DNA of 60,295 nucleotides from positions 1 through 60,295 of the forward strand of contig NZ_FOOC01000012.1 of assembly GCF_900113085.1 (NCBI RefSeq). The letters run 5' to 3'. Under the pieces are notes generated by a model. The model made no database searches and had not been told where the DNA came from. It saw nothing but the letters and a program-made list of their open reading frames with translations. This document shows, piece after piece, positions 1 through 60,295 of this stretch. How positions within the stretch are numbered: the stretch's first letter is position 1; the number at the start of each line of letters is the position of its first letter. Source of the stretch: Fontimonas thermophila. Its GTDB lineage: Bacteria > Pseudomonadota > Gammaproteobacteria > Nevskiales > Nevskiaceae. A program made the translations under genes and the position numbers.

Positions 1-269
1 CGTACGACTGCCAGCAGGTCATCCAGCGAAAGGCCCAGGCTTTTACGCAAGACGAGCACGATGGACTCCTGGGCCGGCGTCAGCGTGGTTTGCAGTCGAT
101 GAGGGGTATGGGAGGCGTCATGAACCGATGCACGCTTCTTCCAGCGAGCGATGGTGGAGACACTCACGCCAAAGCGCTGGGCCAGAACCCTCATGGGCTC
201 CTTGCTGACCTGGATCTCGGCGCGGATCCTGGGTGTCGTGGTGGCGTTCTTGTGCAGCCTCAGATGCAT
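1..269 (-). CDS. IS481-family transposase, N-terminal part (cut by window edge)
   Basis: Reading leftward from the ATG at 269, 89 codons stay open to the window edge. The protein starts [16 protein letters not shown], then has a helix-turn-helix ([18 protein letters not shown]) and the segment [16 protein letters not shown], followed by [13 protein letters not shown]. This arrangement is typical of the N-terminal DNA-binding part of IS481-family (DDE, rve-type) transposases; the catalytic domain would lie outside the window. The gene points away from the pilin genes, and its 5' end is only 84 bp from the first pilin start. I could not define the terminal inverted repeat or a target duplication, so the exact edge of the element is unknown. 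Confidence 0.8.
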
Positions 270-353
270 CGTTTCAGCTCCAGCATGACCTCTCGCGCCA
301 AGAGTAAACCACGGCGTGAACCAATTAACCAATCATCCGGGACACGACAGAGT

Positions 354-782
354 ATGCAAATGAGCAAGCAACAGGGTTTCACGCTGATCGAACTGATGAT
401 CGTCGTCGCGATCATCGGCATCCTGGCGGCCATCGCCATCCCGGCCTATCAGGACTACACCATCCGCTCGCAGGTCTCGGAAGGCCTGTCGCTGGCGGCT
501 GCGCCAAAAACCGCAGTGGCCGAGTTCTTCAACAACCGCGGCACCTTCCCGGCCAACAACGCCTCGGCAGGCGTGGTCGGAGCTAAATCCATCACCGGCA
601 ACTACGTGAAGCAGGTGGAGATCACCAACGGCCTGATCACCATCACCTACGGCAACAAGGCCAACAGCAAGATCATCGACAACACGCTGCTGCTGTCGCC
701 GCGTGACGCCGCGGGCGGCGTGGCCTGGACCTGCAAGACCGGCAGCCTGGCGGCCAAGTACGTGCCCTCGTCCTGCCGCTAA
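354..782 (+). CDS. pilA: Type IV major-type pilin (first copy)
   Basis: A 142-residue class IVa prepilin. The leader is short (MQMSKQQG), followed by the prepilin peptidase site G|FTLIEL and the hydrophobic N-terminal helix ([21 protein letters not shown]), with Glu at mature position 5. The mature protein is 134 residues and ends in a two-cysteine loop (WTCKTG to SSCR), as in PilA-type subunits. Start 354 is chosen because the leader then has normal length; ATG 360 is also possible. Further in-frame sequence upstream overlaps the transposase gene and is not pilin-like. PilD, encoded at 18742, should process it. No -24/-12 promoter is visible in the 84 bp between it and the IS gene. Confidence 0.93.
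381..463 (+). repeat. 83-bp exact repeat shared by the two pilin genes (copy 1)
   Basis: Bases 381-463 are identical to 1076-1158. The block encodes the N-terminal helix of both pilins. Sequence beyond it diverges clearly, which fits duplication with diversification of the exposed domain, or gene conversion of the helix. Confidence 0.9.
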
Positions 783-808
783 GACCATCGGTTTTGGACA
801 ATACCCGC

Positions 809-835
809 AAAAGGGCCGCGCGAGCGGCCCTTTTT
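809..835 (+). terminator. Rho-independent terminator after first pilin gene
   Basis: The perfect inverted repeat AGGGCCGC-GCGA-GCGGCCCT is flanked by an A run upstream and TTTTT downstream, 27 bp after the pilin stop. It separates the two pilin transcripts. Confidence 0.9.
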
Positions 836-992
836 CGTGTGGCCCCGTTTGTGGATCCGTTCGGGCCAGGTCCGGCGGCAGCGGCCGAAACGAGCCTTGC
901 AGGTCGCTGACAAATTTTGTCGCAAGCCGCCCTCCAGTGCCCGGCGCCGCCCGCGCGATCAGAGCAGGATGCTGTTTTTATTGGTTTTTCAC

Positions 993-1009
993 CTGGCGCG
1001 GTTGTTGCT
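993..1009 (+). promoter_or_regulatory. Sigma-54 (-24/-12) promoter of second pilin gene
   Basis: CTGGCGCGGTTGTTGCT matches the RpoN consensus YTGGCACGRNNNTTGCW with a single difference (A to G). The GG at 995-996 and GC at 1007-1008 have the required 10-base spacing. Transcription would start near 1020, about 20 bp before the ATG at 1043. Known pilA genes of pseudomonads use RpoN with PilR; pilR/pilS are not in this window. Confidence 0.85.
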
Positions 1010-1042
1010 CGACACAGTGAGCCTGCGTTGGGGAGAGGAGCG

Positions 1043-1477
1043 ATGAAGCCGACTCGACAGCCCGCCCGCGGTTTTACGCTGATCGAACTGATGATCGTCG
1101 TCGCGATCATCGGCATCCTGGCGGCCATCGCCATCCCGGCCTATCAGGACTACACCATTCGCTCGCAGGTGGCCGAGGGCCTGTCGCTCGCGTCCGGCGC
1201 CAAGGCTGCCGTTTGGGATTTCATGTCCAACACGGGCCGCACCCCGGCGACGAACGCCTCGGCTGGCCTGCCGAATGCGGCGTCGATCACCGGCAATTAT
1301 GTGGCGTCGGTCACCGTTACCAACGGTGTCATCGAGGTGGCGTTCGGCCGCAAGGTCAATGCCAAGATCAATGGCCAGACGCTGCAACTCTCGCCGCGCA
1401 GCGAGGAAGGCAGTATCGTCTGGAGCTGCCGCGGTGGTACGCTGGCGGCGCGGTATCGGCCCAGTAGCTGTCGCTGA
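1043..1477 (+). CDS. pilA: Type IV major-type pilin (second copy)
   Basis: A 144-residue prepilin with leader [10 protein letters not shown], cleavage site G|FTLIEL and a 134-residue mature subunit, the same mature length as the first pilin. The N-terminal helix is identical to the first copy through TIRSQV; the globular part differs but keeps the C-terminal cysteine loop (WSCRGG to SSCR). The start is supported by a strong ribosome site (GGAGAGGAG) and by the sigma-54 promoter at 993-1009. Earlier in-frame sequence lies upstream of that promoter and is rejected. It is followed by its own terminator and then by two GT-C-like membrane genes. Confidence 0.94.
1076..1158 (+). repeat. 83-bp exact repeat shared by the two pilin genes (copy 2)
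   Basis: Second copy of the block at 381-463, offset by 695 bp. It could support RecA-dependent deletion or exchange between the two pilin genes. Confidence 0.9.
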
Positions 1478-1507
1478 AGATAAGACCCGGCGCTGGATAT
1501 CCACCCG

Positions 1508-1539
1508 CAGGGGCCGCATCGGCGGCCCTGATCGTTTTT
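1508..1539 (+). terminator. Rho-independent terminator after second pilin gene
   Basis: CAGGGGCCGC and GCGGCCCTG pair with one bulged G around a short ATCG loop, and a T run follows at 1535-1539. It resembles the terminator after the first pilin gene, consistent with duplication of the unit. Confidence 0.82.
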
Positions 1540-1585
1540 CATTCCCGGTTTTGCATACCTGACCTCCGATACTTCCGTCCTGGCG

Positions 1586-3592
1586 ATGCCGGCCCTGCCA
1601 TCCGTGAACCCGCGCGCACGCTTTTGGGTTGGGCTTGCGCTGCTGCTGCTCGTCACCGCCGGCGTCTATGCGCCGGGCCTGCACGGCGATTTTCTGTTCG
1701 ACGATGCGGCGAATCTCTCGGCGCTGGGGGACATGGGGGCGATCGACGATGCCGCGGCGCTGGCCCGGTATCTGACCTCGGGCACCGCCGATCCGACCGG
1801 GCGTCCGCTGGCCCTGCTCAGTTTTCTGCTCGATGCCCGCGACTGGCCGGCCGATCCCTATCCATTCAAGCGCACCAATCTGCTGCTGCACCTGCTGAAC
1901 GTAGGTCTGCTGGCCGTGGTGCTGCGCGAGCTGATGCGCGGGATGCGGCCGGCCGCGGTAAGACCGGGCGAGGAGGACACCGTCGCCGTGCTGGGCGCCG
2001 CGCTCTGGGGCCTGCACCCGTTCCTGGTGTCCACCACGCTCTATGTCGTGCAGCGCGAGGCCATGCTGCCGGCCACGTTCACGCTGCTCGGTATCTGGGG
2101 TTGGAGCCGGGCGCGGCGCGATCTGGAGCAAGCCCCGGAGCGTGCCGCCATGCGCATGGCGGCATTCTTGATCGGCTGCACCGCGGCGGCGACGCTGTGC
2201 AAGGCCAATGGCGTGCTCCTGCCCGTGCTGATCGGCGCGCTGGAACTCACGGTGCTGCGCGCAACCCCGACCGATCCGCGCGCACAAGCCATTCTGCGCC
2301 GCACACGCCTGTTGCTGCTGGCGCTGCCGTCGCTCGCACTCACAGCGACCCTGCTCGCGATGGGCGTGCACGCCGCGATGTCGGATCTGTCGGCGTGGCG
2401 GCCGTGGACGCTCACCGAGCGCACTCTGACCCAGCCGCGGGTGTTGCTGGACTATTTGAGCCAGTTGCTGCTGCCACGGCCTTATACCAGCGGCCTGTTC
2501 AACGATGACTTTCCGGTCTCACATAGCCTCACTGCGCCGGTCACAACCCTGCCGGCACTGCTCGGCGTTGCGGGTCTGATCGCGCTGGCGCTGTGGCGGC
2601 GACGGCACTGGCCGGTGCTGTCCGCGGCCCTGCTGTTTTACTTCGGCGGACAGTCGATCGAATCGACGGTGATTCCGCTGGAGCTTTATTTCGAACACCG
2701 CAATTATCTGCCGGCGATGCTGCTGTTCTGGCCGCTGGCCCTGGGGCTGCAGCGGATCCGGCGCACGGATACCCAGCCCGCGGCGGTGCGCCGCGCAGCC
2801 GTTGCGGCCATGCTGCTGCTGCCAGTGGCGCTCGCCGTAATGACCGGGCTGCGCGCCGAGCTGTGGGGCAAGCCGCTGGAACAGGCCCTGGTCTGGGGTG
2901 CGCTGAGCCCGCATTCGCCACGCGCGCAGGCCTATGCGGCACAGGCGGAAATGGCCATGCAACGGCCGGATCTGGCCATCAGCCGGCTGACCGGTTTTGC
3001 CGCAAGAACCCCGCCCGACCTGCAGATCGCGCTGACTCTGATCGATGCCCACTGCCAGCTCGGTTCGGTGCCGCCTGCTGCACTGGAGATGGCGCGCGCC
3101 GCGATGCGGCAGACACGCGACACCGGCCGGCTGTTCGTGACCTGGGCTCTGGACAAGATCGAAACCCGGCCGTGTGCCGCGATCGACGCCTCCGTCATCG
3201 CCGAGCTGATCCGGCTCGGTCTGGAAAACCCGCGGCTTCAGGCCTCCCCGGCCCGGATTCAGGATCTACACCACCTGACTGGCCGGCTCGCGCTCGCCGC
3301 CGGCGATGCCAAGGCCGCGCTGAGCGCGTTCTCGTCGGCGATGGCGGTGATGCCACGGCCCACGCTCGCCGCCCGGCAGGCCGCCCTGCTCGGCCAGCAC
3401 GGATTTCCGCAGCTCGGGTTGCAACATCTGGACGCATGGCAGGATAGCGTCCACGTTGCCGATACCTCGTGGGGCATGCGCCGCATCCATGCCTGGGTGC
3501 TGGCCACGCAACGGTACTGGGAACGCGAATTCGCCATCCTGCGCGAAACCCTGCTCGCCGATCTCGCCGCCACCGGAGACACGCCCTCATGA
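1586..3592 (+). CDS. Polytopic GT-C-like membrane protein, candidate pilin/glycan glycosyltransferase 1
   Basis: A 668-residue protein with many hydrophobic segments and, after about residue 440, an Ala-rich soluble region that looks like helical (TPR-type) repeats. The first periplasmic loop has an Asp-Asp pair (FLFDD, residues 39-40), as in GT-C enzymes that use polyprenyl-linked sugars. Other motifs are GRPLALLSF, VVQREAM, TLCKANGVLLP and LELYFEHRNYLP. The same set occurs in TMTC-like TPR membrane proteins, and all recur in the next gene. Its place directly after the pilins suggests a pilin O-glycosyltransferase or glycan polymerase; this is inference. The stop overlaps the next start (ATGA). 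Confidence 0.75.
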   Translation: MPALPSVNPRARFWVGLALLLLVTAGVYAPGLHGDFLFDDAANLSALGDMGAIDDAAALARYLTSGTADPTGRPLALLSFLLDARDWPADPYPFKRTNLLLHLLNVGLLAVVLRELMRGMRPAAVRPGEEDTVAVLGAALWGLHPFLVSTTLYVVQREAMLPATFTLLGIWGWSRARRDLEQAPERAAMRMAAFLIGCTAAATLCKANGVLLPVLIGALELTVLRATPTDPRAQAILRRTRLLLLALPSLALTATLLAMGVHAAMSDLSAWRPWTLTERTLTQPRVLLDYLSQLLLPRPYTSGLFNDDFPVSHSLTAPVTTLPALLGVAGLIALALWRRRHWPVLSAALLFYFGGQSIESTVIPLELYFEHRNYLPAMLLFWPLALGLQRIRRTDTQPAAVRRAAVAAMLLLPVALAVMTGLRAELWGKPLEQALVWGALSPHSPRAQAYAAQAEMAMQRPDLAISRLTGFAARTPPDLQIALTLIDAHCQLGSVPPAALEMARAAMRQTRDTGRLFVTWALDKIETRPCAAIDASVIAELIRLGLENPRLQASPARIQDLHHLTGRLALAAGDAKAALSAFSSAMAVMPRPTLAARQAALLGQHGFPQLGLQHLDAWQDSVHVADTSWGMRRIHAWVLATQRYWEREFAILRETLLADLAATGDTPS

Positions 3593-5520
3593 CCCCGCCC
3601 TCTCCCCTGCTCCAGCGCGGCAGCCTGTGGATGGCCATCGCGATGCTGATCACCGCAGCGCTGTACTGGCCGGGCCTGCGTGGCGGGTATGTGTTCGACG
3701 ACTATCCGAACATCGTCGACAACACCGCGCTGCAGATCGAATCGGTGAGCGTACCCGCGCTCGTCCGCGCCGCGCTCTCCTCGCCGTCGAGCGCGTTCAA
3801 GCGCCCGCTGGCTTCGGTGAGCTTTGCCTTGAACCACGCCTTCACCGGGCTCGATCCGTTCTGGATGAAGCTCACCAACCTCGCCCTGCATCTGCTCAAC
3901 GGCGGACTGCTGTTCCTGCTCGGGTGCGCCCTGCTGCGCGCCGCCCGGCCACTCGCCGACGACGCCGCGGGCCGCCGCATGGCCGCCCTGCTCGCGGCCG
4001 CCTGGCTGCTGCTGCCGATCAACCTCACCGCCGTGCTTTACGTCGTGCAGCGCATGGAAAGCCTGGCGCAGATCTTCATCGTCCTCGGCCTGCTCGGCTA
4101 CCTGCGCGGCCGCCGCGAAATGCAGACCGAGCCGTGGCGTGGCGCCGTCATGGCCGCGGCAAGCCTCGTCGTGATGACCGGCCTCGGCCTGCTGGCCAAG
4201 GAAACCGCCGTGCTGCTGCCGCTGCTCGCGTTCATCCTCGAATGGCTGGTGCTCGGCGGACTGAGCCGCGGCAGTGCCACGCGTACCCCATTGCTGCTGA
4301 TCTTCGTCGGCGTGCTCGGTGTGCCGCTCGTCGTCGGCAGCCTGTGGGTCATCCCGATGGTGCTGGACCCGCAGATCTGGGTACACCGCGATTTCACGCT
4401 CGGGCAACGCCTGCTCACCGAGGCGCGCGTGCTCGTCGCCTACATCGCCTGGACCTTCATCCCCCTGCCCGGCTGGCTGTCGTTCTATCACGACCACTTC
4501 CCCGTCTCGACCGGGCTGACCCAGCCGTGGACCACCCTGCCGGCCCTGGTCGTGATCGCCGCATGGGCAGCGCTCATCTTCGTCGTGCGCCGACGCCGCC
4601 CGCTGCTCGCGCTCGGCCTGGCCTGGTATCTGGCCGCCCACAGCCTGACCGGTACGATCCTGCCGCTGGAACTGGTCTTCGAACACCGCAACTATTTCGC
4701 CAGCTATGCGCTGCTGCTCGCCGCGTTGCCGCTGCTGTGGCCGCTGCCGGACACATCCGCGGATGCGCAGTCCGTGCCGGAGCGCAGACCCACACAGCTT
4801 CTGGTCGGCGCGCTGCTCGTCTTCTGGTCGCTGTTCACCGCCCTGTCGGCTCTGGCCTGGAGCCACCCGCTGCGCCTCGCCGTGGAACTCGCCGGTCGGG
4901 CGCCGCATTCGCCGCGGGCGCAGTACGAACTCGGCCGCACCGCGCTGGTCCTGTCCGCCTATGACCCCCACTCGCCGCTGATCGAGACCGCGCAACAGGC
5001 CTTTGAAACCGCCGCGCGCCTGCCCGGCGCCTCGATCCTGCCGGAGCAGGCCCTGATCTACATGAACGCACGGATGAACAGACCGATCGCGGAGAACTGG
5101 TGGCAGCACATGTTCGAGAAAATCCGCGCCCATCCGCCGAGCGCCGAGGAAGACGGCGCGATCATGGCCCTGACCCGCTGCGCGCGCGATGGTGACTGCG
5201 CACTGCCGGTGGACAAGATGATCGAGCTCTACGCCACGGCCCTGAGTCACCCCAACCCGCGCGCGGGCCTGCTCATCGCCTACGGCGACTATGCCTGGAA
5301 TGTGCTACACGACCCCGCACTGGCCGAACGCCTGGTCCGCGACGCGGTGGCACAGGCGCCGCACGAGCCTGCCTACCGCGTGACGCTGATCCAAATCCAG
5401 CTCGCAACCGGCGACATCACCGCGGCCACCGAGCAGCTCCGCGAACTGGAGCGCCTCAACCGATGGGGCACGCTCGATGAAGAGATCACCGCACTGCGCG
5501 CGGCCATGCCGGCCTCATGA
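3589..5520 (+). CDS. Polytopic GT-C-like membrane protein, candidate pilin/glycan glycosyltransferase 2
   Basis: A 643-residue paralogue of the preceding gene. It keeps the early Asp-Asp motif (YVFDD, residues 37-38), FKRPLASVSF, VVQRMES, GLLAKETAVLLP, SFYHDHFPVS and LELVFEHRNYF, then a soluble helical-repeat tail after about residue 420. The start at 3589 is set by the ATGA overlap with the upstream stop; longer in-frame extensions would lie inside that gene. The two copies are well diverged, so they may recognise different acceptors (two pilins) or different donors. Function is inferred from the fold-type motif and from position. Confidence 0.75.
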   Translation: MTPPSPLLQRGSLWMAIAMLITAALYWPGLRGGYVFDDYPNIVDNTALQIESVSVPALVRAALSSPSSAFKRPLASVSFALNHAFTGLDPFWMKLTNLALHLLNGGLLFLLGCALLRAARPLADDAAGRRMAALLAAAWLLLPINLTAVLYVVQRMESLAQIFIVLGLLGYLRGRREMQTEPWRGAVMAAASLVVMTGLGLLAKETAVLLPLLAFILEWLVLGGLSRGSATRTPLLLIFVGVLGVPLVVGSLWVIPMVLDPQIWVHRDFTLGQRLLTEARVLVAYIAWTFIPLPGWLSFYHDHFPVSTGLTQPWTTLPALVVIAAWAALIFVVRRRRPLLALGLAWYLAAHSLTGTILPLELVFEHRNYFASYALLLAALPLLWPLPDTSADAQSVPERRPTQLLVGALLVFWSLFTALSALAWSHPLRLAVELAGRAPHSPRAQYELGRTALVLSAYDPHSPLIETAQQAFETAARLPGASILPEQALIYMNARMNRPIAENWWQHMFEKIRAHPPSAEEDGAIMALTRCARDGDCALPVDKMIELYATALSHPNPRAGLLIAYGDYAWNVLHDPALAERLVRDAVAQAPHEPAYRVTLIQIQLATGDITAATEQLRELERLNRWGTLDEEITALRAAMPAS

Positions 5521-5524
5521 GTCG

Positions 5525-6838
5525 GTGTCCACCATCGACCGCGTGGATACACTGCCCACCCCGCGCAGCGCACCGTCGAATACCGTGCTCCCACAACCCC
5601 GGCTCTCGACGCTGACCACCGACACCTTGGCAGTGACGGTCAGCACTCTGATCAGAACCGGGCTGCAGGCGGCGCTGCTGGTCGTCATCGCACGCGCGCT
5701 CGGCCCTCACCACTACGCCGCCTTGACCGCCCTGTTCGGCATCGCCATGGCCGTGGCCACGCTGTCGGCTGGCGGCGCCGCGGTCGTGATGGTCCGCGAA
5801 GTGGCCGCCCAGCGGCGCAGCCTCACCCAGGCCTGGACCCAGGCCCTGGGCTGTCTGCTCGTCAGCGCACCGCCGCTGAGTCTGTTAGCCATCGGCCTTG
5901 CCATCGGCCTGACACCGCCGGACACGGACCGGTGGGCGATCGCCGCCATCTGCGTTGCCGAGGTCGTCCTCACCCCATGGTGCACGATCTCGGCGGCGAG
6001 CTTTCAGGCGGCCGCGGCGATGCGGTCCTATGCAGCCCTGCTGGCACTGCCGGCCGCGGTACGGTTGATGGCCGGGTTCCTGCTGCTCGCACTCGCCCCT
6101 GCCGCGGAACACGCCTTGCAGACGTGGGCATTGCTCCACGTCCTGGCTTGCGCACTCGCCGCAATGTTGTGTCATGCCTTCGCGCGCCACCGGCACGGCC
6201 CTCTCGGACCCATCTCGGTAAGCGCCCTTTGGGACGAGCTGCGCAGCGGCTGGGGATTCGCCGCCGGTGGCACGGCACAGGCGACCTACGCCACGGTTGA
6301 CAAAGTCATGGTCCTGCGCCTGTGCGAAAGCACCCAGGCCGGTGCCTATGCGATTGCCACCCGTCTGATGGAATTGGCCACGATTCCGGCATGGTCGGCT
6401 TCGGCCGCACTCGCACCGCGATTGTTCGGCCTGGCTCCGCCGCCACGTTGGCAGGCGCCGGCCTTGGTGATTGGCCCGGCGCTGGTCGCGGCCATGGGCG
6501 TGGCCCTGTTGGGCGCGTCGATCCCGTGGCTGTTCGGACCGGCCTATCAACAGGCCGCACACCTGACTGCGCTGCTTGCCGGCATGCCGGCCATCATCGC
6601 CCTGCGCATTTATCTGCAGCTACGCCTGAACACGGGCGGTCGGCAAACCGCAGCAGCCTCTGGACTGGCGATCGGCGCCTGTCTCAACCTCGGGTTTAAT
6701 GCCGTGCTGTTACCCCGGATCGGAGTGTATGGCGCCGTACTGGCCCTGCTGTGCACCGAGGCCGCGGTCATCGTCCTCATGGCCATTACACTGCGTGCCA
6801 ACCGCATCTCTTTACTCAACCACCGGCATCCGCATTGA
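5525..6838 (+). CDS. Wzx-like polysaccharide flippase (MOP superfamily)
   Basis: About 437 residues, almost entirely hydrophobic, with roughly 12 membrane segments. It begins with a short polar leader and then a pattern typical of Wzx/oligosaccharide flippases: an amphipathic first helix followed by ARALGPHHYAALTALFG, and later GWGFAAGGTAQATYATVDK with VMVLRLCESTQAGAYAIATR. It would flip undecaprenyl-linked glycan across the inner membrane. The start is probably the GTG at 5525, four bases after the upstream stop; a second GTG lies 18 bases further on. It is the only flippase candidate in the cluster. Confidence 0.8.
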   Translation: MSTIDRVDTLPTPRSAPSNTVLPQPRLSTLTTDTLAVTVSTLIRTGLQAALLVVIARALGPHHYAALTALFGIAMAVATLSAGGAAVVMVREVAAQRRSLTQAWTQALGCLLVSAPPLSLLAIGLAIGLTPPDTDRWAIAAICVAEVVLTPWCTISAASFQAAAAMRSYAALLALPAAVRLMAGFLLLALAPAAEHALQTWALLHVLACALAAMLCHAFARHRHGPLGPISVSALWDELRSGWGFAAGGTAQATYATVDKVMVLRLCESTQAGAYAIATRLMELATIPAWSASAALAPRLFGLAPPPRWQAPALVIGPALVAAMGVALLGASIPWLFGPAYQQAAHLTALLAGMPAIIALRIYLQLRLNTGGRQTAAASGLAIGACLNLGFNAVLLPRIGVYGAVLALLCTEAAVIVLMAITLRANRISLLNHRHPH

Positions 6839-6839
6839 C

Positions 6840-7532
6840 ATGACGTCGAGGCATTGGGAAGCGCATGAGCTGGAATCCGTTACACGGTGTCCGTACTGCC
6901 AGAGCGGACAGCGACGTATCGCCTATGCCGCGATTCCCGATCGCATCGGCACCACCCAGGGAACCTGGACCTATTGGGAGTGCCGTGACTGCCGCAGCCT
7001 TTACGTCAGTCCGCGCCCGACACCGACGACCATCGGTCGCGCCTATGCGCAGTACTACACCCACGACCAGTGCGATGAACGGCCCCGGCAAGGAGTGTTG
7101 GACCGCTGGGCCCTGTCGGTACGGCAGAGCTATCTCGCCCGGAAATTCGGTTTTGCCAAACCGAAGGGCAGCCGCTGGCGCTGGGTGCTCACCAACCGCG
7201 ATGGCATCTTCCATCGCTGTTTCGGTGCCGACTGGTTCGACTTGTGCGCACCCCAGCACCTGTCCCTGCCTTCCGGCCCGGCACTACGAGCCTGTCTCGA
7301 AAACCTCGGCTTTGCGGTGCGTCGGCGTCAGCGTGGCGCACACGCGCAGTCGCACTGGCGTGCCTGCCAGGCGGTGCGGCGCGCGGACACCCGGGAGAAC
7401 ATCTACATCGCAAGCTTCACCGGACGCAAAACCGCCTGGGGGACTTTTTGGCTCGATGGCTTGCTCTGGCTTATCCCCGGCTGGCAGGGAGATCTGGTAC
7501 TGCAATGCAGGAAAAACATGTGCAAGACATAA
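6840..7532 (+). pseudogene. Zinc-ribbon SAM-methyltransferase homologue lacking its catalytic core
   Basis: A 230-residue open frame. The N-terminus has a zinc ribbon (Cys17, Cys20, Cys48, Cys51) and the LYVSPRPTP segment seen at the front of many glycan-cluster methyltransferases. From about residue 119 (NRDGIFHRCFGADWFDLCAPQHLSLPS) it matches the segment that normally follows the Rossmann domain. Nothing between the two parts resembles the SAM-binding fold: there is no D-x-G-x-G-x-G motif and no acidic strand. About 110 residues appear to be deleted in frame. It is probably not a methyltransferase any more, although the frame is intact and the gene is tightly packed (2 bp after the flippase, 28-bp overlap with the next gene). 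Confidence 0.6.
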
Positions 7533-8356
7533 ATCCGACCGTCTTCGCCTTCGGCGAAAACTGGCGACACTACGCCGACGGCATCGACGAACGGCACATC
7601 GAACAAGCCATCGCCGGGTTACGACGCCTCTTTGGCGATGCCCCGCTCACGGGCAAGCGCTTCCTCGACCTCGGATGCGGCTCGGGAATCCACGCCGCCG
7701 CTGCCGTCCGGCTCGGCGCGACGGTCACTGCGCTGGACCGGGATGCAACCTGCGTCGCTACCACGCGGGCGGTCTTGCAGCGGTTCTGCCCAGAACACAC
7801 CGCCATCGTCGAACGAGCGGACATCCTCACGCTCACGCCCGAGACCTTCGGTCGCTTCGACTACGTCTATTCGTGGGGCGTGCTCCATCACACCGGCGAC
7901 TTGCGCGGTGCCCTGCGTCGTGCCTGTGCCTTGGTCGCGCCGCAGGGCTTGCTCGCCATCGCGATCTACAAGAAAAGCTGGCTGTGCTGGGCCTGGGCGC
8001 TCGAAAAACGCTGGTACACCGAACGAGCCTCGCCCCGTGCCCGGCGCTGGGCACAGCGCCTCTACCAAGCCGCCTGGCGCCTCAACCTCACGCTCAAAGG
8101 CATCGACTACAACACCTATGTGCGTGAATATCCCCGCGCCCGTGGCATGCGGTTTGAAACCGACGTCGCCGACTGGCTGGGCGGGTGGCCGTATGAATCG
8201 GCGACGCGCAGCCAGATCGAAGCCTGGGTGGGCCGCGAGGGCTTCACGCTCGTGCATTGCAATGTCAGCCCCAGCCGCCTGGGCGGGCGCACGCTCGGGC
8301 TGTTCGGCACGCGCTGCGACGAATTCGTATTCCGCCGCAGCGATTCATCACCGTGA
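7505..8356 (+). CDS. Class I SAM-dependent methyltransferase
   Basis: A 283-residue protein with a complete SAM-binding motif I (FLDLGCGSG, residues 53-61), the acidic strand-2 end (VTALDRD) and the motif YSWGVLHHTGDL, followed by LVAPQGLLAIAIYKK. This form is typical of small-molecule or sugar methyltransferases in surface-glycan clusters. ATG 7505 lies inside the end of the preceding gene (28-bp overlap), suggesting translational coupling. The substrate cannot be read from the sequence; a sugar of the cluster's glycan is likely. It may have taken over from the core-deleted neighbour. Confidence 0.82.
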   Translation: MQEKHVQDINPTVFAFGENWRHYADGIDERHIEQAIAGLRRLFGDAPLTGKRFLDLGCGSGIHAAAAVRLGATVTALDRDATCVATTRAVLQRFCPEHTAIVERADILTLTPETFGRFDYVYSWGVLHHTGDLRGALRRACALVAPQGLLAIAIYKKSWLCWAWALEKRWYTERASPRARRWAQRLYQAAWRLNLTLKGIDYNTYVREYPRARGMRFETDVADWLGGWPYESATRSQIEAWVGREGFTLVHCNVSPSRLGGRTLGLFGTRCDEFVFRRSDSSP

Positions 8357-8418
8357 CACCGTTCTGGGGAGCTTCACCTGTCGCCATCCTTGTTCCCGTG
8401 TCTAACCGTGAATCCGAG

Positions 8419-9579
8419 ATGCACCCCGTCACCGGCCCGGCACGCCGTCCTCCACGGCCGCGACTGGGACTGCTGATGCCCGACTTCCGCGGCGGCGGTG
8501 CCGAACAGGTCATGGTGACGCTGGCCCAGGAGATTGCACGGCGCGGCTTCGACGTCTGCCTCGTGGTGCTGCGCGCGCACGGCCCACTCGCCGTCGACGG
8601 ATCCGCGGCCGTGCATCAACACGTGCTCGATGCCCGCACTACCCGCGCCGCCGTCAGTGGCCTCCGGCGCTGGCTGCAGGCGTGGCAGCCGCAGGTGCTC
8701 TTGGTATCGCCCTCCCACCTGGGCTGGGCCGCGGCATGGGCCGCGCGCGCAACCACTACGCGGGTCTTCATCCGCGAAGCCAGTACGCTGTCCGCCGAAC
8801 TCGCGGCCCTGCCCTGGACCCAGCGCTGGATCCGCCTGGCGGCGGAAAAATATCTGTGCCGGAATGTCCGGCGCGGCGCACTGTCGCACCGCGCCGCCGC
8901 CGATCTCGCCCACTGCCTGAGACTGCCGCCGGACCGCATCTGCGTGCTACCCAACCCGGTGATTTCGGCGACGCTGTGGCAGCGCGGAGCGCACCGGGTC
9001 GCGCAAACCCCGGCAGCGCTGGATCCAAACCGTCCGATGCGCTACTTGAGTGCCGGCCGGCTCGACCGTCAAAAAGGCATGGATGTGTTGATCCGCGCTT
9101 TTGCCGCCCTCAAGCCGCGCCCCGGCGACCGGCTGCTGATCGCCGGCGAAGGGGCCGAACGCCCCGCGCTGGAAGCGCTGGCGAACACTCTGGGCGTGGC
9201 GTCGCAAGTCGAATTCCTCGGCTATCGGGTCGATCTGATCGACCTCATGCTGGAGGCTTCGGCCTTCGTTCTGGCCTCGCGCTGGGAAGGCCTGCCCGGG
9301 GTTTTGATCCAGGCCTTGGCGAGCGGGCTCCCGGTGGTGGCGACCGACGCACCCGGTGGCGCGGCCGAAATCCTCGAGCAAGGCCGCTGGGGCAGGCTGG
9401 TGCCCGTGGAAGACGTGCATGCACTCTCCGCCGCAATGCAGGCGCTCAGGTACGAACGCCCCGGTCAACCGGACGATGCGTGGCGACAACGCTACGACAT
9501 CGTCCACGCCACCGACCGTTATCTGGACTTCATGGATCTGCCATACCGCAACGGAGACTCCCGACCATGTGCGGAATAG
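8419..9579 (+). CDS. Glycosyltransferase family 4 (GT-B)
   Basis: A 386-residue GT-B enzyme. The N-terminal domain opens with LGLLMPDFRGGGAEQVM, the usual acceptor-side glycine loop. The C-terminal nucleotide-sugar domain has YLSAGRLDRQKGMDVLIRAF and ASRWEGLPGVLIQALASG followed by VVATDAPGGAAEI. The second acidic residue of the E-x7-E motif is Gln here (EGLPGVLIQ), a known variant. ATG 8419 is used; a GTG 20 bases upstream and an internal ATG before DFRGGG are alternatives. It overlaps the asparagine synthase gene by 13 bp. Confidence 0.85.
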   Translation: MHPVTGPARRPPRPRLGLLMPDFRGGGAEQVMVTLAQEIARRGFDVCLVVLRAHGPLAVDGSAAVHQHVLDARTTRAAVSGLRRWLQAWQPQVLLVSPSHLGWAAAWAARATTTRVFIREASTLSAELAALPWTQRWIRLAAEKYLCRNVRRGALSHRAAADLAHCLRLPPDRICVLPNPVISATLWQRGAHRVAQTPAALDPNRPMRYLSAGRLDRQKGMDVLIRAFAALKPRPGDRLLIAGEGAERPALEALANTLGVASQVEFLGYRVDLIDLMLEASAFVLASRWEGLPGVLIQALASGLPVVATDAPGGAAEILEQGRWGRLVPVEDVHALSAAMQALRYERPGQPDDAWRQRYDIVHATDRYLDFMDLPYRNGDSRPCAE

Positions 9580-11492
9580 CGGGAGTGCTACGCCCGCGGA
9601 CGCCAGCCGGCGATGCGCAGGCCGATGCGGCGGCCGTGCGGCGCATGACGGCGGCGCTCGCGCACCGTGGACCGGATGGCGCGGGGCACTGGTTCGATGC
9701 CGAGGCCGGAATCGGCCTGGGACATCGACGGCTCGCGATCATCGACTTGTCCGAACAGGGTGCGCAGCCGATGGTGTCCGCCGATGGGCGCTGGGTATTG
9801 GCGTTCAACGGCGAGATTTACAACTTCCGGGATCTGCGCCAGAGGCTGGACACCGCCGGCCCGCATCCGTGGCGTGGGCATTCCGACACCGAGGTCCTGC
9901 TCGAAGCCATCGCTGCCTGGGGCCTGGAACCGACCCTGGAGCGCGTCGATGGAATGTTCGCGCTGGCCGTGTGGGATCGTGCACAGCAGACGCTGTATCT
10001 GGCCCGCGACCGCTTCGGAGAAAAGCCCTTGTACCTGGCCTGGGACGGCCGACGGCTGACGTTCGCCAGCCAGTTGCGGGCGCTCAGCCTCGCCGATACC
10101 GAACCCCGGGCGCCCGATCCTGCCGGGCTGCGCTGGCTGCTGCGGCTGGGGTACATCCCGGCGCCATGGACGCCGCTTGCCGGTGCGTTCAAGCTGCCGC
10201 CCGGCACCTTTTTGCGGGTCACGGCGGGCGATCCGCCGCCACGGGCCGCCGCCGAGCTCGCCGCGCGCTGCCAGCGCTACTGGGATGCAACGGCCTTCGC
10301 CCGGGTCTGTCGGACACAACCGCCATTGCAGGACCCTGCGCAAGCCCTGCATCTCATCGAGCGGCGTCTCGAAGAAGCGATTGCCAGACGCATGATCGCC
10401 GATGTCCCGCTCGGGGCTTTCCTGTCGGGCGGGATCGACTCCTCTCTGGTCGTTGCCCTGATGAGCAAACTCAGCCGGCGACCGGTGCGCACCTTCACCA
10501 TCGGCTTCGACGATCCCGCCCTGGACGAGACCCTGCCTGCCGCGGAGGTGGCCTCGGCCCTGGGCAGCGAACACCACGCCGAACGTCTGCGCATCGAGGA
10601 TGCCCTGGCCTTGCTGCCCCAACTCGATGGTGTCTATGACGAACCGCTCGCCGACCCTTCGCAGCTGCCGACGATCCTGCTGTGCCGTGTCGCACGCCGG
10701 CATGTGAAGGTCGCCCTGTCTGGCGACGGCGGCGACGAGCTGTTCTTCGGCTATCAACGGCAGTTCAATGCCCTGGCGCTGTGGCGCGTTCTGCGTCGCA
10801 CTCCCCGGGGGATACGCCACGCCGCCGCGCAACTGTGCACGATGCTCGGGCGGATCGACACCGGGCATACGCGGCGGCACTGGCGCCGCGCGGCTTTTCT
10901 GCGCAGCGACAGCGCCGCGGCCCTGCACAGGGCGATGTCCGAGCACTGGGCCATGCCGCACGAAGACCCCACCGCACTGGCGACGGTGGCCGACCCGCGC
11001 CTCGACGACATGGCCAACATGCGGCTCTTCGACCAGACCTTCTACCTGCCAGGCGCGTTGATGCCGAAAAGCGACCGCGCATCGATGGCCGTCGGTCTGG
11101 AATTGCGCATGCCGTTCCTAGAAACCAGCGTGCTGGAAATGGCCTGGCGGATACCCGACACCCTGCTGTTCCGGCAAGGCCAGGGCAAATGGATTCTGCG
11201 GCAATTGCTCGCGCGCCATGTCCCGACAGCGATCGCCCAGCGCCGCAAGCAGGGTTTCGCCATTCCGCTGGCACGCTGGCTGCGCACCGAGCTGCGCGAC
11301 TGGGGCACACGGCTGATCCACGAGGCACCGGACATGCCGGAACTGGGACTCGACCGCCGCGCCCTCAGGGGATTGTGGACGCATCACCTGCGCGGGCGAA
11401 TCGATGCGAGCGATCCTTTGTGGACGGCATTGACGCTCCTGGCCTGGCTGCGTGCCAACCCGGCGACACGCCCGATCCCATGCGCATCCTGA
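9567..11492 (+). CDS. asnB: AsnB-type glutamine-dependent amidotransferase (asparagine synthase family)
   Basis: A 641-residue protein that starts MCGIAGV, so Cys2 becomes the catalytic N-terminal nucleophile after Met removal. The class II glutaminase domain shows HRGPDGAGHW, FNGEIYNF and HSDTEVLLEA. The synthetase domain has the PP-loop SGGIDSS near residue 288 and SGDGGDELFFGY. Within glycan clusters such enzymes often amidate a sugar acid (WbpS-like) rather than make asparagine; which applies here is not decidable from sequence alone. It overlaps both neighbours by 13 bp, so it belongs to the glycan operon. Confidence 0.88.
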   Translation: MCGIAGVLRPRTPAGDAQADAAAVRRMTAALAHRGPDGAGHWFDAEAGIGLGHRRLAIIDLSEQGAQPMVSADGRWVLAFNGEIYNFRDLRQRLDTAGPHPWRGHSDTEVLLEAIAAWGLEPTLERVDGMFALAVWDRAQQTLYLARDRFGEKPLYLAWDGRRLTFASQLRALSLADTEPRAPDPAGLRWLLRLGYIPAPWTPLAGAFKLPPGTFLRVTAGDPPPRAAAELAARCQRYWDATAFARVCRTQPPLQDPAQALHLIERRLEEAIARRMIADVPLGAFLSGGIDSSLVVALMSKLSRRPVRTFTIGFDDPALDETLPAAEVASALGSEHHAERLRIEDALALLPQLDGVYDEPLADPSQLPTILLCRVARRHVKVALSGDGGDELFFGYQRQFNALALWRVLRRTPRGIRHAAAQLCTMLGRIDTGHTRRHWRRAAFLRSDSAAALHRAMSEHWAMPHEDPTALATVADPRLDDMANMRLFDQTFYLPGALMPKSDRASMAVGLELRMPFLETSVLEMAWRIPDTLLFRQGQGKWILRQLLARHVPTAIAQRRKQGFAIPLARWLRTELRDWGTRLIHEAPDMPELGLDRRALRGLWTHHLRGRIDASDPLWTALTLLAWLRANPATRPIPCAS

Positions 11493-12640
11493 TCCTCTCC
11501 GACCTGCCGCCCTTCGTCCTCGGCGGCGCCGAACGGCAAGTCCTCCTGCTGGCGCAGGCCTGGCAGAGCGCCGGCCATCGTGTGCAAGTGCTCGCCCACC
11601 GCACGCCCAGCGGGGTGCACGCGGGGATTCCCGCACGCCATATCCCCCACTTGCGGCACGCCGGCCGGATCCTGCGTGCGGTGACGTTTGCGCTGGGCCT
11701 CGCCCTGCTGCTGCTGCGCGCGCAGCGCCGGGCGGATCTCCTCTACTGCCGGTTCTTCGCAGAAGCGACCTGGGTCTGCGTCGTGCTCAAGCGGTTGGGG
11801 TTGCTGCGGTTGCCACTGGTGGTAACGCCGGCCGCCGCGGGAGAAGGTCGGCACGCCGATTTCGCGCGGCTGCGCCGTCTATGGGGTCACCGTCTCCTGC
11901 TGCGCTGGGCGCGGCGCGAGGTCGATGCCTTCAATGCCATCTCCGAAGGCATCGCCCAGGCTCTCGCCGAGGCGGGCCTACCGGTTTCGGCGCGTATCCC
12001 CAACGGGGTGCGAATCGACGACGACCCCGTCCCGGAACCGGCCGCGTCCTACTGGCTGTTCGTGGGACGGCTCACGCCGCAAAAGGGGGTGGATGTCTTG
12101 CTCGCCGCACTGGCGCTACTGCGCGGGCAGGGTCAGCGTCTGACCCTGCGCATCGTCGGAGAAGGCCCGGCAGAAACGGCATTGCGGGACCAGTGCGCAC
12201 GCCTTCGCCTGACCGATCAGGTCCATTTCCTCGGGCGTCTGCCGCATGCCGATATCCTCGGCTTGCTGCCGCAGGCCAGAGCGCTGGTTCTGCCTTCGCG
12301 CTATGAGGGTCTCTCCAACGCCGCGCTCGAAGCCCTGGCCGCCGGAACACCGGTGATCGCCACGCCTTGCGGCGGCATCGACCGTTATCTCGACGAAAAC
12401 ACCGGCTGGGTCTGCGCGGCCACGCCCGATGCGCTGGCCGCCGCGCTGGCCGCCAGCGCGGCGGAATCACCGGCGCGTCACCAGCAGCGGCGTCACCACT
12501 GCCGGGCGCTGGCACGGACGCACTTCTCGATCACGGCCTGCGCCGATGCCCATCTGCTGCTGTTCGAGCGGCTGTGCCGCGCCGCGCCAGGGCCCGCTCG
12601 TACAGGCCGATGTAACGATCGACCATCGCATCGAGGCTGA
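11480..12640 (+). CDS. Glycosyltransferase family 4 (GT-B)
   Basis: A 386-residue GT-B enzyme. It starts MRILILSDLPPFVLGGAERQ, and the donor-binding domain carries FVGRLTPQKGVDVLLAAL and PSRYEGLSNAALEALAAG, including the E-x7-E motif. The ATG overlaps the end of asnB. This is the last plus-strand gene of the island. Its last 110 bp overlap, tail to tail, the 3' end of the minus-strand glycosyltransferase that follows. Confidence 0.85.
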   Translation: MRILILSDLPPFVLGGAERQVLLLAQAWQSAGHRVQVLAHRTPSGVHAGIPARHIPHLRHAGRILRAVTFALGLALLLLRAQRRADLLYCRFFAEATWVCVVLKRLGLLRLPLVVTPAAAGEGRHADFARLRRLWGHRLLLRWARREVDAFNAISEGIAQALAEAGLPVSARIPNGVRIDDDPVPEPAASYWLFVGRLTPQKGVDVLLAALALLRGQGQRLTLRIVGEGPAETALRDQCARLRLTDQVHFLGRLPHADILGLLPQARALVLPSRYEGLSNAALEALAAGTPVIATPCGGIDRYLDENTGWVCAATPDALAAALAASAAESPARHQQRRHHCRALARTHFSITACADAHLLLFERLCRAAPGPARTGRCNDRPSHRG

Positions 12641-13604
12641 AACCGTCACGCTGCCGCGCACGAGCCCCGGCGGACAGCGCCGCCCACAACGCCGGCTCAT
12701 CTCGCAGCCGCCGTATGGCCGCGGCGAGTGCCTGCGCATCGTCGGGCGGGACCAGTAAACCGCTGACGCCGTCTTCGATGATCTCGACCACCGAGGATGC
12801 AGTGGTGGCAACCACCGGCAGACCATGGCTCATGGCTTCCAGGGGCACCAAGGGCAAGCCTTCGTGCCGCGAAGGGAAGACCAGCACGTCCGCTGCGCGG
12901 TACACCTCGGCCATTGCCGCTGCGCCGTCGATGCGCGGCAGCGCCCGCGCATTGGCCGGCAAGTTCACGCCAGCCGTACCGCCATGCCGGTCCACGGTAT
13001 AGATCAACTCGAAGCCCTCGCCGAGCGCCGCCAACATCGGCGGCAACAGGTCCACGCCCTTGCGGCGACTCCAGTTCCCGCAATACAGCACCCTGAACGT
13101 GCGTCCCGGCGGTCGCATCGGCGCGGCGGTGAACGGCATATTCGCCACACCATTGTGGACGACGACCGGCACGATGCCCGGAAAAGCGCGGCGCACTTCC
13201 TCCGCCGTCGCCCGGCTCACCGCTGCCACCACATCGGCCTGCGCGAGCAGCGCGCGCTCCTGCGGGTAGATCTTCCAGCGATGATAGAGGCGCTGCAGCC
13301 ACGGTTTGCGCAGATCGCCGAATGCCGTATGCACGCACAAATGCACGGTCGCGACGAGTGGCAGATCCTGTGGCACGAAGCGCGGGGATAGCCAGGATGC
13401 GACGTGCACGACCGACACCCAGTCAGGCACCCGCGGGCGCGGCACCGACTGCGGCGCATACTCCGCCCGATGCGGCAGCCAGCTTATCTCGGCGCGGATG
13501 CCGCGTTGCAGAAGACCATCTGCGAGCTGCTCCGTGAACCGATCGGTCCCGGTCGCGGTGCGTACCGCAGGCAGCCAGACGCCCAGCGGCCGTGTTTTGC
13601 TCAT
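12531..13604 (-). CDS. Glycosyltransferase family 4 (GT-B)
   Basis: A 357-residue GT-B enzyme. The C-terminal donor domain has VLYCGNWSRRKGVDLL and FPSRHEGLPLVPLEAMSHG, with both acidic residues of E-x7-E present. Start 13604 is set by an ATGA overlap with the stop of the epimerase gene upstream. Together with that gene and the GT2 gene it forms a minus-strand unit converging on the plus-strand glycan operon. The C-terminal residues (after DRYIGLYERAL) are encoded opposite the end of the neighbouring gene. Confidence 0.83.
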   Translation of the reverse strand: MSKTRPLGVWLPAVRTATGTDRFTEQLADGLLQRGIRAEISWLPHRAEYAPQSVPRPRVPDWVSVVHVASWLSPRFVPQDLPLVATVHLCVHTAFGDLRKPWLQRLYHRWKIYPQERALLAQADVVAAVSRATAEEVRRAFPGIVPVVVHNGVANMPFTAAPMRPPGRTFRVLYCGNWSRRKGVDLLPPMLAALGEGFELIYTVDRHGGTAGVNLPANARALPRIDGAAAMAEVYRAADVLVFPSRHEGLPLVPLEAMSHGLPVVATTASSVVEIIEDGVSGLLVPPDDAQALAAAIRRLRDEPALWAALSAGARARQRDGFSLDAMVDRYIGLYERALARRGTAARTAADGHRRRP

Positions 13605-14692
13605 CCCAGACCGGACAGATAGCGGACGATACGCGCCGAGGGCCCGGGATCCGCCGGCCACCGCGGCGGGCGGCGCAGGGCCGCAGGGCCGTCATTGCAC
13701 ACCCAGTCTACGAGATCGGCGGGCAGATCACGTTCCATGAGCGCGTTGGCTCCCAGCCCGTCCTGGCGCTCGGTCGTCTGCCGCATGATGACGGTCGGAA
13801 CACCCAGGCATGCCAGCTCCTCCTGATTGGAACCGCCATCGGTGAGCACGCATTCGGCCTCCGCCGCCATACACAGAAAGGCGCGATACCCCATCCGCGG
13901 ATAGCGCCGCAGACGCGGCAGGCGATCGAACACGGCCGGCCAGCGCGAACGCTCCAGCCGCTTGTGCGTGGCCGGATGCAACACGAAGTGGACGTCGCGG
14001 TGCTCGGCCAATGCGGCCACTGTCCCCATCAGCCGGTCGAAGCGGCGCGCGCTGTAAAGATTCTGGAACCGGTGCAGGGACACCAGCACGCCCTGCCCCG
14101 ACGGACACATGGCGCGTTGCAGTGCGCCGGTCATGCGCACGGCATCGAGAATGGTGTTGCCCTGGGTTTCGACGACCTCGCAGCGATACCGGCGCATCTG
14201 CATGGCTTCGCGCGGCCCGGGGCAGAACGCCACGTCCGTGAGGCGGAAAACGAGCCGGCGCGTGAGCTCCTCGGGGAACGGATCGAGCAGCTGGGCGGAT
14301 GTCAGGCCGCTCTCCACGTGCAGCACGCGCGCCCCGACCCTGCGCGCGGCCAGCGCGCCCAGCAGGGTCGACAGGGTATCGCCGTGGACGAGGACATCGA
14401 GCGCGCCCTCGATCCGTTGCAATGCGCGCAGCTCGCGAATCAGCCCGGCCAGCGCCCGCGGTGCGAAGCCGAGCAGGGCGCCGACGGTCGCATTCTCTCC
14501 GGCCGGTACGGCCGCGCGCCGCGGTGCGGCAATGGCGAACTCGTGCAACAGATCATCCATGGTGTCGCGATGCTGCCCGGTCATCAACAGATGCGTGGGG
14601 AGCCCGGCTTGCTCGCAGGCGCGGATCACGGGCGCGACCTTGATCAGCTGGGCCCGCGTGCCGATCACGAAAACCACGGATGCCGATGTCAT
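13601..14692 (-). CDS. UDP-N-acetylglucosamine 2-epimerase (WecB family)
   Basis: A 363-residue member of the non-hydrolysing UDP-GlcNAc 2-epimerase family, which makes UDP-ManNAc. Visible motifs are VIGTRAQLIKVAPVI at the N-terminus, VHGDTLSTLLG with HVESGL (usually HVEAGL), and TDGGSNQEELACLGVPTV with RQTTERQ, where the conserved Glu and Arg sit. The start at 14692 (MTSASVVFVIGTR) is preferred; an in-frame extension upstream adds unrelated residues. It would supply a ManNAc-type donor for the glycosyltransferases around it. Confidence 0.82.
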   Translation of the reverse strand: MTSASVVFVIGTRAQLIKVAPVIRACEQAGLPTHLLMTGQHRDTMDDLLHEFAIAAPRRAAVPAGENATVGALLGFAPRALAGLIRELRALQRIEGALDVLVHGDTLSTLLGALAARRVGARVLHVESGLTSAQLLDPFPEELTRRLVFRLTDVAFCPGPREAMQMRRYRCEVVETQGNTILDAVRMTGALQRAMCPSGQGVLVSLHRFQNLYSARRFDRLMGTVAALAEHRDVHFVLHPATHKRLERSRWPAVFDRLPRLRRYPRMGYRAFLCMAAEAECVLTDGGSNQEELACLGVPTVIMRQTTERQDGLGANALMERDLPADLVDWVCNDGPAALRRPPRWPADPGPSARIVRYLSGLG

Positions 14693-14731
14693 CGAGTGCC
14701 TTGTGCGTTCAACGCGCTTGGGTGGGTGCAC

Positions 14732-15592
14732 TCAGTCGGATCTCCGGCTATAGACCAGCGCGGTGATCTGCTCCGATACCAGACCGATGAGAAACACAAT
14801 CACCGCGGCGCTGAGCAGCAGCGTGCTCATGTTGGTGAATCGCCCCATGGTCATGTAGGTGTACGCGTAATATCCGGCACCGAGAACAAAGAAGAGAAAC
14901 GACGCGGGCACGAACAGTTTCAAGGGCGAATACAGCGTCGCGATCTTGAAGATGATCAGCAAGAACCGCACACCGTCCTTGAATGGACGGATGTGGCTGG
15001 ACGTGCCGACACGCCGGTACACGGGAATCGGTTCATACGCCACTGTGTAGGCGCTGCGGAAGAACGCCATCGTGATCGTGGTCGGATAGGAAAATCCGTT
15101 GGGCAGCAGGTGCAGGAATTCCCGGAACTTGTCGGCCCGGACCGCGCGAAAGCCGGAGGTCAGGTCGGCGATCCGGTGGCCGGTCACCCACGAGGCGATG
15201 CGGTTGTACAGCCCGTTGGCAACGCCGCGATGGAGATTGGCCTGGCCATCGCGGCCGCGTGCGCCAACGACCATGTCATAGCCCTCGTCCAGACGCGCGA
15301 GCAGTCGCGCGATCAGCGCGGGGTCGTGCTGGCCGTCGGCGTCCATGAAGACGAGGATCTCCCCGCGTGCGGCGCGGGCACCGCGCTTGATCGCGGCGCC
15401 GTTGCCCATCGAGTAGGGCGAAGACAGGCAGATGACGCCCTGCTGCGCACAAAGACTGCGGGTTGCGTCGGTGGAACCGTCGTCGACGACGATGATCTCG
15501 GCATCCGGCTGGGCCGCGCGCAGCCGCGGGAGCAGCTCGACGAGCGCCTGCGCCTCGTTCTTGGCGGGCAGAATGATGCTGATGGTGCTCAA
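14732..15592 (-). CDS. Glycosyltransferase family 2 with two C-terminal membrane helices (DPM1/GtrB-like)
   Basis: About 286 residues. The GT-A domain has ISIILPAKNEAQALVELLP, IIVVDDGSTDATRS and the metal-binding VFMDADGQHDP. After PNGFSYPTTITMAFFRS comes a region with two membrane spans near the C-terminus. Such enzymes load a sugar onto undecaprenyl phosphate, which would feed GT-C transferases such as those at 1586 and 3589. The likely start is a TTG at 15592 (LSTISIILP); no ATG sits near the conserved N-terminus and longer versions enter the pilB promoter region. It is transcribed divergently from pilB. Confidence 0.8.
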   Translation of the reverse strand: MSTISIILPAKNEAQALVELLPRLRAAQPDAEIIVVDDGSTDATRSLCAQQGVICLSSPYSMGNGAAIKRGARAARGEILVFMDADGQHDPALIARLLARLDEGYDMVVGARGRDGQANLHRGVANGLYNRIASWVTGHRIADLTSGFRAVRADKFREFLHLLPNGFSYPTTITMAFFRSAYTVAYEPIPVYRRVGTSSHIRPFKDGVRFLLIIFKIATLYSPLKLFVPASFLFFVLGAGYYAYTYMTMGRFTNMSTLLLSAAVIVFLIGLVSEQITALVYSRRSD

Positions 15593-15684
15593 GCGGTGAG
15601 TCCGTCCGGGTGGTCCATGCGGCAGGCCGTATTGTGGCCGATCCGGATGCGCTTGCGTGACCACACCACGCGCCGGCAGCACGA

Positions 15685-15712
15685 TTGACGACGGTCCGCA
15701 AGCCCCTATAGT
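15685..15712 (+). promoter_or_regulatory. Sigma-70 promoter of pilB
   Basis: TTGACG (15685-15690) and TATAGT (15707-15712) are separated by 16 bp and lie 28 bp before the pilB ATG. This is the strongest sigma-70-type signal in the region. Confidence 0.75.
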
Positions 15713-15739
15713 GAGGGGTATCCAACCCTCATGTGAGCG

Positions 15740-17476
15740 ATGGCTACACCCGCTACACCTGGCAGCGTTTTCCTGGGCGGTCTGGCGCGACGGCTGGTCG
15801 CCGACGGTTTGTTGACCGAGGAGGTGGCGCGCGCGCATCAGCAAAAAGCGCTCAAGACCGGCGTTCCTTTCGTCTCGGTGCTGGTCGAATCCAAGGCGGT
15901 CAGCCCGCAGATCATCGCCGAAACCGCGAGCGTGGAATTCGGGGTGCCCCTGCTCGATCTGAGCGCAGTCGAGATCGACCCCGCATTGGTCAGGGAAGTC
16001 AGCGAAAAAGTGCTGCGCAAGGCGCACGCGCTACCGCTGTTCAAGCGCGCCAAGAAGATGTACGTGGCGGTTTCCGATCCCACGAATCTGCAGGCGCTCG
16101 ACGAAATCAAGTTCGCCACCGGCCACCAGACCGAGCCCATTCTCGTCACCGAGGACAAGCTGGCCAAGGCGCTCGAATCGGCGATCCAGCAGGCCGAATC
16201 CCAGCAGATGAACCTGGGCGATGCCGATCTCGAGAATCTCGAGGTGGTCGAGGGTGGGGATACCGAGGGCGGCGGTGTCGATATCACCAAAGCGGATGCC
16301 GAGGATGCGCCGATCATCCGCTACGTCAACAAGATCCTCGTCGATGCCATCCAGCAGGGCGCTTCGGATATCCATTTCGAGCCTTACGAAAAAAGCTACC
16401 GGATCCGGTATCGCAAGGATGGCGAGCTCAAGACCGTCGCCACCCCGCCGGTGACCCAGGCCGGGCGGCTCGCCGCGCGCATCAAGGTCATGTCGCGCCT
16501 GGATCTCGCCGAGCGGCGCATCCCCCAGGACGGGCGCATCAAGCTGTATCTATCGAAAACCAAGGCCATCGACTTCCGCGTCAGCACCTGCCCGACGCTG
16601 TTCGGTGAAAAAATCGTCTGCCGCATCCTCGATCCTTCCAGTGCCCAGCTGGGCATCGACGCACTGGGCTACGAGCCCGAACAAAAAGAAGCCTATCTGC
16701 GGGCCCTGCAGAAGCCACAGGGCATGATCCTGGTGACGGGACCGACCGGCTCGGGCAAGACGGTGTCGCTGTACACCGGTCTGAACATCCTCAACACCGA
16801 GGACATCAACATCTCGACGGCGGAAGATCCCGCGGAAATCAATCTGCCCGGCATCAACCAGGTCAACGTCAACCCCAAGGTGGGACTGACCTTTGCCGCG
16901 GCGCTCAAATCCTTCCTGCGCCAGGATCCCGACGTGATCATGGTCGGCGAGATCCGCGATCTGGAAACGGCCGAGATCGCGATCAAGGCGGCGCAGACCG
17001 GCCACCTGGTGCTCTCCACGCTGCATACCAATGACGCCCCGCAGACCATCGTGCGTCTGATGAACATGGGCGTGCCGGCCTACAACCTCGCCTCGACGCT
17101 GACGCTGATCATCGCCCAGCGGCTGGCGCGCAAGCTCTGCAAGAACTGCTGCCGGCCGGCGGAGATTCCCAAGGCGGAACTGATCCGCCAGGGGTTCACC
17201 GAGGAAGAGGTCAACACCCCCGGCTTTACCATCTATCAGGCCGTGGGTTGCGATCAGTGCGACCACAGCGGCTACAAGGGCCGTACGGGCATTTATCAGG
17301 TCATGCCGTTCTCGGAGGCCATGGGGCGCATCATCATGGAGGGCGGCAATGCGATCGACATCGCCGACCAGGCACGCAGAGAGGGTATTTCCGACCTGCG
17401 GCAGTCGGCGCTGCGCAAGGTCAAGGCGGGCATCATCGACCTGGTACAGGCCAACGCCTGTACCATGGGTGATTGA
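15740..17476 (+). CDS. pilB: Type IV pilus assembly ATPase PilB
   Basis: A 578-residue secretion ATPase that powers pilus extension at the inner-membrane base. It has the N-terminal GSPII_E/PilZ-interacting-type domain, the Walker A motif GPTGSGKT (about residues 334-341), Walker B region VGEIRDLETAEIA and the His box TGHLVLSTLHTND. The four-cysteine zinc element (CKNCC, then GCDQCDHSGYKGRTG) is present, which separates PilB from PilT. The length is normal. It is followed by pilC after a 23-bp gap with a good ribosome site. Confidence 0.96.
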   Translation: MATPATPGSVFLGGLARRLVADGLLTEEVARAHQQKALKTGVPFVSVLVESKAVSPQIIAETASVEFGVPLLDLSAVEIDPALVREVSEKVLRKAHALPLFKRAKKMYVAVSDPTNLQALDEIKFATGHQTEPILVTEDKLAKALESAIQQAESQQMNLGDADLENLEVVEGGDTEGGGVDITKADAEDAPIIRYVNKILVDAIQQGASDIHFEPYEKSYRIRYRKDGELKTVATPPVTQAGRLAARIKVMSRLDLAERRIPQDGRIKLYLSKTKAIDFRVSTCPTLFGEKIVCRILDPSSAQLGIDALGYEPEQKEAYLRALQKPQGMILVTGPTGSGKTVSLYTGLNILNTEDINISTAEDPAEINLPGINQVNVNPKVGLTFAAALKSFLRQDPDVIMVGEIRDLETAEIAIKAAQTGHLVLSTLHTNDAPQTIVRLMNMGVPAYNLASTLTLIIAQRLARKLCKNCCRPAEIPKAELIRQGFTEEEVNTPGFTIYQAVGCDQCDHSGYKGRTGIYQVMPFSEAMGRIIMEGGNAIDIADQARREGISDLRQSALRKVKAGIIDLVQANACTMGD

Positions 17477-17499
17477 ACACAGGCTGCAGAGGAACGACG

Positions 17500-18729
17500 A
17501 TGGCAGAAGCAACCGCCGTCAAGGCCGTCAAGGAAGCGGTCTACAAGTGGGAAGGCACGGACCGCAAGGGCAACCGCGTCAAGGGTGAGACGCAGGGCCC
17601 CTCCGAACACTACATCAAGCTGCAGCTGCGCCGGCAGGGCATCAACCCCATCGTCGTGCGCAAGCAGTCCGCGCTTTTCGGCAAGCGCAAGAAACGCATC
17701 GAAAGCGGTGACATCGCGATCTTCATGCGCCAGATGGCGACGATGATGAGCGCCGGTGTGCCCCTCGTCCAATCGCTCGAGATCGTCGGCCGCGGCCACG
17801 AGAACCCAAGCATGGGCGAGATGATCATGGGCATCAAGGCCAACATCGAAGCCGGCAATTCCTTTGCCGCGAGCCTGGCCAAATACCCGTTGTACTTCGA
17901 CGATCTGGTCGTCAACCTGGTGGATGCCGGCGAAAAATCCGGCACCCTGGAGGCGCTGCTCGACAAGATCGCGACCTACAAGGAAAAGACCGAAGCCATC
18001 AAAAAGAAGGTCAAGAAAGCGCTGACCTATCCGACGGCGGTGATCGTGGTCGCCTTCATCGTCACCGGCATCCTGCTGTATTTCGTCGTGCCGCAGTTCC
18101 AGGAGCTGTTCCAGGGCTTCGGTGCCGACCTGCCGGCGTTCACGATGATGGTCATCGGCCTGTCCCATTTCGTGCAGGAGAAATGGTGGCTCATCCTGCT
18201 CGGCGCGGGCGGCATCGGCTATGGCCTGTTCGAGGCCAAGCGCCGCTCGGCAGCGTTCCGGCGCCTGCTCGACCGCCTGATGCTCAAGATCCCGGTGGTC
18301 GGCGATATCCTCTACAAATCCGCGGTCGCCCGCTTCGCGCGCACGCTGTCGACGATGTTCGCCGCCGGCGTGCCGCTGGTGGAGGCAATGGAACCCGTCG
18401 CCAAGGCGGCCGGCAACATCGTCTTCCAGGAAGCGATCCTGGTGATGCGCGACCAGGTTGCGACCGGCCAGCAGCTCCAGCTCACCATGCAGCAGTCGGG
18501 GCTGTTCCCGAACATGGCGACACAGATGGTGGCGATCGGCGAAGAATCCGGCGCGCTGGATTCGATGTGCGCCAAGGTCGCGGATTTCTACGAGGCCGAG
18601 GTCGACAACTTGGTCGATGCCCTGTCCAGCCTGCTGGAACCGATGATCATGGCCATCCTCGGCGTACTCGTCGGTGGTCTGGTCGTCGCCATGTACCTGC
18701 CGATTTTCAAGCTCGGCCAGGTCGTCTGA
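17500..18729 (+). CDS. pilC: Type IV pilus inner-membrane platform protein PilC
   Basis: A 409-residue member of the GspF/PilC family. It has two related cytoplasmic domains (for example IFMRQMATMMSAGVPLVQSLE and the later RFARTLSTMFAAGVPLVEAME), each followed by membrane helices, and the usual ending MYLPIFKLGQVV. The start is MAEATAVKAVK at 17500, with AGAGGA eight bases upstream. It couples PilB ATP hydrolysis to pilin insertion. Confidence 0.96.
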   Translation: MAEATAVKAVKEAVYKWEGTDRKGNRVKGETQGPSEHYIKLQLRRQGINPIVVRKQSALFGKRKKRIESGDIAIFMRQMATMMSAGVPLVQSLEIVGRGHENPSMGEMIMGIKANIEAGNSFAASLAKYPLYFDDLVVNLVDAGEKSGTLEALLDKIATYKEKTEAIKKKVKKALTYPTAVIVVAFIVTGILLYFVVPQFQELFQGFGADLPAFTMMVIGLSHFVQEKWWLILLGAGGIGYGLFEAKRRSAAFRRLLDRLMLKIPVVGDILYKSAVARFARTLSTMFAAGVPLVEAMEPVAKAAGNIVFQEAILVMRDQVATGQQLQLTMQQSGLFPNMATQMVAIGEESGALDSMCAKVADFYEAEVDNLVDALSSLLEPMIMAILGVLVGGLVVAMYLPIFKLGQVV

Positions 18730-18741
18730 CGGAAAAACTCC

Positions 18742-19611
18742 ATGGATCTCATCGACGGACTGCAATCCAGTCCGGGCTTGCTTGCGGGTGCCTGCGGGGT
18801 GCTCGGCCTGATCGTCGGCAGCTTTTTGAACGTCGTCATCCTGCGTCTGCCGCGGATGATGGAGATCGCCTGGCGACGCGAGGCGCGGGAGATCCTCGGC
18901 CAGCCGGCAGAACCCGAAGAGCGGCTGTCGCTGCTCCATCCGGCATCGCGCTGCCCGGCCTGCGGCACCGGCATCAAACCCTGGCACAACGTGCCGGTGC
19001 TGGGCTGGCTGTGGCTACGCGGCCGCTGCGCGCGCTGTCGCGCGCCGATCTCGCTGCAGTATCCGCTGGTGGAAGCCGCCTCGGGGGCGCTGGCCGTCTT
19101 GTGCGCCATCGAATTCGGCTGGAGCCTGCAGCTTGTCTCGGCCCTGCTGTTCACGTGGATGCTGCTCGCGCTCGCGATCATCGACCTGCGGACACAGTTG
19201 TTGCCGGACGATCTGACGTTGCCGCTGCTGTGGCTGGGCCTGGGCTTGAGTCTCGTACCGGTGTTCGCATCCCCGACCAGCGCCATTGTCGGCGCCATGG
19301 CCGGCTATCTGAGCCTGTGGGCCGTGTTCCACTTGTTCAGGCTGGTCACCGGCAAGGAGGGTATGGGCTATGGCGACTTCAAACTGCTCGCTGCGATCGG
19401 CGCCTGGCTGGGCTGGCAGGCACTGCCGATGGTGATCCTGCTGTCGTCGCTGGTCGGGGCGATGGTCGGCATCGGCATGATTCTGCTGCTCGGCCATGAC
19501 CGCCGTGTGCCGATTCCGTTCGGGCCTTATCTCGCCGCCGCCGGCTGGCTCGCGCTGATGTACGGCGACAGCTTGCTGGGGCTCTATGCCAGGACCGCGG
19601 GGCTGTCATGA
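18742..19611 (+). CDS. pilD: Prepilin peptidase / N-methyltransferase PilD
   Basis: A 289-residue polytopic aspartyl protease that cleaves the pilin leaders and N-methylates the new Phe1. The first cytoplasmic loop has the zinc-binding pairs Cys71/Cys74 and Cys96/Cys99. Catalytic aspartates are Asp148 (AIIDLRTQLLPDDL) and Asp212 (GMGYGDFKLLA). Its substrates here include the two pilins at the start of the window. The stop overlaps the coaE start (ATGA). Confidence 0.96.
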   Translation: MDLIDGLQSSPGLLAGACGVLGLIVGSFLNVVILRLPRMMEIAWRREAREILGQPAEPEERLSLLHPASRCPACGTGIKPWHNVPVLGWLWLRGRCARCRAPISLQYPLVEAASGALAVLCAIEFGWSLQLVSALLFTWMLLALAIIDLRTQLLPDDLTLPLLWLGLGLSLVPVFASPTSAIVGAMAGYLSLWAVFHLFRLVTGKEGMGYGDFKLLAAIGAWLGWQALPMVILLSSLVGAMVGIGMILLLGHDRRVPIPFGPYLAAAGWLALMYGDSLLGLYARTAGLS

Positions 19612-20249
19612 GCCGGCTCACCGTGGGGCTCACCGGCGGCATCGCCAGCGGCAAATCGACCGTGCAGGCGATGTTCGCCGAGCTGGGCGTGCCGGTGCTC
19701 GACGCCGATCAGGTCGCCCGCGAGATCGTCGCCCCGGGTGAGCCGGCACTCGCCGAAATCGTCGCGGTTTTCGGTCCTCAGATGCTGCTGGAGGATGGCA
19801 CGCTCGACCGCCGGCGCATGCGGGAGCGGGTTTTTGCCGACCCCGCAGCGCGGCAGCACCTCGAGGCCATCACCCATCCGCACATCCGCGCGCGCATGCA
19901 GCGCTGGAGGAACGCGCAGACGGCACCTTATTGCATCCTCAGCGTCGCCATCCTGATCGAGGCCGGCATGCAGCCCCTGGTCGATCGCATACTGGTGATC
20001 GACGTGCCCGAGGCCGTTCAACGGCAACGCCTGTGCGACCGCGATGCGATCGATGCCGGGCTGGCCGCGCAGATGCTCGCCGCGCAGCTCGGACGCGAGC
20101 AGCGGCTGGCCCACGCACACGATATCCTCGGCAATGTCGGCACCCGCGAGGATTTGCGGACTTGCGTCGACCGCCTGCACCGTTTCTACCTGCATCTGGC
20201 TGCCACCGGCACGGTGCAGGCGGCGGGTCTGCGTTGCCCGCCCCCGTGA
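19608..20249 (+). CDS. coaE: Dephospho-CoA kinase
   Basis: A 213-residue P-loop kinase catalysing the last step of coenzyme A synthesis. The P-loop is GLTGGIASGKST, followed by LDADQVARE (the family's DAD motif) and VDRILVIDVPEAVQRQRLCDRD. The pilD-coaE coupling is common in gammaproteobacteria and carries no functional link to pili. Confidence 0.95.
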   Translation: MSRLTVGLTGGIASGKSTVQAMFAELGVPVLDADQVAREIVAPGEPALAEIVAVFGPQMLLEDGTLDRRRMRERVFADPAARQHLEAITHPHIRARMQRWRNAQTAPYCILSVAILIEAGMQPLVDRILVIDVPEAVQRQRLCDRDAIDAGLAAQMLAAQLGREQRLAHAHDILGNVGTREDLRTCVDRLHRFYLHLAATGTVQAAGLRCPPP

Positions 20250-20290
20250 TCTAAGTCACAATCATTCTTTATTCAGCAACGAGCCTTTGC

Positions 20291-21064
20291 GTGTCTCCGG
20301 CAGGTGCCGTCATTGCCTTCGAGCAGCCGCTGACCGAGCGGATCCGCACCTTCCTGCGCCTGGAATTCCTGCTCGCGCAGCACCGGCATCACCGCAAGGA
20401 CAGCAGCGAATTCGGCATTCGCGCCACACTCAATGCATTGCTCGATACGCTGGTCGTGCTGTCGCGTTCCGACCCCAAGAACGAGATTCTCAAGGAACTG
20501 TCCGATCAGCATGCGCAGCTGATGCGGCTGGCAACGCGTCCGGGCGTCGACCGGCAGCGCCTCGACAGCGTACTCCAGGAAATCAGCCACACCCTGACGG
20601 GTTTGCAGCAGCTCTCCACCCAGTTCGCTGGCTCGCTCCTGCGGGAGAGCGATTTTCTGAGCGGCATCCTCAATCGTTCGGGCATTCCCGGCGGCACCTG
20701 TGGCTTCGATTTGCCACACTTTCATTACTGGCTGTCGCAGCCTTACGAACGGGCCCGCCGTGATCTCGACGCATGGCACGCCGACATCAAGCCCTTCGAG
20801 GACGCGATCAATCTCTATCTGCGCCTGCTGCGGGCCAGCGTCGAACCGCAGGCGGCGACCGCGCATACCGGCATGTATGTGATCGCGCCGCCAGGCCCCT
20901 GCCAACTGATCCGCGTACTCGTGCCGCTGGATGCCGGCGTCTATCCCGAGATCAGCGCCGGCAAGCACCGCTGCACCGTGCGTTTCATGAGCGCACGCAC
21001 CGGCGGCCGCGCGCAGCAGACCCTCGACGACATCGCCTTCCAGCTCCAGTTCTGCGCGCTGTGA
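20291..21064 (+). CDS. zapD: Cell division protein ZapD
   Basis: A 257-residue member of the ZapD (YacF, DUF1342) family, which cross-links FtsZ filaments. The N-terminal helical bundle reads [19 protein letters not shown]; the C-terminal beta domain includes the [14 protein letters not shown] segment. The start codon is GTG at 20291. The stop overlaps the GTG start of yacG. Order coaE-zapD-yacG is the usual one. Confidence 0.93.
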
Positions 21065-21264
21065 GCACCGCCGCGACACCGCCGGAACGCCCGCAACGAA
21101 TCGCCGCCTGCCCCCAGTGCGGCAAATCCACCCGGCTCGACCGTGGTAATCCGTGGCGGCCATTCTGCAGCGAGCGCTGCAAGCTGATCGATCTGGGCGC
21201 CTGGTTCAGTGGCGAGCGCCGCATTCCGGGAGAGGACATACCGCCCGGCGACGAACGACCATGA
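21061..21264 (+). CDS. yacG: DNA gyrase inhibitor YacG
   Basis: A 67-residue zinc-finger protein with Cys17, Cys20, Cys36 and Cys40 (CPQCG, then PFCSERC) and the following [17 protein letters not shown], all hallmarks of YacG. The family binds GyrB and blocks gyrase. The start is GTG at 21061, overlapping the zapD stop; an upstream in-frame extension within zapD is not credible. Confidence 0.93.
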
Positions 21265-21272
21265 CCCGGACT

Positions 21273-22250
21273 TCACACCGGCCAGTACGCGGAAATGCCA
21301 GCGACGCCCTGTCCGTAGGCGGCGAACACGCGGGGCAGATCGGCAGGACCCACGCCGCCGATCGCATACACCGGTAATCCAGCATATGCCGCGGCAGCGG
21401 CAAAACCCTCCCAGCCGAGCACGGCGGCACCCGGGTGGCTTGCGCTCGGTAGCACCGTGCCCAGGACGGCGGCATCGAAGCCCGCCGCACCGGCGCGCCG
21501 GACTTCTTCAACGCTGTGGCAGGATACGAACTGCCGCATCGGCGCCAGTGGCGCACGCCCGCCCAGACGCCGCATCACCGCCGCGCTCGCATGCCAGCCA
21601 TCGGCTCCGAGCGCGAGTGCCAGCTCGGGATCGCGATCCAGCACGACGCGCAGACCCGCGGCCTGGGCAAGCGGCAACACGCGGCGCGCCAGCCGCTCGT
21701 ATGCGTCCGCATCCAGTGCCGGCAGACGCAGGCGCAGCAGCGCGCGCGGCGGCAAGGCGCCAAGCCCGTCCAGCAGCCGATCCAGCGTCGCATCCGGCGG
21801 CGTGAACACGTAGTGCTCTGGCAGCAGCAGCGCCTGGACGCTGGGAGCGACCGTGGGCAATGCCCGTGGCCAGTCGCGCAACGCCTCCGGCCGGGTCCAG
21901 ACAAACGCCTGCGCCTCGCGCGCGCGCAACTCGCCGCGGTACGCCGTCACCAGCCAGGTGTCGAGCAGGACGATGCGGTCGCGGTAAGCATGGCGGAACC
22001 GGATCAGCGGCCGCGCCTGCGTGCTCACGATGCCCAGTTCTTCGTCGAGCTCGCGATCCAGCGCTGCGCGTGCCGGTTCGCCGGGTTCGATTTTGCCGCC
22101 CGGAAACTCCCACCAGCCGGCTGCGATCTTGCCGGCCGGCCGTTGCGTGAGCAGCACCTCGCCGGAGGCGCGCTGCACGACCGCGCAGGCAACGTGAATG
22201 ACGGGACGCGGATCGTCAGACGAAGCGATCGGAGACGACTGCGGGTTCAA
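21273..22250 (-). CDS. Nudix hydrolase (MutT-like) fused to a ThiE/TenI-like domain
   Basis: About 325 residues in two domains. Residues 15-140 are a MutT-type Nudix domain with the box GGKIEPGEPARAALDRELDEE, which fits G-x5-E-x7-R-E-x2-E-E in its acidic core. Residues 165-325 resemble thiamine-phosphate synthase: SCHSVEEVRRAGAAGFDAAV, SHPGAAVLGWEGF and PVYAIGGV are present, but the substrate loop reads GADGWHAS instead of DGVHLG, so it may not be a working ThiE. Such fusions are known in gammaproteobacteria. A TTG at 22250 overlaps the argJ stop (TTGA); an upstream start inside argJ is the alternative. Confidence 0.85.
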   Translation of the reverse strand: MNPQSSPIASSDDPRPVIHVACAVVQRASGEVLLTQRPAGKIAAGWWEFPGGKIEPGEPARAALDRELDEELGIVSTQARPLIRFRHAYRDRIVLLDTWLVTAYRGELRAREAQAFVWTRPEALRDWPRALPTVAPSVQALLLPEHYVFTPPDATLDRLLDGLGALPPRALLRLRLPALDADAYERLARRVLPLAQAAGLRVVLDRDPELALALGADGWHASAAVMRRLGGRAPLAPMRQFVSCHSVEEVRRAGAAGFDAAVLGTVLPSASHPGAAVLGWEGFAAAAAYAGLPVYAIGGVGPADLPRVFAAYGQGVAGISAYWPV

Positions 22251-23467
22251 GTCCGGTACTCGGCATTGATTCTCACGTAGTCGTAGCTGAAGTCGCAGGT
22301 CCATATCCGCACCGAAGCCGGACCGCGACCGAGCCCGATGCGGATCGTGAACTCGGGCCGGGCGACGACCGCGGCGCCGAGCTCCTCGCGATAGTCCGGA
22401 TGCGGTTCGCCACGCTCGATCAGGGTCACGTCGTCGAGCGCGACGCTGACGCTGTGCGGATCCAGTCCTTCGGCGCCCGCCTTGCCGATCGCCATGATGA
22501 TGCGGCCCCAGTTCGCATCGGATGCGAACATCGCCGTCTTGACCAGTGGCGAATGCGCCACCGAATAGGCCACCTGGCGCGCCTCGCCCTCGCTGCGCGC
22601 ACCCTTGACTTCGATCGTGATGAACTTGGTCGCACCCTCGCCATCGCGGACGACGGCCTGCGCCAGTGTCTCGCAGACTTCGGTCACGGCGGCGGCGACC
22701 GTCGCATAGTCGGGATCACCGACATCGAGGTCGCGGGTACCGACCTGGCCCGTGGCCATCAGTACGCAGGAATCGTTGGTCGAGGTATCGCCATCGACGG
22801 TGACACAGTTGAACGACCGGTCCACGGCTTGCCGCAACAGCGCCTGCGTCGCCGCCTGGGTCAGGCGCGCATCGGTGGCGATGAAGGCAAGCAGGGTCGC
22901 CATGTCCGGGCAGATCATGCCGACGCCCTTGGCGATGCCGGTGACGGTGACCAGCCCTTGTGTGGTCTGCACCCGGCGTGAAGCACCCTTGGGCACGGTA
23001 TCGGTGGTCATGATCGCACGCGCGGCGTCCTGCCAGCCGTCGGCAACGAGTGAGGCACCTGCCACGGGCACGGCATCGATCATGCGATGCACCGGCAGGC
23101 GCTGGCCGATCACGCCGGTTGAGAACGGCAACACCTGCTCCGGCGCACAGCCGAGCAGGCGGGCGACGGCCGCCATCGTCGCACGTGCATCCTCGATGCC
23201 GGCGCGGCCCGTCGCGGCGTTGGCATTGCCGGCGTTGACCAGCAGCGCCCGCACCTCCCCACCCTGACCGAGCCGCTCACGGCAAATCTGCACGGGGGCC
23301 GCGCAGAACGCGTTACGGGTGAACACGCCAGCCACCCGCGTACCCGGCGCGAGCTCGATGATCAGCAGGTCTTTGCGTCCGGGACGCTTGATCGCCGCCT
23401 CGGCGGTGCCCAGACGCACGCCGCGGACGGGATGCAGGATCTCGGGGGCGGAGAGGTTGACGGCCAT
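22247..23467 (-). CDS. argJ: Bifunctional glutamate N-acetyltransferase / ornithine acetyltransferase
   Basis: A 406-residue ArgJ proenzyme of the arginine acetyl cycle. It has the early VRGVRLGTAEAAIK segment, NAGNANAATG, and the autocleavage region CPDMATLLAFIATD, where self-cleavage before the Thr of the ATLL motif gives alpha and beta chains. It ends RIWTCDFSYDYVRINAEYRT, the conserved C-terminus. It is probably co-transcribed with the Nudix fusion gene downstream, whose start it overlaps. Confidence 0.95.
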   Translation of the reverse strand: MAVNLSAPEILHPVRGVRLGTAEAAIKRPGRKDLLIIELAPGTRVAGVFTRNAFCAAPVQICRERLGQGGEVRALLVNAGNANAATGRAGIEDARATMAAVARLLGCAPEQVLPFSTGVIGQRLPVHRMIDAVPVAGASLVADGWQDAARAIMTTDTVPKGASRRVQTTQGLVTVTGIAKGVGMICPDMATLLAFIATDARLTQAATQALLRQAVDRSFNCVTVDGDTSTNDSCVLMATGQVGTRDLDVGDPDYATVAAAVTEVCETLAQAVVRDGEGATKFITIEVKGARSEGEARQVAYSVAHSPLVKTAMFASDANWGRIIMAIGKAGAEGLDPHSVSVALDDVTLIERGEPHPDYREELGAAVVARPEFTIRIGLGRGPASVRIWTCDFSYDYVRINAEYRT

Positions 23468-23560
23468 GATTCAGATTCCAGATTTCCCGTGCGGACTCAG
23501 TCTGCAGGGGCAAAACGCAGAGTTGCCAGACCTGCAAAGACCATCGGCGGCCGTTTGCGC

Positions 23561-26341
<2,781 letters not shown>

Positions 26342-26357
26342 AGGTATCCGTAGTGGA

Positions 26358-26374
26358 CCCGCGCATGGCGCGGG
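26358..26374 (-). promoter_or_regulatory. Hairpin in the secA leader
   Basis: CCCGCGC and GCGCGGG form a perfect 7-bp stem with a 3-base loop, 17 bp before the secA ATG. A possible -10 element (CATAAT at 26394-26399, minus strand) lies just upstream; no good -35 was found. The hairpin could affect secA translation. No secM-like frame is present. Confidence 0.4.
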
Positions 26375-26447
26375 AGTTCTGCGAAGGCCGCCTATTATGC
26401 CTGGGTTGAATCGGCGGACGGCCGCTCAAGCTCCGGAACCGGCAGGA

Positions 26448-27383
26448 TCAACGCGCTGCGTTGATGTACTGCTCGGGATTGACCGGAATGCCATTGAACA
26501 ACACCTCGAAATGCACGTGCGGGCCGGTCGAACGTCCGGACGAACCCATGCGCGCAATCCGCTGGCCCTTGGCCACCTTGTCGCCCGGCTTCACCAGGAT
26601 CTGGCTATTGTGCCCGTAACGCGTCGTATAGCCATTGCCATGATTGATTTCGACCAGGTTGCCGTAGCCGTCGCGCTCGCCGGCTTCGGTGACGATCCCC
26701 GCGGCCACCGCGAGCACGTCGGCACCAGGGCGGCCCGCGAAATCGATGCCCAGGTGCCGTGTCAGTCGGCCGGTGAACGGATCGGTGCGCACGCCGAACA
26801 GCGAGCTGATCCACCCGCCCTCGATCGGCCAGCCGGACGGCCGGACTTCTTTCTGCAGGCGGCTGGTCAGGAGCAGATCCTCGAGCACACGGAATTGGCG
26901 CTCGCGATCGGCGAGCTGGCGCTCGAAGGCATCGAGCGACGCCAGCATGGTGTCGAAGCCGTTGTCCGCCACGACGACCGATTCGGGGCCGCCGACGGCC
27001 GGCGGCTGGTCAAAATTGAACTCGCCGCGCTCCAGTCCCGCGATCTCGGTGAGTCGCTGCCCGGCGGCATCCAGACGCAGCACGTGGGCTTGCAACTGGG
27101 CGATCCGGCGCGCCAGGGCGGCGGAATCCTGTTCGGCCTGTGCACGCGCCTGATCCAGCGCAGCGCGCTGCAGGCGCACTTCCTCGGACCAGGACGCAAG
27201 CAAGTCCGACGGCATTACCGATGCGCGGTCGGCGAACCCGCGCAAGACAAAACCGGCCGCGAAAGCCGCGGACAGCACGATTGCAGCCGCCGCGGCGAGC
27301 GGAAGCCAGCTCAGCACGTGACGCAGGTCTAGCGGAAACCGCCAGGTGCGGCCACGCTTATGGCTGACGACGATGATATCCAT
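26448..27383 (-). CDS. M23-family metallopeptidase (LytM domain) with N-terminal membrane anchor
   Basis: A 311-residue protein. The N-terminus (MDIIVVSHKRGRTW) is followed by one membrane helix near residues 28-50, a coiled-coil-like stretch with many Gln/Ala/Leu (residues 65-165), then a C-terminal LytM/M23 domain. Zinc ligands appear in TRHLGIDFAGRPGADV and GPHVHFEVLFNG, and the catalytic-site YGHNSQILVKPGDKV is intact, so it is likely an active peptidoglycan endopeptidase facing the periplasm. Its start is only 8 bp from the divergent dciA-like gene. Position next to secA is common in related genomes. Confidence 0.9.
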   Translation of the reverse strand: MDIIVVSHKRGRTWRFPLDLRHVLSWLPLAAAAAIVLSAAFAAGFVLRGFADRASVMPSDLLASWSEEVRLQRAALDQARAQAEQDSAALARRIAQLQAHVLRLDAAGQRLTEIAGLERGEFNFDQPPAVGGPESVVVADNGFDTMLASLDAFERQLADRERQFRVLEDLLLTSRLQKEVRPSGWPIEGGWISSLFGVRTDPFTGRLTRHLGIDFAGRPGADVLAVAAGIVTEAGERDGYGNLVEINHGNGYTTRYGHNSQILVKPGDKVAKGQRIARMGSSGRSTGPHVHFEVLFNGIPVNPEQYINAAR

Positions 27384-27391
27384 TCCCGCCG

Positions 27392-27760
27392 ATGTGCTCC
27401 GATCGAACCGACGCCCGCAATCTCCAGCAAATTCTCAGCCAGCACCCCCAGACCCTGGGCGCGGTGCTGGAACGCGCGCAACGACTGGCCGAGATCAACC
27501 AGACCCTGTGCGACTGGTGCGACGAACCTTGGGTCCGTCAGCTGCGGATCGCCAACGTGCGCGGCGATACCGTGGTCTTGTACGCCGCCTCCGCCGCCGC
27601 CTTGATACCGCTACGGCAGCACCGCCGCTCGCTGCTGACCTGGCTCAGGACTCGCTACCGCTTAACGTGCAGCCGCATCGACGCAAAGGTACGCCCCCCC
27701 GTCTGCACAGACCAAGTTGGCAGTGTATCGGCCCGAACCCGGGCCGCGCAAGCCAAGTGA
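27392..27760 (+). CDS. DUF721 / DciA-like protein
   Basis: A 122-residue protein. The segment LGAVLERAQRLAEINQTLCDWC is followed by QLRIANVRGDTVVLYAASAAALIPLRQHR and a final Arg-rich strand region. This matches the pattern of DUF721, the family that includes the DnaB-loading factor DciA, and the position beside the secA/M23/lpxC group is the usual one. The last 20 or so residues are low-complexity. The start codons of this gene and the M23 gene are 8 bp apart, so at least one promoter must lie within the opposing gene. Confidence 0.75.
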   Translation: MCSDRTDARNLQQILSQHPQTLGAVLERAQRLAEINQTLCDWCDEPWVRQLRIANVRGDTVVLYAASAAALIPLRQHRRSLLTWLRTRYRLTCSRIDAKVRPPVCTDQVGSVSARTRAAQAK

Positions 27761-27821
27761 CTGATCCCCGCGGTGTTTCCCCGACGAACGGCAAGCCGCG
27801 ATCGGGCACGGGCGGAGCCCT

Positions 27822-28742
27822 TCAAGCAGCCGCGAGGCTGCCGCGCACGAAGGCGATCGGCGCGGGACGATCGGCGGTCTCGAACGTGACGATTTCGTAG
27901 GCGGCAGCGTCGGCGAGCACGGCGCGCGCCAGTTTGTTGTTCAGCGCATGGCCGGATTTGTACGCGGTGAAGGCGCCGATCACCGGATGGCCGAGCAGGT
28001 ACAGATCGCCGATCGCATCGAGGATCTTGTGGCGAACGAACTCGTCTTCGTAACGCAGACCGTCGCGGTTGACGACCCGGTATTCGTCGAGGGCGACGAC
28101 GTTGTCGAGGCTCGCGCCCAGCCCCAGATTGGCGGCGCGCAGCGCATCGAGCTCGCGCATGAACCCGAAGGTGCGCGCGCGGCTGATCTCGCGCACATAG
28201 CTGGTCGTCGAGAAATCGACGACGGCGCTCTGCCCGGACGCGCGCAACGCCGGATGTCGGAAGTCGATCGAGAACGTCAGGCGAAAACCCTCGTAGGGCT
28301 CAAGCCGCGCCCACTTGTCCCCGTCCTGGACCTGCACCGGCTGGCGAATGCGCAGGAACCTCTTCGGTGCATCCTGCTCGTGAATGCCCGCCGACTGGAT
28401 CAGATAGACGAAAGGCCCGGCGCTGCCATCCATGATCGGCACTTCCGGCGACGACAGCTCGACGATGCAATTGTCGATACCCAAGCCGGCGAACGCCGAC
28501 ATCAGATGCTCGACCGTCATGATCTTGGTGCCGTCGTCGGCAACCAGCGTGCTACACATCACCGCCTCGCGCAGCAGATGGGCGCTGGCCGGGACCTCGA
28601 CGGCCGGGGACAGGTCAGTGCGGCGGAAAACGATCCCGGTGTCGGGGCTGGCCGGCAGCAGCGACATGTAGACCTTGCGGCCCGAATGGAGCCCGATGCC
28701 GCTGGTACGTACTGTCTGCTTGAGGGTGCGCTGTCTGACCAT
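27822..28742 (-). CDS. lpxC: UDP-3-O-acyl-N-acetylglucosamine deacetylase
   Basis: A 306-residue enzyme for the committed step of lipid A synthesis. Zinc ligands are in [13 protein letters not shown] and in [16 protein letters not shown] (His and Asp); the catalytic-site [11 protein letters not shown] is present. The length matches the family. It follows ftsZ in the classical dcw order, but a strong terminator sits 20 bp before its ATG, and no clear ribosome site is visible at this start. Confidence 0.97.
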
Positions 28743-28761
28743 GGATGCATTGCCGGCGTCG

Positions 28762-28792
28762 AAAAAGGCGCAGCGCCGGACTCCGCTGCGCC
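28762..28792 (-). terminator. Rho-independent terminator between ftsZ and lpxC
   Basis: On the minus strand a 9-bp stem (GGCGCAGCG with CGCTGCGCC) is followed by TTTTT. It ends ftsZ transcription about 100 bp after the ftsZ stop. The T run is only 20 bp from the lpxC ATG. Confidence 0.85.
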
Positions 28793-28890
28793 TATTGGGC
28801 CGGCAAGTCTAGCACGCTGCCAGCTGACGCCCCGCTGAAAAACAGAAGGCCGCTGCCAACAGCCGCCGGCAGAACCAGCCAGCCCGCGGT

Positions 28891-30135
28891 TCAGTCCGCC
28901 TGGTTCCGCAAGAACGACGGGATGTTGATGATGTCGTCGTCGAGCCCGAGCGGGAACGGGCTGCCGCCCCCCGCCGCAGCGACCTTCTGCGGTTGACGCT
29001 GTGCACCGTGCATCTGGCGGTGCACCGTCGGGACATCGAGATAAGCCGCCGACGAAGAATAAGGCATGGCCGGCGGCACCGGTGCCGCCATCTCCGGGCG
29101 TACGAATGGCGCGACTTTCGGATTCTGTACGGCCGTTGTCGCCGGAGCCGCGTGCTTGTGTCCCGGCAGACCGGTGGCGACAACGGTCACACGCAGCGTG
29201 CCGTTGAGATTCGGATCCATCGCCATGCCGCACTTGGTATCGGCCTCCTCGGAGGCGATCTCGGCGACGCGCGAGTTGATGTATTCGAGTTCCTCCATCG
29301 TCAGCGACTCGTCACAGGTGACGTTGACCAGCAGACCGCGCGCGCCCTGCAGCTCGATGTCGTCGAGCAGCGGGCTGGACAGCGCCATTTCCACCGCCTT
29401 CTCGGCGCGTCCCTCGCCACTGGCATGCCCCATGCCCATCATCGCCATGCCGCGGTTGCTCATGACCGTGCGCACGTCGGCGAAGTCGACATTGACCAGG
29501 CCCGGACGCGTGATCAGATCGGAGATGCCCTGCACCGCGTTCTGCAACACGTCGTTGGCGGCCTTGAAGCAGTTGAGCACGGTGATCTTGGTTCCGAGCA
29601 CCAGACCGAGCTTTTCGTTCGGGATCAGGATCAGGGAATCACTGTACTGGCGCAGCTCGTCGATGCCCTTGAGCGCCACCGCCATGCGCTTCTTGCCCTC
29701 GTGCGCGAACGGCTTGGTCACGACGGAAACGGTGAGAATGCCGAGCTCCTTGGCGATCTGGGCGATCACTGGCGCCGCACCGGTGCCGGTGCCTCCACCC
29801 ATGCCGGCGGTGATGAACAGCAGATCGCTACCCTCGATCATCTCGCGAATGCGGTCGCGGTCTTCCTCCGCGGCCTGGCGTCCGATCTCCGGATTGGACC
29901 CGGCACCCAGTCCGCGTGTGATCTCGGCACCGAGCTGAAGCTGGTTGGTCGGCACACAGCGCTCCAGATGATCACGGTCGGTATTGGCGCAGATGAAATC
30001 CACGCCCTCGATCCCGGCCTGTGCCATCTGATTGACGGTATTGCAACCGCCGCCGCCAACGCCGATGACGCGGATCACGGCGCGCTTGTGCTGGCCGTCA
30101 TCCAGCTCAAAGACTTCACGTACTTGTCCACCCAT
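28891..30135 (-). CDS. ftsZ: Cell division GTPase FtsZ
   Basis: A 414-residue tubulin homologue. The GTP-binding tubulin signature GGGTGTGAAPV is near residue 112, after the GVGGGGCNTVNQM loop. The variable linker contains many Pro/Ala residues, and the conserved tail DDIINIPSFLRNQAD binds FtsA and ZipA. Start 30135 is chosen because AGGAG lies 7 bases upstream; the next in-frame ATG upstream has no such site. Confidence 0.98.
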   Translation of the reverse strand: MGGQVREVFELDDGQHKRAVIRVIGVGGGGCNTVNQMAQAGIEGVDFICANTDRDHLERCVPTNQLQLGAEITRGLGAGSNPEIGRQAAEEDRDRIREMIEGSDLLFITAGMGGGTGTGAAPVIAQIAKELGILTVSVVTKPFAHEGKKRMAVALKGIDELRQYSDSLILIPNEKLGLVLGTKITVLNCFKAANDVLQNAVQGISDLITRPGLVNVDFADVRTVMSNRGMAMMGMGHASGEGRAEKAVEMALSSPLLDDIELQGARGLLVNVTCDESLTMEELEYINSRVAEIASEEADTKCGMAMDPNLNGTLRVTVVATGLPGHKHAAPATTAVQNPKVAPFVRPEMAAPVPPAMPYSSSAAYLDVPTVHRQMHGAQRQPQKVAAAGGGSPFPLGLDDDIINIPSFLRNQAD

Positions 30136-30253
30136 GTCACTGCTCCTGCGCGACTGCGCGTCCGTATTGCCCATCGTCCGTCAAACGCACCGCTGCCCAG
30201 CGACAACGGTGCCCCTGCAAGTCGTTTTTTTCAATCTGATACGCCTTCATTTC

Positions 30254-30282
30254 AGCATATAAAAAAACTGTTTCAATATCAA
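30254..30282 (-). promoter_or_regulatory. Sigma-70 promoter of ftsZ in an AT-rich gap
   Basis: On the minus strand TTGATA (30282-30277) and TATGCT (30259-30254) are separated by 17 bp. The 183-bp ftsA-ftsZ gap is strikingly AT-rich with runs of T and A, unlike the rest of the window. It would give ftsZ its own transcript with a leader of about 110 bases. Confidence 0.65.
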
Positions 30283-30318
30283 TGAAAAAATCGTGTTGAT
30301 CACGAATTCATCTCTGCC

Positions 30319-31551
30319 TCAGAAACTGCCTCGGATCCAGTCGGCGACGCGCTGGACCCAGTATCCGATGCCTTGGGTCGGCGCATCCGCCGACGTCGCC
30401 GCCCGGCTCTGGCGTCCGTACAACAGCAGGCCGACAGCCGTCGCGTACGCCGGATTGCGCGTCACGTCCTTCAGACCCTCGACGTTGTGCGGCAGACCCA
30501 GGCGCACCGGCATGTCGAGCACCTGGCTGGCCAGCTCGACGACGCCCGGCATCTGCGCGGCGCCGCCGGTGAGGACGACACCGCCGGGAATGAGGCTGTA
30601 CCAATCGGAACGGTGCAGCTCCTTGCGGGCGAAATAAAACAATTCCTCGTAACGCGGCTTGATCACCTCGGCCAGCGTCGAGCGCGACAGCCGCCGCGGC
30701 GGCTGGTCGCCGACGCCGCGCACCTCGATTTCCTCGTGACCGTCGGCGAGCTGCGGCAAGGCGACGCCGTGCTTGATCTTGAGTTCCTCGGCATAGGGCG
30801 CCGGGGTGCGGAAGACGATGCTGATGTCGTTGGTCACCTGGTTGCCGGCGATCGGCAATACCGCCGTGTGGCGGATCGCCCCGCCCCGGAACACCGCGAT
30901 GTCCGAGGTGCCGCCGCCGATGTCGATCATGCAGACACCGTGTTCGCGCTCATCCGGCAGCAGGGTCGCATAGCTGGACGCGAGGTGCTGCAGGATCAGC
31001 GTGTCGACTTTCAGTCCGCAGGACTCGACGCATCGGTAAATGTTCTGCGCCGCCGAGATCGAGCCGGTAACGACGTGCGCCTTGCCTTCCAGGCGCACGC
31101 CGTGCATGCCGACCGGGTGGTAGATCCCTTCGCGTCCGTCGATGACGAATTCCTGCGGAATGACGTGCAGGATCTTGCGATCTGCCGGAATCGCGATCGC
31201 ACGGGCGGCATCCATGACGTTATCGACATCCCGCTCGCTGACCGAGCCACTGCGCACCGGTGCGACACCGGTCGAATTGAGCCCTTGGATATGCGTCCCC
31301 GAGACGCCGACGTAGACCGACTGGATGCGGCAGTTGGCCATGTGCTCGGCGTTCTCGACCGCACGCTTGATCGCCAGCGCGGTCTGCTCGATGTTCACCA
31401 CATCGCCCCGGTTCATGCCCTTGGAGACGTGCTCGCCGCGCCCGACGATCTCGATCTGTCCGTCAGGCAGGACCTGGCCGACGACGGCGGCACACTTCGA
31501 CGTGCCGATGTCCAGGCCGACGAGCAGCTTGCGTTCCTCGCGTCGCGTCAT
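30319..31551 (-). CDS. ftsA: Cell division actin-like protein FtsA
   Basis: A 410-residue actin-fold ATPase that tethers FtsZ to the membrane. The phosphate-1 region is LLVGLDIGTSKCAAVVGQ and the phosphate-2 region is MIDIGGGTSDIAVF; the adenosine loop is VLTGGAAQMPGV. The C-terminal amphipathic helix (YWVQRVADWIRGSF) is the expected membrane-targeting sequence. Start 31551 follows the ftsQ stop by 4 bp. Confidence 0.97.
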   Translation of the reverse strand: MTRREERKLLVGLDIGTSKCAAVVGQVLPDGQIEIVGRGEHVSKGMNRGDVVNIEQTALAIKRAVENAEHMANCRIQSVYVGVSGTHIQGLNSTGVAPVRSGSVSERDVDNVMDAARAIAIPADRKILHVIPQEFVIDGREGIYHPVGMHGVRLEGKAHVVTGSISAAQNIYRCVESCGLKVDTLILQHLASSYATLLPDEREHGVCMIDIGGGTSDIAVFRGGAIRHTAVLPIAGNQVTNDISIVFRTPAPYAEELKIKHGVALPQLADGHEEIEVRGVGDQPPRRLSRSTLAEVIKPRYEELFYFARKELHRSDWYSLIPGGVVLTGGAAQMPGVVELASQVLDMPVRLGLPHNVEGLKDVTRNPAYATAVGLLLYGRQSRAATSADAPTQGIGYWVQRVADWIRGSF

Positions 31552-31555
31552 GCGC

Positions 31556-32320
31556 TCAACTCCTTTGCGGATCAGCGACGGGCTTGCGCCAGCCCACCGA
31601 AAACCCATTGGTGTATCGAAGGTCCACATATGCGATCTCCTCGATGCGACCGGCGAGCGCGCGTGCCGCCGGTCCGAGCAGGGTGTCGAGCGCCTGGGTG
31701 GGATCGCCACGTCCGAAGCGCAGCGCGATCCCGCCCGTGGTATGTCCGGTCCAGTCGCCGCGCGCATCCTGAGTCAAACCCGCCAATGCGAACGGCGTCC
31801 CCTGCAGGCGCGCGGCAAGTTCGCGATACATCGCCAGCACACGGCCTGCGCTGCCTGGCGGGCCGTCCAAGCGCGGCAGCAGCGGCGGAACGTCGCGGCC
31901 CGCAGGAGAAAAAACCACGCCCTGGGTATCGAGCAGCTCCTTTTGACCCCAGTGCGCCGCCGGCTCGCGCTCCCAGATACGCAGGTGCACCGTCGCCGGC
32001 CACCGGCGCTCGACACGCGCACGGCCGACCCACGGCAGGGCGACGACGGCCGCATGCACGGCTTTGAGATCCACCTGTGCAAAGCGCTCTTGCAGCAGCG
32101 GCCGCACCGCGGCCTTGATCTCGGCCGGATCGACGCGCTGCAGGTGCCCCTCGATCTGCAAACGCGCAACCGGCTGATCTCCAGTCGCGCGGAAAAATCC
32201 CCACACACCCCCGGCGGTCGCGAGCAGCGCCGCCAGCCCGATCGCCACCCGCAGCCCGGTACGCAGCGGCGGCACCGGATTGTCGAGAGGCATGTCGGGA
32301 CTCATTGCCATTGCCGTCAT
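31556..32320 (-). CDS. ftsQ: Cell division protein FtsQ
   Basis: A 254-residue bitopic protein with one membrane helix near residues 20-40, then the POTRA domain (ARLQIEGHLQRVDPAEIKAAV) and the beta domain with VERRWPATVHLRIWEREPAAHW. It recruits FtsL and FtsB to the divisome. The ATG overlaps the ddl stop (ATGA). The length is typical. Confidence 0.94.
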   Translation of the reverse strand: MTAMAMSPDMPLDNPVPPLRTGLRVAIGLAALLATAGGVWGFFRATGDQPVARLQIEGHLQRVDPAEIKAAVRPLLQERFAQVDLKAVHAAVVALPWVGRARVERRWPATVHLRIWEREPAAHWGQKELLDTQGVVFSPAGRDVPPLLPRLDGPPGSAGRVLAMYRELAARLQGTPFALAGLTQDARGDWTGHTTGGIALRFGRGDPTQALDTLLGPAARALAGRIEEIAYVDLRYTNGFSVGWRKPVADPQRS

Positions 32321-33363
32321 CGCCCGTGCTCCGCGATCGGTGCGAGGGTGGTCTCCAGAATCGCCCAGCACAGCGACGCGTAGTCCATACCGCGCGCGGC
32401 CGCGGCCATCGGCACCAGGCTGTGCGAGGTCATGCCCGGGACGAGATTGAGTTCGATCAGCCAGGCCTGGCCGTGCGCATCGAGCATGAAATCGACACGG
32501 CCCCAGCCACGTGCGCCGACGCATTCGAAGGCGCGCAAGCAAATCGCCTGGATCTTTTGCTCGAGGGTTGCGTCCAGTCCCGATGGGCAGTGATAGCACG
32601 TCGCATCGGAGAGATACTTCGCGTGATAGTCGTAAAACTCCCCGTCGGGTTCGATGCGGATCAATGGCAAGGCCTCGCCATCGACGATCGCGCAGGTGAA
32701 CTCGTGGCCATAAGCGCCGCCGGCGACGAAGCGCTCGGCGATGACGACGCCATCACCGCGCGAGCCTCGCGCGAGCTGCCAGGCGGCATCGAGCTGATCG
32801 GCGGATTTCACCTTGCTGACGCCGACGCTCGAACCCTCTGCCGATGGCTTGACGATCAGCGGATAGCCGAACCGGCGGACCGCCTCGTCGAGATCGGCAC
32901 GGCTGCGTGCCCACAGATAATCCGGCGTCGGTAGTCCCTCGGCGCTCCACAGGCGCTTGGTGCGCAGCTTGTCCATCGCCAGCGCGGACGCGAGCACACC
33001 GCTTCCGGTATAGGGAATACCCTGCAGCTCGAGTACCGCCTGCAGCGTGCCATCCTCGCCACCGGTACCGTGCAGCACATTGAAGACACGGTCGATGCCC
33101 TGCGCCTTGAGTTGCAGCACGTTGTCGGGCGTCGCATCGATGGCGACGACGTCGACGCCGCGCGAGCGCAACGCATCGGCAACACCCTGCCCCGACCACA
33201 GCGATACCTGCCGTTCCGACGACCAGCCGCCCATCAGCACGGCAACACGGCCAAATACTTTCGGATCGGTCACGCGCACGCGCTGGCTGCGACCGGTCAC
33301 CGGCACGCAGACGTCGGCGGGTTGCGTCCTGTGGGTGTCGGGATGTGGCGCCGGTGTCTTCAC
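32317..33363 (-). CDS. ddl: D-alanine--D-alanine ligase
   Basis: A 348-residue ATP-grasp ligase making the D-Ala-D-Ala dipeptide for MurF. Motifs include VAVLMGGWSSERQVSLWSG, NVLHGTGGEDG, VKPSAEGSSVGVSKV and LNLVPGMTSHSLVP. The GTG at 33363 overlaps the murB stop (GTGA), giving about 30 extra N-terminal residues compared with the usual Ddl. A GTG at 33273 would give the normal 318 residues and remains possible. Confidence 0.94.
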   Translation of the reverse strand: MKTPAPHPDTHRTQPADVCVPVTGRSQRVRVTDPKVFGRVAVLMGGWSSERQVSLWSGQGVADALRSRGVDVVAIDATPDNVLQLKAQGIDRVFNVLHGTGGEDGTLQAVLELQGIPYTGSGVLASALAMDKLRTKRLWSAEGLPTPDYLWARSRADLDEAVRRFGYPLIVKPSAEGSSVGVSKVKSADQLDAAWQLARGSRGDGVVIAERFVAGGAYGHEFTCAIVDGEALPLIRIEPDGEFYDYHAKYLSDATCYHCPSGLDATLEQKIQAICLRAFECVGARGWGRVDFMLDAHGQAWLIELNLVPGMTSHSLVPMAAAARGMDYASLCWAILETTLAPIAEHGR

Positions 33364-34277
33364 AGCGGCTCTCCTACGATTCTCACTTCCGGCTCCAGAT
33401 CGATGCCGGTCTTCGCCTTCACCGTGCGGCGGATGTGCGTGATCAAGGCTTCGACGTCGGCGGCGCTCGCGGTGTCGTCGGTGATCAGGAAATTGGCGTG
33501 CTGTGTGGAGACTTCTGCTCCACCGATGCGATAACCCTTGAGCCCGCAGCTCTCGATCAGGCGTGCGGCGTGATCGCCCGGAGGATTGCGGAACGTGCTG
33601 CCGGCGCTGGGCTTGCCGACCGGCTGCGAGGCCTTGCGCCGGGCCAGCGCCTCGCGGGTATAGCGTGCATGTGCGCCATCGGTATCGACGCTGACCTTGA
33701 AGCGCGCGGCAAGAAAGCCGAGCGCACCGGCCGGCAGTTCGACCTCGCGATAGCCGTAACGAAAATGCGTCGGCTCGAGCCAGCGCACCGAACCGTCGCG
33801 GAACACCATCTCGACCATCGCGACGTTTGGCCAGGTCTCGCCGCCCCAGGCACCGGCGTTCATCGCCAGTGCACCGCCGACGGTCCCGGGAATACCGGCC
33901 ATGAAACCCAGCCCGGCGAGATGATGCCGCTCGGCGAACTTTGCCAGACGCGCGCAATGCACCCCGGCTTCGGCATAGATCAGGCGGGTGCCGCCGGCTT
34001 CTTCCAGACGCAGGGCATCGAGTGCACCGTGCAGCGCGATGATGGTGCCGCGCCAGCCGCCATCGCGCACGAGCAGATTGCTGCCCAGCCCCAGCCAGAG
34101 GACAGGCTCGTCCGCGGGCAGCGCACGCACGAAAGCGATCAAGTCTTCGCGGTCGGCCGGTTCGAAATAACGGTCGGCCGGACCGCCGACGCGCCACGTG
34201 GTGTGCCGCGTCATCGGCTCGCTGCGCAGCACGCGGCCGCGGATTGCCGGCAAGGGATCGCGACGGCCCGTGCTCAT
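33360..34277 (-). CDS. murB: UDP-N-acetylenolpyruvoylglucosamine reductase
   Basis: A 305-residue flavoprotein that makes UDP-MurNAc. FAD-binding features are [32 protein letters not shown] and [20 protein letters not shown]; the catalytic Ser lies in [11 protein letters not shown]. The C-terminal [10 protein letters not shown] is conserved and it is the type I form. The ATG overlaps the murC stop. Confidence 0.97.
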
Positions 34278-35704
34278 CGCGCACCTCCGAAACGCTGGCT
34301 CAGCACACCCGGCAAGGTGCCGATGTCGCCAGCACCCAGCGTGAGCACGAGATCGCCGTCGGCGGCAATGCGTTCGAGCACATCGGCAGCCTCGCCGAGG
34401 CCGCCGGAGAGCAGCACCGGCTCGACTTTGCCGCGGGCGCGGATACAGCGCGCCAGCGCGCGCGCATCGGCGTTCTCGATCGGCGCCTCCCCGGCTGGAT
34501 ACACCTCGGCGAGGAGCAAGGCATCCGCCTCGGACAATACGGCGCAGAAATCGTCGAACAGATCGCGCGTACGCGTGTAGCGGTGCGGCTGGAAAACGAC
34601 GACGAGTCGCCGCTCGGGATATGCGGCACGCATTGCCTGGAACGTCGCCGCGATCTCGCGCGGATGGTGACCATAGTCATCGACCAGCAGCACGCGGCGG
34701 GTGCCGATCGTCAGCTCGCCGTGCTGCTCGCAGCGTCGGCCGATGCCCTGGAATCCGGTGAAGGCGCGTCGCATCGCCTGCGCATCGACGCCAAGCTCGC
34801 GGCCGATCGCCACCGCAACGAGCGCGTTCTGCACGTTGTGCCGGCCCGGCAGATTGAGATGAAACGCCTCGCAAAAACCGTCGCGGGCAACGGCCGTGAA
34901 GTGCGCGCCCGTTCCCTCCGGACGCACGTCGATCGCGCGCAGATCGGCATCCTCGGCAAAGCCATAGGTGAGCACCGGACGGCCGACTTCGGCCAGCGTC
35001 TCGCGAATGACGGCATCGTCGAGACACAGTACGGCCAGACCATAGAACGGCAGGCGATGCAAAAACTCGACGAACGTGGCACGCAGGCGGCGGAAATCGT
35101 GCCCGTATGTCTCCAGATGATCGGCGTCGATGTTGGTGACGGCGGCGATCATGGGCATCAAGTGCAGGAACGACGCATCGCTCTCGTCGGCCTCGGCGAC
35201 GAGATAGTCACCAGCCCCGAGCCGTGCGTTGGTGCCCGCGGACTTGAGCTTACCGCCGATGACATAGGTCGGATCGAGCCCGCCCTCGGCGAGCACACTG
35301 GCGACGAGACTCGTCGTCGTCGTCTTGCCATGCGTGCCGGCGATCGCGATGCCATAGCGAAAGCGCATCAGCTCGGCGAGCATTTCCGCGCGGCGCACCA
35401 CCGGAATGCGGTGCTCGTGCGCATAGAGCAGCTCCGGATTGTCGGATCTGACCGCGGTCGAGACGACGATGGCATCGGCACCGTGTGCATGCTCGGCCCG
35501 ATGTTCGAAATGAATGCGCGCACCGAGCGCGGCGAGGCGCTGCGTCGCCGCGGTGTTCTTCAAATCGGTGCCGCTGATCTCATAGCCGAGGTTGAGCAGA
35601 ACCTCGGCAATGCCGGCCATCCCGGCGCCGCCGATGCCGAGCATGTGAATGCGGCGCACGCGGCGCATCGGCCGCAGCATCAGGGTCTGCACGCGCTCGC
35701 TCAT
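34274..35704 (-). CDS. murC: UDP-N-acetylmuramate--L-alanine ligase
   Basis: A 476-residue Mur ligase. It begins with the UDP-binding [18 protein letters not shown], has the ATP P-loop [18 protein letters not shown], then [12 protein letters not shown] and the C-terminal [18 protein letters not shown]. The start at 35704 overlaps the murG stop (ATGA). Confidence 0.97.
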
Positions 35705-36771
35705 GTCCGCCCTCCCGATGCGCAGGCCAGGCAGGCGTCGGCGATCGCCGCGGTGGCATCGGTCCACGCAGCGCTGCGCGCAGCTTCGGCCATACGCTGC
35801 AGGCGTTGCCGGTCACCGAGCAGTTCGCGCAATAGCGCTGCCAGCCGTTGCGGTGTCAGCTCGCGTTCCGGGACGAGCACAGCGGCGCCGGCGCGCACGA
35901 GATATTCGGCATTGCGCGTCTGATGATCGTCCACGGCGTGTGGAAATGGCACGAGCACCGCTGCGCATCCAGCGGCGCACAGTTCCGCGATCGTCGAGGC
36001 GCCGGCACGGCAGACGACCAGATCGGCCCACCCCAGTGCGGCGGGCATGTCGTCGATGAACGCATCGATCTGCTGCGCAGCCACACCGACGCGTGCGTAC
36101 ACCTGCTGCGCGAGAGCGAGCGTGCGCCCGGCCTGATGGCGCACCTGCGGGCGCTCCTGCGGCGCGAGCAATGCGAGTGCCTGCGGCAGTCGCTCGTTGA
36201 GCACGCGTGCCCCCTGGCTGCCACCGACGACGAGCAGCCGCGCCGCACCGCCATGCGCCATGCGCTGCGCCGGCGGCGGCAGCTGCGCGAAACCGGCGCG
36301 CACCGGATTGCCGACCGTGCGCGCGTGCGCAAACGTGCCGGGAAACGCCTGCAGGACACAGCGCGCCACGCGCGCCAGCCAGCGATTGGTCAACCCGGCC
36401 GCAGCATTCTGCTCGTGGATGATCAGCGGACGGCGCAACAGCCATGCCGCGATGCCACCAGGACCGGCGGCAAAACCGCCCATGCCGAGCACGGCGTCGG
36501 GACGCTCGTCACGCAGGATCGATAGCGCCTGCATGACCGCACGCAGAATCAGCCAAGGCGCCTGCAACCACTTGCGTAGACCCTTGCCGCGCAATCCAAA
36601 AACCTGCACATAGCGCAGCGCAATGCCGTGGGCCGGCACGACGCGCGCCTCGAAACTGTCCGGCGTGCCCATCCAGACGATGGCGTGGCCGTGCGCACGC
36701 AAATGCTCGGCGACGGCAAGCGCAGGATACACATGGCCGCCGGTGCCACCCGCCATGATCAACAGCTTCAT
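35701..36771 (-). CDS. murG: Lipid II synthase MurG (GT28)
   Basis: A 356-residue GT-B transferase adding GlcNAc to lipid I at the inner face of the membrane. It has the N-terminal glycine loop [19 protein letters not shown], the second loop [16 protein letters not shown] and the donor-site segment [15 protein letters not shown]. The start is preceded by the strong site GGAGGT. Its ATG overlaps the stop of a 37-codon frame that fills the ftsW-murG gap. Confidence 0.97.
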
Positions 36772-36881
36772 GGCCGCACCTCCAGTGGGTCTGCATGGCG
36801 GCCACAGCGGCTGTTGCGCGCCACTGCGCACATCCGACCGATGTGTGCGGGCCGATGCCATTGCCGGATACGCTGCATCAT
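36768..36881 (-). CDS. 37-residue small ORF exactly filling the ftsW-murG gap
   Basis: The ATG overlaps the ftsW stop (ATGA at 36881-36878) and the TGA overlaps the murG start (ATGA at 36771-36768). The peptide starts MMQRIRQWHRPAHIGRM and ends HADPLEVRP. It is basic, has two Cys and shows moderate GC at third positions. I recognise no family. It may be a real peptide, or a coupling frame that keeps ribosomes moving from ftsW to murG; chance is possible. Confidence 0.4.
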   Translation of the reverse strand: MMQRIRQWHRPAHIGRMCAVARNSRCGRHADPLEVRP

Positions 36882-38062
36882 CGGCGACCCTCCGCCGGTG
36901 TCGACTGGAAGGCAGCCGCGCGGTTTTCGTAATCCACGCGCAGCAGCAGACCGAACATCGCGCAGACCGTCAGCAGCGAAGAACCGCCATAGCTCAGCAA
37001 TGGCAGCGTCAGACCCTTGGTCGGCAAAAGGCCGAGATTCACGGCCATGTTGATCAGCGCCTGCAAGCCGATCCAGCCCGTGAGCCCGTAGGCGAGGGCC
37101 GCCTCGAATGCACGCCCGCCGGCCTCGGCAACGCGCCCGATCGCAAAACCGCGCCAGACGACGATGCCGAACAGCACGAGCAGCACGGCGATGCCGAGCA
37201 ACCCGAGTTCCTCGGCGAGGATTGCGAAGATGAAGTCGGTATGCATCTCCGGCAGGTACAACAGCTTTTGCACGCTGTTGCCGAGACCGACACCGAACCA
37301 TTCGCCGCGACCGACGGCGATCAGCGACTGCGCAAGCTGCCAGCCGCCGTTCTCGACGTCGGCCCACGGGTTCGTGAAATTGAGCAGGCGCTGGAGTCGA
37401 TACGGCGCCGCGACCGCGATGAGTGCCAGACCCGCACCCGCAGCAGCGACCATGCCCAGGTAGTAACCAATACGTGCGCCGCCGAGGAACAGCATCAGGA
37501 ACACGACCCCCATGAGGATCGCAACGGCTCCGAAATCCGGCTCGGCCAGCAGAAGCACGCACGGCGGCACCAGCGCGGCGATGGGCAGCGCAAGGCCACG
37601 GAAACCCTGCTGCAACTGCGCCTGACGCCGGCCGATGTAACTCGCAACAAAGACGATCAGCGCAAGACGAGCGGGTTCGGAGGCCTGCAGCCGGAACAGC
37701 CCCAGATCGAGCCAGCGCCGCGCCGCGTTGACCGTCACACCGACACCCGGCACGAGCACGAGCACCAGCAGCGCGAACGCCAGTGCGTAAAGCGCAAAAC
37801 CCGAACGTGCCCACACCCGCATCGGCACGCAATAGAGCGTCGCCCCAAGAACGCCGCCCAGAGCGGCGAACAGTAACTGCCGGTAGAGAAAATAAAACGG
37901 CTCACCGGTGAGTTTTTCCGCCTGCGCGACCGAGGCCGAAGCCACCATCACCAACCCCCAGGCCAGCAACACGGCGACGGCTCCGCACAGCCAGGCATCG
38001 AGCCCGTAACGGGCCTTGGGCAGCGGCAGGGCAATGGTGAGCCGTTCGGCGAGCGCGTTCAT
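36878..38062 (-). CDS. ftsW: Septal SEDS glycosyltransferase FtsW
   Basis: A 394-residue SEDS protein with about 10 membrane helices that polymerises lipid II with FtsI. Typical motifs are the NAARRWLDLGLFRLQASE loop, LLAEPDFGAVAIL with the catalytic-loop Asp, FNFTNPWAD-type sequence (LLNFTNPWADVENGGWQLAQ) and LPTKGLTLPLLSYGGSSLL. The start overlaps the murD stop. Confidence 0.96.
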   Translation of the reverse strand: MNALAERLTIALPLPKARYGLDAWLCGAVAVLLAWGLVMVASASVAQAEKLTGEPFYFLYRQLLFAALGGVLGATLYCVPMRVWARSGFALYALAFALLVLVLVPGVGVTVNAARRWLDLGLFRLQASEPARLALIVFVASYIGRRQAQLQQGFRGLALPIAALVPPCVLLLAEPDFGAVAILMGVVFLMLFLGGARIGYYLGMVAAAGAGLALIAVAAPYRLQRLLNFTNPWADVENGGWQLAQSLIAVGRGEWFGVGLGNSVQKLLYLPEMHTDFIFAILAEELGLLGIAVLLVLFGIVVWRGFAIGRVAEAGGRAFEAALAYGLTGWIGLQALINMAVNLGLLPTKGLTLPLLSYGGSSLLTVCAMFGLLLRVDYENRAAAFQSTPAEGRR

Positions 38063-39435
38063 GCCGTCTCTCCGAGCAGCGCGCGCACCGCGGCGCGGAA
38101 GCGATCGCCGCGATCGGCGTAATTGCGGAATTGATCGAAGCTCGCACAGGCCGGGGACAGCAGGACTTGATCGCCGGGCCGCGCCAGCGCCCGCGCACGC
38201 GCCAGCGCGGCGAGCATGTCGGGCTCGCGATATACCGGCAGCGCGCCGCGGATGTCCTGCTCGATCCGCTGCGCATCCTCGCCGAACAGCACCGCGGCAC
38301 GTCCTTTCTCGGCGAGCGGTGCGCGCAATTCGACGAATGACTGACCCTTGCCCTGACCGCCGCCGAGCCAGACGATCGGCGCCGGCAGACCTTTGAGTGC
38401 GGCGAGCGTGGCGCCGACATTCGTGCCCTTGGAATCGTTGAAATAGCGCACACCGTCGAGCTCGCCGACGAACTCGCACCGATGCGCGAGCCCGGTGAAC
38501 GTGCGCAGCGCCACGAGCGCGGCATCGCGCGGAATCCCGGCGGCGTCGGCCAGCGCCAGTGCCGCCAGCGCATTGGCGACGTTGTGCAGACCAAAAATGC
38601 GCAACGCGCTCTGCGCAATGAGCGTGGATGACCCGTGGCACAGCCAGATCTCGCCACCGATACGGCGGATGCCGTAGTGCCCTGGCTCCGGCGCGTCGAG
38701 TCCGAAGGTGACCGCCTGCCCGGGCGCAAGTGCCATGACCTGCGCATCGTCGCGGTTGGCGATGGCGGTATGGCAGCCGTTGAAAATCCGCGCCTTGATC
38801 GCGCCGTAGCGTTCCATCGTGCCGTGGCGGTCGAGATGATCCTGCGACAGATTCAGAATCACCGCTGCGCGACAACGCAGACTGCGCGTCGATTCGAGCT
38901 GGAAGCTCGACAACTCGAGCACGTAGCACTCGACATCGTCGCCGAGCAGATCCAGTGCCGGCGTGCCCAGATTGCCGCCCACGGCCACGCGCAAACCCGC
39001 GGTCCTGGCCATTTCGCCGACCAGCGTCGTCACCGTGGACTTACCGTTGGAGCCGGTGATGCCGATCACCGGCGCATCCGGCGCAACCGCGCGCGCGAAC
39101 AACTCGATGTCGCCGAGGATCTCGACGCCGGCGGCATCGAGGTCGCGCACGAAGGGCGTTTCCAGCGCGATGCCCGGAGAAACCACTGCGAACGCAAACT
39201 GCGACAGCGGCTGCGGTGCAGAAAATGCGCCGAGCCTGAACTCGACCTGCGGAAACGCCGCGCGCAATGCATCGACGCCATCCGGGGCCACACGCGAGTC
39301 GGTGACCACGACCTGCGCTCCCTCGCGCACCAGGTAGCGCAGCGCCGATGCACCGGACACACCAAGGCCGACGACGAGCACCCGCTGCCCGCGTTTGCGA
39401 TGCCCGATATTCGATGTCCGTTGCCCGGCCTGCAT
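38059..39435 (-). CDS. murD: UDP-N-acetylmuramoyl-L-alanine--D-glutamate ligase
   Basis: A 458-residue Mur ligase adding D-Glu. VLVVGLGVSGASALRYL binds UDP; ITGSNGKSTVTTLVGEM is the P-loop; LNLSQDHLDRHGTMERYGAIK carries the conserved His and the lysine that is carbamylated in the family. The ATG shares one base with the mraY stop. Confidence 0.96.
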   Translation of the reverse strand: MQAGQRTSNIGHRKRGQRVLVVGLGVSGASALRYLVREGAQVVVTDSRVAPDGVDALRAAFPQVEFRLGAFSAPQPLSQFAFAVVSPGIALETPFVRDLDAAGVEILGDIELFARAVAPDAPVIGITGSNGKSTVTTLVGEMARTAGLRVAVGGNLGTPALDLLGDDVECYVLELSSFQLESTRSLRCRAAVILNLSQDHLDRHGTMERYGAIKARIFNGCHTAIANRDDAQVMALAPGQAVTFGLDAPEPGHYGIRRIGGEIWLCHGSSTLIAQSALRIFGLHNVANALAALALADAAGIPRDAALVALRTFTGLAHRCEFVGELDGVRYFNDSKGTNVGATLAALKGLPAPIVWLGGGQGKGQSFVELRAPLAEKGRAAVLFGEDAQRIEQDIRGALPVYREPDMLAALARARALARPGDQVLLSPACASFDQFRNYADRGDRFRAAVRALLGETA

Positions 39436-40520
39436 CAGCGCACCTTGAGCGAGGACAGTCCGATCAGCACGAGAATCAGCGTGATGATCCAGAAACGCAC
39501 GATGATCTTCGGCTCCGGCCAGCCTTTGAGTTCGTAGTGGTGATGCAGCGGCGCCATGCGGAAGATGCGCTTGCCGCCGCTGTACTTGAAATAAAGCACT
39601 TGCAGCGCCACCGAGAACGTCTCGGCGACAAAGATGCCGCCCATGATCGCCAGCACGATCTCCTGCCGGACCAGCACGGCGACGACGCCGAGCGCCGCGC
39701 CCAGCGCCAGCGCGCCGACATCGCCCATGAACACCTGTGCGGGATAGGCGTTGAACCACAAAAAGCCCAGTCCGGCACCGGCGATCGCGGTGCAGAAAAT
39801 CGCCAGTTCACCGACTCCGGCGATGTAAGGGATGCCGAGATAACGCGCGATCACGGCGTTGCCGCTGGCGTAGGCAAAGACCGCGAGTGCGGAAGCGACG
39901 AGCACCGTCGGCATGATCGCCAGCCCATCGAGACCATCGGTCAGATTGACGGCGTTGCTGCTGCCGACGATGACCAGATAAGCCCACGGGATGAAGAACA
40001 AACCGAGCTGGATCGAGACGTCCTTGATGAATGGCAGGATCAGCGTCGTCTCCAGCGGATTCTGCGCGGTGGCGTAGATCAGCGTGGCGACGCCAAAACC
40101 CGCCAGCGACAGCCAGAAGTATTTCTGGCGCGCCGGCAGGCCCTTGGGGTTCTTGTGCTTGATCTTGATGTAGTCGTCGGCAAAGCCAACCAGGCCAAAG
40201 GCCACGGTGACGAGCAGTGCGAACCAGATGAAGCGGCTGCGCAGATCGGCCCACAACAGCGTGGCGAAAACGATCGCGCACAGGATCAGCACGCCGCCCA
40301 TCGTCGGCGTACCCGTTTTTTTCAGATGTGCCTGCGGACCATCCTCTCGCACCGGCTGACCGAACTTGAACCGGTACAGCCGCTCGATCATCCACGGCCC
40401 GAACGCGAACGAAAACGCCAGCGCCGTCAGGATGCCGAGCACGCCGCGGAACGTCAGATACGAAAAGACGTTGAAGCCACTGACGTACTGCTTTAAGTAT
40501 TCGGCCAAGTGGTACAGCAT
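39435..40520 (-). CDS. mraY: Phospho-N-acetylmuramoyl-pentapeptide transferase
   Basis: A 361-residue polytopic enzyme forming lipid I on undecaprenyl phosphate. Motifs are [13 protein letters not shown], the Asp-rich [26 protein letters not shown] and the HHH motif ([15 protein letters not shown]). The ATG shares one base with the murF stop. Confidence 0.97.
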
Positions 40521-41881
40521 CAGTGGGCTCCCCCGGTCGTGCCCATCAATTGCTCGACGACACGCTCCATGCGTGCGGAGCGCGATCCCTTCACCAGCAC
40601 GACGGCATCGCTGCCCAGTTGCGGCCGCAATGCCGCCACCAGCGTCTCGACATCGTCGAACGCCTGTGCACCGGGTCCGAAGCCGCGTGCCGCCTCGGCC
40701 GCCAGCGGACCCAATGCGAACACCCCGTCGATCCCCAGCGACTTGGCCGTCTGCCCTGCCTGGTAGTGCAGATTCGGCGCATCCTCTCCAAGCTCGGCCA
40801 TGCCGCCGAGCACAAGCCAGCGCCGTCCCGGCAGACTGGCGAGCAATTCCATCCCGGCACGCAGCGAGGTCGGATTGGCGTTGTAGCTGTCGTCGAGCAG
40901 GCGTGCACCCTGCGGCGTGATCCGCCAGCTCAGCCGTCCCTGCGCGCCCTCGACACGCGCAAGACCCTCGGCGATGGTGTCCGCGTCCATGCCCAGCGCG
41001 ATCCCGCAGGCCGCTGCCGCGAGCGCGTTCATGACGTTGTGTCGTCCGGGCATCGGCAAACGCACCGATGCACTGCCCGTGGGCGTGTGCAGCACGAAAC
41101 GGCTGCCGACGTTGTTCTCGAACGGCTCTGATTGGATCTGCCGCGCGGTGACGTCGACGCCAGAACCGAGTCCGAAACTGAGCACCGAGGCGCGCGATGC
41201 GAGCTGCCGCCACAGCGGCGCATAGACATCGTCGGCATTGATCACGGCGACACCGCCATCGAGCCCGGCGAACAGCTCGCCTTTGCCGCGGGCCACACCG
41301 TCGCGCGAACCAAAACCTTCCAGATGGGCGTCGCCAGCCTGGGTGACGACGCCCACATCGGGCCGTGCGAGCGAGGTCAGCAGCGCAATCTCGCCGAGAT
41401 GATTCGCCCCCATCTCGATGACCGCGGTGCGGTGCTCGGGGCGCAGACCGAGCAGCGTCAGTGGCACGCCGATGTGGTTGTTGAGATTGCCCCGTGTGGC
41501 CAGCACCGGCCCGCGCGCGGTGAAGATCGCCGCGAGCATCTGCTTGGTCGTGGTCTTGCCATTGCTGCCCGTGACGGCGACAACCGGCGCGGTGAAACGC
41601 GTGCGCCAGAGCGCGGATGCGGCCTGCAGGGCCGCGAGCGTATCGGGCACGCGCAGTTGCGGCAGCTCGACATCGACCCACTCCGACACCAGCGCCGCGA
41701 CGGCACCGGCGCTACGGGCCTGGGCGACATAGGCATGGCCATCGTGGCGCTCGCCACGCAGGGCGACGAACAAATCACCCGGTTCGACCGTGCGGCTGTC
41801 GATGACCACGCGCAGGAAACGCGGATCGCCGCCACGCAGCTCGGCGCCGGGCAGGGTCGTCAACTCGGACAGGTGCATCAT
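40520..41881 (-). CDS. murF: UDP-N-acetylmuramoyl-tripeptide--D-alanyl-D-alanine ligase
   Basis: A 453-residue Mur ligase using the dipeptide from Ddl. Features: [20 protein letters not shown]-loop [28 protein letters not shown] and [15 protein letters not shown]. The start overlaps the murE stop (ATGA). Confidence 0.97.
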
Positions 41882-43377
41882 GACTGTGCTCCAGCGGCAC
41901 CGACGAGTGCGGCGACGAAGGCGCGGTCACTGAACGGCCGCACGTCACTGCCGTAGGTTTGGGTCTGCTCGTGCCCTTTGCCGGCGACGACGACGACATC
42001 GTCACGACCGGCTGTGCCAACCGCCGCGCGGATCGCCGCGGCGCGGTCATGGATGACCGTGACCGGTGCGCGGGCATCGCCCGGCACACCGGCGAGGATG
42101 TCGCGCACGATCGCCGCGGGATCCTCGCTGCGCGGATTGTCGTCGGTGACGATCACGGCATCGGCAAGCTCGGCGGCGACGGCGCCCATCAAGGGCCGCT
42201 TGCCGCGGTCGCGGTCGCCCCCGCATCCGAAAACGCAGATCAAGCGCCCGGGCGTATGCGCGCGTACCGCGCTCAGAATCTGGCGCAGCGCATCGGGGGT
42301 ATGCGCGTAATCGACGACGACCAGGGGCTGCGCCAATGGCCCGCGGAAGCCCTCGATCCGTCCTGGTACCGTCTGCGCCTGCGCCAACGCATCGACCGCT
42401 GCATCCAGCGCCACACCGCGCGCCATCAGCACCGCCACCACGGCGAGCAGGTTGTAGGCGTTGAAACGGCCGAGCAGACGGCTCTGGAGCCGGGCGCGCC
42501 CCCAGGACGTGTCCAGTGTCAAATCGATGCCGCCGGGCGTCAGCACGAGGTCACGGCCGATCACGTGACGCGTCGATGGCGGCACGTTGCCGTCGAGTCC
42601 ATAGAGGATGGTTTCGACACCGGCCGGCAACTCGGCGAGCCAGCGCGCGCCCCAGGCATCGTCACGGTTGAGCACCCGCGCCGACAGCTCGGGCCGCTCG
42701 AACAGCCGGCGCTTGGCGGCTGCGTATCGCTCGACGGTGCCGTGGTAATCGAGATGGTCGCGCGTGATGTTGGTGAGCACGGCGACGTCGAAATGCATGC
42801 CGGAGACGCGCTCCTGGTCGAGCGCATGCGAGGAGACTTCCATCGCCAGCGCCTGCGCGCCCTGCTCGCGCAGCTCGGCCACCGCGCGTTGCAGGCTCAC
42901 CGGGTCCGGTGTCGTGTGTGAAGTGGCACGCAGACTGCCGATACGGCCGATCCCGATCGTGCCGATGTAGGCGCAGGGCAGCTTCAGCCGGTCGAGGGCC
43001 TGCGCGGTCAGATACGCCGTCGAGGTTTTGCCGTCGGTGCCCGTGATGCCGACACAGAACATGCGCTCCGACGGTCGGCCGTAAAAACGTGCGGCGATCT
43101 CGCCGACGCGCGCCGACAGCTCCGGCACGGCAATCTCCGGCAGATCGCCCTCGGGTGCGGACCATCCCGGTGCCGGCTCCCAGGCCACGGCGGCGGCACC
43201 GCGTTCACGCGCCTGGTCGAGGTACATCAGGCCGTGCGTGCCGCGGCCGCGGCAGGCCAGGAACAAATCGCCGGGCGAGATCCGGCGCGAGTCCATCTCC
43301 ACGCCGGTGACTTCGAGATCGGGCGCCGGGACGCCGAATCCGGCCAACAACTGCTGCAGCGAACGCGGCGAACTCAT
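41878..43377 (-). CDS. murE: UDP-N-acetylmuramoyl-tripeptide synthetase (meso-DAP adding)
   Basis: A 499-residue Mur ligase. The P-loop is VGITGTDGKTSTAYL, and MEVSSHALDQERVSG carries family residues. The DNPR motif (TDDNPRSEDP) predicts meso-diaminopimelate rather than lysine as substrate, so the peptidoglycan is the A1-gamma type. The start overlaps the ftsI stop. Confidence 0.97.
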   Translation of the reverse strand: MSSPRSLQQLLAGFGVPAPDLEVTGVEMDSRRISPGDLFLACRGRGTHGLMYLDQARERGAAAVAWEPAPGWSAPEGDLPEIAVPELSARVGEIAARFYGRPSERMFCVGITGTDGKTSTAYLTAQALDRLKLPCAYIGTIGIGRIGSLRATSHTTPDPVSLQRAVAELREQGAQALAMEVSSHALDQERVSGMHFDVAVLTNITRDHLDYHGTVERYAAAKRRLFERPELSARVLNRDDAWGARWLAELPAGVETILYGLDGNVPPSTRHVIGRDLVLTPGGIDLTLDTSWGRARLQSRLLGRFNAYNLLAVVAVLMARGVALDAAVDALAQAQTVPGRIEGFRGPLAQPLVVVDYAHTPDALRQILSAVRAHTPGRLICVFGCGGDRDRGKRPLMGAVAAELADAVIVTDDNPRSEDPAAIVRDILAGVPGDARAPVTVIHDRAAAIRAAVGTAGRDDVVVVAGKGHEQTQTYGSDVRPFSDRAFVAALVGAAGAQS

Positions 43378-45137
43378 GTGCGCGGCTCCATCGTCGCGTG
43401 GGTGCCGGCCGGGAACGCCACCGTCCGCGGTAGTACGGGCGTCAGCTCGGGCGCATCGGTGCCGTCCGGGGAAATCTGCAGCAGCCGCGCCGCGCCCTGC
43501 ATGACCGTCGAAAACACGGGCGCGGCGACCAGCCCACCGTAATAAGCCTCGGTGCCCGGCTCGTCGATCATCACCAGTCCCACCAGGCGTGGGCGTTCGG
43601 CCGGCACCATGCCAATGAACAGCGACTGATGCCGGCTGCCGTCGTAGCCGCCGTTTTCCGAGACCTTGCGCACCGTGCCGGTCTTGCCGGCGACGCGATA
43701 ACCGCTGATCGCTGCGCGCCGCGCCGTGCCCTCGGGTGTCACCACCTGTTCGAGCATGCGCCGCACTTCGCGCGCCGTCGCTGCCGAAACCGCGCGCTGC
43801 GGCGGCAGCGGACGTGTGCCGCGCACGAGCCTGATCTGCGGCATCAAACCATCGTTGGCAAGGGCGGCATAGGCACGCAGCAGGTGCAGCGCATTGACGG
43901 AGAAACCATAGCCGTAGGACGCCGTCGCCGTCGCGATCTGTCCCCATTCGGTGAAGTGGCGCAGACGTGGCGCGACCTCGCCGGGGAAGCCGGTATAGAT
44001 CGGCTCGCCCAGGCCAAAGCGCTGATAGCCGGACCACACCGCCTCGGCACCCAGCGTCAGGCCGATCTTGGCAGCGCCGACGTTGCTCGACTTGCTCAAC
44101 AGCTTGGCGAGATCGACAACCCCCTGCGGATGGACGTCGCGCACCGTCAGCGCGCCGACCTTGTACGTGCCGGCGCCGGTGTCGATCAGACTCGACGGCT
44201 GAAAGATTCCCAGCTCCAGTGCCTGCGCGACCAAAAGCGGTTTGACCGTCGAGCCGGGTTCGAAGGAATCGACGATGGCGCGGTTACGCGTACCCTTGGA
44301 ATTACGCTCGCCGGGGTTGTTCGGATTGAAACCCGGCTGCGAGGCGATCGCGAGAACCTCGCCGGTCGTGCTGTCGGCAACGATGATGACCCCGCCACGC
44401 GCCTCGTGCTGGATCACCGCGTTCTTGAGCTCGCGGTAGGCGAGATACTGGATGCGCAGATCGATGGTCAGCGTGACGTCTTCACCCGGCTGTGCCTCGC
44501 GGAACTCGAGCCCATCCTCGACGATGCGGCCGGTGCGATCGCGGATCACCCGGCGTTCGCCGGCACGGCCGGCGAGCACGGTTTCCTGCGCCTTTTCGAT
44601 ACCTTCGAGACCATGGCCATCGCGGCCGGTATAGCCGACGAGCTGGGCGGCGACCTCGCCGGCCGGGTAATAGCGCGCATAGGAAGGTTCCGAGAACACG
44701 CCGGGTGCGCGGAGCGCGAGCACGCGCTTGGCCTCGGCCGGCGACAGCGGCTCGCTGACATAGACGAATTTGCGGTCGATGCGCGCCTTGAGAAACCGCT
44801 CGAACTCGGAAGGCTTGCGGCCGAGCAACTGGGCGAGCGCGGTGACGTGCGCCGGCGATTCAAGCAAGGCCGAGGGCACGACCCAGATCGTCTCCACCGG
44901 CGCGGACAATGCCAACGGCTCGCCGCGACGGTCGAGGATCGCGCCGCGGTGTGCCGGAATAGTCACCGTGCGGATCGAGCGCTTGTTCCCCTCGCGCAGC
45001 AAAAAATCGCGCTCGAACACCTGGAGCTGGAATGCGCGGCCGAGCACGACGATCGCGCCGCAGAGCAGCACCGCGATGACGAACCGATGCCGCCAGACGG
45101 AAACCGGCTGTGCGACGGGATTCGGCCGCGCATTCAT
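43374..45137 (-). CDS. ftsI: Septal transpeptidase FtsI (PBP3)
   Basis: A 587-residue class B penicillin-binding protein. It has an N-terminal membrane helix (residues 20-40), the dimerisation region RGAILDRRGEPLA, and the three active-site motifs: FEPGSTVKPLL (catalytic Ser in STVK), SKSSNVGA (SSN) and VAGKTGTVRK (KTG). It pairs with FtsW. The start overlaps the ftsL stop (ATGA). Confidence 0.97.
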   Translation of the reverse strand: MNARPNPVAQPVSVWRHRFVIAVLLCGAIVVLGRAFQLQVFERDFLLREGNKRSIRTVTIPAHRGAILDRRGEPLALSAPVETIWVVPSALLESPAHVTALAQLLGRKPSEFERFLKARIDRKFVYVSEPLSPAEAKRVLALRAPGVFSEPSYARYYPAGEVAAQLVGYTGRDGHGLEGIEKAQETVLAGRAGERRVIRDRTGRIVEDGLEFREAQPGEDVTLTIDLRIQYLAYRELKNAVIQHEARGGVIIVADSTTGEVLAIASQPGFNPNNPGERNSKGTRNRAIVDSFEPGSTVKPLLVAQALELGIFQPSSLIDTGAGTYKVGALTVRDVHPQGVVDLAKLLSKSSNVGAAKIGLTLGAEAVWSGYQRFGLGEPIYTGFPGEVAPRLRHFTEWGQIATATASYGYGFSVNALHLLRAYAALANDGLMPQIRLVRGTRPLPPQRAVSAATAREVRRMLEQVVTPEGTARRAAISGYRVAGKTGTVRKVSENGGYDGSRHQSLFIGMVPAERPRLVGLVMIDEPGTEAYYGGLVAAPVFSTVMQGAARLLQISPDGTDAPELTPVLPRTVAFPAGTHATMEPRT

Positions 45138-45409
45138 GGCTGCGCACTCACGATCACGTAGTCGCGCGGCTCGGTCATGCCGAGCTGCTCGCGCGCGATC
45201 TTGTCGATGCGGTTGTTGTGCGCGAGTGTCGCTTCTTCGAGCTGCAACTGCGCCCATTCCATTTCGAGGCGCTCGCGCTCGACGCGCAGCGTCTCCAGCT
45301 CGGCGACGAGGGCGCGGTTTTCATGCTTGGTGCGCACGACGGCGAATGCCGACACCAGCACGGCGAGCGCCAGCACCAAGAGCATCAGGAGCGATCCTTG
45401 TCTCATCAC
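45134..45409 (-). CDS. ftsL: Cell division protein FtsL
   Basis: A 91-residue bitopic protein with one membrane helix (about residues 6-24) followed by a heptad-rich coiled coil (ENRALVAELETLRVERERLE) and the C-terminal ARE-x-LGM motif (IAREQLGMTEPRDYVIV). It forms the FtsQLB complex. The double ATG start overlaps the rsmH stop. Confidence 0.95.
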   Translation of the reverse strand: MMRQGSLLMLLVLALAVLVSAFAVVRTKHENRALVAELETLRVERERLEMEWAQLQLEEATLAHNNRIDKIAREQLGMTEPRDYVIVSAQP

Positions 45410-46341
45410 GCCCCCCGGATCCGCTCGGCGATGCGCAGCACCGCGCTACGCGCCCGCGGGTTGGCCGCGCATTCGGCATCCGACGGGAAGTGCTTGCCAT
45501 GCAGCCGCAGCACCGCAGCGCGCGCGGCCGCACGCAGGCGGTGCTTGACGATGCGATCTTCCAGCGAATGGAAGCTGATGACGACGAGGCGTCCGCCGGG
45601 AGCGAGCACGTCGATCGCCGCATCGAGTCCGGCCTCGAGCGCCTCCAGCTCACGGTTGATGTGGATGCGGATCGCCTGGAAGCTGCGCGTCGCCGGATGG
45701 ATCGACCGGCTGCGCGGGCCCGGCACGCTTGCGATCAGCGCGGCGAGCTGAGCGGTCGTTTCGATCGGCGTTGTGCCGCGCGTCTCGACGATGCGCCGCG
45801 CAATGCGCCGGCTGTTGCGTTCCTCGCCATAGCGCCAGAGCACCGCAGCGATCTCCGCCTCGCTGGCACGCGCCAGCCAGCGCGCGGCAGGCTCGCCGGC
45901 CTGAGGATTCATGCGCATGTCGAGCGGGCCATCCTTGGAAAAGCTGAAGCCGCGCGCGGCATCGTCGAGTTGCGGCGACGATACGCCCAGGTCCATCAAA
46001 ATGCCGTCGATACGCCCGGCGATCCCCTGCTCCGCCGCCCATGCGGCCAGCTCGACAAAGTTGCGGTGGTGGATGCAAAAGTTCGGATGCGCAGCGAAGC
46101 CATTGCGTGCGGCCTGCACCGCCTCGGGATCCTGGTCGAGCGCATGCAGCATGCCGGTACCCGCCAGCTGCGCAAGCAGCGCGCGGCTATGCCCGCCGCG
46201 CCCGAACGTGCAATCGACATAAATCCCGCCGGGATGCGGCGCAAGACCGGCGATGGCGGCATCGAGCATCACCGGCTGGTGGCTGGGCATGGCAGTTTCA
46301 GTCCCGGCGAGGTGATCGGCGGGCGTGCAGTCGTAGGCCAT
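45406..46341 (-). CDS. rsmH: 16S rRNA (cytosine-1402-N4)-methyltransferase RsmH
   Basis: A 311-residue SAM enzyme that modifies C1402 of 16S rRNA. It has HQPVMLDAAIAGL, the SAM motif YVDCTFGRGGHSRALL, DLGVSSPQLDDAARGFSF and the late VVISFHSLEDRIVKHRLR. ATG 46341 is preferred because GAGGGG lies five bases upstream; a GTG six bases earlier is possible. It begins 9 bp after the mraZ stop. Confidence 0.96.
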   Translation of the reverse strand: MAYDCTPADHLAGTETAMPSHQPVMLDAAIAGLAPHPGGIYVDCTFGRGGHSRALLAQLAGTGMLHALDQDPEAVQAARNGFAAHPNFCIHHRNFVELAAWAAEQGIAGRIDGILMDLGVSSPQLDDAARGFSFSKDGPLDMRMNPQAGEPAARWLARASEAEIAAVLWRYGEERNSRRIARRIVETRGTTPIETTAQLAALIASVPGPRSRSIHPATRSFQAIRIHINRELEALEAGLDAAIDVLAPGGRLVVISFHSLEDRIVKHRLRAAARAAVLRLHGKHFPSDAECAANPRARSAVLRIAERIRGA

Positions 46342-46350
46342 ACCCACCCC

Positions 46351-46788
46351 TCACCGCCGAATCGTCCGGAAGACCTCGGGCGAAGGCGCCTGACCGGTCC
46401 CTTCGCCGAACCGCTCGGTCCATGCCGGCTCGGACCACAAATCGAAGCGGGTGTTCTGGCCCATCAGCACCGCGGCACCGTCGATGCGCGCCCGCTGGCG
46501 CAGTGTGGGCGGCAGCAGCACGCGGCCTTGCTTGTCGATCTCCGCATCCACGGCAAAACCGACGAACCATTGCTTGAGGGTTTCCGCCTGGATGCGGTCC
46601 TCCAGTGCCTCGATGTCGCGCACGATGCGCTCGAATTCCGGCAGGGGATAAATCTCCAGACAGGGGTTGGGGCCGACCGTGATCACCAACTGCGAATCGC
46701 ATTGTTCGGCGAGCGTCTGGCGAAAACGGGCCGGGATCGCCACGCGACCCTTGTCGTCCACCGCCAGATGATGAGTGCCCTTGAACAT
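46351..46788 (-). CDS. mraZ: Transcriptional regulator MraZ
   Basis: A 145-residue protein with two AbrB/SpoVT-like halves, each with the signature DDKGRVAIPARFR or DKQGRVLLPPTLR. MraZ represses its own dcw promoter in E. coli. It is the first gene of the cluster, and three TGGGG boxes stand just upstream of its start. Confidence 0.96.
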   Translation of the reverse strand: MFKGTHHLAVDDKGRVAIPARFRQTLAEQCDSQLVITVGPNPCLEIYPLPEFERIVRDIEALEDRIQAETLKQWFVGFAVDAEIDKQGRVLLPPTLRQRARIDGAAVLMGQNTRFDLWSEPAWTERFGEGTGQAPSPEVFRTIRR

Positions 46789-46807
46789 GCGCCGTCCGGT
46801 TGAGATT

Positions 46808-46832
46808 CCCCACTTTCCCCCACTTTTCCCCA
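46808..46832 (-). promoter_or_regulatory. mraZ: MraZ operator: three TGGGG boxes with 10-bp period
   Basis: On the minus strand three TGGGG repeats are separated by 5-bp A-rich spacers (AAAAG, GAAAG). This fits the TGGGN repeats bound by MraZ in E. coli. They sit just downstream of the -10 element, around and after the expected start of transcription, a position suited to autorepression. Confidence 0.88.
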
Positions 46833-46841
46833 CTGCGCTGC

Positions 46842-46870
46842 ACTATACGCCCCACCACTGGCCGCCGCAA
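46842..46870 (-). promoter_or_regulatory. Sigma-70 promoter of the dcw cluster
   Basis: On the minus strand TTGCGG (46870-46865) and TATAGT (46847-46842) are separated by 17 bp. Transcription would start close to 46835, at the MraZ boxes. Confidence 0.75.
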
Positions 46871-47065
46871 GCGGGGCCCAGACCAAAAGCGTTGGCAAAA
46901 CAGCGGCTTAGCCCGACCCTGATGCGGCGGGACTATACGTTTCTAAAACAACGAATTACCGGAGATTCTTCACGTAGAAACTGCAAAATGGCCTCGCCGC
47001 AAGGCGCTTACGACCCGCGCGGCAGGTCTCGGATGCGCGCGGGGCGGCATCGGTCGGGAAAGATG

Positions 47066-47451
47066 GGGAGCCGGCCTATAAGCCGGGTTCTGTGCGAGCG
47101 CTTGCGCGCCCCGACAACCATTCCTCTAGGCGCGGCGTCGCCGCCGCGCTCCAGCGACCTACCCGGAAGGCACGCGGGCCACGTGTCGTGCGCTTGCGCG
47201 CACACCTTCCCTATTTGGTCTTGCTCCAGGTGGGGTTTGCCGTGCCGGTCCGTTGCCGGACTCGCGGTGCGCTCTTACCGCACCGTTTCACCCTTGCCTG
47301 ATCCGCAATGCTGCGGCCATCGGCGGTCTGCTCTCTGTTGCACTTTCCGTCGGCTCACGCCGCCCAGGCGTTACCTGGCACCTCGCCCTGTGGAGCCCGG
47401 ACTTTCCTCTCCTGCACGCAGCAGCAGCGGTTGTCCGGCCGGCTCCCGTCC
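47066..47451 (-). ncRNA. rnpB: RNase P RNA, bacterial type A
   Basis: Read on the minus strand, the RNA starts GGACGGGAGCCGGCCGGAC, then has the conserved GAGAGGAAAGTCCGGGCTCC block with ACAGGGCGAGGTGCCAGGTAA after it, and near the 3' end ACAGAACCCGGCTTATAG. These are the universally conserved P4 strands and the 3' CCA-adjacent segment of RNase P RNA. The ends are estimated by pairing of the first and last helix (GGGAGCCGGCC with GGCCGGCTCCC). A possible -10 (GATAAT) lies just before the 5' end. No strong terminator was seen between it and mraZ. Confidence 0.95.
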
Positions 47452-47625
47452 GTAATTATCGCGCAAGCGCACGCCAAGGTGCCGCAGACGCATCGGCTAA
47501 AGTGCGCAACCATCCGAAACCCTAAAAAATCTGCCGTGCCGTCTCCAGAACTCCGCCCGCAGCCCCAAACCCGACCGCCGTGTGCTCGTGGGTCTGCCTT
47601 CTTTGCCGACCACGAGCGCTTCATC

Positions 47626-47775
47626 ATGCTGTCGGGCAACCACTGTCGCCGCATCGAGGACGGATACTTCGATCTGGGGTTTCCCATCGCCGGCGGCCTG
47701 ACCGCCCACGGCATGGCGCTGGAGTCGCGGCTCCATGCATCGCGGATTCTGGCAGAGTCCGAAGCCATGCCATGA
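47626..47775 (+). CDS. 49-residue ORF ahead of the BtuF-like gene
   Basis: The frame starts MLSGNHCRRIEDGYFDLGF and stops in an ATGA overlap with the next gene. GC at third positions is high, as in true genes here. There is no good ribosome site, and the same frame stays open upstream without a start, so it could be the end of a decayed gene. I recognise no family. The rest of the 320-bp gap between rnpB and the BtuF-like gene shows no other feature; in particular I see no cobalamin riboswitch. Confidence 0.3.
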   Translation: MLSGNHCRRIEDGYFDLGFPIAGGLTAHGMALESRLHASRILAESEAMP

Positions 47776-48572
47776 GCGTGCGCGTCGTCTCCCACACTTG
47801 TTCGAACACCGAGATCGTCTGCGCGCTCGGCTGCGCCGACCGGCTGGTCGCAATCGACAGCGATTCCGACTTCCCGCCCGAGATCGTCGCCGGTCTGCCG
47901 AAGCTGGGGCGGGATCTCGACATCGACGTCGGCGCCGTCGCGGCATTGCGCCCGGACCTCGTGCTGACCTCGCTCACCGTTCCAGGGCACGAGCGTATCG
48001 TCACCACTCTGCAGGCCTTGGGCCTGCCTTGCCTGGTCATCGACCCGCAAAGCCTCGACGATGTGTTCGCCAGTATCCGCACGATTGCAGGAGCGCTGGG
48101 GGTGCCCGAGCGCGGCGAGCGGCTGGTGCGTGAGATGGACGCCGCGATGCCCGCCCTGAGCGTGCCTGCGGATGCACCGCCCCTGCTCGTCGAGTGGTGG
48201 CCCAAGCCGGTGATCGGCGCCGCACGGCGTTCCTGGGTCCACGACTTGATCGAGCGCGCCGGCGGCCGCAACGCGCTGGCGGCGTTCGACGCCAAGAGCG
48301 TGACCGTGGACACCGACGCGCTGGCTGCGGTGGCGCCGAATGCGATCGTGATGTCCTGGTGCGGGGTCAGACCGGAGAAATACCGCGCCGAGGTGGTGCT
48401 GCGCCGCGCTGGCTGGCAAGACGTTCCAGCCGTCCGTCATGGCCGCGTGTATGGCGTCAGCGAGGCTTTTCTCGGCCGTCCCGGCCCACGGCTGGTCGAA
48501 GGCTACCGCGCGCTGCGGCGCATCGTCGTCACCGTACTGGCGGAGGACGCAGCGCGGCGCCGGGCAGGCTGA
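47772..48572 (+). CDS. BtuF-like cobalamin/iron-chelate binding-fold protein, no signal peptide
   Basis: A 266-residue protein with the BtuF/FhuD-type periplasmic-binding fold: VVSHTCSNTEIVCALGCADRLVAID, then LGRDLDIDVGAVAALRPDLVLTS and, in the second lobe, EWWPKPVIGAARRSWVHDLI with AGGRNAL. The family is usually exported, but this protein starts directly in the fold, with no signal sequence, so it is probably cytoplasmic. Cytosolic homologues of this type are often annotated as cobalamin-binding. No permease or ATPase gene is nearby. Confidence 0.75.
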   Translation: MSVRVVSHTCSNTEIVCALGCADRLVAIDSDSDFPPEIVAGLPKLGRDLDIDVGAVAALRPDLVLTSLTVPGHERIVTTLQALGLPCLVIDPQSLDDVFASIRTIAGALGVPERGERLVREMDAAMPALSVPADAPPLLVEWWPKPVIGAARRSWVHDLIERAGGRNALAAFDAKSVTVDTDALAAVAPNAIVMSWCGVRPEKYRAEVVLRRAGWQDVPAVRHGRVYGVSEAFLGRPGPRLVEGYRALRRIVVTVLAEDAARRRAG

Positions 48573-48669
48573 TAAGGTCGCGGTCCGGAAAAATTACCAA
48601 TTGACCCCGGCCCAAGGCTGCGCCACCGCTAGAGCGGCGTCCAACCCGCAGGCCGGCACTGCATCCGCG

Positions 48670-49074
48670 TCAGTTCTGGCCCAGATCGTCGAAAGCATGT
48701 TTAACCGCGTAGGCAAATGCGGCGATCGCCGCGGCCCAAAGGACGACCAAGCCCGCGCCCACCGCGCCGGCGGTCTTGAGCGCGTCGATGCGCTGCACTT
48801 GCATTCTCTCGATCTGATCGAAAGGCACGCGCCAGTGCTTGCCGTTTTCGTCGCGGCCGACGAGGCTGCTCTCATCCATCGAAACCACCTTCAGCGCGTA
48901 GAAGTGTCCGGCGCGCGTGTACAACTCGACACGGTCGCCGACTTTGACCTGATCCGAGGTCTTCGCCGATGCCGACAGTGCCGATGCCGGCGCCTCCACC
49001 GCACGCATCGTCGTGCAACCGGCGAGGCAAAATGCAGTGACGATCACGATCGCCGTGCGCAGCAGCCGCTTCAC
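48670..49074 (-). CDS. Small lipoprotein of unknown function
   Basis: A 134-residue protein with a lipoprotein signal peptide (lipobox FCLAGC, acylated Cys20). A short linker follows, then a small beta-rich domain (VKVGDRVELYTRAGHFYALKVV, then VPFDQIERMQVQR), and a hydrophobic segment near residues 103-125 that could be a second membrane contact. It stands alone between oppositely oriented genes. I recognise only the general pattern of short lipoproteins with a C-terminal helix. Confidence 0.8.
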   Translation of the reverse strand: MKRLLRTAIVIVTAFCLAGCTTMRAVEAPASALSASAKTSDQVKVGDRVELYTRAGHFYALKVVSMDESSLVGRDENGKHWRVPFDQIERMQVQRIDALKTAGAVGAGLVVLWAAAIAAFAYAVKHAFDDLGQN

Positions 49075-49151
49075 GTGAGTCCCCCCTTTTTCATTCCCGG
49101 ACGGTCCCGGCAGTCAACGCGTTTCATCCTACCGCCGCTCGTGGCGAGGTA

Positions 49152-50447
49152 CTAGCTGCGGTCGCGCGCGGACTGCGCATGTGCCTGCAAGCCCTCGGCA
49201 TCGGCGATGCGCCCGGCGATCGCCGCGAGCGGGCGCGCGCCCTCCGGCGTGCACTCGATCAGGCTGCTGCGCTTTTGGAATTCATAGACGCCGAGCGGGT
49301 TGGAAAAACGCGCGGCGCGCGACGTCGGCAACACGTGATTGGGGCCGGCACAGTAGTCGCCGAAGGCCTCCGGCGTGTGGCGCCCGAGGAAGATCGCGCC
49401 GGCATGACGGATCTTGGGCAGCAGTGCGCGCGGATCGTCGACCGCGAGTTCCAGATGTTCGGGCGCGATGCGATTGGCGACGGCACAGGCTTCATCCAGG
49501 TCGCGCACGTGGATCAGCGCACCGCGCTCGCGGATCGAAGCGGCGACGATGTCCGCCCGCACCAGGCCACGCACGCGCGCCTGCATCGACTGCGCGACCC
49601 GGTCCAGGAATTCCGCATCCGGGGAAATCAGGATCGCCTCGGAATCCTCGCCATGCTCGGCCTGCGAGAACAAGTCCATCGCCATCCAGTCCGGATCGCT
49701 GTTGCCATCGCTGATCACGACGATCTCGGAAGGCCCTGCAATGGCATCGATACCGACCCGACCGAACACGGCGCGCTTGGCCGCAGCGACATAGGCATTG
49801 CCGGGGCCGACGATCTTGTCCACCGCTGGAACCGTCTGCGTGCCGTAGGCCAGCGCGGCGATGGCCTGGGCGCCGCCGATGCTGAACACACGATCCACCC
49901 CGGCCAGGTGCGCGGCCGCGAGCACGGCGGAATTGAGCTCACCGCCGGGCGCCGGCACCGCCATGATGATCTCATCGACGCCGGCGACGCGTGCCGGAAT
50001 CGCATTCATCAACACCGACGAGGGATACGCGGCCTTACCGCCCGGAACATAGATGCCGACACGTTCGAGCGCGGTGACGCGCTGGCCCAGGCGGTTGCCG
50101 AATGCGTCGGTGAATTCGAAATCCTGCAGCTTCTGATACTCGGCATAGGCGCGGATGCGTGCGCACGCCTGTTCCAGCGCATCGCGCAGGCTGGCGTCGA
50201 GACCGTCCCATGCCGCCTGGCAGGCACGACGCGGGATCTCGAGTTCCGCGGCGTGACCGACGCTGCGCCGGTCGTAGCGGTTGGTCAGCTCGAGCAGCGC
50301 GGCATCGCCGCGCGCACGCACGTCGGCGATGATCGCATCGACCGCACGCACGACTTCCGCGCCGGTTTCCGGCGCGCGGTCGAGCAGCGCATCGAGCTGC
50401 GCGCAAAAATCGGGCGCCGAGGTCTTAAGACGGCGAATTTCAAGCAC
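49152..50447 (-). CDS. hisD: Histidinol dehydrogenase
   Basis: A 431-residue enzyme for the last two steps of histidine synthesis. Motifs: [66 protein letters not shown] and the zinc-site [13 protein letters not shown] with GPNHVLPT. The start is a GTG at 50447 ([10 protein letters not shown]), which overlaps the hisG stop by 8 bp and gives the family's usual length. A longer start inside hisG is rejected. Confidence 0.96.
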
Positions 50448-51069
50448 GGACGGCTCCGGCGAATTGGGCGAGCAGCGTCTGGATCGCCGCATGCTTGGTC
50501 TTCATCGCCGCCTTGTTGACGACCAGTCGCGAGGTGACCTGGCAAATCGTCTCGATCTCGACCAGCCCATTGGCCTTGAGCGTGCCGCCAGTGGCAACCA
50601 GATCGACGATCAGATCGGCCAGGCCAACGAGCGGCGCCAGCTCCATCGAGCCATAGAGCTTGATCAGCTCGACCTGCTCGCCCTTTTGCGCGAAATGGCG
50701 GCGCGTGATCTCGGGATACTTGGTCGCGACACGCAGGCGGCGCACACCATCCGGACGCGGGCCGTCTTTCTTCGCTGCGACCGACAACCGGCAGCGCGCG
50801 ATACCCAGATCGAGCGGTTCGTACAACGCCGCGCCGCCATGCTCCATGAGCACGTCCTTGCCGACGATACCCAGATCCGCCGCGCCGTATTCGACGTAAG
50901 TCGGCACGTCGGCCGGACGCACGATCAGCAGCGACACATCGCGGTTACGGGAGGGGACGCGCAGCAGGCGGTCGATGTCACCGGCCGGATCAAGACCGAT
51001 GCGCGCGAGCAGCGGCAGACTTTCTTCGAGAATGCGCCCCTTGGACAGCGCCAGGGTCAACGCTGCCAT
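50440..51069 (-). CDS. hisG: ATP phosphoribosyltransferase, short form
   Basis: A 209-residue HisG lacking the C-terminal regulatory domain: it ends shortly after [19 protein letters not shown]. Catalytic features are [16 protein letters not shown], the [11 protein letters not shown] segment and the PRPP loop [15 protein letters not shown]. Short HisG works as a hetero-octamer with HisZ, which is not in this window. The order murA-hisG-hisD resembles Pseudomonas; hisC is not next to it. Confidence 0.94.
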
Positions 51070-51242
51070 GCCCGGACTCCAGATGCAGGTTGCGGATACC
51101 CGATCCGATCGCCCGCAGGCATGGAACGACCACGCCCTGGGCGGCTCAACGCTCGGGATGGGCAGGCTCGTAGACTCGACACGCTCATGATCCAGACCGA
51201 CACAGCGGGCGGCCATTGTAGCCGCGCACCACCGCCCGCGCC

Positions 51243-51509
51243 TCAACGTTTCTTGCGCTTGTCACGCAGAAACATGGTCTTCTGGCGACCATCGGCCGAC
51301 CTGCGCTCGTCGATCTCGAACAGACCGGTGGCGACGACCAGATCGCTGAGTTTGCGGAAACCATAGTTGCGCGCATCGAAATCCGGCGCCTGCTTGCTGA
51401 TCAAGCTGCCCACCGCGCCCAGTCCCGCCCAGCCTTCGTCATCGCTTGCCGCCTCGACGGCGTCGCGCAGCAGGCGAACCAGTGGCGAGACGATCGGGTG
51501 TGCCAGCGG
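51243..51509 (-). pseudogene. C-terminal relic of an OST-HTH/LOTUS-domain (NYN-type) protein
   Basis: An 88-residue open stretch follows an in-frame TGA (51512-51510) and has no ATG near its front. It reads VRLLRDAVEAASDDEGWAGL, then VGSLISKQAPDFDARNYGF and LSDLVVATGLFEIDERR, the pattern of an OST-HTH/LOTUS domain. In bacteria this usually forms the C-terminus of NYN-nuclease proteins of about 230-260 residues. The N-terminal nuclease part would lie where murA now is, so only the tail survives. It ends about 174 bp before hisG. Confidence 0.6.
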
Positions 51510-51534
51510 TCATGGTGGCGGTCCAGGCACGGAA

Positions 51535-52848
<1,314 letters not shown>

Positions 52849-53067
52849 TCACTGCGCGCGCGTACGCAGGCGCAGCGCGTGGATTTCGCGGCCCAGGCGC
52901 TCGCCCAGCGTCGCATAGACCATGCGGTGCTGCACGAGCAGCGGTTTGCCGGCGAAAGCGGAGCAGACGACTTCGGCCTCGAAATGCTGGCCGTCGTCGC
53001 CATACACCGTCACCCTGGCGTCCGGCAGCCCCGCCTCGATCAAGGCCTTGATCTCTTCCTTGGTCAT
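52849..53067 (-). CDS. ibaG: BolA-family protein IbaG
   Basis: A 72-residue BolA-like protein: MTKEEIKALIEAGLPDARV, then GDDGQHFEAEVVCSAFAGK with the conserved His, then VQHRMVYATLGERLGREIHAL. IbaG proteins work with monothiol glutaredoxins in Fe-S handling and sit next to murA in many gammaproteobacteria. Only one base separates it from the ABC permease gene upstream. Confidence 0.93.
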   Translation of the reverse strand: MTKEEIKALIEAGLPDARVTVYGDDGQHFEAEVVCSAFAGKPLLVQHRMVYATLGERLGREIHALRLRTRAQ

Positions 53068-53068
53068 G

Positions 53069-53836
53069 TCATTTCTGCAGCTTGTAGCCGGTGATCAGCA
53101 TCCACAGACAAACCGCGGATGACAGCAGGAAAAACCCCGCGCACCAGATCAGGCTCTGCCAGATCGGAACGTCGGCGTGGCCAAAAAAGCCATAGCGGAA
53201 AGCGTCGATCATGTAGAAAAACGGATTGAGATGGCTGGCGTGATACCACAGCGGCGGCAGCGCGTGCACGGAGTAAAACACGCCGGAGAGAAATGACAGC
53301 GGCATGACGAAGAAATTCGTGAACGCGGCCAGATGGTCGAATTTCTCGGCAATGATGCCGGCGATCATTCCGACCACTGCGAGCCCGGCGCCAGCGAGCA
53401 GAAACACGGCCAGCAGCACCAGCGGCGCTTCCACCGGCAGCGGCACGAACGGCAGCGTCACCACCAGCATCGCGATGGCGACCAGCGCGACGCGCACCAG
53501 CGCTGCCAGCACGTAGGCGCCGAACCACTCGAGCGGACCGAGCGGTGCCATCTGCAGGAACACGATGTTACCCATCACCTTGGACTGGATCAGGCTCGAC
53601 GAGGTGTTGGCAAAGGCGTTCTGGATCACGGCCATCATCACCAGCCCCGGCACCAAAAACTCGGTGTAGCTGATCCCCTCGTAGGCCGAAGCCCGGTCTT
53701 TCATCGCCTGCGCGAACACGAGCAGGTACAGCAGCGTGGTGATCACCGGCGCGGTCACGGTCTGGCCCAGCACCGCCCAGAACCGCATGACCTCTTTCTT
53801 CAGCAGGGTCATAAAGCCGATCTGATCCGGACTCAT
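53069..53836 (-). CDS. ABC-2 type exporter permease (YadH-like)
   Basis: A 255-residue permease with six predicted helices. It starts [20 protein letters not shown] and has [25 protein letters not shown] and the family segment [14 protein letters not shown]. This matches YadH of E. coli, a pair with YadG whose substrate is unknown. The ATG overlaps the stop of the ATPase gene. In Pseudomonas the mla (ttg2) phospholipid genes occupy this slot beside ibaG. Confidence 0.9.
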
Positions 53837-54765
53837 GCCACGCTCCGCTGCGACGCGCGATCATCGCGCGTCAAGTCGATGAAGATGTCTTCGAGATCGG
53901 GCTCGCGGGTCTGCACGTCTTCGATCGCGATGCCGGCGTCCCGCAGCGCGGCAAAGACACTGGCGATCGAGTGGCGGCGCGTCTCCAGCTTGAGCTCGAT
54001 GGCGCCGTTGACCTCCGCTGCGACCAGCTCCTGCAAGGCCTCCGGCAAACGTGCGCCATCGGCGAGCTTCAGCCGCAGGAACCGGAACGGATGCCGTGCG
54101 AGCAGCTGCGCCGTCGTTTCGACCACCTGCAGGGCACCGTGGTCGAGGATGGCGATGCGGCCGCACAGTTCCTGCGCCTCTTCGAGATAGTGCGTGGTCA
54201 GCACCACCGTGGTGCCCTGGCGGTGCAGCTCGGTCATGAACGCCCACAGCGTGCGCCGCAGCTCGACATCGACGCCGGCGGTCGGCTCGTCGAGGATCAC
54301 GACCGGCGGCCGGTGCACCAGCGCCTGCGCGATCAACACACGCCGTTTCATGCCGCCGGACAAGGCGCGCATCGAGCTCGTCGCCTTGCCGGCCAGATCG
54401 AGCCGCTCGAGCATCTCGTCGATCCACGGCCAGACCTCCCGCCCGCAGCCGTAGTAACCGGCCTGAATCCGCAGCATGTCGCGGACCGTAAAGAAGGGAT
54501 CGAACACCAGCTCCTGCGGCACGACGCCGAGCCGCCGGCGAGCCTCGCGGAACTGGCGCACGGTGTCGTAGCCCATGACGCTGACGCTGCCTGCGTCCAT
54601 GCGCACGAGACCGGCGATGATATTGATCAGTGTGGACTTGCCGGCACCGTTGGGACCGAGCAGGCCGAAAAACTCGCCCTGGTGGATCGCAAGATCGATC
54701 CCGTGCAAGGCGATGGTGCGGCCGTAGGTTTTGCGCACGCCGGCAATGGCGATGGCCGTGGACAT
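53833..54765 (-). CDS. ABC-2 type exporter ATPase (YadG-like)
   Basis: A 310-residue ATPase. Walker A is [12 protein letters not shown], the Q-loop [12 protein letters not shown], the signature LSGGMKRRV, Walker [13 protein letters not shown] and the switch His TTHYLEE. The extra C-terminal domain ([13 protein letters not shown] onward) is the usual one for the YadG branch. Promoter elements for it and for the divergent photolyase must share the 42-bp gap. Confidence 0.92.
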
Positions 54766-54807
54766 AGGCCGGCGATTATAGAGCCTGATGGGAAGCACGC
54801 GACGACC

Positions 54808-56241
54808 ATGACCCACTCCGATGACCGACACCCCTGTGCACTGCTGTGGCTGCGTCGCGACCTGCGGCTGACCGGCAATCCGGCGCTGACTGCCGCGCTG
54901 AATGCGGCACGCAGCCTCGTACCGGTGTACATCCATGACGACACGGAAAGCGATTGGCCCAGCGGCGGGGCCTCCCGCTCCTGGCTGCATCACAGCCTCG
55001 CCGCGCTGGGACAGGCGCTCGCCGAACGCGGCAACGCGCTGGTGCTGCGCCGCGGTCCGGTGCTGGCCACTCTCGAGGCCCTGGTCGCCGAGACCGGGGC
55101 GACCGCCGTCTACTGGAACCGCCTGTACGAGCCGGCGGCGATCGCGCGCGACCGCGCGGTGAAATCCGCCCTGCGCGCGCGCGGGCTCACCGTCGAGAGT
55201 CATAACGCCGCGCTGTTGTGCGAGCCGTGGACGCTGGCCACCGAATCTGGCGGTCCCTACCGCGTGTTCACGCCGTTTTGGCGGCGCCTGGCCGCATCAC
55301 TGCCCCAGACGCCGGTGACGGCAGCCCCGGCGCGCATTCCGGCGCCCTCCCGCCCGGTTGCCTCGGAACCGCTCGCCGCCTTGCGTCTGCAGCCACATCC
55401 GCCTTGGGATCGCGGCTTTTATCCGCTCTGGCAGCCGGGCGAAGCCGGCGCCCTGGCACGGCTGCGCGCATTCATCGACCACGGGCTCACCGGCTACCGC
55501 AGGCGCCGCGACTATCCGGCGGATCCGGGCGTCTCAAGGCTGTCGCCGCATTTGCATTTCGGCGAAATCGGCCCGCATCAGGTACACGCAGCGCTATGCC
55601 GTGTGCCGGAGGCTCCGCACGCGGACGTGGAATACTTTTTGCGCGAGCTGGCCTGGCGCGAATTTGCGCATCATTTGCTGTTCCACTTTCCGCACACACC
55701 CTCTACCCCGCTCGATCCGGCATTCAATGCGTTTGCATGGCGCGCGCCGGATGATTACGCCGCTGATTTGCGCGCCTGGCAGCAGGGGCGCACCGGCGTG
55801 CCGATCGTCGATGCCGGCATGCGCGAGTTGTGGACCACCGGCTGGATGCACAACCGCGTGCGCATGATCGTCGCCTCTTTCCTGACCAAGAATCTGCTGA
55901 TCCCCTGGCAGGAGGGCGCGCGCTGGTTCTGGGACACGCTGGTCGATGCCGATCTGGCCAACAACACGCTCGGCTGGCAATGGGTGGCCGGCTGCGGAGC
56001 CGACGCCGCACCGTATTTCCGCATCTTCAACCCGGTGCTGCAGTCGCAGAAATTCGATCCTGCCGGCGACTACATCCGGCGCTGGGTGCCGGAGCTGCGC
56101 AGGCTGCCCAGCGAGACCATCCACGCGCCCTGGCAGACGCGCGAAGGCCGTGCGGCCGACTATCCGCCGCCCATCGTCGATCTGGCCACAAGCCGGCAAC
56201 GGGCCTTGTCCGCCTACGCCCGCATGCGGGCAGAAGGTTAG
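54808..56241 (+). CDS. phrB: Deoxyribodipyrimidine photolyase (class I cryptochrome/photolyase family)
   Basis: A 477-residue flavoprotein repairing pyrimidine dimers with blue light. The N-terminal antenna domain opens [17 protein letters not shown]. The FAD domain has [58 protein letters not shown] and [18 protein letters not shown], with the Asn and Asp that bind FAD. The start at 54808 is chosen from the domain start; longer upstream frames overlap the ABC gene. Confidence 0.95.
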
Positions 56242-56294
56242 GGCCGGAAACCGCGGCTTGATAAGATGCCGCCCCTTTTTCCGATCCGATATCC

Positions 56295-56765
56295 ATGCTG
56301 ACTTCTCTTGCCGCTGTCGCCGCCGGCCTCGCCCTGCTGATGTGGTCCGCCGACCGCTTCGTCCTGGGCACGGCGAGGCTGGCGCGTGCGGCTGGCATTT
56401 CGCCGCTGATCGTGGGCATGACCATCGTCGGCTTCGGCACGTCGGCACCGGAACTCGCCGTCTCCACGCTCGCCGCGATCCAGGGCAGCAGCGGCATCGC
56501 CATCGGCAATATCCTGGGCTCGAACCTGTTCAAGATCCCGTGCATCTTGGTCGCGCCGGCCCTGATCGCGCCGGGCACGCTTCCCGATCCGCTGATGCTC
56601 TGGCGCGACATCCCGCTGATGATCGCAGTGGCGCTCATGCTCTACGCCGTGGCCGCAGGCCTGCGCGGGCGTCCGCTACAGATCGGGCGCATCGACGGAA
56701 CGCTGCTGCTGACGGTCTACGCCGGTTACACGCTTATACTCGTACTCTCCGCTCCTGCAGCCTGA
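56295..56765 (+). CDS. Half-length CaCA-type cation antiporter (YrbG family)
   Basis: Only 156 residues, against about 320 for YrbG. It opens like the family's N-terminus (LMWSADRFVLGTARLARAAGISPL), has one alpha-repeat (GMTIVGFGTSAPELAVS, then GNILGSNLFK), and ends like the family's C-terminus (RDIPLMIAVALML and IGRIDGTLLLTVYAGY). A full protein has two such repeats. The gene is probably collapsed by deletion between the repeats, or it may work as a homodimer. It keeps the usual place ahead of kdsD. SD and frame look intact. Confidence 0.7.
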   Translation: MLTSLAAVAAGLALLMWSADRFVLGTARLARAAGISPLIVGMTIVGFGTSAPELAVSTLAAIQGSSGIAIGNILGSNLFKIPCILVAPALIAPGTLPDPLMLWRDIPLMIAVALMLYAVAAGLRGRPLQIGRIDGTLLLTVYAGYTLILVLSAPAA

Positions 56766-56766
56766 G

Positions 56767-57738
56767 ATGGACGCCGACAAGCTCAAAGCCATGGGCCGCC
56801 GCGCCCTGGAGATCGAACGCGACGCCGTGTCGGCGTTGCTCGACCGCGTCGACGACAACTTCGCGCGCGCCTGCCAGCTGATGCTGGCCTGCACTGGCCG
56901 CGTCGTCGTCACCGGCATGGGCAAGTCCGGCCATATCGGCGGCAAGATCGCGGCGACGCTGGCCTCCACCGGCACGCCGGCATTTTTCGTACACCCCGGC
57001 GAGGCCAGTCATGGCGATCTCGGCATGATCACGCGCCAAGACGTGGTCCTCGCGATCTCGCATTCCGGCGAGACCGCCGAGATCGTCACGCTGCTGCCGC
57101 TGTTCAAGCGCATGCAGGTGCCGCTGATCGCGCTGACCGGCAAACCGCGATCGACGCTGGCCCAGGCCGCCGAGGTACACATCGATGTCTCGGTCGCCCT
57201 CGAAGCCTGTCCGCTGAACCTTGCCCCGACCGCAAGCACGACGGCGACGCTGGCGATGGGCGATGCGCTCGCCGTCGCCCTGCTCGAGGCGCGCGGCTTC
57301 ACGCCGGAGGATTTTGCGATGTCGCACCCGGGCGGTTCGCTCGGACGGCGGCTGCTGCTCAAAATCAGCGACGTCATGCACACCGGCGAACGCCTGCCGA
57401 TGGTACCGCCGGAAGCGAGCCTGTCTGCCGCCTTGCTGGAAATGACACGCAAGGGGCTGGGCATGACCGCCGTGGTGACACCGCAGCGCGAGGTGCTCGG
57501 CGTCTTCACCGACGGCGACCTGCGCCGCGTGCTCGACCAGGGTATCGATGTGCGCGCGGTCACCATCGCCGATGTCATGACCCGTGGCGGCAAGTCCATC
57601 GGCGCAAACCAGCTCGCCGCCGAAGCCGTTGCGCTGATGGAGAAACACAAGATCACGGCCCTGCTGGTCAAAGACGAGCAACAACGCCTGATCGGCGTCG
57701 TGCACATGCACGATTTGCTGCGCGCCGGAGTGGTCTGA
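56767..57738 (+). CDS. kdsD: Arabinose-5-phosphate isomerase
   Basis: A 323-residue enzyme making D-arabinose 5-phosphate for Kdo. The N-terminal SIS domain has VVVTGMGKSGHIGGKIAATL, STGTPAFFVHPGEASHGDLG and ISHSGETAEI; two CBS domains follow (residues about 205-323; GVFTDGDLRRVL and GVVHMHDLLRAGVV). The stop shares one base with the kdsC start. It starts only one base after the half-length antiporter gene; a TATACT at 56735-56740 could be a -10 element for it. Confidence 0.96.
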   Translation: MDADKLKAMGRRALEIERDAVSALLDRVDDNFARACQLMLACTGRVVVTGMGKSGHIGGKIAATLASTGTPAFFVHPGEASHGDLGMITRQDVVLAISHSGETAEIVTLLPLFKRMQVPLIALTGKPRSTLAQAAEVHIDVSVALEACPLNLAPTASTTATLAMGDALAVALLEARGFTPEDFAMSHPGGSLGRRLLLKISDVMHTGERLPMVPPEASLSAALLEMTRKGLGMTAVVTPQREVLGVFTDGDLRRVLDQGIDVRAVTIADVMTRGGKSIGANQLAAEAVALMEKHKITALLVKDEQQRLIGVVHMHDLLRAGVV

Positions 57739-58256
57739 TGGCCCTGCTCGATGCCGCCGAGATCGAGCGCCGCGCACGCCGGATCCGCTGCCTGTTCCTG
57801 GACATCGACGGCGTACTCACCGACGGCAAGCTCTACATCGGTCCGAACGGCGAGGAGACCAAGACCAATTACGTGCGCGACGGCTATGGCATCAAACATG
57901 GGATCCGGCTCGGGTTGCAGATCGCCGTGATCAGCGGCCGGCCATCCGAGTCAATGCGCCAGCGTCTGCAGTTTCTCGGTGTCCAGCACATCGCGCTCGA
58001 CACCGAGGACAAGGAACCGGCCTACCTGCGTATCCGCGATGCCCTCAAGCTCACCGACGCCGATTGCGCCCACCTGGGAGACGACGCCCCGGACGTACCG
58101 GTGATGCGGCGCGTAGGACTGGCGATGACGGTTGCCGATGCGCACGACAGCGCGCGCGCGGTGGCCCACTGGGTGAGCCGTTACAACGGCGGACACGGCG
58201 CGGTCCGCGAAGCCATCGACCTCATCCTCGGCGCGCAGCAGCGCCGGCCCTGGTGA
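57738..58256 (+). CDS. kdsC: 3-deoxy-D-manno-octulosonate 8-phosphate phosphatase
   Basis: A 172-residue C0-type HAD phosphatase. The nucleophile motif is FLDIDGVLTDG (Asp22 and Asp24), followed by the YVRDGYGIKHGIRLG substrate loop, AVISGRPSES (motif II) and HLGDDAPDVPVM (motif IV). It has no cap domain, as expected, and acts as a tetramer. Confidence 0.96.
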   Translation: MALLDAAEIERRARRIRCLFLDIDGVLTDGKLYIGPNGEETKTNYVRDGYGIKHGIRLGLQIAVISGRPSESMRQRLQFLGVQHIALDTEDKEPAYLRIRDALKLTDADCAHLGDDAPDVPVMRRVGLAMTVADAHDSARAVAHWVSRYNGGHGAVREAIDLILGAQQRRPW

Positions 58257-58261
58257 CAGCG

Positions 58262-58825
58262 ATGGCACGCCCGCGCATCACACTGACGCTTCCCGCGCTC
58301 GGCCTGCTCGGCCTGATCGCCGGCTGGATCGTCTTCGAGGATCTGGGCGCTCCAGTACCCGAACCCATGACCGACGCCGTCGAGCGCCCACGTTACCGGC
58401 TCGAAGGCGCACACTGGCGACGCTACGACGCGCACGGGGCGCCGGTGCTCGAAGCCACCGTCGAGAGCATCGACTACTTCGACGATACCTCGATGGAATT
58501 GACCGGCATCGAGCTGATGACGCGCGGCAACACCGGCGGCTGGCAACTGCGCGCACCACTGGGCAGCGTCCCCGCCAGCGCATCGCGCATGCTGCTGCAC
58601 CCGCAGGTCGAAATCACCGGCGCACCGGCCAAGCAACCGGCGCTGCGCATCCAGACCGATTCACTGTGGGCCGACTGGCAGGCGCGCACGCTCTCGACCA
58701 CAGACCCGGTCAGCGCGACCGCACCGGATCGCACGATCGAGGCCGTGGGTCTGCAGGCCGACTGGGACGCCCGGCGCCTGCGCTTCCTACACGCGATCAA
58801 GGCTCACCATGCGCCGCACCGCTGA
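58262..58825 (+). CDS. lptC: LPS export protein LptC
   Basis: A 187-residue bitopic protein with one N-terminal membrane helix (residues 7-26) and a periplasmic beta-jellyroll (YRLEGAHWRRYDAHGAPVLEA, then AVGLQADWDARRLRFLH). It passes LPS from LptBFG to LptA. The sequence is variable in the family; the call rests on fold pattern and on the kdsC-lptC-lptA-lptB order. It overlaps lptA by 17 bp. Confidence 0.88.
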   Translation: MARPRITLTLPALGLLGLIAGWIVFEDLGAPVPEPMTDAVERPRYRLEGAHWRRYDAHGAPVLEATVESIDYFDDTSMELTGIELMTRGNTGGWQLRAPLGSVPASASRMLLHPQVEITGAPAKQPALRIQTDSLWADWQARTLSTTDPVSATAPDRTIEAVGLQADWDARRLRFLHAIKAHHAPHR

Positions 58826-59378
58826 AACCATACTGCTAGCCGTTGCGCTGCTCGCCAGTGCGCCGGCATCGGCGCAGGCCGCCGAGGAAACACGCGCGAC
58901 CCTCGAAAGTCTGCGTCCCACCGGACCGGTCACCCTGACCGCCGACAGTGCCGAATGGATCGAAGGCGGCGAGATGCAATATCTCGGCAACGTCACGCTG
59001 CGCTCGGACACCCTGACCCTGCGCGGCGACCGCATGACGGTGACACAGCCCGACGAAGGCCAGTTCCAGGCGCAGGTCGTCGGCAGCCCGGCACAGCTCG
59101 ACCATGCCGGCACGCCGGGCGCGCAAGGCGCCGCCGCCCAAGCGGTGAGCGCCCGCGCCACGCGCATCGACTACGACTCCCGCGCAGGCGTGGTGCGTCT
59201 GAGCGGCAACGCCCGTCTGCAGCGGGGCAGCGACGAAGTCAGCGGCGAGCAGATCGAATACATCGTTTCCGAGCGCCGCGTCCGCGCCGCCGGCGGGACG
59301 GGCAGCCAGGTGCGTATCGTCATCCAGCCCCAGGCGCGATCGCCGCGCACGGACACCGGCACGGGGCCAGCACCATGA
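58809..59378 (+). CDS. lptA: LPS transport periplasmic protein LptA
   Basis: A 189-residue protein with a signal peptide (cleavage near ASAQAAEE) and the OstA-like beta-jellyroll: [30 protein letters not shown], and later [17 protein letters not shown]. It bridges the periplasm for LPS. The ATG lies inside lptC, and the stop overlaps the lptB start. Confidence 0.93.
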
Positions 59379-60106
59379 ACCGCTCGGTGCTGCGCGCCGA
59401 ACGCCTGGTCAAGCGCTACAAAAAACGCACGGTCGTGCGCGAGGTCTCCCTGCACCTCGAAGCCGGGGAAATCGTCGGCCTGCTCGGCCCCAACGGCGCG
59501 GGCAAGACCACATCCTTTTACATGATCGTCGGCCTGGTCGCTGCCGACAGCGGCCGCATCGAACTCAACGGACGCGACATCACACCGCTGCCGATGCATG
59601 CGCGCGCGCGCCTGGGTATCGGCTACCTGCCGCAGGAGGCGAGCGTCTTCCGCTCGCTGTCGGTCGCCGACAATATCCGCGCCATTCTCGAACTGCGCCG
59701 CGATCTCACGCGCGCCGAGCGCAAACGCGAACTCGACCGTCTGCTCCACGAACTGCACATCGAGCACATCCGCGAGGCCGAAGGTCAGGCACTGTCCGGC
59801 GGTGAGCGCCGCCGCGTCGAAATCGCCCGCGCATTGGCCACCAATCCTCATTTCATTCTGCTCGACGAACCCTTTGCCGGTGTCGATCCGATCGCCGTCG
59901 GCGACATCCAGGGCATCGTCCAGCAACTCAGCACACGCGGCATCGGTGTGCTCATCACCGACCACAACGTCCGCGAAACCCTCGGCATCTGCCGCCGCGC
60001 CTACATCCTCGCCGAAGGCCGCGTCATCGCCGACGGTCCCCCCGCGACACTGCTGCACGACGAAACCGTGCGCCGCGTCTATCTCGGCGAATCCTTCCGG
60101 CTCTAG
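59375..60106 (+). CDS. lptB: LPS export ABC transporter ATPase LptB
   Basis: A 243-residue ATPase driving LPS extraction with LptF and LptG (not in window). Walker [18 protein letters not shown] (near residues 36-50), Q-loop [15 protein letters not shown], signature [15 protein letters not shown], Walker [16 protein letters not shown] and the switch His [10 protein letters not shown] are all intact. In most gammaproteobacteria rpoN follows; here it does not. Confidence 0.97.
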
Positions 60107-60169
60107 CCCAGCCAGCCAGCGCCAAGCCACGGCAATGCACGCCAGCAGCGAGCGGCGCTGACGCTTGCC

Positions 60170-60295
60170 TCAAAGCGAATGTCCTTCGAGAAAACCCAGT
60201 ACCTCGTCAGCAAAGCGCAGCGGCTGTTCGCGGTGCATGAAGTCGCGCCGCGAGCCCGCGCGCAGGGGCCCCGCGCAGCGGGGATGCAAGCCAGC
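60170..60295 (-). CDS. Probable alpha/beta hydrolase, C-terminal end (cut by window edge)
   Basis: The minus-strand frame that stops at 60170 is open to the window edge and ends FMHREQPLRFADEVLGFLEG plus three residues. The pattern of catalytic-His region followed by REQP and a final helix FL is typical of the C-terminus of alpha/beta hydrolases. Only about 41 codons are visible. Convergent with lptB, 63 bp away, with no clear terminator between. Confidence 0.5.
   Translation of the reverse strand, partial: AGLHPRCAGPLRAGSRRDFMHREQPLRFADEVLGFLEGHSL

What the first reader, a model, noticed from the sequence alone, without database searches (positions are those of the whole stretch)
1..15592. 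A glycan-assembly island sits between the pilin genes and pilBCD
Two pilins, two GT-C-like membrane proteins, a flippase, GT4 and GT2 glycosyltransferases, a UDP-GlcNAc 2-epimerase, an AsnB-type enzyme and methyltransferase-type genes form one block, bordered on one side by an IS481 gene and on the other by pilB. Lipid-linked sugar synthesis (GT2, epimerase, GT4), flipping (Wzx-like) and a GT-C transfer step are all represented, which is what an en bloc pilin glycosylation system would need. The link to pilin is inference from position; an O-antigen-like product is the alternative.
Basis: partly seen in the sequence, partly recalled or inferred. Interest (0 to 1): 0.8.

Follow-up and report, generated by a model that had tools for sequence, protein, structure and literature searches.

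The report
Pilin-linked GT-C sugar-transfer island
Next to the genes for its type IV pilus fibre this bacterium carries a sugar-assembly island whose membrane sugar-transfer enzymes belong to a little-described family that, in related bacteria, usually sits directly behind a pilin gene, so it most likely decorates pili with variable sugars.

Summary
The 'GT-C-like' proteins are GT-C enzymes with a TPR tail (structure predicted for the second; no Pfam or NCBIfam family above cut-off). Comparison makes the pilin link much stronger than position in one genome. In 24 of 24 genomes of the order with a full-length relative, one lies under 1 kb downstream of a pilin gene; 0 of 12 weak relatives do. 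The same 24, and 1 of the other 61, carry the GT2. Where pilB lies elsewhere (G033, G041, G045) the island stays with the pilins. Five of five GTC-less loci scanned hold a Wzy_C-type ligase in the slot. The window's genome has no Wzy_C protein and another surface-polysaccharide cluster. Best explanation: GT2 charges undecaprenyl monophosphate with a sugar, variable enzymes elaborate it, it is flipped, and the GT-C enzymes put it on pilin Ser/Thr. Glycosylation itself, en bloc transfer, sugar and site are not shown. An IS copy has separated pilA1 from its likely promoter. New variant of a known kind: TfpW-like in logic; homology to TfpW could not be tested.

The parts
1..349 (-). One end of an insertion sequence (transposase N-terminal part, cut by the contig end); terminus at 349
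   Evidence: Copies at G000:C24, C25, C11; the C11 copy diverges right after this point; HTH hits below cut-off; PF13683 in the IS end on C9
354..782 (+). pilA1, type IV pilin (ATG 354; ATG 360 also possible)
   Evidence: PF00114 2.2e-26 and PF07963
813..835 (+). Hairpin plus T run after pilA1, terminator-like
   Evidence: Sequence, fold; the pattern scan did not list it
994..1009 (+). sigma-54-like promoter before pilA2
   Evidence: Pattern match; in named loci 23 of 109 regions of 300 bases before pilins match, against 88 of 4000 random stretches
1043..1477 (+). pilA2, type IV pilin, C-terminus PSSCR
   Evidence: PF00114 2.5e-27
1510..1539 (+). Terminator-like hairpin and T-rich tail between pilA2 and GTC1
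   Evidence: stem 1510-1529
1586..3592 (+). GTC1: GT-C family membrane protein with TPR-like tail, falls in the group of 'first' copies
   Evidence: Alignments, tree; no Pfam/NCBIfam hit above cut-off; not modelled itself
3589..5520 (+). GTC2: GT-C membrane protein with TPR tail, falls in the group of 'second' copies; starts in an ATGA overlap with GTC1
5525..6838 (+). Wzx-like flippase
   Evidence: PF01943 1.3e-11
6840..7532 (+). Methyltransferase-like remnant without SAM core
   Evidence: No Pfam hit, alignment
7505..8356 (+). SAM-dependent methyltransferase
   Evidence: PF13489 1.7e-17
8416..9579 (+). GT4 glycosyltransferase (start uncertain; caller gives 8476)
   Evidence: PF13692 1.4e-33
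9567..11492 (+). AsnB-type glutamine-dependent enzyme
   Evidence: PF00733 8.6e-97 and PF13522 3.2e-45
11480..12640 (+). GT4 glycosyltransferase
   Evidence: PF00534 1.4e-33
12531..13604 (-). GT4 glycosyltransferase
   Evidence: PF13692 1e-26
13601..14692 (-). UDP-GlcNAc 2-epimerase family protein
   Evidence: PF02350 8.8e-44; WecB below cut-off; solved relatives
14732..15592 (-). GT2 polyprenyl-phosphate-sugar synthase-like enzyme, conserved partner of the GT-C proteins
   Evidence: PF00535; relatives ArnC, dolichol-phosphate-mannose synthase, sll0501; co-occurrence
15740..17476 (+). pilB (right border, not part of the glycan module)
   Evidence: PF00437 3.6e-152

Best explanation
A dedicated pilin O-glycosylation island. 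Conserved core: pilin(s), one or two GT-C/TPR enzymes and a GT2 of the polyprenyl-phosphate-sugar synthase type. GT2 charges undecaprenyl monophosphate with a first sugar in the cytosol (inferred from family). Variable island enzymes (GT4s, methyltransferase, AsnB, epimerase-family protein) extend or modify the lipid-linked sugar (inferred). The Wzx-like protein flips it (inferred). GTC1 and GTC2, with an invariant Asp pair in the first loop after the first helix, transfer it in the periplasm to Ser/Thr of the neighbouring pilin (target inferred from linkage; site unknown, a Ser/Thr two residues before the last Cys is a weak candidate). Shown here: the parts, the GT-C fold, conserved linkage, co-occurrence, slot exchange. 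Not shown: that any pilin is glycosylated, the sugar, the chain length, the lipid, en bloc or stepwise transfer.
For: GT-C fold of GTC2 and 15 invariant columns incl. D37, D38, R72, K204, E361, R367 in 82 relatives. Pilin under 1 kb upstream in 24 of 24 genomes of the order with a full-length relative, 0 of 12 weak relatives within 5 kb (coordinates). Named genomes: same-strand pilin within 3 kb upstream in 62 of 80 loci. Class sample: 19 of 29 loci. GT2 in 24 of 24 GTC genomes and 1 of 61 others, Fisher 2.8e-20, not corrected for relatedness; in 17 of 17 named loci that reach pilB. Island with pilins away from pilB in G033, G041, G045. Wzy_C ligases in five of five GTC-less slots scanned. No Wzy_C in the own genome. 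No PF00953- or PF02397-type relative in 98 loci with two queries. 113 cargo genes dominated by GT4, methyltransferases, sugar epimerases/dehydratases, GT2, flippases. Pilin/GT-C divergence correlated given PilB, r 0.49, p 0.008, n 16.
Against: No biochemical or mass-spectrometric evidence. Of 80 named loci, nine have room upstream but no same-strand pilin within 3 kb (L099, L110, L112, L114, L115, L119, L146, L152, L153), two (L101, L132) have only about 880 bases upstream without one, five have under 500 bases. Of 29 class loci ten show none, some without room or behind another GT-C copy. One extra GTC copy, G041:C10, has no pilin within 5 kb. Ser/Thr two residues before the last Cys is absent in 16 of 35 adjacent pilins of the order and present in 9 of 67 pilins of GTC-less genomes, so it is no firm site. 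GTC and GT2 co-occur partly because they are linked. GTC and GT2 distances given PilB do not correlate clearly (r 0.20, p 0.13). A flippase is not seen in every island: PF01943 matched 10 of 113 cargo genes from 22 loci.
Confidence: 0.8

Rival explanations
1. Single-sugar or stepwise version: each GT-C uses undecaprenyl-phosphate monosaccharide, one attaching the first sugar and the other adding the next, while the GT4s and flippase serve another glycan. The product is still a pilin glycan.
For: Reduced layout pilin, GT-C, GT2 in G069; Und-P-linked donors are usual for GT-C three-component systems (PMC11127046, passages); first and second copies differ as groups.
Against: The 113 cargo genes of 22 loci include 26 GT4 and 11 GT2 matches and 10 flippases, more than a single sugar needs.
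Confidence: 0.3
2. The island makes an O-antigen, capsule or exopolysaccharide and sits beside pilins by chance or history; GT-C proteins modify that polymer.
For: Flippase, GT4s, epimerase and AsnB are common in O-antigen loci (recalled); GT-C systems modifying O-antigens are known (PMC11127046, passages).
Against: Linkage to pilin in 24 of 24 genomes of the order; no PHPT relative found in 98 loci with two queries; another cluster in the genome has a PF00953 enzyme, a PF01943 flippase and an EpsG protein and Wza/Wzc-like genes (judged by eye).
Confidence: 0.08
3. The GT-C proteins are pilus assembly accessory factors (TfpY-like role) without transferase activity.
For: Accessory genes behind pilA in P. 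aeruginosa include TfpX/Y/Z, and TfpY acts in assembly (PMC11841053, passages).
Against: GT-C fold with invariant acidic and basic residues and constant company of a GT2 in the order; TfpY and TfpZ are 235 and 245 residues with three TM segments.
Confidence: 0.05

Closest known systems
TfpW, GT-C arabinosyltransferase of P. aeruginosa group IV pilins
   Same: GT-C enzyme encoded downstream of the pilin, in a pilin plus accessory gene cassette with a terminator after the pilin (PMC11841053, passages)
   Different: Sequence relation to TfpW not tested (no sequence in reach); here often two copies with TPR tails, a GT2 partner and a glycan cassette; whether D-Araf genes exist in the genome was not searched
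Three-component periplasmic glycosylation systems (GtrA/GtrB/Gtr*, and the GT136 type)
   Same: Polyprenyl-phosphate-sugar synthase, flippase and GT-C transferase (PMC11127046, passages)
   Different: The prototypes modify O-antigens; here the linked gene is a pilin, and the islands add further cytosolic glycosyltransferases
PglL / PilO (TfpO) Wzy_C pilin oligosaccharyltransferases
   Same: Sit next to pilin genes (21 of 31 PglL homologues, PMC3643930, passages); found in the same slot in five GTC-less relatives
   Different: Different protein family; no Wzy_C in GTC1 or GTC2
Archaeal Agl N-glycosylation (AglJ, AglR, AglB; pathway recalled)
   Same: AglJ is the best NCBIfam hit of the GT2; a Wzx-like flippase and a GT-C transferase are shared; AglB is among the structural matches of GTC2
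   Different: AglJ hit far below its cut-off (112 against 325 bits); no evidence of Asn linkage

Membership tests
GT-C glycosyltransferase superfamily | GT-C transmembrane fold | tested here: met
GT-C glycosyltransferase superfamily | Conserved acidic motif in the first extracytoplasmic loop | tested here: met
   D37-D38 invariant in 82 sequences, just after helix 6-31; topology and catalysis not tested
PglL/PilO (Wzy_C) oligosaccharyltransferases | Wzy_C domain | tested here: not met
   No PF04932 in GTC1/GTC2 nor in the genome
TfpW-type pilin glycosyltransferases | GT-C gene directly downstream of a pilin gene | tested here: met
   Window, and 24 of 24 genomes
TfpW-type pilin glycosyltransferases | Sequence homology to TfpW | not tested
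   No TfpW sequence in reach; two TfpW papers are not held
TfpW-type pilin glycosyltransferases | Pilin is glycosylated | not testable with these tools
   Needs mass spectrometry
Three-component (GtrAB-like) systems | Polyprenyl-phosphate-sugar synthase | tested here: met
   By homology only: GT2 related to ArnC, dolichol-phosphate-mannose synthase, sll0501
Three-component (GtrAB-like) systems | Dedicated flippase | tested here: met
   PF01943 protein in the window; not seen in every related island
Three-component (GtrAB-like) systems | Acts on an O-antigen | not testable with these tools
   Needs chemistry
Wzx/Wzy O-antigen locus | Initiating phosphoglycosyltransferase in the locus | tested here: not met
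   No Pfam hit in the island; none by phmmer with two queries in window 1-15740 and 97 related loci
Wzx/Wzy O-antigen locus | Wzy polymerase | tested here: inconclusive
   No Pfam Wzy-type hit in the island; Wzy proteins are hard to detect
Archaeal AglJ equivalog | NCBIfam AglJ score above cut-off | tested here: not met
   112.1 against 325 bits

The most novel reading that the evidence does not exclude
TPR-tailed GT-C enzymes with a private GT2 are a separate, widespread gammaproteobacterial pilin glycosylation machine in which a variable oligosaccharide is built on undecaprenyl monophosphate, as in archaeal Agl pathways, and moved to pilin by two GT-C copies with different jobs; the glycan cassette is exchanged between species, perhaps under phage pressure.
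Probability: 0.3. Interest if true: 0.78.

Novelty: new variant of a known kind. Interest (0 to 1): 0.6.

Why it matters
Pili are phage receptors, and pilin glycosylation by TfpO or TfpW protects P. aeruginosa from pilus-specific phages (PMC11841053, passages). Known pilin transferases are mostly of the Wzy_C type, with TfpW as the GT-C case (recalled). A GT-C family without its own Pfam model, present in 104 of 369 sampled genomes of the class at E up to 1e-40 and often behind a pilin (19 of 29 loci looked at), would make pilin glycosylation commoner than annotated and give a ready list of pilin, transferase and glycan-cassette combinations for tests of specificity, phage evasion and glycan engineering.

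Tried and rejected
O-antigen locus: weakened, see rivals. Acceptor site: Ser/Thr two residues before the last Cys looked decisive in the first contrast (85 of 115 GTC-adjacent pilins against 0 of 18, one alignment column), but the order-level set gave 19 of 35 against 9 of 71 (the 71 include 4 other pilins of GTC genomes). By genome: 12 of 24 with GTC, 9 of 49 without. Within the window's genus 3 of 4 genomes against 0 of 7 (read; p about 0.024 by hand). Kept as a candidate only; the test did not ask for the preceding Pro. GTC and GT2 distances given PilB: r 0.20, p 0.13, not supported. One pilin per GT-C: rejected, since L009 (G039) shows one pilin and two GT-C, L031 (G051) two pilins and one GT-C. 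Two clean paralogue clades: not fully borne out; all 23 'second' copies lie on one side of a branch, but only 18 of 23 'first' copies group together. TfpW comparison: no sequence in reach; PMC2576659 and PMC3151058 not held. Literature: the listings showed me no paper on this GT-C/TPR family beside pilins; most subscription papers are not held. Foldseek alone ranked TPR proteins first, with OST chains lower; the GT-C ranking came from the VIA second look. Rows dropped: the cargo tally used 113 of 124 genes (11 from L134, L143, L152 left out); the Mantel test used 16 rows, 3 loci skipped for incomplete gene calls; the tree left 36 of 82 rows uncounted; of 53 relatives with a pilB match 40 places were fetched for the slot survey; Wzy_C was sought in five slots, others not scanned. 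Gene calls in relatives come from a home-made codon-score caller and miss genes in lower-GC contigs such as L018.
Full report
WHAT IS THERE. The window is the whole of contig C17 of a 2.73 Mb assembly. It starts inside an insertion sequence and reads pilA1, pilA2, two large membrane proteins (here GTC1 and GTC2), a PF01943 flippase, a methyltransferase-like remnant, a methyltransferase, a GT4, an AsnB-type enzyme and a GT4 on the plus strand; then a GT4, an epimerase-family protein and a GT2 on the minus strand; then pilB, pilC, pilD, coaE. GTC1 and GTC2 share an ATGA overlap. Terminator-like hairpins follow both pilins (the pattern scan listed only the second), as described for pilin accessory cassettes in P. 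aeruginosa (PMC11841053, passages). Base composition of the island does not stand out.

ORGANISM. G041 of the same genus has a contig of the same length (320,703) and gene order as Solimonas soli DSM 21787, and G056 a contig of the same length (412,284) as Stenotrophobium rhamnosiphilum. So the window comes from a relative of Solimonas in the sense of that genome collection; the species is not identified.

LINKAGE TO PILIN. In 85 genomes of the order, 24 have a full-length relative (E below 1e-90). All 24 have a pilin (E up to 1e-12) less than 1 kb upstream on the same strand; 0 of 12 weaker relatives (E 1e-21 to 1e-30, 8 of 12 with open frames of 463-480 residues) do within 5 kb. One additional copy, G041:C10, has none within 5 kb. 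Among 80 named loci (the best 80 of 504 confirmed stretches), 62 have a same-strand pilin within 3 kb upstream of the main GT-C block; L085 and L092 have one further up; five have under 500 bases upstream and two about 880; nine have room but none. In a sample of 369 genomes of the class, 104 have a relative at E up to 1e-40; of the 29 best-scored loci (30 fetched, the window's own left out), 19 show a pilin within 1.5 kb upstream and 16 a GT2 in the short flanks.

LINKAGE TO GT2. A GT2 relative (E up to 1e-70) occurs in 25 of 85 genomes: the same 24 and G012 (84% complete), where it lies beside pilB on a contig that ends about 12 kb further on without a GT-C; Fisher p 2.8e-20, not corrected for relatedness. 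All 17 named loci that reach pilB hold it, 72.6-79.5% identical; over all 80 loci 32 hold it, and the others do not reach pilB. In 16 loci GT2 has a median identity of 75% against 60% for PilB. Its solved relatives include ArnC, dolichol-phosphate-mannose synthase and sll0501; ArnC and dolichol-phosphate-mannose synthase make polyprenyl-phosphate sugars (recalled). No PF00953- or PF02397-type initiating enzyme was found by phmmer (two queries from the own genome, E up to 1e-4) in open frames of 98 loci, among them G012, which lacks a GT-C.

ISLAND FOLLOWS PILIN, NOT PILB. In G033, G041 and G045 pilin, GTC1, GTC2 and GT2 lie together while pilB is on another contig or far away. In G069 pilin, GT-C and GT2 lie together; the neighbours called in the 20 kb fetched look catabolic by eye and were not scanned.

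SLOT EXCHANGE. In the family, pilA and pilB flank different genes: nothing in G050 (about 220 bases between them), and Wzy_C proteins (PglL/PilO-type domain) in five of five GTC-less loci whose membrane protein I scanned (L005, L026, L028, L033, L034). In several members of the window's genus no pilin is called near pilB (L006, L008, L011-L013). The window genome has no PF04932 protein (the control found it in 9 of 14 genomes).

CARGO. Of 113 genes between the GT-C block and GT2 in 22 loci, 26 hit Glycos_transf_1 (GT4 type), 14 Methyltransf_23, 12 the epimerase/GDP-mannose dehydratase families, 11 GT2, 10 PF01943 (a protein can hit several families). So the middle varies while pilin, GT-C and GT2 stay.

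TWO COPIES. On a quick tree of 82 sequences (SH-aLRT support only) all 23 'second' copies lie on one side of a branch (95), with 12 uncounted rows; 18 of 23 'first' copies, GTC1 of the window among them, lie in another group (96), and 5 'first' copies (L085, L093, L094, L117, L138) elsewhere. This supports an old split between most first and second copies and suggests different roles.

PILIN AND GT-C TYPE. Pilin and GT-C distances correlate after removing PilB distance (r 0.49, p 0.008, n 16); pilin and GT2 r 0.39, p 0.015; GT-C and GT2 r 0.20, p 0.13. Ser/Thr two residues before the last Cys of the pilin is commoner next to GTC: 85 of 115 against 0 of 18 in a first, phylogenetically uneven set, 19 of 35 against 9 of 71 in the order. 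It is a candidate acceptor, not more.

ALTERNATIVE PRODUCT. Contig C10 of the genome carries a PF00953 phosphoglycosyltransferase, sugar-nucleotide genes (by eye), a PF01943 flippase, an EpsG-family protein and genes that look like Wza and Wzc (by eye). A Bac_transf protein lies on C18. So the pilin island is not the only surface-glycan locus.

MECHANISM. Most likely GT2 makes undecaprenyl-phosphate sugar, further cytosolic enzymes elaborate it, the flippase turns it over and the GT-C enzymes move it to pilin. This is the logic of three-component systems (PMC11127046, passages), with pilin as acceptor. Whether the donor is a monosaccharide or an oligosaccharide, and whether transfer is en bloc, is open.

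PILA1. The IS ends at 349, four bases before ATG 354. Another IS end lies at the start of C9 beside leuS, with a sigma-54-like site starting about 70 bases before it and a ribosome-binding-like stretch at the junction; the flanks share a short repeat. So pilA1 has probably lost its promoter, while pilA2 keeps a sigma-54-like site at 994. Joining C9 to C17 rests on the repeat and on synteny with leuS in relatives; other copies of this IS end exist in the genome.

Noticed in passing
window 1-360 and L163 (G000:C9:1-700): An IS copy sits between the likely ribosome-binding site and the start of pilA1, separating it from a sigma-54-like site on C9; pilA2 has its own at 994. pilA1 may be silent.
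   Followed up: partly
window 6840-7532: Methyltransferase-like ORF without a SAM-binding core, probably a remnant.
   Followed up: partly
L183, L184 (G000:C10:26001-66000): Separate surface-polysaccharide cluster with PF00953 enzyme, flippase, EpsG and Wza/Wzc-like genes; no Wzy_C protein was found in the genome.
   Followed up: partly
G041:C10:56754-58424: A near full-length GT-C relative without a pilin within 5 kb; possible other substrate.
   Followed up: no
L069-L074: Weaker relatives of the GT-C family, several about 475 residues long; none of the 12 found in the order has a pilin within 5 kb.
   Followed up: no
L005:9280-12470: In G044 the pilA-pilB slot holds a sulfatase-family membrane protein next to a Wzy_C protein, perhaps a pilin glycan modifier.
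   Followed up: no
L017, L019, L178 near pilA: Proteins of about 975 residues, resembling spermidine-synthase-type fusions by eye, recur between leuS and pilA.
   Followed up: no
L126 / G027: A MAG record named Verrucomicrobia has a contig of the same length (37,313) as a contig of G027 of the window's family, so the name is probably wrong.
   Followed up: partly
window 47063-47446: Bacterial RNase P class A RNA, minus strand.
   Followed up: no
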